The notes beneath the pieces are model-generated. The model saw only the letters and a list, made by a program, of their open reading frames with translations, did not search any database and was not told where the DNA came from. The position numbers and the translations under genes are program-made. This document shows, piece by piece, positions 1-64,000 of a stretch of DNA of 64,000 bases. This DNA comes from Antedon mediterranea (Eukaryota; Echinodermata; Crinoidea; Comatulida; Antedonidae), in contig NC_092672.1 in the NCBI RefSeq assembly GCF_964355755.1, forward strand, positions 3,410,001-3,474,000, given 5' to 3'. The first letter of the stretch is position 1, and every line of letters starts with the position of its first letter.

Positions 1-369
1 TGTTTTTTTTATATTGGCAATAAAAGTTGAATGACAAGACATGAATTTCCTCAATGTTATTAATAATGTACGCATGTCATAACACTTGAATCAGGGTGTT
101 TATATCATAAATCTTAAATCACTGTGGGGGATGTTGGCACTCGTTTTTTTTAGCTGGGCCAGTGATTAATGTTATAGCTTGTTGTTAAATAGACTCCCCA
201 TGCTCACAATTTGGTCTTTACTTTATAGCAACAGGTGTTTAAAAACATTGTACAACCAAATACATTTAACAGTGAATGTTAAATCTCGAAACTTGATTGA
301 ATATTAAAGTATTGTTATACTAGAGTTTGATGTACTGACATAATATAAAACCATATGTTTGTTTTTTAG

Positions 370-4087
<3,718 letters not shown>

Positions 4088-4233
4088 ATTATTTTTAATT
4101 TGATGCTAAACACACGCACAAAATTAGTTGTACTTAACTTATTGTTTAAAGATTGGTGCTTTAAATACATACTGTTCTTTGATTACCATATATAGTGTGT
4201 TGATATAAAATTTGCAGTACACCTTTTTAGTTC

Positions 4234-4239
4234 AATAAA
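4234..4239 (+). promoter_or_regulatory. ASL polyadenylation signal AATAAA
   Basis: A canonical AATAAA lies 147 bases after the ASL stop codon in AT-rich DNA. It is the first such hexamer downstream and the most likely 3' end signal of the gene. Transcript data would be needed to confirm it. Confidence 0.5.
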
Positions 4240-5040
4240 ATAGGATAGTACAAATAGAACATGCTTTAATTTTAAATTATTTTATTTATATGAAAACGTT
4301 CTTTGTTGTTGGTATTTTAGAGTGTCTGTCTAGTATAGTTGTTCAGTATACTTTTCACATAGGAAAAATAGTAGTTTTAATGTGCTCACTGTGTTCACCA
4401 ATGAATTATTATATAGATATTGACTGCTTAGAGGTTAAATATAAGATTTGACAACCCTGAGGGAATGATATTTTGTTCGAGGGAATATGTATTTCTCGAA
4501 AATTACTCAGTCAATATCATCGTACTCGAGGATATATACCAATCACGTTCACGTATTTACATCTATGTAATATAAAAATATAAAAAAATATGAATTTGCT
4601 GGATACTCTGGAACAACTAGAAAATAAATGTGATGGGGTAGCATGAGCACAGGTGCCAATATCCTTCAAGGTACGAATAAAAATGTTATCTTTAAAATAT
4701 TCTTTACTTGAAATAAAGTGTATTTTATTAAACATTTAAAAGTTTAATGCAATATATAATCAGTAATTTTCAACTAAAGAATATTTTAAAGGTCAAATTA
4801 GCTATTCAGGAATTCAAATGAGTGAATAGATAGTAGTATTTGTCTTTCCTACCGATTCTGAAATCTATGGTACCAAAAATGTTTAGAAGTACTGTATTTA
4901 CTAATAAATGTTTTATGTATTCTTGCCAAAAAGTGTATCTGCTGAAAAATCAATTTAAAGTGTATCATTTCTGTTGTCTGTAAAAATAATATTATCATAA
5001 TAGTTGAATTTTTTGGGGAAAAAAAAATAGCCAATACAGT
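4240..5040. other. intergenic AT-rich DNA
   Basis: This stretch after the ASL 3' end shows no splice-flanked coding exon or recognisable element. Short open frames here have no protein-like composition. Confidence 0.6.
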
Positions 5041-6125
5041 ATTTATTTTTCGGCAATAATGGATTTTAAAAACTTGGTATTTTGAGGATTTTTCTTAAAA
5101 ATAGTCAAATTTCGACTATTTTATTATTCAACAATATTGGTTTCTAGGGCACTATAAGATAATGATATCGTAATATATGATCATATAAAGCAATATCATT
5201 GCATAATGATTGAATTTTAAAACTTTATATTTTGGCAATTTTTACGAAAAAATCCCTGTACTATATAGTACACAGATTTTTTCAAAAAAAATAGCAAATT
5301 TTCAACCATTTTATTTTCGACAATAACTGGTTTCTAGAGCACTATAAGATGATGATATCGCAATATATGATCATATAAAGCACTGCCCATGTCAATTGTG
5401 CTATAGTAACCAGTTTTATCGGAAAAAAAAAGGTCAAACATTTTTTGAAAAAATCCCTGTACTATATACAGGGAAACCCTTTTATTTTTTGACATAAATG
5501 ACATGCGCAGAACCTATTATTCGACTCTGCGCATGTTTATTATGCTATAGTAACCACTTTTGACATAAATGGTTACTATAGCATAATAAACATGCGCAGA
5601 GTCAAATGATGCGTTCTACGCATGTCAATTGTGCTATAGTAACCAGTTTTATCGAAAAATAAAAAGGTCGAAAATTGGCAATTTTTGGAAAAAATCCCTG
5701 TACTATAGTACAGAAAAATGTCGAAAATCGACCATTTTTCGTAAATTTCCCTGTACTAGTACAGGGAAATTTACGAAAAATGGTCGATTTTCGACACTTA
5801 TTTTTTGACATAAATGGTTACTATAGCATAATAAACATGCGCAGAGTCGAATAATGGGTTCTGTGCATGTCAATTGTGCTATAGTAACCACTTTTGACAT
5901 AAATGGTTACTATAGCATAATAAACATGCGCAGAGTCGAATAATGTGTTTTACGCATGTCAATTGTGCTATAGTAACCAGTTTTATCGAAAAATAAAAAG
6001 GTCGAAAATTGGCCAATTTAAAAAAAAATTCCTGTACTAATAGTACACAGACTTTTTCAAAAAATTGCCAATTTTCGACCATTTTTTTGAAAAATCGGCA
6101 CATTACGTGGGTCTGCACATGTCAA
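5041..6125. repeat. palindromic repeat field with a 78-bp perfect palindrome
   Basis: Two diverged units of about 190 bp share the block at 5141-5200 and 5327-5385. They are followed by alternating direct and inverted copies of a module whose ends read GGTTACTATAGCATAATAAA and its complement, with CATGCGCAGAG next to them (5522, 5571, 5815 and 5905). Between modules lies CCCTGTACTAGTACAGGG, the centre of a spacer-free perfect palindrome at 5719-5796. It resembles a nested foldback or MITE cluster. Open frames crossing it are by-products of the repeats. Confidence 0.85.
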
Positions 6126-6929
6126 ATTATGATATAGTTGCTGTTACAAGTTATGTAAAAAAATAAAAGAATCACAATTTTGCCATTTTCTCTGTAATAT
6201 GTACTAATGTAACAATAAAGATAACAAAATATAAAATAACAATAAAATACCTTTATATTTAATAATACTCAGTAAAAACTTTACAAATGTTACATTTGCA
6301 TTTATATCAATAAAACAAAATGTTTATACATCAAGACAAACAATTTAGAACATTAAACTGTAATTCACAATAAGATGTTGACATAAAATGTCTTGTTTTT
6401 TTCAGTTTTGAAAGTGGAAATGTATACATTGTTAAAAGGTCACAGAATGAAAATAGGATCATGGAGACCTGTTTTTCTGGCAAACCAACATTTTCAGTTT
6501 TTAGAATCAAAATATTTGTTTTCATTTTCTACGATAAAATACACAACAACATTAATAAAATAAAACTAACGACAAGTAACATTACAGATAAGATGTTCTT
6601 TGGAATAATGAGAGACATAAATGTACCAAGAAGAAATCCCTTTATCTCTATCTATGACAGCATATGGGTATGCATGCATTATGACATCATAATCTTAAGA
6701 GAAGAATTATATACATTATGTACAATGACATCATAATCATAAAAATATCCCCTATGGTAACGATATCATGATAAAAAGTCCAAGACAATGAATAGCCAAC
6801 ACAGCACAAATGTAAACTTTACATTCTTCCATTATAAAAATATCTTTTTTTATACAAATATAAAAGAGAATTTACTAATGGTCTCCAGAATCATGCGTAT
6901 CATAAATTCTGTACTATTGCTTTCATCTA
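6126..6929. other. ZCCHC8 3' flank or 3' UTR
   Basis: This AT-rich stretch lies directly downstream of the ZCCHC8 stop on the minus strand. It probably holds the 3' UTR. No coding exon is seen on either strand. Confidence 0.5.
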
Positions 6930-9900
6930 TTAATCACCTTTCTTGTTTCTTTTAAGTATACCACAAAGACGTTTAAAAACTCCGGTTGATTCCATAAGGT
7001 TTTCGTCTGGAGGATGTGGAGAGATGTCTTTTGAGAACTTACTCCAGTGAGGAACACCAGATTTGTTTGGCGTCAGGTCATCTTTTTTGGGAACTCTTAA
7101 CGGTGATTCCTTCACCACCACATCATCACTCTCATCAGTTCTCTCAGAGCTATAACCTGGATCTTTATTAGAAGGTTGTACAACGCCTTCTTCGGCACAA
7201 CTCTGGTCAGTGGAATCAGGTGTTTGTGAATCATCATTGACCGTAGTGTCTGCATTTGATTCTTTCTCTTCTGAACTTCCATCTTTTTGTTCCATTCCAC
7301 TTATATCTGCTGTATCAGTAATTGAAAAGAATTCCCCATTAACTTTGATCATTTCACCAGTATCTGAAGTCCCTTCGGTGTCGCCATCATCAAATGCTGA
7401 CAGCAAATTTAACCGCTGCTGTTCAAGTTCGTCAAGGGACGGTGACTGCCCTCTGCTACTTTGTGAATTCGCTCCAGAGAGAGGGGAGAAGCCACCAATG
7501 TTGTTAGCCTCACTATCCAATGAACCGCAGCTTGGGGTTCGACTCATAACGGGTGCATCAACCTGAGGACTGCGTGGTGTGGATGTTCTTCTTGGGGTGG
7601 GCGGTGGTGTGGAGGTTGGCAGGGGCGGGGGTGTAGAATAACCAGGTGTAGGTGGCAAAGGTGGCTTAAAGTTTTCGTCACAAGGGCTGGAATATCCTTT
7701 CTGGTCAGCATCACTATCTGTTAACAATTGACAATTAAAAGATAACCTACAGTATCATTTTTTATTAATGAAATGTACTGAGACAAAAAGTGCAGTTCTA
7801 AAGCTTTGTCAACACTATCACAAAAAAATGTGATGTGCCCATATATGGACATGATGATGTCATATCACTACCATATTTGGACATATCACTACCATATTTG
7901 GACATATCACTACCATATTTGGACATATCACTACCATATTTGGACATATCACTACCATATTTGGGCAAATAACACTTTTTGTCAAACTAGTTTGATAGTG
8001 TAGACAGAGCTCAAGTCTTCAATACTTTACATATATGTTTCCATAAAACAAGTATTATATTATTACCTGTAATACTAATATCCATATTTTCTTCTTGTCT
8101 ACTATCTATCTTCCTTCTTTTAAGTTCTTCGCTCGAATCATTATCACTGAAGTTCTTGCTTCTCTTCTTCGATGTAGTTTTATTTTTAGTTGGTGTTGGC
8201 AATTGTCTTTTTAACTTTTCCATTCGCTGATTTGGTTGCATCGGTGGCATTCTGAATCTTTCACATTCCTAAGCAAAAATTGAACTTTTTTATTGGATGC
8301 AGTCTATGTTAACTTTTGTCATTAAGATTACATTACTCCATACAAAGCCTTTTTATCTATATTACTATAGCAATACAGTAGTACCGAAACATGTCAACAG
8401 TGTGGCCCTATACTCGCTATACATATGCACTGGGATATTTTCATAATTTAGGCTTTGTAAAGCTCTGTCTACACTATCAAAGTGTGATGTGCCCAAATAT
8501 GGTAGTAAAATGCCCAAATATAGTAGTGATATGACATCATCATGTCCATGGCACATTACATTTTTTTCACATAACATTTGATAGTGTAGATAGAGCTTCA
8601 GAAGGTAAACATTCAACAAAACACCTTGACCTCTTTTAAAACTTTTAATTTCATAAACATACAACAGCCAATAACAGTGAATTAAATACCATTATATTGT
8701 GCCATTATAAACCAAGTCTTATTTATACTTAAGGAGTTGAAACATTGAGTTACAACCCTGGTACTATGTCAGGATTGAACCCTGGTACTATGTCAGGATT
8801 GAACCCTAGACCTTTAAGTTGAAAGGCAAGCATGTTAAACACCAACTATAGCTTAACTACAATGATGCGTTTAATGTAGGTATTTGCTAAGGGCTTCTTT
8901 GGTACCAACTTCCTCATTCCATCTGTTACACTCCATCCCTTTTTCAATTCAAATCTCTCCTGAAAACTCATCTATTTTAATAGTTGTTCTTTTATATTGC
9001 GCTGTGAGACTCCGATAACGAGCGCTTTATAAATGTTCGACATTATTATTATAATAATAATAATAAACAATATTTATATAGCGCCTAATGGATCACTGAC
9101 CCCTCTAGGTGCTTTACATTAGACCCTAACTAATGGTGAAATATTTCATGTGATGTATTTTTGCTACACTTTGTATAGTGCTACTACTCAACATAGTGTG
9201 TTTGATGAAAATGATTGTACCACTGTACTTACATCCAACACATTGTGCGGTATATCCACGTTGAAACCGGGGTAGCAGATAAGTTTGTCATGCTCATAAT
9301 CAGGGTGAACGTTTTTAAGCCTGGAATCTACACTCTCACCGTCTTCTAAAGAAACGAAACAAGGCAAGGATTAAAATCATTCTCTTACTGTAGTTCCGAA
9401 TTGCTCTCATAGCATATTAGCACTTTAAGAATTTGGTACACTATTTAAAAAGAGTAGGGGTTGTCTACCAGTGTGCTGATCTGGTAAGCGCTGCACTGCT
9501 GCCGTGGGTCCGTTGAGGGCCTAATCCGATTTTCTCAGTTTCCCTTTAAGCTTGAGGACCATGAATAAATACATTCATACATTTTACATAACATTTCATT
9601 ACCTTAAGCTCTGTCTATCATACTTTTTGAAATCAAATTTTCATTTTTCATGAAGGTGAAAAATAAACATTGAAACTTACCAACGTTTCGTGCGTTAGCA
9701 TCGCACTTTCTCAAGGTAGTCTATCCCCTATCATACTTTTCTGACAAAACTATCATACTTTTCTGACAAAACTATCATACTTTGAGAAAAAAGGTGTCCA
9801 AATATGGTAGTGATATGACATCATCATGTCCATATAATGGACACGTCACATAAAGTTTGATAGTGTAGACAGAGCTTAAGGGATCATGTTAAAATTATTC

Positions 9901-12900
9901 TACTGAAGTTACCTATCAGAGAGATTATTATTATTAGGTTGTTCAGTTCTCTGTGATTGGCAAAACAACATTTGCCATATGAGAACTACTGTAATTATGT
10001 AAATCACAATTTTATATAACATCTTTTGACAAGACTGGCTACAGCATTCATTACCTATGTGTACACTTACCGGGGTTATCATACACAGTAAGACCAGATG
10101 TAACAATTTCAGCAGCTTTTAAGTGCCCTGGTGGGTAATTATACACTCGCATCTGGTAAATATGCAATGGCAGTTGGTTTGAATTCAGTCCAAGAGCATT
10201 TCGTAATGTTTCACTGCAAATAAAAAGTGAAAATTATTATTATTTTTATCAATTCACTTAAATCAATACAAAATAATGCAACCTTCAATTAATAATGAAC
10301 AGCTTGGAATTTTATAATATTGTTTTTCGATGTTATCTTGTTTTATATGTATTTTCTTGTTTTTCCATTTTTACTGCGTCCAACTTAATCATATATTGTA
10401 CTAGGCCCAACCACTCACTTTCTTAATTAATATGGATTGGACCCCATTGGAAATAAGTTTACTTTTTATTCGTCAACTTAATGGGTTATCCTGGTATTCT
10501 TTTTTAATGTGTACATTGTATATTTTAACTATATTATGATTATCGTATAAAATCAATCAATCAATTATATACTGCAGCAATATTTCAATACAGCTTTTTA
10601 ATATTATTATAATAATTTATTCTGACATTACCTTAAATGACCTGGCTTAAATTTCTCAATGTTATCCTCGTCGACGTGATACCTTTTTGATGACATATTT
10701 GACATTTTTGACATGAACTTTTTTTTATTAATACCAATTCTTACCAGATCTTGAGGCTGCAAATAAAATTTTGAAATTTAATTTAAAAAAGGTAAAGTTG
10801 ATGTATTCATACTGAATTTATTTAGAATATGAAAATAAACAAATAAACCATCCAAGGTATTTAAGCTAAAATAATTATCATAAATTAAAACATCACCTTC
10901 AAAATCTGTCCCAAAAGAAGTGAGCAATATGGCGTAATTGTAAGGAATATCAAACTAGGGTAACTAAAAGCATGGGTTTGAGACCTGTCTGTACCATTGC
11001 TGTTATACTTAGGAAAGGTACTTTCCTTGTTACCTTGTCCTTCGGATGGGATGTAAAGCTATTGGTCATGTGTATATACTGTACATTGCTTATGTAAATG
11101 ATAGAGAACTGGTTACTTTTTTGATATTAAAAAAGAGAATGAAAAAAAAGTGCAGGATTGTCTCCCGGTGTGCTGATAATGATCCTGTACTGGACCATCT
11201 GGTAGAACAGTCTGAAGAGGTCACTCAGTGTAAAGAAGAAATATGTCAAATACTGGTATATCAAATTATAAAAAAAAAACATGCGATGTACTGTAGTAGG
11301 CTGCAGTACCTGTGGACAATCACGGACAGCATGATCATCTTCACCGCAGTTGAAGCAGCACGCCTTTTGCCTCTTGTTACCACTTGGCTGTTCATCAACA
11401 GGAAGTGATTCTGTGTACATTTGCTCATAACTACTACTATTCAGGAAAAATATTCATTCTTTTAAAACAAGCGTACAATTTTGTAGTCCTACTTGTCCCA
11501 TGACCTAGATGATCGTAGGGGCATAGCAGATGGGATACTGTAGTAGTACTCATCATGATATGATACACAGGCATAAGCCATATCTCCCAGCGGTGCCTAT
11601 CTCTTCTACGGATTTTCTAACTCGTTAATAATATTGATTAGGAATTATCCTTATTATGTCCACCATGCAACACTGTTAATGGCAATTTGATGCTTTAAAA
11701 AAAATATGGTAGTGGTCATTAAAAATCCTGTCACAATGGTGGAACCTGGATTTGGAGCAAATTTTCAAACTGTATCATGTCTAATGACAATAAACATCCT
11801 GCAGTATCATGTCTGCTGAGGGCAACAGGCCCATACCATATAACCTATCTCCTAAATATCAACTTACAGCACATAACTCTTAAATATTAACCTAACCCTC
11901 AAATTGCTCTAAATAATCTCTCACTACGCTACAAAAAGCGGATGAATACTGTCTGCAGAATCAAATATTCAAGACAATCAAGTAAATTATCCAATCAAAT
12001 CAGTTGTTATATAGGATACTCCGGTATTGTCCAACCAGCTGTCAACCGTGGGTTATCATTGCACAGTGGTTTGCCAATTGTATCAATGCAGAATCGATTA
12101 AAATATTGCACATTTCCTATGGCCGTAAACGCCATCTCCTTCTGACGATCATTTTTAAACAGTGTAAGTGATGAATTCTGAAAAACACAAAAATATGTTT
12201 TTCATTATTCATTATTTTACTGGAAAGTTCAGGGGGTAGATCCCATATTTTAAACGGCCAAATGTCACAGTACACCTCTACGATAATTTTAACAAGATGA
12301 TAAAACTAAAATAAATGACTACTTACTTGTGGCCTAAGGTTTCTATGATCATCTTCTATTCTTTTTGAAAGATTCTCAAAAAATTCCTCTATTTCCTGAC
12401 GATATTGCCTGTAAAAAAAAAGATATTATTAATATTCATTTTTTATTTCACGTATTATTAGTGATTTACCTCCTCTCTCTTTGTTTGTGTGAATAAAATA
12501 ATAATACTACATTTATATAGCTCCCTTTTCATGAGTAATCATGCTCAAAGACGCTTTACATATCATCATTACCCCGGTCATTTGTTGGATCAAACACGTA
12601 CTGTATGAAAACATACTCCCATAAAATGCAGGTAGTAATCAGCACAAAGTTGTGTCTTGATCTAACCAGTACCCATTTAATATACCTGGGTGGGGAGAGG
12701 CAAATGCAAGTGCCTTGCCTAGGATACAAGTTGTGTCTTGATCTAACCAGTACCCATTTAATATACCTGGGTGGGGAGAGGCAAATGCAAGTGCCTTGCC
12801 TAGGATACAAGTTGTGTCTTGATCTAACCAGTACCCATTTAATATACCTGGGTGGGGAGAGGCAAATGCAAGTGCCTTGCCTAGGATACAAGTTGTGTCT

Positions 12901-15016
12901 TGATCTAACCAGTACCCATTTAATACAGTATACCTGGGTGGGGAGAGGCAAATGCAAGTGCCTTGCCTAGGATACAAGTTGTGTCTTGATCTAACCAGTA
13001 CCCATTTAATATACCTGGGTGGGGAGAGGCAAATGCAAGTAAAGTGCCTTGCCTAGGATACAAGTAATGCAGCGAGAGTTGGATTTCAACCACGACCTCA
13101 CGATCGGTAATCCGGCGTCCAACACATTGTGCTACATGCCCTTAATGAAAGTTGAGGCTGTATTTGATATGATGATAATGATGATGATAATGATGATGAT
13201 AATAATGATGCAAATGATTATAATGATGTGATAATAGTGATACTGTACTGATCAATAAGTGTGTTAAATATTGATAATGGCATCTTAACAGATGTGACAT
13301 CACAGGACACCAAAATGTAAATGTATGATTGCCGATGAGTGGGATCAACAAAGACTTAAAGGACAACTTGACCCAGAACCATATTTTAACAACGTATTAG
13401 GGATGTACATATGACAATCCCGAGATTAAGGATATCGCTGTACGCGCTCAACGTACAGCTGTCGCCGTCAATTGCTGTGATGTCAATGGTGCATCGCAAT
13501 ACTATCTCATGTACTGTATGTTAACAACAGTAAAAACTCATTAAGTAGATATCGCGATGCACCATTGACGTCACACCAATGACGGCGACGACTGTACGGC
13601 GAGCGGTAATTTCTTTAATTTTGCGATTGTTAAAATATGGTCCCGGTCAAGTTGTCCTTTAAAAAATCTTCTATTTTCATATGTGAAGTTAGTTACCTTA
13701 CTAAAGCATGGTTCATAAACACCACCTGTGCAATAGGTCCATCACATTCCTCATTCTCTATATGTATACTTCTGCAAAAAAGTTGAATATTAATTTTAGT
13801 GATAATACATTTCAGGATTATCATTAATGGGTTTCACTGCTCATTGTAAACAATTATTTGCTATTCAATCTATTAATAGACTGTAAATAATAATAATAAT
13901 AAACTTTTATAAAGCGCTATTCTATTTACTGATGTCTAACAGCGCTAAAAGGCCAACAAGAATTATTGAAAAAGGTGCATAGCTAAGAGTACAATTCAAT
14001 TCTATACGAGCACATAAATAAAAATACAATAATGGACGGTTGTAATGCACTTGTCAATTGTATGACCCACTATACGACCCCCGGGAGAGGTGCGTCATTT
14101 GTCCGATGTGCGTCATACTTTTGAATACCATGACGCACCCGTGCGTCAAAAAGGTGACTTACCTTTAGGTGACCATGACGCACCCATTTTGACGCACTGT
14201 GACCATGTTGTTTATGATATGGTGGGTGGTAAAGTGACGGACCTTGACACACCTTGTTCATTGATGTGACGTACCATCTAGGTTTTTTGACGCACCCCTG
14301 CGTCAGTAATTATTTGTAAATGACGCACCCATGACGCACCTCTCCCGGGGGTCGTATAGTGAGTCATACAATTGACAAGTGCATAATATAAACTTAAAAG
14401 TAAAAAAATAAAGCTCAGGATGACCCAATAAAACCTTACGGTTTATTTCCGCTGGGGTCCTATTTCTTCTTTTATAACGTTAAATTTGAAAAGTGTATTA
14501 TTACTAAACAAGTACAGCACTAAGTAACCAAAGCAAACTACTTACTTGGGCTCTATAACCAGTCTCACTTTGTACTTTAGTTCCTCAAGTAATTTATAAA
14601 AATTAAGGAATTCAGACATTCTAAATAGAAAATAGTTGATCCTAGAAACAGAAATAAATGGTCTATAGCCTGGTTTATATTACACTAAGTTTATTTCAAC
14701 TTTATTTAAGAAAAGATCCATTTAGGCCAGGAAGATCATTTCCTGTTGATTGTTTATGAACACTAAACCTACGCCACCAGCACTCATGTGGCGTCATTAT
14801 AAACACTGATTGATAGATATACACTTTTCACTATGCTAAAACATCATAAAGGATATTCTGTAAATTACGCTTATTTTTTCTGTTTGCTTTAGAATTAGAT
14901 TTCTTTTTGACAAGTTTACTCTCAGGCAAAGGTTCCTCACTTTCATCTAAAGTCTCATTTTTAAAGTCATTATCCACGGTGGTAAAATCCATATCGCATT
15001 CATTTGTGGCGGCCAT
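6930..15016 (-). CDS. ZCCHC8: zinc finger CCHC domain-containing protein 8 (NEXT complex scaffold)
   Basis: ZCCHC8 joins RBM7 and the helicase MTR4 in the nuclear exosome targeting complex, which sends non-coding and faulty RNAs to the exosome. Minus-strand exons in order: about 14881-15016, 14546-14620, 13697-13771, 12327-12408, 12020-12177, 11310-11436, 10632-10756, 10071-10213, 9233-9345, 8067-8268 and 6930-7717. From exon 2 on, phases agree. Visible parts: the conserved helix region (CDGPIAQVVFMNHALV, RQYRQEIEEFFENLSKR), a zinc knuckle C-x2-C-x4-H-x4-C (CFNCGEDDHAVRDC), a PSP domain (FKPGHLR, LPLHIYQMRVYNYPPGHL), a basic stretch, a proline-rich stretch, and the C-terminal block MESTGVFKRLCGILKRN that in human binds and stimulates MTR4. 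The start at 15016 (MAATNE) has a good Kozak context and resembles the human N-terminus. The exon 1 to 2 junction is unresolved: clear donors leave one base, but exon 2 needs two. A small missed exon is possible. Confidence 0.94.
7801..8011. mobile_element. MITE family M1, copy 1, with internal 21-bp tandem repeat
   Basis: The ends resemble AAGCTCTGTCTACACTATCA and its complement, and the body contains the family motif ATGTGATGTGCCCATATATG. The motif ATATCACTACCATATTTGG is expanded to five tandem copies (about 7860-7970). It lies in the last ZCCHC8 intron. No transposase is encoded. Confidence 0.85.
8459..8598. mobile_element. MITE family M1, copy 2
   Basis: The terminal inverted repeats AGCTCTGTCTACACTATCAA and TAGTGTAGATAGAGCTT flank a near-palindromic body with CCCAAATATGGTAGT. 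It lies in ZCCHC8 intron DNA. Confidence 0.85.
9035..9127. repeat. (AAT)n / TTTATATAGCGC repeat fragment
   Basis: A run of AAT followed by ATTTATATAGCGCC and a GCTTTACATTA-like end. Related fragments lie at 12496-12566, 13888-13965 and 21869-21925, so this is a dispersed short repeat, probably the 3' part of a SINE or LINE. Confidence 0.6.
9606..9878. mobile_element. MITE family M1, copy 3, with a nested insertion
   Basis: The outer ends are AAGCTCTGTCTATCATAC and ATAGTGTAGACAGAGCTTA. The left arm is interrupted at about 9620-9720 by unrelated sequence containing CCAACGTTTCGTGCGTTAGC. Short direct repeats (TATCATACTTTT) continue after the insert. It lies in ZCCHC8 intron DNA. Confidence 0.75.
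10300..10560 (+). repeat. probable LINE 3' end with (AATC)n tail
   Basis: An AT-rich 3'-UTR-like segment ends in a short AATCAATCAATC tail, a common form of non-LTR retrotransposon 3' ends. No coding part remains. It lies in the intron between ZCCHC8 exons at 10071 and 10632. Confidence 0.4.
10985..11255 (+). mobile_element. SINE-like fragment
   Basis: Segments such as CCTTCGGATGGGATGTAAA and GTAGAACAGTCTGAAGAGG resemble the body of the better-preserved SINE at 19463-19765. It lies in a ZCCHC8 intron in the opposite orientation to the gene. Confidence 0.5.
12649..13070. repeat. 81-bp minisatellite, about five copies
   Basis: Units start with TTGTGTCTTGATCTAACCAG at about 12649, 12730, 12811, 12892 and 12978. 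The period is 81 bp, and 86 bp where CAGTA is inserted. Units are almost identical. Because 81 is divisible by three, open frames run through on both strands, but they carry no known domain. It lies in a ZCCHC8 intron. Confidence 0.95.
13168..13230. repeat. GAT/AAT microsatellite
   Basis: A low-complexity run of GATGATAATGATG units lies close after the minisatellite in the same intron. Confidence 0.8.
13358..13660. mobile_element. MITE-like element with 35-bp terminal inverted repeats
   Basis: The left end AAAGGACAACTTGACC and right end GGTCAAGTTGTCCTTT continue inward to CATATTTTAACAA and its complement. The interior also pairs in part (GGTGCATCGC with GCGATGCACC). TTAAA-like flanks are possible target duplications. 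It lies in the ZCCHC8 intron between 12408 and 13697. Confidence 0.8.
14046..14383. mobile_element. 338-bp foldback element, copy 1
   Basis: The ends TGCACTTGTCAATTGTATGA and its complement form terminal inverted repeats of about 50 bp ending at CCCCCGGGAGAGGTGCGTCA. The interior repeats TGACGCACCC in both orientations. A near-identical copy of the same length lies in APPBP2 intron 2 at 25035-25372, so the family moved recently. The minus-strand open frame across it is an artefact. Confidence 0.9.
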
Positions 15017-17430
15017 TTTGTACATCGCCCTCTATCTGTTGGGATATCACCCGTCTCGTTTTTGTTGTAGTGAGGCTATCGACACGGTTGACCATGCGTC
15101 AAATTAATTGTTTACTGCGCATATAATGCGTTTTTTCTATGGAAAGGTCGACACCGTGCACGTTACAGTAACAATAAATATTTTAAATTCAAAAGAATCA
15201 AACAAAAAACAAACATTGCAAATAAAAACTTGGTTGTTCCATGCTTTTATTTTCTTACTTTATAGATTATAGCTACAGTATCTATAACAAAGACGACACA
15301 TCTATAGATAAAGATTGAAAATAACAAATATATGTCCACATATAAGCATTTTACAAAGTATTACTGTTACCATAGCTGCAACACACCATGGAAACAGCCA
15401 ATAAGAGTTGTCCTTTTAAATTTACTAGAAAAACACTTTCACAACTGGATATTTAAATAATTACCATGGTAACCAATGTCCACTACAATGACCATTACTG
15501 TAGTAAGAGACTCTACTAAATGTCCAGTTAGCTTTTCTTGTATACATATAGAGTACATTTATTATACACTGATGCTCACCATCCAGTCTTTACTTAAGCA
15601 ACATATAATATATTAAGGAGAGGAAATATATATTTTAATAAATGTTATGATACGTTACCACCACTTACAGTCTCCAAACATAATAGAAATAGTTATTTAT
15701 TATTTAAATAGAAATACCCTGGGGCTTGTGGATAATAACTTTATATTTTAGGGTAAACACCTGTTCCTCCTCAATGACCCACTTGTTAAAGTCCCTGGGT
15801 ACTGATTCATTTATTAGCCTGCCCAAATTTGTATGCAAAAAAGGGTACATGCATGTAAAGGATAATCCTTTCATGATCCTCATGTATAAGCCAATATAGC
15901 CTACAGCCCTAACACCTCACAATTATATAATAATTGTGTAGTTATAGATAAAAACGTTTAGAAAGTTTAGATTTTTAAATTAACAGTTTAAAATTCTACA
16001 TGACGTAACAGTTAAGCAACTTATAAACACATTATTAATAAATTATTGTGATTTCTTTTTTTACAATAAGTAGTTTTGGAATAAGCCAATCTAGCTTTAT
16101 ATAAGAGATAGGAGATAATATGAACACATTATCAGATGAATGATCACAGTTCCCATAATAAATACATGATTCAATACTGAATTTTTTTCAGTTTAATAGA
16201 TCAAAAAATCGCATCTTTCTTATAGTTATATGTTAAAATATTAATATATATAATATCAAATTAGTATTTAGGCATAATGCAGTTTCATTATGTCGTAGTT
16301 CATAACAATATTAAGTATATTCAGTTTTTTTTAGTAATTTTTTAGGGTAACATACTTTTGGAAAACAAGCTAGCCTATAGCTAACTGTAGGCTACTGTTC
16401 TCATCTGTGACACTAATCATAAAACCCTTAAACCATGTATTATTGTGAACTACAACACATTTACAAATTGCCTTTTCCACCTTGTCGTTTAAAATCTATA
16501 CAAGCTGCATTTATCATTGTTCATGTCAAGTAGGCACGATATGGTATATTGTTCATTTTTTGGGGGAGGGGGAAGGGGGAGATAAAATATGACATGATAT
16601 AATACAAATATAGGTTTTACTTTTAAGCTTATAAAATGTAAAGAAAGGCTTAAAGAATAACATTACGTGTGTCTAGTAAAAATTACAAGAATTCTATTAA
16701 GAATAGATTACAGTACATAAGAAAAAGGCTTTAAAAGCATAAGAAGCAACAAACAATTTAACATTAAACTGATCAGTTCATTCTAAATTTCAGAATTACA
16801 TATTTGACAAATCTATCTTTACAAAAGCAACAGAAATACTCGTGCTTAACACATCACATAAACAACAAAATATAGCTTGACAGAGTAACCTTTGACCTGA
16901 CAGAGTAACCGTTGACCTGACAGTGCAGCCCTGCACACAACATAATCAGCATCTACTTAAACAACTCCCAACAACATACATTAACATTTAAATATTGCGT
17001 ATCGAGTTTCCAATTCCACTTTCTCATTTAAAAAATAACTTCAGTCCAACTTCCAATTTTAAAAAAGAGGGGAAAACAAGTCAAAGAAAGAGCACTTTTA
17101 CGGCTAATAAACCATATTAAAAAACCGAATATGATAATCATCTTGGCATTCTTGATGCTACGGATTGTTGGTATGTTGAGTAAATATTTTTCAAGATAGT
17201 ATTTCAGTTTGAAAAAAAAAAAAACATTCTTAATGTCGAACAATGAATAGCATGATCCTGTCGGCTTACTGTGGCGGTATTTCCATATCTTGGCGATTAT
17301 TTATAAATATTATTTTCCCAAATTAGACTTTATACCTTAATTTTGAAGTTATTTATGATGGAAACTTTCAAATCCTGGTTACTACGAATTGAAGACAATT
17401 TCTGATAACATGGAAACAACACTAATAAGA
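15017..17430. other. ZCCHC8-APPBP2 interval (ZCCHC8 promoter, APPBP2 3' UTR)
   Basis: Both neighbours are on the minus strand, so this interval holds the promoter of ZCCHC8 (right of 15016) and the 3' UTR of APPBP2 (left of 17431). It is AT-rich without coding exons. A short GACAGAGTAACC-type repeat of about 20 bp occurs three times near 16878-16925. Confidence 0.6.
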
Positions 17431-20400
17431 TCATTCTAGTTTAAAAAACTTTTTCAAAACTTCTTCTACGCTCTCTTCAGCTCGTGAGTTAGTAATGTAT
17501 TCAAGTATATCATCTGGGTTGCGATTTATCTCTCGTAACGTCATCCAGTTAGAGAGAATTTCTTGAAATTCAAACACTTTATCATAATGGTTGAGAGAGG
17601 AATACAATCGTATGAGACCGCGGTAGTCATATTCTAATCCACTGTAGCCAGGACCAAATAGTTTTTTACCTGTAGAACCAAAATACAAGAATAATATAAC
17701 GATATTGGCTCTAGCAAATGTGTTTTGGTTATAGAAGCAGACACCTGTTCAAATGGGTTGCAGAGGGAGGAGGGTGAGACAGAGGGAAGGGTGAAGCAGA
17801 GGGAGGAGGGTGAGACAGAGGGAAGAGGGACGCAGAGGGAGGGGTGAGATGGAGGGAAAGGCGAAGCGGAGGGAGGAGGGTGAGACAGAGGGAAGGGTGA
17901 AGCAGAGGGAGGAGGGTGAGACAGAAGGAAGAGGGAAGCAGAGGGAGGGGTGAGATGGAGGGAAGGGCGAAGCAGAGGGAGGGGTGAGATGGAGGGAAGG
18001 GCGAAGCGGAGGGAAGAGGGTGAGAGACAGAGGGAAGAGGGAAGCAGAGGGAGGGGTGAGATGGAGGGAAGGGCGAAGCAGAGGGAGGAGGGTGAGATGG
18101 AGGAGGTTGGTTTTTATATGTCAGTATGTATATTGTGAATCTATGTATATAAATTCTGAAATAATTACATATAAATATAAAGTATAACATTGTTAAAATT
18201 ACACAATATAAAGTATAACATTGTTAAAATGACACAATATAAAGTATAACATTGTTAATATTACACAATATAAAGTATAACATTGTTAATATTACACAAT
18301 ATAAAGTATAACATTGTTAATATTACACAATAGAAAGCATAACATTAGGCGTATTCGAAGGCTGTTTTGAGCTGACAATCAAAACATATCTATCTAGTAG
18401 ATGACTGCAAGGTGTTTGTGAGAGACCATTCAAAATTGGTCCTATTATGAGACAAATGTACTGTTAATGAATGCATGGTGTTTGTGAGAGACCATTCAAA
18501 ATTGGTCCTATTATGAGACAAATGTACTGTTAATGAACAAAAAAACAATTTACATACCAATTTCTATAGACCTAAGGTATAAGGACTCAGCTTCTGTATA
18601 CCTCATCATATCATAGTTATACAGTGAGGCTAGATGGCCAACTGAGAGGGCAACTTCATAATCTTCTTCTCCTAATAAGCGTTCCTTTATCTCAATAGCT
18701 TTGATATGCATTAATTCAGCTTCCTAAATACAAAAACATTATATAAATTATTGTACAGTCATGCAACTCAACAACTGACTCCCTCGGGCCGGCTCTTGTC
18801 AGTGGTCGTACTCACCAATCAAGTGAGATATTTCCCCTAAATATTAAGTATTTCACTTAACTCAATAACTATTTAAGTATTTTCCTTATAATGTATTCAC
18901 TTAGCTTAGATAGGAGATTTTTCTTAATTTTAAGTGTAAGTGTTTCCCTTAGCCTAAGTGTAAATGGTGAATACGGCCACTGGTTTTCTGGAAAGTGTAG
19001 AATTTTGAAAGTGTTTTTAATGTTAAAAATTGGGGAATTTTACAAAGGGAGATTAAACAAGTTGCCACCATCATGAACAATGTATACCCCTTCCAAAAAT
19101 ATATATAAGCAATATATTACAAGCCTGGACTCATTAATGATGGAAACGTTGGTAATAATATTATAAAGATGTTGATGATGATAGGTAAGAATGATGCAAA
19201 CTCTTGCCTTATATCGATGCATTGATTGATATAGCCTTCCTAAGTTGCCATAATGTTTGGCTGTTTGCACATTGAATTCTCCAAAAGCTTTTTTTGCTAG
19301 ACTAAGTGATGATAGATGTAGATCTTGGGCTTCTTGTAAAAGTTTAGCCTCACAAACTTTGTCTTGAGAATCAATTGCAATTTCTTCTAATATAAGTGCT
19401 GAAAGACATGAGAATAAAATGATCTATGTTTGAGAGAGTTCACTGGTACCCATTTATATTTATTTATGTGGCCAAGCGGTTAAGACAGTGGAGCCGTAAT
19501 TACGTAGCAATAACATTGGCAAGAGTTAGAGGCTCACTCGTTCCATGGTTTTGGTTGAAGAACAATCTTTTTGGATAAGGATAAACCGTAGATCCAGTGT
19601 ACGCATCGTGCACTTTAAAGAACCTAGTACATCTTTCGAGACGATTAGGGGGTTACCCTGATGTACTAGTACACACACAGCCACTGATCATACAATAACT
19701 GGGCCCTCTGGGAGACCAGTCTGACTGAAGAGGTTACCCAGTATAAATAAATAAATAAATAAGAAATTCAAAAAATACACCTGGGTAAAGAGAGGCTAAA
19801 AAGACGAGGTGCTCAACGAAGAGACAGCATGAGATTGTGGATAAGCAAGTTAACTCATTTTAAAACTAATTTTAAGCTGTACCAACGTATTAGCAAATGG
19901 AAATGCAATGTTAACATACAGTATAACACTATGCAGGGCACATCCCTATTAAGGGGACACTCTCCTGCGAAATAAACAACCCATTAAAGGGACACTTTAT
20001 TGGACACTAATGTGTCCCTTTATTAGGTAGTATATTCTAATAACTAACCTTTGACCCTTTTAGATGATGCTAGTAGTAAATGATCTTCTGGTAATATATG
20101 TGTTATTATCTCTATTGCTCGTTCTGCATGCATTCTGAAGAAAAAAAACGTGAGAGATTTCAAAATAAAACCTCAAAAGCCAAATATTATTTATTATTAT
20201 TAAGAAGATTGAATAATTGATACTGAATATTCGGCTTACTTGGCATCGTCAAATTTTCCTGAACTGTACTGGTGAACATAAGATGCATAGGCTAGATCTT
20301 CATGTGCAACAGCTACATGGATGTTCCTACCGCCAAATACAGACAACCTAATATCAAGGGCTTGCTGAAAACAGACACGAAAAATGTTATTCAATGCTTG

Positions 20401-23400
20401 ATTCAGTAGCAAACTGGCCCACATGTAAGGCTCTGTCTACACTATCAAACTTTATGCGACAAAAAAATGTGATGTGACCATTTTTGGGCATATCACTACC
20501 ATATTTTGGCACATCACACTATGATGTTCTCTAAAAATCCATTTTAGGAAGCACACAATGAAGACATAGAGGGCACTATATAAGCATAGACTTTCTAGTT
20601 TTCTGCATATAAGGTTATTTGATTGAATGCATCAGATTTCAGCGTGTGGAACTGGAGTTTAAAATCAACCGTTTTATTGCTTTTTTTTAGTATAGAAATT
20701 ATTTTGAGGGTTGTGTTCAGTTATATTTATGAAATATCAGCAATTTTTAAATCTCTCGGATTTTGGGAAAAATGTATGTTGAAGATCATGTAGATTTGCA
20801 TAAAGTGTTCGGCCTTCTCACCTGGTAGACAGTAACAGATTGGCATATAGAATCTACATTAAGAAGATAAAACCCATAATCTAAAAGAGCATCCGAGTAC
20901 TTGGGATGACGTACACCAAAATATTCCCTGCAAAATTATAAAAAATATAAATAAGTTATTAGAACAGTAAAATCAGAAAATAAAAGCTAGTAGTAGGTAC
21001 TGAAAAATTATATTTGAAATTTTGAATATGAATAAAAAGTATGGTGATTATTATTATTATTACAGACCTCCCAACTTGAAAAAAATAAAATAATGGGAGG
21101 AACGAAATCATGTCCCAATAATAGAGTGTGCTATATTATTTTTAAAATATGTGAAACTATAGAGGGCGCTATTGAAAATTGGAAAGGAAATTGCAGGAGA
21201 GCGGGAGATGACTCAAAATATCGGGAGACTTACGGGAGATGACTCAAAATATCGGGAGACTCACGGAAGATGACTCAAAATATCGGGAGACTCACGGGAG
21301 ATGACTCAAAATATGGGGAGACTCGCACCCTCATCGGGAGAGTTAGAAGGTCTGTACTCAATTTACTTTATTGATGATACTCTACCTTGCTAGTTGAACA
21401 GCGTGTGTTATAAGTATCTCTGCTTTCTTAAAACGTCTTTTAGCTACACAAGCTTTTGACGATTGTCTTAGTATATCTATAGAGCTCTTAATTGGCATAC
21501 CAGAGTGTAAACTCTCTAACGCTTGTACACAGTGTTTATGAGCCTAGTGAGACAAGAGAAGAAAATTGTCAAAAAATTCAGTCAATGTGTAGCCACAAAC
21601 ATTGCATAAAATATTTAGGTCATAAAATCAGCATAACAATAGTTATTTAGAATATCAGTTTTAAATTGTTAAGATAATTATTTATACAATGTTTTTATTT
21701 ATACAACTTTTAACCTTATTACATGACAACTCCGATATATTAATTGAAGTTGATGAAATAAATGCTAACAAGTTTTGCCTGCTATTTGGAAGTTAAAGAA
21801 GATGTGCCTGTAAACAGAAGCATGTTGGGATATATGAGCAAGTGCGTCTACGGTTTTAGATTAATAATAATAATAATAAGATTTATACAGCGCACATATC
21901 CACTAAAGTGCTCAAGGCGCTCAAATGATTAAGAGTTTTGAATTGTGAAAATGATCTTGTTAGGTGCACTACAAACTATCTGTTATGATCTTCAAATCTC
22001 TTCACTTAGGCGTGGTTCCCACTAGGACGCAACGCAAGTGAATTGACCAATCACAAGCGATGGCTTATTCGCTTGTGATTGCTAACTGTCTATAACTTCG
22101 CTTGTCATTGGTTAAAACGCTTGCGTTGCGTTACGTTCTAGTGGGAACCAAGCTTTAGTGTGATTTTACGTTTTGTATTGTTTGATGCATATATTGAATT
22201 TTTATTCTGCAATTTTTATTCTGCAATTTTTATTCTGCAATTTTTATTCTGCAATAAAGTTATCAATCAATAGTCTTTTACATTACCTCGTCATATTGGC
22301 TCCTAGCATAAAGCAGGGCACACATTTCACCATGGACGGCAGCTAAATTCACAACCGAATTCCTAGCCATTAGCTTGTCTGCTGTACGTAAAGCTCGTCG
22401 ATATGTTTCTTCTGATGACTGGTACTTGCAGTTGGCATTGCGCACGTAAACTAGCCTGAGATTTTAAATCATTTGAGTTGTTACAGACTGTTATACAATA
22501 CTACTGTAAATGTATGATGCCATATTCTAAATAATATGTTTAGATAGATAGATAGAAATCTTTCTTTATTCTGGATATTCATTCAATATTTGTACATTGT
22601 TCTTCCTTGAAGTCCAGTTAACACTTACAAATATAAACAATAAAAATGGAAAATTATGAAAACGTTTTTAAAGACTACAATATCACAAGAAGCAAGAGAA
22701 AAAAACCAGTTAGATCAAATTTTTAAACGATTGCAAACTTAATGAATTTATAGAGCTGCGAATATCCTTTGCAACAAAATCATAAGAAATAAGGCTATGA
22801 AAATATGCGACGACTCAAACCACCCTTTAAATAAACATTATGTTAAAATGAGATCAAAAAGACTAAATGTGCTGAGATCATGCAATAGTAGGGTTATGCG
22901 ATATTTTAATTCTTTTGTTCCGTATTCTATTAGACTGTTAAATGATTTTGCATAATTTTTGAAATTTTTGATGTATTGCAGCTTTCTATTTTTTATATAG
23001 TCAATTGTAGTTTTATGTTCATACTTGTACATTGTTAAATAATAATATATAGTGTTTTTAAATATTGTAATTAATTATTTTTAATATGAAACGTTTTTAT
23101 ATATTTTTGTACTTTATTGTGAAAAGCACTCAAAATATTTTCCTATGTGGATGAAATAAAGTTATCATACTTATATCAAATATCTGGTGAAAGATTATTC
23201 CAGAGTTTATGTAAAGTACTATCAAACCTTATGAGACAAAAAATGTGATGTCCACATATATGGACATGATGAGGTCATATCACTACAATGTTTAAGCATA
23301 TCACTACCATATTTGGGCACATCACACTGTTTTTGTCAAACTAATTTGATAGTCAGGCAGACAGAACTTTAGGTATTTTGCATGTCTTGATAATGTTTTT

Positions 23401-26400
23401 CTATTGCAATTTTCAGTAACTCATATACATTCATTTATATATTTGTCTTTCAATAATTCAACGCCCAGGATCCTGAAAAAGGATTTCCTTGCTTTTGAAA
23501 TTTTTGACAATATCGGTAAAAAACTAAACTACATAATTTTATGAGATGTAACTAACCGGATGCAACACTCAAGAGATTTCCGTAAATATTTGATGTCTTC
23601 TGATTGAGAACAGAGCGCAAGACATGCCTCAGTAGCTTTCTCGGCCTGAGGGTACCATCCAGCCTCGGTTAAAAAACCACCTGTAAAAACCACAATTGTG
23701 ACAATTAATTTCAAAAATAAAATAACAAAATTAATTTATTAAAAAGTAAAAATGATGACATATTGTCATTTACAACTAAAGCTCTTTCTACACTAATCAA
23801 GCTTTATATGGACATGATGATGTCATACCACTGCCATATTTGGGCACATCACTACCATATTTGGGCACATCACTACCATATTTGGGCACATCACTAACTA
23901 GTGTGATAGTGTAGACAGAGCTTAAATCAGCATTATTATAACAACACTCTCTAGACTCTGAATCAACATTTAGATAACAGCAGTTTGGAATCTCTTGAGG
24001 CAAGCAGCTATCTTCAGTCTGTGAATCTGGCAGCTGTTGCTGGAATACAGCGGAAGATGTAGAATCAATGGGTAGTAGACATAAGAGAGTATATCACAGT
24101 TTTTATAATGTCCAGTAGTTTACCATCTTGTTTATCTAACATGTACAGAAGATGTGTACGACATGCTACAGTATACAGTACATGTGATAAATGTATTGCT
24201 ATACAAAACACATAACCGTAAACCTTGAAAAGAAGTCCTGATTTGTAGTTTGCAAAAGTAATCTCGAACAAAGAAGCCCATTCAAGGCTTTATGTCCTAC
24301 ATCTGACACATCACAATGAATAGCTAAGTTTATGTATTCATCTAGAAAAGAAGCCTACAGTACCCAAGAGCCCTAAAAAAGAAGCCCATAGGCTTCTTTT
24401 TTTTATGATATGGTAGCAATTGTCCTACATCTGATACATCACACATGTGATGCATACTTTTACATACGTTTGTGAAAGAGATAGATGTACACGTACCTAA
24501 AGAAAAGCCAAGTTGAATAGCTTTATCAAGTTGAACTCGATGAGAATATCTAATCTGGGCGTAAGCTGAATACGCCTCAGCGAGTACAGTTGCCACTTTG
24601 ACCCCATGGTCCATCAGTGCTTGGAAACAATGATGTAATAAATGCCTACAATATAAAAAAAAACAACATTAAGCTAAAAGATTATCCTGAGATACGATAC
24701 AGTAAAATTCAAGTATTTCCATTTTATTATGGCAACACCCAATGATGATGTCATCACTGACCAATCACAAAATAGTACAATGCCACTTACTATTATGACC
24801 ATTTAATGTAAATACAGATCAAACACAAATTATGTCTATTTGCAAGTTTCAATTGCATTATGACCAACAGCTTAATGTCTCACCTAAAGAATGCAGCAAT
24901 GCGAGTATACAGGTAGATAGGTATTGGACTCACAACTGCTCAAATGACTTATGTTACATTGCATACAATAGACTATTTTCATATTCTACTGATTTGGACA
25001 CATTTGTAGGAATAAATATCAAGTTTATCTGTTATGCACTTGTCAATTGTATGACCCACTATACGACCCCCGGGAGAGGTGCGTCATTTGTCCGATGTGC
25101 GTCATACTTTTGAATACCATGACGTACCCGTGCGTCAAAAAGGTGACTTACCTTTAGGTGACCATGACGCACCCTTTTTGACGCACTGTGACTATGTTGT
25201 TTATGATATGGTGGGTGGTAAAGTGACGGACATTGACACACCTTGTTCATTGATGTGACGTACCATCTAGGTTTTTTGACGCACCCCTGCGTCAGTAATT
25301 ATTTGTAAATGACGCACCCATGACGCACCTCTCCCGGGGGTCGTATAGTGGGTCATACAATTGACAAGTGCATTAGAAATACAAATTATTGAATTGAATT
25401 GAAAAGCATACTGTACAGACTATTACCTTTTATCACTAACTGTTAGAACCTTTGCAAATATATCCAATTCACAAAATTCCAATCCAAGCTGACATAGTCG
25501 ACCTTGTGTATAAAGCTGCAACATATTATTCAATTTATTTAATGAACAAATAAACTAAATATGTAATTGTTAATTTGTTATAAATAGAAAAATATGCAGT
25601 CAGTGAAAAAAAAAGCATTTTGATAATATTTTATTAAAATTTAATGTCGCTACACATAACCAACTGTATTGTAAAAGTGGCGAAGTTGTAATCAATGCAA
25701 TTTTCATAAAATTTAATTTATATTAATTATTATAATATTTACTTTTATTCAATGGAAAGGTGTGGTACCTAGATGTGTGTAGCAAGAGAAAATGGTACTG
25801 GACTGCAGAATTCACATTGTATATACAGAGCATGCATTAGTAGGCCTAGTAATAGTTCTAGAAGGAATATAGAATAGGCTATCATATGTACAGTATCTTG
25901 CATAGTGTAGTAAACGGCTAGGCCTAGTAATTATTTTTAATTAGTCTTTGCATTATTATTGACTGAAATGTATTGTATGTAGGCCTAGGCTAGGCCTAAA
26001 TATAACTAATTTTAATATCTAAATTTTAATAAATGTCTATCTTATGCAACAAATATTAATTGTTCATTAAATCCGCATAGAGTTGTAAGCCTAGGCAGAA
26101 GGCTAGCCCATCTTAGAGTAGCTAGCATTTTACATTTATTCAATAGTCAGCAAAAAAGTCGGTCGACCTGCCTGCTGAGCTTTCATCATAGTTCATAGGC
26201 CTACATACACGTCGCACACACAGTAGGCCTACGCCTCGGTCATTTAAGTAATTTTTGCAATGCATATGCTACCTTATAATAAACATCAAATTGTATATTT
26301 TCTGTCAGACATCTGAGTTCTTTTCTATGTTTTGAATAACTGGCTACTACAGCTGTAATTGCTGAATTATAAAGCGTTTCTGGGACCCACTCCAACACAC

Positions 26401-26422
26401 TAGCTGCACAAGGCTGGGCCAT
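17431..26422 (-). CDS. APPBP2: amyloid protein-binding protein 2, complete
   Basis: APPBP2 is a TPR protein related to kinesin light chain. It was first found binding the APP tail and microtubules and is known as a substrate receptor of CUL2 ubiquitin ligases for C-terminal degrons. Twelve minus-strand exons: 26273-26422, 25427-25515, 24497-24645, 23557-23680, 22287-22455, 21386-21543, 20822-20927, 20240-20364, 20049-20134, 19208-19398, 18558-18723 and 17431-17669. The total is 1752 bases, 583 residues plus stop; human has 585. The start MAQPCAASVLEWVPETLYN matches the family N-terminus. Highly conserved blocks include ENIQFDVYYK, LMDHGVKVATVLAE, DSICQSVTVYQ, AHEDLAYASYVHQYSSGKF, QTAKHYGNLGRLYQSM and GYSGLEYDYRGLI, spanning TPR helices. 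Intron 10 has a GC donor (AAG|GCAAGA), needed to keep the conserved K-EAE junction. All other introns are GT-AG. Introns are rich in MITEs and SINEs. Confidence 0.97.
17760..18107. repeat. GA-rich purine tract of about 350 bp
   Basis: The plus strand is nearly pure purine, built from units like GCAGAGGGAGGAGGGTGAGA with many GGG runs. The transcribed APPBP2 RNA carries the pyrimidine complement. It lies in the last APPBP2 intron, about 90 bases upstream of the final acceptor. Open frames in it are compositional. Confidence 0.95.
18180..18350. repeat. 31-bp tandem repeat, about five copies
   Basis: The unit AGTATAACATTGTTAA plus TTACACAATATAA recurs with a period of 31 bp from 18181. It lies in the last APPBP2 intron next to the purine tract. 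Confidence 0.9.
18405..18536. repeat. 66-bp direct duplication
   Basis: The segment starting TGCAAGGTGTTTGTGAGAGA is repeated after 66 bases with one visible change. It ends close to the donor of APPBP2 exon 11. Confidence 0.85.
19463..19765 (+). mobile_element. tRNA-derived SINE
   Basis: The head GTGGCCAAGCGGTTAAGAC fits a Leu/Ser-type A box. It is followed by a tRNA-unrelated body (CATCGTGCACTTTAAAGAAC, GGGCCCTCTGGGAGACCAGT) and an AAAT-repeat tail. The structure is that of a SINE. It lies in APPBP2 intron 9, opposite to the gene. Fragments at 9460-9570 and 10985-11255 look related. Confidence 0.75.
20427..20522. mobile_element. MITE family M1, copy 4 (right end missing)
   Basis: The left end GGCTCTGTCTACACTATCAA is intact and the body motif AAAAAATGTGATGTG is present. 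The sequence stops at CACATCACACTA without the right inverted repeat. It lies in an APPBP2 intron. Confidence 0.75.
21062..21356. mobile_element. inverted-repeat element with internal 31-bp tandem array
   Basis: Short terminal inverted repeats ACAGACCTCCCAACTT and AGTTAGAAGGTCTGT enclose four tandem units of 31 bp (GGGAGATGACTCAAAATATC type, 21202-21326). The motif ATAGAGGGCGCTAT is also inside. It lies in an APPBP2 intron. Confidence 0.75.
22007..22155. mobile_element. MITE family M2, copy 1
   Basis: The ends GCGTGGTTCCCACTAG and CTAGTGGGAACCAAGCT enclose paired internal blocks (AAGCGATGGCTTATTCGCTT). Related copies lie at 40536-40687, 50483-50580 (partial), 51603-51776, 51775-51962 and about 60940-61020 (partial). 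Confidence 0.85.
22156..22272 (+). repeat. 14-bp tandem repeat and LINE-like tail
   Basis: TTTTTATTCTGCAA is repeated four times (22197-22252) and followed by AATAAAGTTATCAATCAATA, a LINE-type 3' end. It is in the plus orientation inside an APPBP2 intron. Confidence 0.6.
22755..23180 (+). mobile_element. 3' end of a non-LTR retrotransposon (coding remnant)
   Basis: The plus strand reads SCNSRVMRYFNSFVPYSIRL followed by LNDFA and TAA at 22951. This resembles the extreme C-terminus of many non-LTR reverse transcriptases (N-S-F-x-P-x-S-x-R-L-x-N). The frame opens only from about 22760, so the copy is 5'-truncated. The 3' UTR ends near AATAAAGTTATCATACTTAT. It lies in the APPBP2 intron between 22455 and 23557. 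The family assignment is inference. Confidence 0.65.
23214..23371. mobile_element. MITE family M1, copy 5 (diverged ends)
   Basis: The body motifs AAAAAATGTGATGTCC and CACTACCATATTTGGGC, and the right end GATAGTCAGGCAGACAGAAC, identify an older member. It lies in an APPBP2 intron just after the LINE remnant. Confidence 0.75.
23778..23923. mobile_element. MITE family M1, copy 6
   Basis: The ends AAAGCTCTTTCTACACTA and TAGTGTAGACAGAGCTTA are present. The motif CACTACCATATTTGGGCA is repeated about three times inside. It lies in APPBP2 intron 3. Confidence 0.85.
25035..25372. mobile_element. 338-bp foldback element, copy 2
   Basis: Same length and almost the same sequence as the copy at 14046-14383, with the same orientation, TIRs and internal TGACGCACC motifs. 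It lies in APPBP2 intron 2. Confidence 0.9.
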
Positions 26423-29400
26423 TTTCCCTATTTGTTTTGATCGCTCTACGTCGATCGGCAAAACACGGTAAACTTCGGCGGGGCGAACAAAAGAAATTAG
26501 AGCGCCACCAAGAATCAACATCATCATGACTATTTTTATCAATGAGTTTTAATTAATTGATTAATTAATTGGGTCATCGTGTTTATAAAAACTACTGCAA
26601 AATAGTTAATCTGTTAATTGTGTTTTAACAGACTTTTTATCACTGACTAATCTATTATATGAGTTATGCCTTCTATAGGCCGACTGCAGCAATGTATCAT
26701 TGGGACGTGGACAGTAGTAGCCTATGCACAATTGATTGAATGTTTTCAGGGGCGTATCCAAAATTAATTAGGGAGGGGCTCAATCAGCTAAGTCCATAAT
26801 TTTCTCTAAAATGAACAAAATTTCCACCATGAATTAATTAGTAATAGTTCCTCCAGACTTTCAGAAAATTTAACAGACGTTTATAAATTCCTAGACCTAC
26901 TGTAGAGGCCTGAGACTGGACCATCGTTAAGAGCGTTAGTGTTTTATAGTAGGCATACTTAGGGATCAGTAAGTTTATTTTTCTCCACTTACTTATTTAC
27001 TATTACAATATATCATTCAGAAAAATATTATATTCTCTGTTTTGCTATACTCAGAGCCATATTATATTGAATATATGGTTCTGGCTATACTGCTGTATCG
27101 CGCCCTCTAGTTCATCAATGGTGACAAAATTAAAATCATTCAATACAAAATTCGTGATATGCACAATTTATTTTATTTATAAATAATAGCGATATTTAAT
27201 ATCAGGATGAAGGAAATAAATAAAAAATTGTATATTTTTTGTATTTACATTCAGTATAAGAGGATGTTATACTATATAGTTATAGCGGGGATTACGAAAA
27301 GAAAAAAAAGCAAATTAGGCCTATTGGACGAATGCCTAAAACACGTCATAAAGAAATTAAAAATAACTTTAACACATGAGGCACGTGTCCACTCTATCAC
27401 ATACATGATGGTGAAAATATGATTAAGATTAAAAAAAAACTATCTATCCACATAAAGTGACTCAATCAACACACAGACAGACGATGATTAAATATTATAA
27501 GAACACTTTAATATAATGATAAAATATAAGTTGTATTTTTTATAAGTTTATTTTTTTAGTTATTTCTCGCAGCAGCAGCAGCGGTGCGCGAACTCAGTGA
27601 AGCTTGTACGTATAGTCGACGATGTTTTAGTTGTTGTTGTTTGAACGTGTTTATTGTGACCGCGCAATTTAGGATTTAAGTTTTAAACATTGGTGATATC
27701 GGAAGGTATTGGCTATGACAATTTCCTATCAGTTCAGTAACTCAGCAGTTTGCCAACCGACTAACATGACTTAATCGAAGTACCCGAATAAGGATTACCA
27801 CGATGATGACATTTACTATTAAGGATTGATAATATTAACTGTTTGTAACTGTGTCCTTTGTACAGCTTTAATAAAAGGTAAGCACTCGATTTTTAAAACT
27901 CGAAATATCTTAAAAACAAATTTAGGTTGCGACTGGTAAAAGATAGTCTTAACCGAAACAACTTGAATATGTCGTGGCATTGAAGATTTTGCATAGCAAT
28001 TGTATATATAGTCCTTATATACGCACATGGCATTATTATTAACTTTCTTCCTATGTAATATGGCACACATGTCCGTGTGTACACCCCGTGTGAACAGACA
28101 CTTCATACGCACGTGTTATCCCGTTTTTTATCCGTGTCATTCGTTCCTCAGGAGTGCATCAAATTCAAATATATTAGCTTTCATCTAGAATTTCAGATGT
28201 CAGTAGGCCTAGTCAATCTTAAAACTCGAACCTCCATACAACTTTTGATTTTTTTTAGCCACACCCATGATATCTGTCAAAATGTAGGCCTATCAATAAT
28301 TGAAACCGGATAAAATGATGTAAGAAAAACAAGATAAGAATATAAACTTAAACTTGCGTATTCAAATTGCTACTAGAATGTTAATTTATAAAAATACTAA
28401 GATTTACCGCAGACATCGTATATAATCTAATAAAGAAATTTGTTAATGATGACAATAATATGGATTTTATGTGATGGTATGGCAAGATTTTTTTTTATTT
28501 ATCATTTTGAACGAACCGCGTACAAACTAGTCATCGGTGTTCAAAAGAATGTACCATTTTCTCCAAGTCTGAAATCTCATTTAATAGACCAAAATTCTAA
28601 CTATTTGGTCAAAACTTGGAAGAATGATGACAGTTGATATACATTAAAAATATGCCTAATTATTACGAGTTCCAGAAACGGACATGAGGTTGATGAAAAC
28701 TTAACGTCTTTCATTGATATGTCCAGTGTCGGCTATAGACGCCTTGACCATGGGTCAATAGAGGAAATAGATTAGGCTGATTTGCGGCGTAATTTATAAA
28801 CGTGTTGTTGTGTTTTCAACAGTGTTCAAAAGGCGCCTAACAAAATTACTACAGGCAGTGATGGTCGTTCTAGAGCACAATGTCAAACGAATATTTTAGC
28901 TTCTGGCGTTTTGTCAATGGGCTGCAGAAAATTAAATGATGTAAAGTCTAAATTAAGCGGAAATTAGTATTTCTTCTCACTACACGACCTTTTTAAGAAG
29001 AAAGTAACTTTGACTGTTGGTGAGACGAGATGAGTCACTCGGCCTCAAATCACTCACGTCAGTGGGACTACCGTTCAGTGATAGGGTCACCGTCATTAAT
29101 ACAGCAGGCCTACGAATTAAGATGTTGTTAACAAATATTGAAAAAAATCCTAAAGGATTGAAAAAAAGTCAATATTTGTCACGCCGGGTGAACTTTTCAA
29201 AGCTAAATCCCGTTGGGAAAAAGGACGATTTTTTGTCAAGGAATATTGTGTCACTAAGCTGAGGGAAAAATGATTATTAATATTATGTGAGAATCTATAT
29301 GAATGGAGGAGGCCTGTTTTGAACATTATTATATACAATTGTTTTATTCCGCGTGATGATTACAAATAAAATGTTTATTTAAATTTACATTATTGTTCAG

Positions 29401-31767
29401 AGATATTTAAAAATGATGACACAATTAACCGGAATTTAACCGAAAGTTAATAATGGAAACTTGCGTCATCATCATCATCATTAATCAGTTGATTCATGTT
29501 ATGATGATAACCAGATCTCAGTTGACACCTTCGTCTACCTTTGTCACTTCCTTGCTGTGAAACAAAGGGATATTTAAGGCCTAATATAGCAAAGCCTGTC
29601 AAATCTACTTCTAGGCCTAGGGCATTTGCAGTTAAATGTCCCCGGCCTTCTGTTAAACTCGTCAGGCTTGTTGGCACTGGACCCTCTGAAGTTGTTTTAT
29701 TCTTTAGGCCCCCTTTTATAAAGACCACTTCACCAATGAAAATCTCGAAATGATACTGGCCTTCTGAACTAGACTGCAGAATAATTCTGATCACTTGCGG
29801 CGATGTGATCGATTAGACCATCTCTTTTGATATTACAAATTCTGTAAGTTTAGTAACAGCAGTAGGCCCTACTGTTTCTATGTGGTAGTCCGGTAAAGCA
29901 AACAACTAAAAAGAACTGTCGTAGACCTAAAGGAAAGAAGAACAGAACAAGAGAACTCCAACCATGGTTGGAGTATTCCCTTGTTTTTGTTTTGCAATTT
30001 TTGGTTTTTTGTTGTTGATCAAATAGATCAAAAGTGCTGTACTAAAAATGATATCTTACAAGGACGTTTTTCGCAAATGAAATTTATAACTGTACGAATA
30101 ATTTGTCTAATTATATATTTTAAATAATGATATTGATCTTATAATATTATTAATGAAATAATGTTATCACAATGGTGTACTTCATTACGACCTAAAGGCC
30201 TATAAATAATCATGTTTCAGAGTCCGGTATTGTTTCAATCCTATCCGTTTTTACACTTATATTATCATATATAATAATTCCCACCGCTACCGTATTTTTG
30301 ACGGATACTTGGATTTGTTAAACACAACTAACTTCCGTAAATATAAATATAATCCACGTGTTCATGCACGGGAAAGTGAATATAGATGATGAGTTGTTTC
30401 AGTTATTTAGTCAAGCGTGTAAAAGAAGTTGACAATTTTGCAGGTACTTTGTTCATTTTATTTTGTTATGATTATTTTAAGCGTAAATTAGATTCAATTT
30501 ATATGTTTCTAATGGCCTACTATATTAGTTAATACTGGCAGTGTTCCGGGGCTCAAACAGTTCTTGTTAAACTATTATATCAACATTAGGCCTATTAGAA
30601 GCAACCTAACTTACTCCGACAGAATATTCAAAGATATTTAGGCCTACAGGATTTTCAAAGGGTTTTCAAGAATCTGAAATAGCCTTATCATCGGAATAGG
30701 GGTTATACAGGGTTTGCGCATGCGCATTAAAAATAAAAGTTTTCTACTCCTTCGTTTCATTGTAAAATGTTGAAGAAGAAAACCTTTTTCACAGGGGCCT
30801 TGATAATCCCTGTGGCTTGAACCGAAATTGTTGCCTTTTCTTGCGGAAACCGGACTACTTTATTTCTCGTGGCTATATCACTGAGTTCTATTGCTAGAGG
30901 TCGATTAATATTAAGGGAAGTTGGAAGGAAGAAAACGATATATAGAGGAAGGAAACGCTTGATTAACTCTCAATTGTAGGCATTTAAGTCCCTGTAATGA
31001 CAGAGAAAGAACACCTTACCTTGCATTAGACAATTTTTCCCTCACAAAACTTGTAATTAAGTAGGCCTAGAAACATTTTACAATCTTCATTATTTATTAT
31101 TACAACGTGAGTGTCTCATCTCATTCCAATAGACCATGAGCATTGTGCTAGAACTAATTAATATTGTACAAACTGCATGTGGCACATGCACAATTAATTT
31201 ATTTAATTTTTTATTCTAAATTGTTTGTGCTTTATTTTATCTTTATAAATTATATTTATTTTCCTTTAATTGTTTAATTTATTATTTATTATTTCTTGCC
31301 CTTTTTTTATAATTACAATTTTCATATAAATACTGTATAGACATTTGATTATTTTAATGTACGATTTTTTCTACTTTTAGTGTCATTTACAATGGTTTTT
31401 AATGTAATTTTTTTTTTCTATTTTAAGCATTTAATTCACTTTCGATGTAATATTTTGTTGCAATAAGTATTAGGCCTAACTAAAAAAATACCCGGATGAT
31501 GGCTGTGTTTAAGACAATTTATAATTTCGTTATTTAGTGTACATTTTTAGTAATTCTGTATTAATGAACAATGATTTATTTATTTTTTATTTTGTAAATC
31601 AAATATGAAATTGTTAGATTCAAATAATTTTTATGAACCTTTATTTAATAAGAAGATGAATAGCTATATGTTGATTTTGTTTGCTTTTAATTTTAATTTC
31701 AAGTTTTCCATTGTAATGTCTTATATGATGAAAAAATAAATAAAAACAAAATTTAATTTATTTTCAG
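26423..31767. other. intergenic region, APPBP2 promoter side to DCST gene A
   Basis: The flanking genes diverge, so promoters of both may lie here. No recognisable coding gene was found. A GC-richer stretch with CAG repeats lies near 27565-27690. An unattributed minus-strand frame of 115 codons (29447-29794) and a possible leader exon at 30388-30444 ending in a good donor are described under findings. TAGGCCTA motifs are frequent from 25.8 kb onward. Confidence 0.5.
30715..30726. promoter_or_regulatory. NRF1-type site TGCGCATGCGCA
   Basis: This perfect 12-base palindrome matches the NRF1 consensus GCGCATGCGC. It lies about 1.1 kb upstream of the first coding exon of DCST gene A, so a role in its promoter is possible. 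This rests on the motif alone. Confidence 0.35.
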
Positions 31768-31816
31768 TATTCAAATAAAAGGAAGAACATTGGGAAAGTT
31801 GTCAAAAAAAGAAGAA

Positions 31817-34800
31817 ATGGACAGGGCGGGAAGAAACGACGATGACGGCCGGGAGAATGCTGCCAGGGATAGGCCTGCTCCAGAAAGCAATGCATCATCA
31901 CAAACAACATCTGCAAACGGTAAGTAAGAGGCCTACATTCATGATTGATGTCCTCTTCAAATATCTTGATAGTGAAAACATTTCTTCTGGTTTCAATAGT
32001 ATATTGATATGTAGTTCATTGATAGTAAACCAGTAATGTAAACTTACGTTTGCAAGACCAATCGGCGTCATATAACGCATAGCAACTGAAGAAGTCAAGC
32101 TGACAGCAATACGAAACTGTCTTGCAAACGTAAGTTTACATTACTGGTTTACTATCAATGAACTACATATCAATATATCTTGATATTATATCATGTTACC
32201 GTCTGACTGTATATAATGTATGCATATATTGTATACTATTGTTCTTCGATATTTGAATAAATGAACTGAATTCAATTGAATTTATTTCAAAAGTCGTACT
32301 ATTTATCATCTAGTGTTTCACCCAGATGGAATATATGGAACGCATATCAAATAATTTTTGTTTTATCTGATCTTCATTCGACTACTAGTTCAATTTAATT
32401 CAATTCACATTTATTTACTCATCGTTTATAAATATAATTTCATAGCATAAATGATGGCAAGGATCCTGCATAGAGAAGTTTACACTTCTCTTTTCACAGG
32501 ACCCTTTTACATAAAAAAATAAACACAACATAAAATAGATATAAAATAATTTTAAAAAGCATTTCCTATTTACATTTTAGAGTTGTTCATCATCAAAAAG
32601 CGATAGTGTTTTTCTAACATGATTATTTGTACATTTATTTTTCTTAAAAGAAGATATTCAGTTTATTACTTCCAGTACATGTGAATTCTTTCTTTATATA
32701 TATTTATATATAGTAAAAATGCTGTATTGTTTTATTATGTACAACGATTTCTTGTTCATTCTGGACGATTTGATTGATGTTTTTATTAGTTTCTTTGCTG
32801 TTATGAATATTAGTATTTGTTTTCTGAGGTGCCTTGATGTAAAATATTAAGTTTTAAAAGAAAGCTAAATGCAGGCCTATTCATCCATCATTCTAAAATA
32901 AAGATGTTTTCATATTTATTTTGGTTGGTCAATCGGTCAGTTACCATGTATAAAATCACATATTTTTCTTGGATTTTGTTTCTTTTTGTCAGTGGTTTAA
33001 AAAAAATGTAGTCAGGAATTTGTTTTTGTAAAAAAAAATCATAATCTTGAAAATAATTTTTCAAAAAGAAAGATGACCTGAAAATCTGGAGTCACTCAAC
33101 TGAAATGACCTAGATCTGGTGAATATAGGAAATACAGTGTTGTTACTCGTAATACATGTTATTGCAGATAGCAAAAACTAAGTAGCACTTAGGCATTATG
33201 TGACAGAAAGTTCATATTGCTTTGGAAAATTAGCTAGTGTTAACAATGCTGGGAACGAATTAATGTGAACAATCTGACATTATTTACAAGGAATCATTCA
33301 TAGGGCTACTATTACAAGTGACGGATCCAGAAGGACCTAAAATGGTTAAATAAGTACTGAACTTAATATATAATGTCTTGTAATCGATCTACACACACTA
33401 GTTTGACAAAAAAGGTGTGATGTGCCCAAATATGGTAGTGATATGCTCAAAAATGGTATAGTGATATGACATCATCATGTCCATATATGAGCACATAACA
33501 TTTTTTTGACACACCATTTGATAGTGTAGACAGAGCTTTAGGAGGGGTTGTGACTTCCCCCAGTATCCGCTTAGGAACCACCTGGCTACTACAGCAACCA
33601 TGAATCTTCTGTAACAATCGAATTATTCTTATTATTACAAAAAAATATTATATTAATGACGCTATTTTATACACCGAAGGTCTTTGCCTACAATGTTTTT
33701 TGTCCAATAATACAAAACGACAAGACATAGGCCTACGCTTGATGCTAAATTCAGGGGATTACACCACGCACAGCGTATAATTTAAAAAAAGTTTCGTAAT
33801 TTTTAACTATGCATAATGTGGGAGCAGTGGGAGGTTAGGTGTGATGTCAGAATGGTATTAGGCCTACTACTGGATGTGAAGTAGCGGTAGTCTGCGTGGT
33901 CAAGTAACCGCCTACTTTTGGCGGACGTTTATGATTGTTCTAAATACAGTTACGCCTACGCATTGAAGCTACAGAGGCCTATATTCAGCGGTATTCCTTG
34001 GTAAATGAGAAAATTTAACATTCCGAAGAAAACAGTATAGAAAATCAATTTTGCCGTTTGGCCACCACTCCCCCTCACTCCCACTCTATTGCCATCCGCC
34101 TATATTCTCAGGTCTGCAATTCTATTGTTACGTCACTCGTTTGACAGATCAGCTACAATTGACAGTAGGAAGGAAATTCATAAGCCAAAAAGGAAGAGCT
34201 TTTTTCCCATAGAGTAGGCACAGTAGATAATACGGTAGCGTGTTAATACAAAATAGAAACCTATGTATTATTCCAGTAACATACACAAGGTCTGGGGGTA
34301 ATGCGTCTCCTGTGGGTTTAAATGCGTCGCCATGTCCATGATGTCGACAACTAGCGACGGGATGGTATCGAAGAGAACACTAGTTTCAAGCTCTGTCTAC
34401 ACTATCAAACTAGTTTGACAAAAGTGTGATACTCAAATATGGTAGTGATATGCTTAGATATGGTAGTGATATGACATCATCAGGTCCATATGCGCACATC
34501 ACATTTTTTGTCACATAAAAGTTTGATAGTGTAGACAGAGCTTAACGCGTTGATATCATGGGTTGGTATCAGGTGACATCTAGTCAATCATGAAGACCCA
34601 ATTTAACAGAACACAACGTAACATTTTTGTAACGATATTAATTGAGTTTTTAATACATCGTTTATAAAACAAGATAAAATGCTTTTTCTTCCTCCGGACT
34701 TCAGATGTTTCTCAAATTTTACTGGTTTCAGTCTAAAGCCTATATGAAGATAATGGCACAGTTATTCGGTTTTTATTCCACAGATTATAATACAGCTCAA

Positions 34801-37800
34801 TTTATTTTGCCAAATGTCTGCCATGATACACGATAAAAGTGTAATGGAGGAGGCGTGTTAAATAGATTACAGTAAGCCCAATGGTGTATTTATCAATCAA
34901 TAATTATAAAAGATTATTCAATAATAAAAACACTTGTTCAATTACGTTATACGCAAATTAATACGAAACAAACTGTGTTGTTCCACTCTTGACCGTTTGT
35001 GAGTTCCAACCTAAAAATAGATCTATGCACTTCCTCCCTAGATCAAACTCACAAGGTCGACATTTGGACAGGAGAGCTGTTGTTAGTACGTGTGAATTTT
35101 CACATGTATACACAAGTTGTAATGAGCACTCGCATAAATTCGAGAGCGCAACACATCTCTGGACCTAGTCAAACTTTCTCTGTCTGATAATTGTGTTAAA
35201 TCTGGTCTCACGTGTCGTACAGATTCTAAACTAGTCCTCGAACATCACCCGCGTGGTGGTAATTCCAACCATTCGACGTATGGTGATAGTTTAATGTTAA
35301 TAATTTCAAGATAATTAGGAAAGAATATTGTTTCCGACAAAAATTAAGTTTCTCTTTCACAGTCCCTTAATTAAACCATGACCATTCGGCTGTTTTGAAA
35401 CGAGAGGGATCTAAAACAACCTCGACTCGAAAATGTATCAAAAGAGTGTTTTGACCAAGGTAATGGATCATAGAGATATTATGGAGGAACCCAGGAAGTG
35501 TGCCTTAAAAAAACAGAAAGAGAAATGTAAACTAAAACCAGGGAATAGTTAGCAACTCACTGATTAAAATCAAAATTACGAAATGCACAAAAAAAAAATC
35601 CAGTTTAATATTAATAAAGAATGATAATGTAATAATAGAAAAAAACTCTTGAATCGTAACAAACGAGTCTTTAATTTGAATCTTTAAGCGCCATTTACCA
35701 ACTTCTGTCCAACTAGGCCTAATGAGGTTAACTGGCGATATGTTTGGAACGAATTATGATGATTATTATGATATTAATACTTTTTCTTATACCTTTAGTA
35801 ACAACAAATTATGATGATTATTATGATATTAATACTCCGAATAATAACAATTATAGCATTATTAACACTACTACATATATTAGTAAAGTCCTTTATTTGT
35901 GGGTGTAACAAACCTCAAATACTGGAACGAAACTATATTACCCACATTTCAGTGACACAAACGTCAACAAATAAGGACATCGGAAAAACATAACAATAAA
36001 ATATGTAACACTAGACAGACAATAATCCTAATGTTGTGTACTAATTTCATCGATGACGACAAAAAAAAATTAACCCGCGCATAGGACGAAGTGACTTATA
36101 GTGATTACCTTAGACATACTTTGACACGCGGATTTACAATGTGTTCCTGTTGCGGTATTCTTGTGCGTGCATTTTAACCGGAATTGTAACTAATAACCCG
36201 GAATATATTTTGTTTATACCTTTTATAATAAGAGATTGAATTAAACAAGATTGAAAGTCATTTTTACCACAATGCTAAGGAGTTGCAAATTGAATATCTA
36301 ATTTGCTGATGTGACCATATCGAACAGGAGATTGTCTGATTACAAACGGACATAAACCTACCTGCCAATAATGGTGACGTAACGCAGAGGACTGAGGCCC
36401 TGGTTTAGGGACGCTAAGTGGCCCTCCGGGGAGGCCTTGGGGCCTTTTAGACATATTTTACGCCTTATTTCCCATTCGGGTCCTGCCCAAGCATCCTCCC
36501 ACCCATATAAGCCCCGAGGCCCCTGGATTTAGCCAGTGTGCGCTCTGGATTTAGCCAGTGTGCCCTCATGGCTGTTGCACCACTGGTGGAACTCTTTTCT
36601 GTCATCTTTGACATCGGGTCTCACATCTCAATTTTTTTCATAAGCGCTTCAAGTTGGATCTCAATTAGTACTTCATGGTACAAAGTGCTATAGTGTTTTT
36701 TATTTATTTTAGTAAACGGTTCTGTGAAAGTTACGCAACTTTAAAAAAAAAAGTGTTGTATTTGTTTCATTAAATAAAACGTAATGTTTTCAGGCGAATT
36801 ATTGATTGAAAATGGATGAAATAACAAAGGGTGGTCAAAAATGTTAGGCCTACACCAACTACATTCTGAATAGCTAAGCTATATATAAGACACCACTGTA
36901 GTGGGGTATAGTTAGGGATATTATGGCTCAAAATCTTGCAAAACAACCACATTTTGTGTATGGGCGCAAAAAAAGTTGACCCTTCGGCCGGTTTGAATTA
37001 TGTAAATTAGGTGATCCCGTGTGGTCAACACACGAAATTTGGTGCTATTGCAAGAATTTGAACCAAACATTCTTATTTGAACCCTAACAGCCCCCACTGC
37101 CGAATATTTTCTAGATCTACCTTTTGGGTTTCTGTAAAACGTGATTGCATAACGTGAGAACCAATACGTCATCATCCAAGATGTGTAAGGAAGATGATAC
37201 AACAACGAGCAGTGTCTCAAAGAAGACAATGTCTACGTCATAATAAGTTTGAAGGAATTCACAGATGTCTGAAATGAGTAATATAATTCCACACGTACTA
37301 CGCATTAATGATTCAAAAGAATCATTATTATGACAGACACGGTCGCCGCTGAATTTATTCATTTAATGACACACCCTAATTATATGAAAAATGTATCATA
37401 AACTGTAACATAATCGCCTCAATTTGTAAAAATTTAGAAATGTAACAATTACTTACATAAAACTATATTTAGAAAAGTAATTGATCTACAATAATATAGA
37501 GGGCGCTACAGATATGTGCCTCGCAAGAGCCATAATATTGAGTTCCGACATTGAATGGATTAGAAGCCATTTTTGTGTCCAACTATTCCTATGTAGAGTA
37601 TGGCTCTGGTGCCTCATTCACAATGACGTATTACTAATACATTCAGTATATTATAATTAGTTAACAAATGATAATCTTCTATAAGTATCGTAAGCTTTAA
37701 GTGACAAAAAAATGTGATGTGCCCATATATGGACAAGATGACATCATATCACTACCATATTTGGGAATATCACTACCATATTTGGGTACATCACACTTTT

Positions 37801-40800
37801 TTTTGTCAAACTAGTTTGATAGTGTAGACAGAGCTTAATAAATTTTAGATATTAATTAAGAAAAGTTGATCTATTTCAACGGAAATTATACATTGCGATA
37901 TGGGTTTTGAACATTAAATCATCATGATATCGAGGAAATCCATGTCAAAAATGCAGACAAAGTCAACTGAGACTTGGCTATTATTGTGCTGTATGTAATA
38001 TACTGGATGTTTACTTGATAGCTTGATCCTTTATTTAGGGAAGAGTCCTCAATCCTCTTTTAAAAGATGTCAAACAGGGTGCAGAGACAACTGCAGACAT
38101 ACTATTCGTATTCGTCATAATTTAATAACCTCACATAATATTAAAGGAATTTATTAAAAATAATATTGTGTCAAAACTTTCTTGACATTTGGAAATAACG
38201 TACAGCTGCCTAACAGCCTTCAATGGTGTCTTATGTGGTTCGTCATTAATATTGTATTATTTATACTAAATAAAATATACTATCCGCCCCCCCCCCCCCG
38301 CACCCAATATCCCCCACCACCCCAAACAACCCAACCATTCCTTCCCATGTTACAGGCCGCCAATGATAAACTCCTCGTAGAACAATAAATTGCACAGATT
38401 TCTCAACGAAAGAATGGTTTAAATAGTAAATAAAAGAAAATTACTTAATAAGTTTACGTTTGCCTACAGCACGTACTTATTCTTAAATTTGTAATTAGGC
38501 CGATGTCAAACTAAACCCATTCGGAAGTTTAAATAAAATGTACAAGAATGTCAATATCCTTAGGACAAATAAGAAGAGGTTAACACGTGTCTTAAGTGAT
38601 ATCTCTACAGTAATTCTAACGTGCACGCTGCAATAGAAAATCATTGTTATACAGAATAATGAATGTTTTCGAAACCACAGTAGGTATCAACATTAGCGAA
38701 TCGTTGACTAATCTATAATAATCACATTATCTAGATTAGTTAGCCGTGTTATCTCTCTAGCGATCAACTCAATACGAATGTAATTCTATTGCTTCATTGT
38801 CGCGTTACGGTACCCACGTATCTCAGAGGCCTAATGACGAATCAGTAGTATAGGCGTTAACTTAAAGAAAACAGCGTATATCCATTTAACCAGGGAAAAG
38901 GAAAGCAAAAAAATTATTCTTCTCTGTTAAAAAAAATTACATTGTATAGGGTACAGTCAACAATTTCTGGGAAGGCGTTTCCCGTTAGAATATAAGCCAG
39001 ACTTTTTAAACACCACAAAAACGTGGAAAGGTTTCTTTCGACAGAACACCGGTACCTGACGTGTTATTTTACCATTGTTCTTCCTGTTGACACAAGTGAC
39101 AAATTTATTTCAATGACAACTTTTGAAACGTCATTTTAAAGTTTTGTCATTGTCTTATAAGGAGTGGCTTTGTCTTGTTCGTTGGAAATAATGTTCTTCA
39201 ATGGAAATAATTTAAGGAATATTTCAAATGTGTAAGTTTATTTTAACTATTCTAGTAAAGTTGTTGAAATTGCTGTTTAAAGAGAATTTTTTCTTCGTTT
39301 AAACTAATTCTATATTTATCGAAAAAAAAGTACGAAATTGTTTATTGTATCGTATATGTTTTAAAATGGTGTATTCGTTCTATTGTTGTTTTGTCGGCAA
39401 TTTAAGGAATATTTCAAGCAAGTTTATTTTAACTATTCTATTATTAATTAAATTGTTGTAGAGAGTTTTTTCTTCCTCTAAACTAATTCTATTTATCGAA
39501 TAAAAAGGACAACATTGTTATTTTTGGTTTATGGAATATTTAAAATGTGTATTTAGTTGAAATTGCTGTTTTAAGATATTTTTGTCTTTAAACTAATTCT
39601 ATCTATCGGATGAAAAGGACGAAATGTGTTATGGATTATTAAAATAGTAGGGGCCTATATTTGTTTTGTTACTGTTCGTCAGCCCTTACATTTCAGATTA
39701 GCCACACTAAAAAGTAATTGTATAGAGAGTTAGCGCTTTCTACATTTAAGATAATCTTGCGGTATCTATCGAATAAAAAAGACGAACTTGCTATATTCTA
39801 TTTGGTTTAGATTATATATTCGTTCTATTTGTCGGCCTTAAATAATTCTCGGCCACACTAAAAATTAATTGTTTACCTGAATAAGAGGTATAAGATTTTT
39901 GTTTTTTTATCGTTTTGTCGAAGTTTCTAATTTCTATATATTATATTTCTACCTATGCTGCCTTATACAAGCTTCGCTTTTTTGGAATGTTGCCCCTCTT
40001 ATTTTAATCAAATTTACTGTTAATTTTTATATTCTATGAAAGAAAAGAAGAAAAATAAATGTTACTTTGATTGATTGATTGATTGATTGATTGACCTATA
40101 AACCGTTACGTTTTCGCGTGTTTTTTTTTTTTACCAATATCGATTACCAGTATAAATAGTTGTCATTATTTTAAAACGATTATAAATGCAAAATCATTCG
40201 TAATACTACTTTTAATTAACTATGTACGTGTTTTAGCTTATCTAATACCTCCGAAAAACACACACATAGACCCACATAGCCTGTACACACCGCCGGTTAA
40301 GAAAAGGCCGGGAAAACTAAGCAGAAAGGGTAGTCGAGAGGCTAGGAGTACCGAGACAGAGTCTGGATACCTACAGCCTTTCAACCTACAGTCACCTTCA
40401 GAAGAAGTGGCAGACAATGATTATTACAAAACCATAGGTATCACTCTCTTAAAAATACTGACAGTTCCATATTAATTATCTTAAAGCTCAATAGTTATTT
40501 GAATTCGTGATTGCTTTCTAATCTGTCAGCCTTCTAAGGCTTAGTTCCCACTTTGGCGCAACTTAGAAGAAGGGCGTAAGTGCGCGGCAAGTAATTTGAC
40601 CAATCACGACACGATTGACATCCAAACTGTCGCTTGTGATTGGTCTATTCGTCGTTGCGTTGCGCCCAAGATTGGGAATCAAGCTTTACAGAGCATGTGC
40701 TTTAACGAATATGCCTGATAATGTTTGCTGTGTGTTGTGCGCAAAATAAACATTGCATTTAATGCACGTTGCATCTGACCTGAAAATGCATGACCTAAGG

Positions 40801-43800
40801 CAAAAAGAATGTGCCGTTTAAAAAATAGAACAGAAATTAAAGATGCATGTACTCCATTTCGTTTGATTTCAATTGTATTTTCCTTAAATTTCAGTCTAAT
40901 TTTTGTAATTATTGGTCAGCTAGACAATAAGACATTACAATAAAACTTTCCATAAATTAAGTCCAGGGTGTCTTAAAAAAACTATCGATGGAAAAGGGGA
41001 AACATAATGTAACAATCTGCCAGTATGGACATTTAAACTAAACCTAAACGCGAACTTAGGTTCAACATTTTAGTTTAAATATTAAAGTTAATTTAACTAC
41101 AAAATACAGGCCCATTGAACGTTGAAATACAAATTGACTATACTGTATGTTTAATAATAACTACAAACGTTTATATCATACTATACTAGTATACAACAAT
41201 AACAATTTAAGGCTTGGAGAAATTAGTTTAAGTTCAATTCTTCTTTCTTTTGTTTCTTGTTAAAGAAGTATATATTGAGATTTTACCGTTTTGAGCTATT
41301 TAATAATTTGTCAGAAAGAATTGACCGGCATAGTTTTTGAGACAAACTAAATCTAAGCTGCAAACACAAGATTGCTAGTTCATTCCAATGAATACTTTAA
41401 AATATAACACAATAGCACAATATCCTTTCTTAAATCGAAGCGAAAATAATAATGTGATGGATACCTTAGAATAATAATAATTATTAGAATTAATAAAGGT
41501 CAGTAATTCTAAAAATAAAGGCGTTTATCAGGACGGGTTTCTTGAGGGGATTTCATGGAGACTGTTGACGTAAATGATATAAAGATCAACTACTGTACAA
41601 TGGTACAGAATGGATTTCCTATTGGGAATTTGTAGATAAGATTAAGCTACAGTAGGTCGCTTGCAATAAGTAGGCTTATAATAATGCCACTATTCTAAGT
41701 TAAAGACCTTCATTGTCCCCAAAAACATGAAATAGATGAATAAAATCAAACTTTAAATTGGTCATTTTGTAGTTATTCAATTCATAAATTCAATAAATAG
41801 GCCTATAGAGATATGATAAGATAAGATAAAATAAGCAGTTAAATTGAACCAGAACTCCGCTGTCTGACAGAAAAGTCAATCGGAGGTTGGTTTTGTCTTT
41901 CTTTCATTTTCAGGTTTTTTTTCCAAATAAATTACTTTTTCGAAACAATTTTTGGAGTTTAAATTGGCATATTTAACAAAAAAATTGGTTGAAAAAATCT
42001 TTTTTTCCCATGATTGAGACAATTTATCTTATCTATTTATATGAAGAAGTACAACTCGAATAACCATTGCATTAGACTCTTATTAATATCCTCTTTAACA
42101 AGTTTTCCTTACTAAATCTAATTGCTTTAGTTTTTTTGAATTGAATCTTCTTCTTGTTTCTATCTATAAACAATTTGAAAAAGAATATAGAAAAAACAGA
42201 AGAAAAAGTTTTAATACAGAAATTAAATTAAAAACAAAGATTTTTTATGTGTAGTCTAGGAACCAATTATTGAATCCTTTCTTATAATCAGATTCATAGA
42301 CTTGCACTATTTGTCCTTATAGAATTACCACATACTCACCAAGCAACTGAAAAACGATACGTCTCGCAAACACCAACTCCATCTAGAGCTATTCCAAAAC
42401 CAACGTACTACACACCTCAACCGAGAAGAAAACCTCCCATACTTTCTCCAAGACCAGATAAAAAGATCTTACTCAAGAAATCGCCATCTACATCTTCCTC
42501 TTTAAAAAGTTCCATCAGTCGTTCAACGGGACAGTCTGATGGTAGCATAAAAGAAAGAGAACAGTTTAACCCTTTTCCAGAAGAACTGCCAACCGAGAGC
42601 GAGTATGATTGCGACAGTTACTCCAGACCACCGTCTCCAACGTCAATGACATCATCATCGGTGTCTGAGAACTCACCACTTCGCATCCCTTCAGTTGAAA
42701 AACGACCATCAACTCCAAAATCAGATTCTAAGGCAATGGCTGCCAAAAGTAAGTAAGACTTTTAACGGATTTTATTTATTATCACCATCTTTAACGAGGT
42801 AGACTTATCCAGTCCCCGTGAAGGAATCGATCATTACGATGAAACATACACATACAAACATATACAATATATATAAAATATTCAGAACAAGTTAAAATTC
42901 TCGTCCAAATTGTCTATTTTCTTCTTTCAAAGACTCCTTTTTGCTAACGAAGAGGCAAGTTTCAATACAACCATGGAAAAATGGACCTTATTCTTAACTT
43001 AAAAGAGGACTAAAAATTAGTCGTAGAAAACCTTGAATTTAATCCAGAACGGTATAATTATTCTGGCCTAAAATATTATATCTATCAACGTGAATTTTAT
43101 TGATTATCAGAACTACTGCACAAATCTAATTCATGAGTAAATCGTTTCGTCATATGATATGGTGTTGAAATTGAATTTGATTTGAATTTATTAAGAAAAT
43201 CATAAACAAGGTCATATACTTGGCTGCAGTCGCGTGCACACATTTTAGTTAGTGAGCTGTAGGGTCAGTAGGGTTTGCACGCAACTAAAATACATAAACA
43301 GTTATACATAAACTACTGACATCACCAATAAATACATTTATATAAGATTTTCCAGGATAGCCCATGTCTATATCAATGGCACGAAAGATCTTGAAAATAT
43401 AGTAAAAGTTGACATAGGCCTATTGCTAACAACCTAATTATTGTTATATGATTGCAGTGATCATCACTATAATTTCAACAGAAGATACAATTTACTTTTA
43501 CCTTCAATTTGAAAACTATATCAAATAATAAACCATCATTTATCTGTGATTCTTTTGAATACAATCATATCCTCCCACCGGAAACAGATAATTGGCTATC
43601 CAAGCGTATTTCGATAACCAACCAATACAATGACAATTCTCTTCTTACGTGTTTCTGTATTCACGAAATTAAACTTAGATCAAATTGTATTTTGTAATAA
43701 TATCGATGATAAATTCCTTTCAGAAAGGAAGAAACTTACAACCACCAAGCGACACGCGGAAATAAAAATACTTTAATACTTCTTTTTTTTTTCAACAACG

Positions 43801-46800
43801 ACAGTGAGGCGACGCATGGGCGACGGGGGTAAAAAATAAACATCGATTAAAATACATTAACTTGTTCCAAAATAAAAGTTACAGCCCAAAACGTATATTA
43901 TATAGAATCATGTAGCAAAATTATACATTTTGTCGGGCAAGGATAATGAAGTTATGTTTTTTGCAAACTTTACCATTTTCTTTGAACGCCAATACCTTAC
44001 CATTTTTAATAAATATTGTATATGATACCTTTTTTTTTGTTTTTGCCTAAAATAATTGTAAATCATAGTGTTGAATGATTACTACTTTGTAATATTTATC
44101 ATGTTTATTTCACAGGATTAAACCCGGTAGAAAGACGCTACAGTCAACGTCTGACTCCAACCTCTTCTCCATCTCCATCTGAACTTTCTCAAAGATACTT
44201 CACACCACAGCCACGGCGGAAGGCGAATTGGATACCCAACTCCTCGTCGTCAAAACCAGATTCTCCTATCACACCTTCAAAACCGAAGGATTGGAGTCCA
44301 CGTTCCAAATCGCCAGTTGCTCGCCAGCTGTTTACATCCTCACCAAATGCAACTCCACAGCCTCCAGCCGCTTCTAGCATTCCTAAGAAAAACAACTTTT
44401 TTAAAGAACGTTCAAGAGCAGTATATGATATAAGTGATGGCGCCGAGACGCTAGAGCTAAAAGTAGCGCAGCAACAAAGTAAATCTGAAATGGTAGGAGG
44501 TAACATATCTGACATCAGTTCCATTGGATATCCAAACGGCAAATCTTCGGATATATCAAGAACACCTTCCATATGTTACCAATCAGTAAGTACAGTTAAA
44601 TCAAACTTTATGTTATGTGCCCATATATGGACATGATGATATCATATCACTACCATATTTGAGCACATCACAATTTTTTTATCACAAGTTTGATAGTGTA
44701 GACAGAGCTCTATTCTACTTCACGGTTACGTTGACAATTAAACTTATGCCATGTTCTGATATTTGTTAAAATATATTATATTCGGATATAAAAAATATAC
44801 AAAATAGGCCTACAGCCAACAGTCTAAACGTAATGCAATGTTTGATATCGGTAAGTACTACTACATATTCTACTGTCTGTCAAAGTGTTACGTTGACAAT
44901 GTCAACTCTTTTAATGTGTTCTAAAATATACATAATTCTTATTATGACTAATTTCATCTTACTGTATAATAATTAATTATACAAAAGAAACATTCACAAT
45001 GTGTAACTTATCAGCTGTAAGCTACACTGTGCAAGAAAATGAATTGTTACAGTTGTGTATTTACTTGAATGATATTTTTGTTTCCTTAGGATAAAGACTC
45101 TCAGTCTGACTCGTATATGTACGAGAACCTAGCCGATAGACGGAGAAGGCGTCGTCGAAGTGCTGGTAGCATGTCTCTAAGGAGCTTAGCAGCTAGTCGA
45201 GAGGTCCTCAATGATATTTTCCAAAGCGGACGAAAAGAAAACAAAAAGATGAAAGGCGTTCTTGGGTTGTGCGTAGCAATATTTCTAGGTGCCATACTGT
45301 TCATCGGTTTGCACTACGGACTCTATTACACAGAAGTTGTGTCGGTTATCATCACGGCAGCGTCGACATTTTTCATAGCTTTAGGACTAGCATTCAGTGG
45401 TACGAACGATTTTCTTTTTTTCAATCAACAATATATTTATCCATGTAAATTTATCCCGAAAAGCATATTTTGAAATGACTTACGCAACTACAATTAAGAA
45501 GTGTAAAGAAAACATAATCCCCTTACAGCCGGAATTTAAACAATAATATTATACTGTACTGTCTCCCATTTTCTGTTTAATTTAATTTGAATTATTGTTT
45601 GTTTTAAGTAAAAAAGAAAAAACAATGAAAACACGTAGTACAAATAGTCTACATTTCACAATGCATAAGCATAAGCTAGGTAATAAAGTAACGAGTTATG
45701 CAATATGAGGCAACGTATATTGTTTACCTATATTTGATTTTCGATTATTGCACATTTAATTTTGGTAAAACATAATAAACACGTACTTATTTATATTGCT
45801 TCCAGTATATTAACTATAAATAACATTCTTGTTTATCTTGTCATTCTAGTCAGATCCAGGTGTATTGCGGCATTAATGGCTCCAACTTTATGCACTTCTA
45901 GAGGGCGTGCTGCAGTGTTAGCCTTAACTCTTGGTCTATTATTGAACGGACCAATCAAAAACATCGTCAATAACGGGAATCAACTATCAGAAGCTATGAC
46001 GTGTAACGCCGACGTAAGCAATTAAGTTATTATTCTCAATACCTGATATTCTATTATATGCTACTATTAAAGTAGTAGTATCATATAAATCGGATTATTA
46101 TAATCAATAAATCAAATAACCAAACATAACAAAGTAAAGCTCGCACCGCGCGCTTTTTAAATTTAGAATTCACAATGCGTTAAAATACATCACACTAAAA
46201 GTATATTCCATTATCTGTACAGGTTTTAAATCAGCATAGTGAACAAATACAAGAAGCTGCCTTGAAATCATTTGATGATTACGTCGAGAACGTAGAAGCC
46301 AGTCTAGAGACACTTGAATCTATAGCCACGGACATTCAAGAGTCTATGGAACCTCTTACTGAAGGAATTCTACGAGTTAATGACCAAATAGAGGTACTAT
46401 TTTGTAATATTGTAGCGCGCCCTCTATATCGTCACACAAACTCGGTTCTTTTGAGCGTAATTAGAAGTAAACCTTACCATTCATAAAATATGGTAATCGT
46501 CACAATTTGCATTTGTAATAAAATACTTTTGTATTACCAATAAGATGCGACGAATTATTACATTACAATTTAATGTATTTCAATGCAGAGCCATATTATA
46601 TGGCTGTTTTTTTGTTGTGCGCCCTCTATATCGTCACACAAAATTGGTTTTCTTCGCAAAAAAGAAAAACAAAATAACGTTTTCCTCCTATTATTATATT
46701 GATTCAACAATTAAAATATATATTTTAATAAGATAATTGTTCTTTTTTCAGAACGCTGCCAATGCTTTGACAACATCTGCAGAAACGTGTATAAATATGT

Positions 46801-48622
46801 TAAACGACGCGTACGACGAGTGTAAAATTAAAATAAACAGTGTTTATGAAGACTGCAAACGTAGGCTTGGAATAGGTAAATGACCCATCATTTTAATCTT
46901 TATATTGTATATACGGGATACGATATTTCCTTAGGTACATAAGTTCGGGACCCCTCATGAAACGTCACAAAATAAACATGAATATTCATTAATCATATCC
47001 ATAACGTGTGACGTAAGAAATGAATTAACTACAATTCGCTAATGCAAAATCTTTCCGTCGAGCCGTCTGTGTAGTGGAGTGGATTAGGCTATGGACTTTA
47101 CATGTCGATGATTGATGTATGGGGTTCGAATCACATGAGCAACTTTTTTTTACTTTATAGTGAGAGATTATTTAGAGGGTTAGGTTTAATTATATTTAAG
47201 AAGTAGTTTGGTTATCTTTCACATAAGGGTCCCCAACTTTTGTACGAAAAAAAACATAATCGCGGGACCGGCTCACGTTACATGGTTTATTATGGTTCTC
47301 AGACGGCTCACTCATTTCTTTTATCTTCCGTTTCAGATATTAACGGTATATGTGCACCTCTGGGTATTACTGATGTTTTCTGTGAAGCAGTCAAAATCGG
47401 TACCGAGATTTGTCGGTTACCAACGTTAGGAGATGACATATTTGATATAATCATTATTGACGGGATAGAGGAGGCAGTTGAAGAGTTAGTTGACATGTTT
47501 GAGGTCAACGTGGACTTTGTACCAACGTGGCAGGACGCGCGCGTCAATTTTACAGGCGATCCGAAGGCTATTGCCGAGAAAATAAGCGCCAAATTAGAAG
47601 ACACATTTGGAACATTTGATATTATCATCTTGTTTTTGGACCGTCTTGTTGCGTTCTCGGTTGTCTACCTACTCTATCGATCATATAGGTATCATTCAAA
47701 TTATGTGACAAAGGACAGGTTTGATAATTTTTACATCACAAAAGAGTTCCGGAAATTTGACAAGCACAGATTTGATAATGGGCAGGAGTCTATTCTACCG
47801 CTTAAAAAGTATGAGAAGAAAAAAATGATTGACGTAACCACGTTAGCACTATCTCATCCCGAGAAAGGTTCCTTCAAAATCGGTCTAGCATCGGTTCTTT
47901 TAAAAGCACTTATAACGGCTACCATCATATTGGTTGACTATGGATTCTATTGGCTTTTGACAGTAATGCAAAGTCTATATAAGGAAATCAATTACAGCGC
48001 ATCAGGTGGAGGCGATCTGAGCTACAATATTGAGGGTAATGGTTTAATGGCGGAATTTGCACGCAACCTGTACGGCGAAGGCCCACAAGATTCAAACACG
48101 TACGAAATACAATCACAGGCACAAAAATGTATTCCAAAACCACTCAAACCAGAGGACAATACTGCCATTATTATAGGTGTTTTATACGGTGTAATCATAC
48201 TAACTGTTCTTTTCCAAGCGTACGCTTTGCGTTTACGTCGCTGGATCGCGTCATATTATTACCCAGAGCGTGAACAAGCTCGAACAATGTATCTGTACAA
48301 CAAAACGCTAAGAAAACGCAGAACGCTTTGGTCAATGTTGAAACAAACAATAAAAGAGAATCGCCGAGAACAGGTCGCAGTAGAGAGGATCAGTTTTAGG
48401 TCGTGGTTAGCTGCTCAAAACAAATTTTGTCGTATTATCTTAGGGAACACAAGTCGCGTTTGCCTCGGCTGTGCGACAGAAGAAAATAAATCGTTTTATA
48501 TTTGCGATAACACGCGGTGTAGCGGCGCATACTGTGGCGAATGTTTGGAGCAAGTTGATAGTGTTTGCGCACTGTGTGGCGATCCCATTGATATTGAAAG
48601 CGGTGTTAATACAAGAATATAA
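31817..48622 (+). CDS. DCST gene A: DC-STAMP-domain membrane protein with C4-C4 RING-like end
   Basis: Family members (DCST1/2, SPE-42, Sneaky) are multipass sperm membrane proteins needed for gamete fusion or sperm breakdown. DCST1 is also described as an E3 ligase. Exons: 31817-31919, 40237-40437, 42323-42748, 44116-44585, 45090-45399, 45850-46013, 46223-46393, 46752-46875 and 47337-48622; 3255 bases, 1084 residues. Residues 1-400 are Ser/Pro/Lys-rich and probably disordered. Next come a basic run ADRRRRRRRSAG and a membrane pair (VLGLCVAIFLGAILFIGL, VVSVIITAASTFFIALGL). A hydrophobic stretch LALTLGLLLNGPIKN and an extracellular part with paired cysteines follow. Three more membrane spans (near FSVVYLLY, ALITATIILVDYGFYW and IIIGVLYGVIILTVLF) enclose the DC-STAMP domain. 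The end carries CLGC, ICDNTRC, YCGEC and CALC, eight cysteines as in a C4-C4 RING. The first exon is open to its acceptor at 31768, so a further upstream start is possible. Intron 1 is 8.3 kb. DCST1 versus DCST2 orthology was not decided. Confidence 0.93.
32001..32176. repeat. 58-bp inverted repeat with 60-bp spacer
   Basis: The arm 32001-32058 (ATATTGATATGTAGTTCATT onward) is the reverse complement of 32119-32176. It starts about 80 bases after the exon 1 donor of DCST gene A, so the pre-mRNA could form a long hairpin there. The arms appear perfect by eye. Confidence 0.9.
32390..32530 (-). repeat. possible LINE/SINE tail in reverse orientation
   Basis: A TTCAATTTAATTCAATT run at the left is followed by AT-rich sequence with a short hairpin around GGATCCTG. 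This looks like a reversed 3' end of a retroelement. A similar reversed tail lies near 43170-43310. Confidence 0.35.
33396..33538. mobile_element. MITE family M1, copy 7
   Basis: Right end TTTGATAGTGTAGACAGAGC is intact. The left end begins within CTAGTTTGACAAAAAAGGTG. Contains AAATATGGTAGTGATATG. It lies in DCST A intron 1. Confidence 0.8.
34388..34543. mobile_element. MITE family M1, copy 8 (both ends intact)
   Basis: Perfect-looking terminal repeats AAGCTCTGTCTACACTATCA and TGATAGTGTAGACAGAGCTT enclose the usual near-palindromic body with TATGGTAGTGATATGAC. It is a good reference copy for the family. It lies in DCST A intron 1. Confidence 0.9.
35752..35837. repeat. 30-bp direct repeat pair
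   Basis: AATTATGATGATTATTATGA and the following TATTAATACT occur twice about 54 bases apart. Low-complexity DNA inside DCST A intron 1. Confidence 0.7.
37692..37836. mobile_element. MITE family M1, copy 9
   Basis: The body ATGTGATGTGCCCATATATG and the right end TTTGATAGTGTAGACAGAGC are clear. The left end is shortened to AAGCTTTAAGTGAC. It lies in DCST A intron 1. Confidence 0.8.
38286..38325 (-). repeat. C-rich tract (G-quadruplex potential on minus strand)
   Basis: A run of thirteen C is followed by CACCC, CCCCCACCACCCC and further C clusters, so the minus strand carries at least four GGG runs within 40 bases. The flanks are AT-rich, which makes this the strongest local skew in the intron. 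Confidence 0.8.
39005..39231 (+). promoter_or_regulatory. leader-like block upstream of DCST A exon 2, related to B and C leaders
   Basis: The segment contains TTCCTGTTGAC, TCAATGACA and a downstream GTGTAAGTTTA donor in the same order as the blocks at 49643-49950 and 60074-60382. It is more diverged than those two are from each other. Inference: a second promoter and untranslated first exon for gene A, giving an mRNA whose first in-frame start is the internal ATG at 42646. Confidence 0.4.
39205..39850. repeat. degenerate tandem repeat of about 170-200 bp
   Basis: The phrases AACTAATTCTAT, TTATCGAA and AAAAGGACGAA return several times at irregular spacing. The array directly follows the leader-like block of DCST A. 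Confidence 0.6.
39960..40093 (+). repeat. LINE-like 3' end with (TGAT)n tail
   Basis: An AT-rich segment ends in AAATAAATGTTACTTTGATT and then TGAT repeats, the usual form of a truncated non-LTR retroelement tail. No coding part remains. Confidence 0.45.
40536..40687. mobile_element. MITE family M2, copy 2
   Basis: The ends GGCTTAGTTCCCACTTTGG and GATTGGGAATCAAGCTT are diverged from the family consensus. The internal GTGATTGGTC blocks pair with GACCAATCAC. It lies in DCST A intron 2. Confidence 0.75.
40688..42322 (+). other. DCST A intron 2, remainder
   Basis: AT-rich intron without a recognisable exon. TGTCCCCAAAAACATGAAAT near 41716 resembles the left end of the M6 element found in introns of B and C. 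Confidence 0.4.
42646..42648 (+). other. internal ATG of gene A homologous to the start codon of genes B and C
   Basis: Within DCST A exon 3 the residues MTSSSVSENSPLRIPSVE align with the first residues of B (MTSPVSAGNSPISISSVLV) and C. The distance from this ATG to the exon end is 103 bases in A and 106 in B and C. If used, it would give an 875-residue protein, close to the 861 of gene B. Confidence 0.6.
42749..44115 (+). other. DCST A intron 3
   Basis: The intron contains a reversed retroelement-like tail (about 43170-43310, GAATTTGATTTGAATTTATT). No exon was identified. A plus-strand frame at 43509-43697 has no splice support. Confidence 0.45.
44600..44711. mobile_element. MITE family M1, copy 10, just downstream of a splice donor
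   Basis: The body ATGTGCCCATATATGGACAT and right end TTTGATAGTGTAGACAGAGC are clear, and the left end is eroded to AAATCAAACTTTATG. It begins about 15 bases after the donor of DCST A exon 4 at 44586. The corresponding position in B and C holds a different element (M6). Confidence 0.8.
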
Positions 48623-48923
48623 ACTTTATTTATTTAATAATATATTTAACAGTGACTTAACTGGCCAGTAAAATTCTGATAACTGTTTACTTAATTACGA
48701 GGTATGATAGTGGTGCATGTTATTTTGACCTTGGAACAAAAATCTAGTACATAATTTGAGGCATTGGATAGGACCATAGAGGACACTTTAAATCATCAAC
48801 CATCATTCGACGATGTTAATGTTCTATATTAATCAAGTAATATATAAAATACGGACCGGGAATGTATTTATTTATCTTGAGGCAATATAATACATAGGCC
48901 TATATAAAAAGTATATACAAAAA

Positions 48924-49290
48924 AGATGTATTGTCCCTATGAAAAAAAAATTTGTTAACATTTTTGTTGAATAGGCCATTTTAATGTTACAAAATAGTTA
49001 TTCACTTTGACCAAAAATTGGATGGAAAACAAATTATTTACCTGAAAAAAATTGAAATTTAAAGTATTTAATTTAAAATAATCAAATTATTGGAAGTCAA
49101 TGGGTGTTTTTATAAGTAAAAACATTATTTTTTAGTTTTTTTTCTACGAAAGTGATTGCCTCAAAGTATTTTATTTCACCAATCTTCATTTTTCATGTTT
49201 TTTGGGTATCTTTAATAAGAAAAAAGTGGTTGATAATCTGAAAATTAAAGTAAAATTGTTATGTATATTATTTAAACAATTTTGTCTCGG
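48924..49290 (-). mobile_element. M6-like inverted-repeat element, reverse orientation
   Basis: The end AAGATGTATTGTCCC and the segment CATTTTAATGTTAC...TTTGACCAAAA match the reverse complement of the M6 copies in genes B and C. It lies about 300 bases downstream of the gene A stop. The B/C duplicated block begins within this element. The right end is uncertain. Confidence 0.5.
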
Positions 49291-49642
49291 AATTTTCTGA
49301 CGGAGATCAACTTTACAGCATATTGACATACAATATAATATTTAAAGGGTTCTACATTGGTGGTCGATACTGATCAATACAGAAATCAATCAATACAAAT
49401 CGATAATATATGTACAGTACTATTTCTATGCCTTAATCAGCCGGTCTATGTAAATAAATTATTTTAATATTGTACATGATGGCTGTTTTAAATATAAAAT
49501 ACTATAAAATATACTGTATATAATGAAGCTTATATATTTTGTACTAAAATATGTACTATAATATGATGAATAAATTAAACAACTGGATATGTTGATACTG
49601 GGCTATGTTATGTAGTTTGATGAATAGTGTTTAAAACAAACA

Positions 49643-49950
49643 ATAATATTTATCCATTTTCTAGAATTTTGTTTAGTAATTTAACATCGGAAATTATGTA
49701 TGCATTTTTCACTCCATTGTATACGTGCAACACGCCACAAAAATAGTAAAATCATTGCGGGAAATTTATACGATTGTTGAAAGACCGGTTTCCTGAATTT
49801 GACAGCTCCGTATTTACCTTTATTGTTCCTGTTGACGCAAATGTAATTCAATGACATTTCAAACTTTATAGGACTACATACATAAATACACATCATACGC
49901 AAGAGAGACGTTGTCATGTTCGTTGATAATGTAGATCTGCTTTCAAACGT
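49643..49950 (+). promoter_or_regulatory. candidate promoter and untranslated first exon of DCST gene B
   Basis: The block is almost identical to 60074-60382 and recognisable upstream of gene A exon 2. It ends AACGT|GTAAGT, a strong splice donor. The matching acceptor would be GTTTAG at 52095, just before the coding exon. An ATG at 49916 opens a reading frame of only 14 codons across that splice (stop TAA in the next exon), so the exon would be a leader with a short upstream frame. Confidence 0.5.
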
Positions 49951-50482
49951 GTAAGTAGTTTTTAAAAATAAACTTAACTTAATTTAAGTGTAACATTTAG
50001 TCATGTTTAGTGAAAATTGGATATATTATTATATATACAAATAATTGTTTATCGTTAGCTGGGAATTATGTAGTAGGTTTTTAAACAACCACTGTGAACC
50101 GAATGGTTCAAATAGTAATCGCTGTCGTTTTATTTATCTTATCACTACGATCTATGATTTGTTTTGAATTTGTAATCGTTGTAACAGTATTTTACATGGC
50201 CTATGGCGTTTTTGCAATCTGCATTTTTAATAGTTTTAACAATATTTTATCATAGGCCTATAAATAACATTGCCTTTTGCAATTTTATGTATTTGTTGTT
50301 TTATTGCCTTAATTATGCCAAGCAAAATTAAAGTGGATCAATATAATTTCTTGAATCTTTAATCTACCAAAATTCGTAGACCTGCATAGGTTAATTTTAG
50401 TACTCCACCACCATTGGTAGATGTGTTACGTTTTATTGATATGCCTTATATAAGACTTCGTATAGTTGACTTTTTCTAAAGA

Positions 50483-50580
50483 TTGGTTCCCACTAAGACG
50501 CAAAACATTGATGTAACGCAAGTAATTTGACCATTCAAGTGACGGCTAATGCGTAACTTCGTTTCTGATTGGTCAAATTA
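50483..50580. mobile_element. MITE family M2, left part only (shared by B and C flanks)
   Basis: The left end TTGGTTCCCACTAAGACGC and internal TTCTGATTGGTCAAATTACC are present, but the right end is missing. The same truncated copy lies at about 60940-61020, so it inserted and decayed before the B/C duplication. Confidence 0.65.
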
Positions 50581-50904
50581 CCTTATCTTATACAAATTGT
50601 CTTTGCCGTGTCCAGTCACCTGAAATCACCAAAATACAGTAAGTACTTGGAAGTGGTGTAAAGGTTACGGGTTTCTTCGAATGAATTGCAAGACGATCTT
50701 TGACGTACACAATATACAATTGATATAAAAATGGAATTTACTTTCTGACATTTACACATATCATCAAATGCATATACCCGTTTAACAAACGAATATACTT
50801 TAGCACATAATTACATTGACACTTAAATAGTTGATTTAAGTTCGTTGCAATCTCAATCAAAGGACTGTAACACTAATAGAATTAAACATATATAAATAAT
50901 AATT

Positions 50905-51385
50905 AAATCAAAGAGCTGCATAGGCAGGATATAGAAAAAAATCAAGATCAAATAAGTTAAAACTGCCTCAATATAGATTTATTTTAACGACATGTTTCGG
51001 GCATAGCCCATCATCAGGTGAAAAGAATTGTAACAAAGGATAACATATATAAGTCACAAAATTACATAATAAAACAAATCAACCAATCAAAGATGTTAAC
51101 AAACAAAAGGCATAGTTATAAAGGCACGCCTCCAAAAGCTATGGTGTACAAAGCAGGAATGGTTGCTTATAAAGCAGGAAATTTAAAACAAAGACAAAAG
51201 CTTCAAGTGTAAATAATTGTTAATATGTGGATGTCTCTGGCAAAATTAATGTTTAAAGGATCTAAATTGTACATTTATGCCGGTAGGGGCAAGAGTGCCA
51301 AGCTTTACAATTATTCTTTCTTCTATAATTAGAGATGTCTCAGAACCATTACATACTTTAACACCAGAAATAGTAATAATAATAA
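50905..51385 (-). mobile_element. insertion unique to B flank, with hammerhead-like motif (Penelope-like?)
   Basis: This 480-bp stretch is absent from the C flank. The minus strand reads CACCTGATGATGGGCTATGC then CCGAAACATGTCG at 51020-50988. CTGATGA, a GGGC/GCCC stem and GAAAC are the order seen in hammerhead ribozyme cores known from Penelope-like elements. No coding part was recognised. Element class is inference. Confidence 0.45.
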
Positions 51386-51602
51386 TTAATAAATAATAAT
51401 TAGATCATTTGAAATAATGTATTTTTATATTGATTGTTTAATAATTAAAGAATTAATAATAATTAACAATTAGTTTATTATACCGTCGCGAGTGCTTACG
51501 TCGTCACTTACGTATTTTCTTTGTTAGTTTGTATCAGTTATTTTATCTAGTACTGTTTGCCTAAATTGTTGGGGAAACCCCAACGTTTGTTAGTTCGTTA
51601 TT

Positions 51603-51776
51603 AAAGTGTGGTTCCCACTAGCGACGCAACGCAAGGACGTAACGCAAGTGAATTGACCGATCACAAGCGATGGCTTATTCGCTTGTGATTGCTGTCTATA
51701 ACTTCGCTTGTCATTGGTTAAAACGCTTGCGTTGCTTTTACGTCCTTGCGTTACGTTCTAGTGGGAACCAAGCTTA
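51603..51776. mobile_element. MITE family M2, copy 4 (absent from C flank)
   Basis: Terminal repeats GTGTGGTTCCCACTAG and CTAGTGGGAACCAAGCTTA enclose the usual paired blocks (CTTGCGTT and AACGCAAG). The equivalent site in the C flank, near 61515, lacks it. Confidence 0.9.
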
Positions 51777-51962
51777 AGCGTGGTTCCCACTAGAACGCAA
51801 CACAGCGACGTATAGACGCAAAGTGATGTATTGCGTAATCACAAGTGGGAACCGACGACGCAACAGTGCTGCAAACATCGGTTTGATTTCACGCAGGTGG
51901 GGGCAAACACAATTATTGGAATGTCATTTTCTTACGTTGTGACTCTAGTGGGAACCAAGCTA
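51775..51962. mobile_element. MITE family M2, copy 5, back to back with copy 4
   Basis: Ends AAGCGTGGTTCCCACTAG and CTAGTGGGAACCAAGCTATA. It begins where the neighbouring copy ends. The body differs (TTTGATTTCACGCAGG), so this is a second member rather than a local duplication. Absent from the C flank. Confidence 0.85.
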
Positions 51963-52127
51963 TAGTATTTATATCCCACCAACGGCTATTCTTATACTAT
52001 GTTTATATTACTATGATAATATCTTACAAGAACACAAATTAATGTTTATATTAGTTGACTAAAGTGAATGAAAAAACTTCAAGAAAAGTTGTTTAGAGAC
52101 AAGTAAAAGACAAACAGTTCACCAACA

Positions 52128-55100
52128 ATGACGTCACCAGTCTCTGCTGGAAACTCACCCATCAGCATTTCTTCTGTTCTAGTTAAAGAACCAGCAACAG
52201 ATACTCAAACACCGACTAAAGAGCCCGACAAAAGTAAGGAAACAAATCTTGTACAAAATATCTATACGATATTCGAGTTGGTTTCAATATTTTAAACACT
52301 TTTTTGAAAATTCAAATTGCGTTTGAAATTTAAATACACCTGGAATCATTAGCTGTTACATTACAACATTAACACTAATAAGACAATGTGGAAAATCCTC
52401 CAACGGTTTATTATGATTTTATACCCAAATTGTAGACGTTCGCAATTTTCTTCTATTGCCGTATCTCTATCTATTTAGCTGTTAAAAACTAATTAAACTC
52501 TGTATTTTGTTGTTAAAATTTAATTTAAATTTTAATTGTATTTAAAATCACAGGGTTGAACCAGGTAGAAAGACGGTATAGTCAGCGTTTGACGCCAACC
52601 TCTTCTCCATCCGGACATTCTCAAAGGTACTACTCACCACAGTTTCCTCGACGAAAACCAAACTGGAAACCAAACTCTCCTGTGACGCCTACAAATAAGT
52701 TCCTCACCAAAGATGGAACGAACAGTCCACGGGCAAAAGCAGGTTCACGTCAACTATTTAGGCCTAAACCATCACCGACCCCAACGTCACAGCTTCCTAA
52801 ATTTAATAAGAACAATTTCTTTAAGGAACGTTCACAGGCAGTGTACGATGACAGCGATGGTGACCAAACGCTCGAGTTGTCCAAGATGTCAAAAGGAAGT
52901 GTATCTGACGTTAGTTCAATTGGCTTCCCATATGACAAATGTTCAAGAACACAATCAAATTGTTACGAATCGGTAATTTTGTTTGTTTTTTAATTAAAGA
53001 TGTATTGTCCCCCAAACATGAAAGATGTATATTAATAAAATTAGACTTTAAATAGGTCATGTTGCAGTTTTAATAAAGTTATTCACTTCTGTAAAAAAAA
53101 AAATTATTTCACTTATAACAAGACAAACGAAACGGTTAATTTTAACCAAAAACCAGACAATTTAAATATTTTTGTTTTAAATTACATTTTTTTTCAGGTC
53201 AATCAATTTGTTTTCGATTCAGTTTTGGTCAAAGTAAATAACTATTACGTGACATTAAAATGGCATATTCACCAAAAACTGTAACAAAAAAATTGTTTAG
53301 CGGACAATATATCTTTAAGATTAGCTTAATTATGAACTTTATTTTGTTAGATTTTTGTGGAATTTCATATCAAGAGCGATCTTCAATTGGAGGTAAATAA
53401 ATATGTAACATAGCAAATGTTTTGACATTTTTCATCGTCATTTTTCCTAGGAAAACGGGTCCGAGTCTGAATCGTACATACGTGAGAACGAAGCAGAAAG
53501 AAGGCGGCGTCGTCGTCGACTTAGCGCTGGCAGCGTGTCGTTGATGAGCCTAGCAGCTAGTCGAGAAGTTCTCAACGATATTTTCAAAAGCGAAAGAAAT
53601 GAGAACAAATGGATGAAAGGTGTGATTGGGTTGTGCGTAGCAATATTTCTAGGTGCCATACTGTTCATCGGCTTGTACTACGGACTTTATTACATGGAAG
53701 TTGTGTCGGTCATCATCACAGCAGCGTCAACATTTTTCATAGTTCTAGGACTAGCATTCAGTGGTAAGCATATCAAGATAATTAATAGTAATAACATGTG
53801 TGTGTAGTGCTGTTTGCTGAGCAAATTACTATTAAATGAATATAAAATAAATGAAACTTTAAACATGTATACAGATTCTATCGACGAATAATTGACCTGT
53901 TTGGCCCACAATACAAATTCAACCTAGATTTTATCCGCTGATTGTACTCCATTATGTCCGATTGTCAACATGTATTTCATTTTTACAGAATGCACTAACA
54001 TTTATTATTTTATTTCTTGACAATACACAATTGTCATCAGTTATTTTCATTCGTTCTTTTACACAGGTTTATTAATTATTATTATTATAATTTATTATCA
54101 TTTATTAATAAAACATTGTTGTTTGGTATTGCAGTTAGATCAAGATGTATTGCGGCGTTAATGGTTCCAACTTTATGCACTTCCAGAGGGCGTGCTGCTG
54201 TTCTTGCTTTGACTCTTGGGCTAATATTGAACGGACCAATCAAAAACCTCATAAATAATGCAAATCAGCTGACTGAAGCCATGACGTGTAACTCTAAAGT
54301 AAGCAATTTTCACGTTATATACTTTAAATTAGGACTAATACAAAAATCTGGACAAAAACCAATTGATGATCCTATCAAATGTTATATACCAGTAGTATAA
54401 TTATGATGGGCAACAATAAAAAGAATTTAAAAAGTCAAATTAAAATCAAATAAAATTGAAAAAAAGCTACATGAAATTACTTTCCAAAAATTTTTCTTCT
54501 TTACATTTAAACCGAAAAAAATTATTTGTCTTTCAAAATTTAAACACGCTTCATGCTTCTCTATCACATGACATTTACGGATCCGTATGCACTTTACCTT
54601 TACTTTCGATTGGTTGCCCGCACTAAATTCACGCATGCAGGTAGTTAGATCAAGTATTTACAGTACAATTAAAATAATTAATATGATTCATATATTTGTT
54701 ATATTTTCGTTTGTAATTTCATCGTAAAAAGAAAATAAAAGAAGTTGCCATTGTCATATAGGTTTTAAATATGCATAGTGAACAAATACAAGAAGCTGCG
54801 TTAAAATCATTTGATGATTACGTCGAGAACGTAGAAGCCAGTCTAGAGACACTTGAATCTATAGCCACGAAAATTCAAGAGGATATAAAACCTCTCACTA
54901 AAAGAATTACAGATGTTAATGGCAAAATACAGGTACTTTGTGTACATTTTTTCATAAAAATACTAGAACATGTATCTTAGTAAAGCTGTCTTGGCAGAAT
55001 TTGACAAATATTGTAAACATTTTCTTAAAGTTGCCTGGGAAAAAAGGAGCTAATTTGCATTGTTGTTATTAAGAAAAGCCACTGCATTGTTTTTGTATTA

Positions 55101-57580
55101 CTACTGTATTTAATGTCTATGTATGTATCGCTGAGTGTACATAAATATACATATACCTGTATATTTCTTCTACTTTTTTTTTTTTAATTTGTTTTATGTT
55201 TATTTGTATGTAGTTTAAGTTGACTGCACCACTAATGAGTGTGTTGCCACTGATCAAAAAGTGTTTATCAATCATGACGTGAAATTGTATTGCGCCCTCT
55301 ATATCGTCACACAAATTTGGTTTCCTCGGCGCAGCAGAATTAAAATCCATCAACAAATATATAATGTGGTCCTTAATTATTAGATTATTACAAACATCTG
55401 CGCATGCTTAACTCTTACCGCGCAATCATATCGTCCGATATATTTTACTCTTTGGTGGTCGTAATGAAAGCGTCTTAAATAAAATAACTTTATTTTTCTA
55501 GAAGACAGCAAATGCGTTGAAGACATCTGCTAATCAGTGTAAAATAACGATGAACGGCGCATACAAAGACTGTAAAAACGGACTACAAAAAGCGTACGAG
55601 GATTGCAAAAAACAAGTTGGAATAAGTAAGTCGACGTTTTGAATGGCCATAAACCCCGGGATGTCTCCGGAGATCACTCTGGAGTTTTGGTGTGAAAGGG
55701 GTATTAGGGTCTTTCATCCGTCACTTGTTCCGGCGGCACGGTTCCGGTCCGGCGGCGAAAAATCAAAGCGAAACATTCACATTCGATCTGAATTTCTGGC
55801 ACCGGACCGGAACCGTGCTGGAATAGGTGTGAAAGACTCTTGAAAAGCCCATTTACACTAGGGCAATAACGATCGACGATAAAAGATAAAGATGCATTTA
55901 AAAAAAAATAATTTAAAAAAGTTTTCATCCTAGAACTATAGAATTATCATCTATGCTGCCTTTCATGAAAATAATATTTCCACACGTCCAATCAAATGAC
56001 GTCATGATTAGTAAGAGCAATAATATCGTTACAATACAACGATTTTATTGTTTTTTTATTGACCATGATATCATTTTATTGGATTTTTAATATCAAATAT
56101 GGCATAAATGATTATCCTATAGTTCTAGAACGAAAACTGTTATTTTCTTTTGTTTTATCCAAGAAAAATGTATGTTTATCTATTTATCGTCGATGGTTAT
56201 CCCCCTAGTGTAATTGGGCATTAAACGTGAGTTTTACATCTACAACGATTCCACCACCACTTACGTTGCCTTTTTTCCAATACTATTTTAGATATTGTAT
56301 TTATATGTGAGCCTCTGGGTATTACTGATGCTCTCTGCGAAACAGTCAAAGTCGGTACCGGGATTTGTCGGTTACCAGAGTTAGGAGATGACATATTTGC
56401 TAAACTCAATACTGACGAGTTAGAGGAGGCAGTTGAAGAGTTAGTTGACATGTTTGAGGTCAACGTGGACTTTGTACCAACGTGGCAGGACGCGCTCGTC
56501 AATTTTACAGGCGATCCGAAGGCTATTGCCAAGAAAATAAGCGCCAAATTAGAAGACACGTTTGGAAAATTTGATATTATCATCTTGTATTTTGACCGTC
56601 TTGTTGCGTTTTCGGTTGTTTATTTACTCTACCGATCATATAGGTATCATTCAAATTATGTCACAAAGGACCAGTTTGATAATTTTTACATTACAAAAGA
56701 GTTCCGGAAAGTCGATAAAAATAGACGTGAAAACGGTAAGGAATTTGTTCTACCGCTTAAAAAATATGAGAAGAAAACTATGATTGATGTGACCACGTTA
56801 TCACTATCTCATCCCGAGAAAGGTTCCTTCAAAATCGGCTTAGCATCAGTTATTCTAAAAGCACTTATAACAGCTATCATCATACTAGTTGACTATGGAT
56901 TCTATTGGCTACTAACAGTAATAGAAAGTCAATATAAGGAAATCAATTACAGCGCATCAGGTGGAGGCGATCTGAGCTACAATATTGAGGGTAATGGTTT
57001 AATGGCGGACTTTGCACGCAACCTGTACGGGGAAGGCCCACAAGATTCAAACACGTACGAAATACAATCACAGGCACAAAAATGTATTCCAAAACCATTC
57101 AAACCAGAGGACAATACTGCCATTATTATAGGTGTTTTATACGGTGTAATCATATTGACTGTTCTTTTCCAAGCGTACGCTTTGCGTTTACGTCGCTGGA
57201 TCGCGTCATATTATTACCCAGAGCGTGAACAAGCTCGAACGATGTATCTTTACAACAAAACGCTGAGAAAACGTAAAACGCTTTGGTCAATATTAAAACA
57301 AACCATAAAGGAGAATCGTCGAGAACAGGTTGAGGCAGAGAGAATAAGTTTTAGGGCGTGGTTAGCTACGCACAACAAATTATGTGGTATTATATTCGCG
57401 AATAAAATGCATGTGTGCCTCGGCTGTGCAACCGGAGAAAATGAATCGTTTTATATTTGTGAAACTCCGCGGTGTAGTGGCGCATACTGTGGTGAGTGTT
57501 TGGAGCAAGTTGGGAGTCTTTGCACATTGTGTGGCGATCCCATTGATATTGAAAGCGGTGTTAAAAATCCCAAAATATAA
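52128..57580 (+). CDS. DCST gene B: DC-STAMP-domain membrane protein, complete
   Basis: Same family and presumed role as gene A. Exons 52128-52233, 52554-52972, 53451-53763, 54135-54298, 54762-54932, 55502-55625 and 56292-57580; 2586 bases, 861 residues. Exons 3-7 correspond one to one to the last five exons of A, with identical phases and equal or nearly equal lengths. An in-frame TAA lies ten codons upstream of the ATG in the same exon, which supports this start. The N-terminal 180 residues are Ser/Pro-rich with conserved patches VERRYSQRLTPTSSPS and FFKERSQAVYDDSDGD. Then come ENEAERRRRRRR, the first membrane pair, the extracellular part, and the DC-STAMP region with NYSASGGGDLSYNIEGNGLM. 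The C-terminal eight cysteines (CLGC, ICETPRC, YCGEC, CTLC) are intact. The protein is much closer to C than to A. No break is seen. Confidence 0.93.
52994..53318. mobile_element. M6 inverted-repeat element in DCST B intron 2
   Basis: The ends TTAAAGATGTATTGTCCCC and CGGACAATATATCTTTAA are inverted repeats bounded by TTAA. The same element at the same intron position occurs in gene C (62550-62869), so it predates the B/C duplication. A partly reversed relative lies at 48924. Confidence 0.8.
55690..55843. mobile_element. GC-rich inverted-repeat element in DCST B intron 6
   Basis: GCACGGTTCCGGTCCGG and CCGGACCGGAACCGTGC are perfect inverted arms, with outer pairing of AGGGTCTTTCA with TGAAAGACTCT. 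The GC content stands out from the AT-rich intron, which suggests a recent insertion. Confidence 0.75.
55850..56221. mobile_element. inverted-repeat element with 33-bp ends in DCST B intron 6
   Basis: The ends GCCCATTTACACTAGGGCAA and CCCCTAGTGTAATTGGGC, each followed inward by TCGACGA or its complement, form terminal inverted repeats. The body is AT-rich and has TTCTAGAACGAAAA paired with a CATCCTAGAACTATAG-like stretch. It directly follows the GC-rich element and ends 70 bases before exon 7. Confidence 0.75.
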
Positions 57581-58250
57581 TTTAGCTGCTGTGCGCGGAT
57601 CGCTGCCGACACTAGGCATTATTTATCATTAGTTAAAAATGGCATTTGATGCCGAATCCCAAAAATAATATATAAACAATACTTGATATATACTGAAAGT
57701 TGTTTACCTGGTTTAACTAAAGAGATTTCATCTCTTGGCTTACGAAAACATATCTCTTTCGGCTATAGGTAATTACTAGGAACTTTAATTGACTCAGTGT
57801 CCTTAAAAGATATATAAAATAAAAATATTGTCAGAATTAAATAGGTCAATCTGTAAAAACTCATGGATCATGTTTAAAAATATACTTACACAAGAGCATT
57901 CCATGAATGTATTTTATTAATTTTTTTTATTTTGAAGGTTACTGTAAATAAAGTAATTTGTACAAAAATGTAAATAGTGTAAATAAAACAGAAAGAGAAA
58001 AAAAGGAAAAACACTAAAAAAGAGAGTAAACAAGAAGCACGGAAAATGCTATACGGTACTATACAAGAAACTGGTTATTGAGTTGCTTTTGATTCTATAT
58101 GTATTGATATTGTTTCAATTTATATGTAATGTAAATGTATAAATGATCTCTTACAGAGTTTTTTTTTTAAAGATGTAAGGGGAAACTTAATGTTTTTACT
58201 CAAATATGAATGAAAGAAATAAATGTTTATTTGAATTGAATTGAATTTAT
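57581..58250 (+). other. 3' flank of DCST gene B
   Basis: This stretch has several AATAAA hexamers, including near 57815 and 57948, that could end the transcript. It finishes with a LINE-like 3' end whose tail repeats GAATT (58230-58250). No coding exon was found. Confidence 0.5.
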
Positions 58251-58569
58251 AAATGAAAATATTTATATATTTAAAAAGATAATACACAAACATAAACACA
58301 TTTTTTTTTATTTATCAAAATGATTATGTTTTGAAATGAAATAAAGGTGCGTGAACCTCACAAAAGAGAAAAAAAATGTCCTTAAAAGACCTATTGCCAT
58401 AACTGTTAGGCTTTGGCAAGATGATAGTAACTATGAATGAAGTTATTCCATAATAAAACCTCAACCATTAAAACAGAATCATTCTGTATGATCAGATAAA
58501 ATATTACTCACTTCTTAAACTTCTACCGATTTACATAAATCAAAATACCATACATAGAATAAGGAATGG

Positions 58570-59497
58570 CCTAATGTCCGCTGAACTTGAACTTATATCT
58601 GTTGAAATTATGCCCAACAAATGTAAACCCCTTGTAATAATATTATGGTATCGACCACCAAATTCAACTACTTGTCTTTTTGACCACCGAAAAAATAGTT
58701 TACGTAAAATTGAATTAGAAAAGAAAGAGTTCATGTTGATGGGGGATCTAAATTGCGACCTCCTATCTATCGAACCACATTGTTGTTACACCAAAAGATT
58801 AAATGAAATTACTACGAACGTTCAACTTGAGCCCGTCATACATGAACCTACTCGTATAACCAAAGATAGTTCAACGCTTATTGATGTAATGTTCTTTACC
58901 AACGTTTCAAAGGTTTCACAATCTGGCGTTATACATGCTGGTCTCAGTGACCACTCCATGATATACGCTATATTGGGAAAACTAATAAACCATAACACGG
59001 TAAATAAACAGAAACACAAGTACAAATTTTAAAAGATTTAATGAAAATGACTTTATCTCTGATCTCCAACATATAAATTGGAATGAAATTATAAATAGTG
59101 GAAATGTAGACGAAAGTGCTCAACTACTTGACAATCACCTTATAAATGTAATTGATAAACATGCTTCTATGAAAAAACATAGAATAAGAAGGAAAACGGC
59201 TTGGTAAAGATATTATTAAAATGATGCGAGAACGAGATAAATTCCAAAAAATATGTAATAATTCTAATGATGAAACACTTTGGAAAAAATACCGTAAATA
59301 TCGAAATGCATGCAACAAATTAATTTTAAAAAGTAAGTCAGATTTTATTAAAGACAAAATAAACGAAAATAAAAACGATGTTAAAAAAAACATGGAATGT
59401 AATAAGACATATCATACCATCAAATAAGAAAAGTCAACATATTCAAAGTATTTGTAATGATAATATAAAAAATACGGATGATAAAGAAATCGCAAAA
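58570..59497 (+). mobile_element. non-LTR retrotransposon fragment with endonuclease domain, broken
   Basis: The frame 58574-59032 contains VIILWYRPPNSTTCLF, FMLMGDLNCDLLS and GLSDHSMIYAI, which match the later motifs of the apurinic-type endonuclease of CR1/L2/Jockey-like elements (catalytic D-x-N in GDLNCD and the terminal S-D-H). The frame then stops; shifted frames continue (e.g. 59221-59427) with a lysine-rich linker typical of the region before the reverse transcriptase. The RT itself is missing and the 5' part of the endonuclease is truncated. The fragment ends exactly where the C copy of the tandem duplication begins. Confidence 0.8.
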
Positions 59498-61640
59498 ATT
59501 GGATGGAAAACAAATTATTTACGTGAAAAAAACTGAAATTGAAAGTAAAAAATAATCAAATTATTGGAATTAAATGGGTGTAAAAAAGTAAAAACATTAT
59601 TTTTTAGTTTTTTTTCTACGAAAGTGATTGCCTCAAAGTCTTTTATTTCATATATCTTCATTTTTCATTTTTTAGTATCTTTAATAAGAAAAAAGTGGTT
59701 TGATAATCTGAAAATGAAAGAAAAATTGTTATGTATATTATTTAAAAAATTTTGTCTCTGAATTTTCTGACGGAGATTAACTTGACAGCAAATTGACATA
59801 CAGTATAATATTTAAAGAGTTCTACATTGGTGATCGATACTGATCGATACAGAAATCAATCAATACAAACTGATAATACCTGTATATGTACAGTACTATT
59901 TCTATGCCTTAATCAGCCGGTCTATGTAAATAAATTATACTTTATGTAATGAAGCTTATATATTTTGTACTATAATATGTACTATAATATGATGAATAAA
60001 TTAAACAACAGGATATGTTGATTCTGGGCTATGTATGTAGTATGATCATAATAAATAGTGTTAAAAAACAAACAATAATATTTATCCATTTTCTAGAATT
60101 TTGTTTAGTAATTTAACATCGGAAATTATGTATGCATTTTTCACTCCATTGTATACGTTCAACACGCCACAAAAATAGTAAAATCATTGCGGGGAATTTA
60201 TACGATTGTTGAAAGACCGGTTTCCTGAAATTGACAGCTCCGTATTTACCTTTATTGTTCCTGTTGACCCACCAAGTGTCATTCAATGACATTTCAAACT
60301 TCAAACTAGGACTACATACATACCATCATACGCAAGAGAGACGTTGTCATGTTCGTTGATAATGTAGATCTGCTTTCAACGTGTAAGTTTATTTTTTATA
60401 AATTTAACTTAATTTAAGTGTAACAGTTGTAAAATTGGATATTATCTCAATTAAATAGAATTGAAGTATATTATTATATACAAATAATTATTATTATGTA
60501 GTAGGTTTTTGAACAACCATTGTGAACAGAATGGCTGAAATAGTAATCGCTGTCGTTTTATTCATCTTTCCAAATATGATCTATTTTTTTAAAACGTTGT
60601 AACAGTATTTTACAGGGGTATGGCGTTATTTGCAATCTGCATTTTGAATAGTTTTAACAATATTTTAACATAGGCCTATAAATAACATTGCCTTTTGCAA
60701 TTTTATGTATTTTTCTTTGTTGTTTCATTGCCTTAATTGTTCCAAGCGAAATGGATTTCCATTTTAAAGCGGATCAATATTTCTTAAATCTTTAATCTAC
60801 CAAAATCCGTAGATCTGCATAGTGTCTACACGTTACAGAATAATAGGTTAATTTTACTACTCCACGCCCCTCCACCACCATTGACAGGTTTTTAAAGTTT
60901 TATTGATAGGATAGGACTGTTATAGTTGACTGTTTCTTCTAAAGATTGGTTCCCGCTAGGACGCAAACCATTGATGTGACGGCTAATGCGTAACTTCGTT
61001 TATGATTGGTCAAAGTACCTTATCTTATACAAATTATCTTTGCCGTGTCCAGTCACCTGAAATCACCAAAATAAGTACTTGGAAGTGGCGTAAAGGTTAC
61101 GGGTTTCTTCGAATAAATTGCAAGGCGATCTTTGACGTACACAATATACAATTGATATAAAAATAGAATTTACTTCCTGACTTTTTACACGTATCAAATG
61201 CATATACGCGTTTAACAAAGAATATACTTTAGCACATTATTACATTGACATATAGTTGATTTAAGTTCGTTGCAATCTCAATCACTAATAAGAATTAAAC
61301 ATAAATAAATAATATTAGATCAATTGAGATAATGTATTTTTGTACCGATTCTTCGATCATTAAAGAATTAAAAATGAATTAATAATAATAGTTAGTTTAT
61401 TATACCGTCGCGATTGCTTACGTCGTAACTTACGTTTTCCTTTTATTAGTTTGCATCAATTATTTTAATGTTTGACTAAATTGTTGGGGAAACCCCAATG
61501 CTTGTTAGTCCGTTATTACTATCCTACCAACGGCTATAATATTATACTATGCGTATATTACCTAATAATATCTTACAAGAACACGAATTATTTTTTATAT
61601 TAGTTGACTTAAGTGAATGACAAAAACATCAAGAGAAGCT
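59498..61640 (+). repeat. upstream part of the B/C tandem duplication, C copy
   Basis: This aligns with 49014-52095, starting at AAAAATTGGATGGAAAACAA. It lacks the 480-bp insertion and the two adjacent M2 elements present upstream of gene B. No protein-coding exon was found. Confidence 0.85.
60074..60382 (+). promoter_or_regulatory. candidate promoter and untranslated first exon of DCST gene C
   Basis: Near-identical to the block upstream of gene B. It ends CAACGT|GTAAGT; one A fewer than B in the last ten bases. An ATG at 60349 opens the same short upstream frame. Confidence 0.5.
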
Positions 61641-61675
61641 GTTAAGACAAGTAAAAGACAAACAGTTCACCAACA

Positions 61676-64000
61676 ATGACGTCACCAGTCTCTGCTGGAA
61701 ACTCACCAATCAGCATTCCTTCAGTTCTAGTTAAAGAACCAGCAGCAGACCCTCAAACACCGACTAAAGAGCCCGAAAAAAGTAAGGCATATTTTACAAA
61801 ATATCTATACGATATTCGAGTTGGTTTCAATATTTTCAACACTTTTTTTAAAATTCAAATTACGTTTGAAATTTAAATACATCTGGAATTATTAGCTGTT
61901 ACAATATTACACTAATAAGACAATGTGGAAAATCCTTCAACGGTTTATTATGATTGTATACCCAAATTGTAGACGTTCGCAATTTTCTTCTATTAATTGC
62001 CGTATCTCTCTATCTATTTAGCTGTTAAAAACTAATTAAACTCTGTATTTTGTTGTTAAAATTAAATTTTTATTTTAATTGCATTTAAAAACACAGGGTT
62101 GAACCAGGTAGAAAGACGGTATAGTCAGCGTTTGACGCCAACCTCTTCTCCATCTGAACATTCTCAAAGGTACTACTCACCACAGTTTCCTCGACGAAAA
62201 CCACACTGGAAACCAAACTCTCCTGTGACGCCTACAAATAAGTTCCTCACCAAAGATGGAACGAACAGTCCACGGGCAAAAGCAGGTTCACGTCAACTAT
62301 TTATGCCTACACCATCTCCCACCCCAACGTCACAGCCTCCTAAATTTAATAAGAACAACAATTTCTTTAAGGAACGTTCACAGGCAGTGTACGATGACAG
62401 CGATGGTGACCAAACGCTCGAGTTGTCCAAGATGTCAAAAGGAAGTGTATCTGACGTTAGTTCAATTGGCTTCCCAGATGACAAATGTTCAAGAACACAA
62501 TCAAATTGTTACGAATCGGTAATTTTGATACGTTTTGGTTTTTTTTTTATTAAAGATGTATTGTCCCCCAAAAACATGAAAAATGTATATTAATAAAATA
62601 AGACTTTAAATAGGCCATTTTGCAGTTTTAATAAAGTTATTCATCTCTGTAAAAAAAATATTTCACTTATAACAAGACAAACGAAACCGTTAATTTAAAC
62701 CAAAAACCATTGTCTGACAGACAATTTAATATTGCTTGCTTTAAATTACATTTTTTTCAGGTAAATCAATTTGTTTTCGACCAGTTTTTGGTCAAAGTGG
62801 ATAACTATTACGTGACATTAAAATGGCATATTCAACAAAAAATGTTTTTAGGGGACAATATATCTTTAAGATCATAGCTTAATTATGAACTTTACTTTGT
62901 CAGATTTTTTGGAGAGCTTTAATTGGAGGTAAATAAATATGTAACATAGCAATTGTTTTAATAATTAAACATTTTTCATCGTCATTTTTCCTAGGACAAT
63001 GGGTCCGAGTCTGAATCGTACATACGTGAGAACGAATCAGAAAGAAGGCGTCGTCGTCGACTTAGCGCAGGCAGCGTGTCGTTGATGAGCCTAGCAGCTA
63101 GTCGAGAAGTGCTCAACGATATTTTCAAAAGTGAAAGAAATGAGAACAAATGGATGAAAGGTGTGATTGGGTTGTGCGTAGCAATATTTCTAGGTGCCAT
63201 ACTGTTCATCGGCTTGCACTACGGACTTTATTACACGGAAGTTGTGTCGGTTATCATCACGGCAGCGTCGACATTTTTCATAGTTCTAGGACTAGCATTC
63301 AGTGGTAAGCATATCAAGATAATGATTATAATAGTAATAACATATATATGCGTGTGCAGTGCTGAGCCGTTAATATGATCATTAATTTAATATAATTACT
63401 ATTAATAATTAAAACTATTATTAAATGAAAATGAAATAAATGAAACTTTAAACACGTATAGGCCTACATATTCTATCGACGAATAATTGATCTGTTTGGC
63501 CCACAATACAACTTCAACCTGGATTTTATTTGCTGATTGTACTCCATCATATGTCCGATTGTCAACATAGTATTTCATTTTTAAAGAATATTTAACTAAA
63601 AATGCACTAACTTTTATTATTTTATTTCTCGACAATACACTATTGGCATTAGTTGTTTTCATTCGTTCTTTTACACGGGTTTATTAAGTAAAATACTAAT
63701 AATACATTGTAATTTGTTTTGTATTGCAGTTAGATCAAGATGTATTGCGGCGTTAATGGTTCCAACTTTATGCACTTCCAGAGGGCGTGCTGCTGTTCTT
63801 GCTTTGACTCTTGGGCTATTATTGAACGGACCAATCAAAAACCTCGTAAATAATGCAAATCAGCTGACAGAAGCCATGACGTGTAACGCTGAGGTAAGCA
63901 ATTTTCACGTTATATACTTTTTATTAGGACTAATACAAAATTTGGACGAAAACCAATTGATGATCCTATCAAATAAGGTTATATACCAGTAGTATAATTA
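61676..64000 (+). CDS. DCST gene C: DC-STAMP-domain membrane protein, 5' part (cut by window end)
   Basis: Four exons are present: 61676-61781, 62097-62518, 62995-63304 and 63730-63893, coding 334 residues with the same phases as gene B. The rest lies beyond the window. The sequence is nearly that of B, with a few substitutions, one extra Asn codon in the N-rich stretch of exon 2 and one Arg codon fewer in the basic run of exon 3. Visible parts are the Ser/Pro-rich N-terminal region (VERRYSQRLTPTSSPSEHSQ), the basic run, the first membrane pair (VIGLCVAIFLGAILFIGLHY) and the segment LALTLGLLLNGPIKNLVNN. The start has the same upstream in-frame TAA as B. All splice sites seen are GT-AG, so nothing suggests a pseudogene. 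Confidence 0.9.
62550..62869. mobile_element. M6 inverted-repeat element in DCST C intron 2
   Basis: Ends TTAAAGATGTATTGTCCCC and GGGGACAATATATCTTTAA. It sits at the same intron position as the element in gene B and is inherited with the duplication. Confidence 0.8.

Follow-up and report, generated by a model that had tools for sequence, protein, structure and literature searches.

A 64,000-nucleotide stretch of the Antedon mediterranea genome (the window; C3:3410001-3474000) carries three intact DCST-type genes, A, B, and C, in tandem on the forward strand, as recognized by HMM matches and full gene models. The array is very probably a mosaic of copies: B and C closely match each other except in approximately 110 codons, where C instead resembles A and B stands apart. 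An earlier reading of the window made without database searches (the sequence-only reading) had described three same-strand genes of this family; PF07782 matches and complete spliced models confirm that observation, and its interpretation is in part supported and extended here. The mosaic nature of the copies, which it had overlooked, is newly found.

Gene models of the array

Models were built from splice sites and frame and then cross-checked between copies; those of A, B, and C have GT-AG introns, are free of stops, and match in phase from copy to copy. Gene A (31817-48622, + strand) comprises nine exons (31817-31919, 40237-40437, 42323-42748, 44116-44585, 45090-45399, 45850-46013, 46223-46393, 46752-46875, and 47337-48622) that encode 1084 aa in a stop-free spliced model with phases fitting at every junction and a PF07782 match at E 4.8e-53. 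The first two of these exons are placed by splice sites and phase only, without homology, and the start at 31817 given by the sequence-only reading makes an in-phase join with the next exon. Gene B (52128-57580, + strand) has seven exons encoding 861 aa, its ATG being preceded by an in-frame stop. Gene C (61676-66449, + strand) likewise has seven exons (860 aa), four in the window (61676-61781, 62097-62518, 62995-63304, and 63730-63893) and three past its end (64526-64696, 64943-65066, and 65164-66449, up to 3476449 of C3). The start methionine of B and C corresponds to Met210 of A, with stops immediately upstream in both.

All seven exons shared by the three genes have identical junction phases; gene A differs from B and C in having two more exons at its 5' end and an extended third exon. 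The matching exon plans reported previously therefore apply to the final six exons, as well as to exon 1 of B and C, but not to the 5' part of A. Exons 3 and 4 of A (42323-42748 and 44116-44585) contain similar stretches, RYVSQTPTPSR..YYTPQPRRKPP and RRYSQRLTPTSS..YFTPQPRRKAN, which may reflect an ancient exon duplication within the N-terminal tail; self-BLAST reported no such duplication.

Family membership

Membership of A–C in the DCST family, together with their tandem duplication, is almost certain. The DC_STAMP domain (PF07782) lies at 47720-48298 in A, 56675-57253 in B, and 65544-66122 in C (outside the window), all on the + strand, and scores 177-194 bits against a cut-off of 25 (E about 1e-52). 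SPE-42 homologues have, besides DC_STAMP, an ectodomain between TM3 and TM4 with six cysteines 9-13 apart and a C4C4 RING (PMC3053230). All three features are present in A–C, which bears out the earlier family assignment. The ectodomain, encoded across four exons, has six cysteines spaced 11,11,12,10,10 in A and B and 11,11,11,10,10 in C, and the C-terminal C4C4 RING has eight, spaced 3,11,5,5,3,8,3 in all three. The family topology is of six membrane passes with cytoplasmic N- and C-termini; an 875-aa model of A has hydropathy peaks at residues ~247, 274, 316, 543, 629-657, and 724, which would be compatible with six passes. No DCST1- or DCST2-specific model was matched in the Pfam scan, and a solved-structure search with the DC_STAMP exon returned only ferritin matches at chance level.

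Paralogues elsewhere in the genome

We searched the chromosome-scale assembly (354 Mb, 18 contigs) for PF07782. A fourth tandem copy to the right of C was sought in these contigs and none was found; the suggestion that more copies might follow there does not hold, as only the remainder of C lies to the right and the next family member, D, is 2.0 Mb from the array on the same contig (C3:5.47 Mb). D has the exon plan of B and C minus one N-terminal exon, and its ectodomain cysteines are spaced 11,11,14,9,10. Two further multi-exon genes, E (L012/L024) and F (L013), are dispersed on C2, their models being approximate joins of open reading frames. The RING cysteines are common to D, E, and F as well. 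Since A–C are closer to D in core identity (46-47%) than to E and F (27-29%), and E and F share 30% with each other and are about equally distant from A–D (27-29%), the genome holds three DCST groups: A–D, E, and F.

With six genes, in three groups about equally far from one another, the genome runs counter to the expectation of the sequence-only reading that DCST genes usually number one or two. It also exceeds what has been published, namely that invertebrates possess only DCST1/2 (PMC8989947) or that many animals have two homologues (PMC3053230).

Duplication history

The three adjacent intact copies uphold the proposal of a local tandem expansion. B and C have an overall dS of about 0.09, and the similarity noted earlier between their introns is real, introns 1-5 being about 70-91% identical by BLAST. 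The 5' flank of B (49012-50911) is also duplicated, as the 5' flank of C (59493-61323), at about 79-80% identity, and a PF14529 non-LTR retroelement endonuclease fragment (58472-59032, + strand) lies in the B–C spacer near the left boundary of the unit that holds C. By comparison, A differs from B and C by a dS of 0.6-1.3 in exons 1-4, and its introns 1-4 cannot be aligned with theirs. At least two duplications are thus supported as had been proposed, but the second was not very recent.

It is highly improbable that B and C represent alternative haplotypes of a single gene misjoined in the assembly, a possibility that the sequence-only reading had itself raised. Duplication of the flanks on either side together with the gene speaks for a misjoin, but the 5' flanks are only 79% identical and ectodomain dN between B and C reaches 0.32, which with the intron differences would be extreme for alleles. 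Moreover, a mobile element is found solely in intron 6 of B, and the assembly is chromosome-scale. The differences are too large for B and C to be alleles.

Mosaic structure of the copies

Two copies agree against the third at 459 coding sites, 331 of which group B with C and 97 A with C. The A+C grouping peaks in the ectodomain at 42 of 60 consecutive sites, a concentration reached in 0 of 10,000 permutations. By codon column, allegiance is B+C from the start to ~390, A+C to ~505-560, and B+C thereafter to the end. The greater distance of A, as first described, therefore applies to most of the gene; the exception is the stretch covering the 3' end of exon 5, exon 6, and the 5' part of exon 7 (exons numbered as in B and C, here and below), in which C groups with A. 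In A this C-like, B-unlike six-cysteine block spans approximately 46325-47480 (+ strand), that is, the 3' end of exon 46223-46393, exon 46752-46875, and the 5' part of exon 47337-48622. The matching block of B, at approximately 54864-56435 (+ strand), is the odd one out, is charge-neutral, and holds most of the B-specific amino-acid changes.

The introns follow a comparable pattern: introns 1-4 align for B and C only and intron 6 for A and C only, while intron 5 aligns mainly for B and C, A sharing just a short repeat-like stretch. Intron 6 of B contains a high-copy palindromic MITE-like element with an inverted repeat (55844-56222) that is missing in A and C; about 39 further copies were scored, and a first look gave about 1700 candidates. 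Between A and B, dS is 0.6-1.3 across exons 1-4 but only 0.1 in exon 5 and 0.26 in exon 7, which suggests an additional, earlier swap of exons 5 and 7 between A and the B/C line.

As the copies are mosaic, one duplication tree does not describe A–C. Repeated gene conversion between copies would be the simplest account of the tract patterns in exons and introns. The last exchange may have brought the A-line block into C; alternatively, the change occurred in the block of B itself. With D as outgroup, the 3' part of exon 5 goes with A/C at three of four informative residues, and exons 6 and 7 favor neither side.

Divergence of the B ectodomain

Replacements unique to B are concentrated in one 112-codon stretch, the six-cysteine module, which holds 41.5 of the 51.5 (0/10,000 permutations); this module is predicted to be extracellular and to face the egg. 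On the B branch dN/dS is 0.17 outside the block and 1.42 within it (N:S contrast, p=1.6e-4). An excess over 1 is not significant across the whole block (p=0.26); for the 3' end of exon 5 plus the 5' part of exon 7, the two parts with low dS, the ratio is 4.8 (p=0.03, with boundaries set post hoc from the same data). B retains all six ectodomain cysteines and has many acidic-to-basic changes, such that the net charge of the module is 0 in B versus -14 in A, -16 in C, and -7 in D. The modules of E and F, in approximate models of joined open reading frames, are strongly basic (+11 and +8), opposite to A and C.

These patterns suggest that selection on the B ectodomain was relaxed or, more probably, positive as it diverged; it was probably diversified by selection, the dN/dS signal being suggestive. 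Sexual selection, proposed previously as the driver, would be consistent with the placement of the B changes, which fits selection on an egg-facing surface. Some of what sets B apart is probably older sequence that recombination retained or introduced, and not new substitution, since exon 6 has an A–B dS of 1.1 (with a wide interval) and no relationship is seen between intron 6 of B and that of A and C. The same two observations would also fit import of the whole block, by conversion, from a divergent DCST copy since lost or not sampled, making selection for novelty unnecessary. We consider such an import less likely, as the adjoining exon parts have a dS of 0.08-0.19 but a dN of 0.18-0.36, a pattern not readily explained by old imported sequence, and the DC_STAMP genes of this genome include no obvious donor.

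Proposed function

Members of the DCST family are sperm proteins required for fertilization in worms, flies, fish, and mice, and DCST1/2 are among the very few fertilization factors common to worms through mammals. Mouse DCST1 and DCST2 bind each other and are mutually dependent, their loss blocking fusion; zebrafish Dcst1/2 require each other for stability, and their loss blocks egg binding (PMC8989947). SPE-42/SPE-49 of Caenorhabditis elegans and Sneaky of Drosophila share with A–C a multi-pass membrane core (predicted in A–C), a large ectodomain with six cysteines ~10-12 apart, DC_STAMP, and the C4C4 RING, and Sneaky function is disrupted when its second ectodomain cysteine is mutated, as cited in PMC3053230. 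For these proteins two homologues per genome are described and the literature examined shows no tandem array or conversion mosaic; A–C differ further in their long Ser/Pro-rich N-terminal tail. Vertebrate DCST1 and DCST2, sperm proteins that form a heteromer, have the architecture of A–C but are two genes, in contrast to six genes in three groups with 28-30% identity between groups here. Duplication is also shared with known gamete-recognition genes (Izumo, TFP, ZP, DCST), for which conversion and selection are discussed as drivers of diversification, although these mostly represent unrelated families and often within-gene repeats, as opposed to exchange between whole genes (PMC8830517). A limited literature search returned nothing specific on DCST in echinoderms or on DCST with gene conversion.

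We propose that a DCST/SPE-42-type membrane protein gene expanded in tandem, that the copies exchanged sequence, most simply by gene conversion, and that the ectodomain of B diverged and lost its negative charge while its membrane core and RING remained nearly the same as in C. All three genes are intact and constrained, and so probably make protein; by homology, A, B, and C would be sperm-membrane subunits of heteromeric complexes acting at the fertilization step, like mouse DCST1/DCST2. This chain, up to the sperm role, is our best explanation and appears likely though far from assured. Given their common core and RING, the three proteins could probably enter the same complexes, in which B would show a different outer face. 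A neutral module beside strongly acidic ones could alter the egg partner or the pairing within the complex, and B may have acquired another extracellular partner or come to play a complementary part, a step to which we assign lower odds than to the preceding chain.

It is also conceivable, at distinctly lower probability, that A–C are DCST relatives with a nongamete role such as somatic cell fusion, in which case the altered ectodomain would be unrelated to eggs. Two relatives, DCSTAMP and OCSTAMP, function in osteoclast fusion (PMC8989947), and E and F may already fill the DCST1/DCST2 roles, freeing A–D for another use. Against this, the studied genes with the architecture of A–C (DCST1/2, SPE-42/49, and Sneaky) act in sperm (PMC8989947, PMC8055269, PMC3053230). 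Returning to a sperm role, whether the DCST1/2 ectodomain contacts the egg is an open question in the field (PMC8989947), and a near-identical core combined with a divergent six-cysteine module amounts to a natural swap experiment that indicates residues to test. Conversion might keep the membrane machinery uniform while positive selection drives one egg-facing module to a new charge, which would make DCST proteins direct egg-recognition molecules and not only assembly factors; we hold this to be rather unlikely.

Other features of the window and genome

Two tRNA-Asp-like genes with the unusual anticodon ATC (2231-2302 and 2601-2672), 370 bases apart, may be pseudogenes or tRNA-derived repeats. 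An 81-base tandem repeat at 12647-13065 has five near-identical copies and is open in several frames. Upstream of the array, on the minus strand, open reading frames at 17431-19423, one with a TPR stretch (PF13424), resemble parts of an APPBP2-like gene. A COX1 search turned up no mitochondrial contig. Two sequence signals make an origin in an echinoderm or another ambulacrarian likely: the word TAGGCCTA, common in echinoderm DNA, occurs 26 times versus 0.66 expected, and the tektins of this genome are closest to entry 8snb, from sea urchin sperm, clearly above mammalian tektins.
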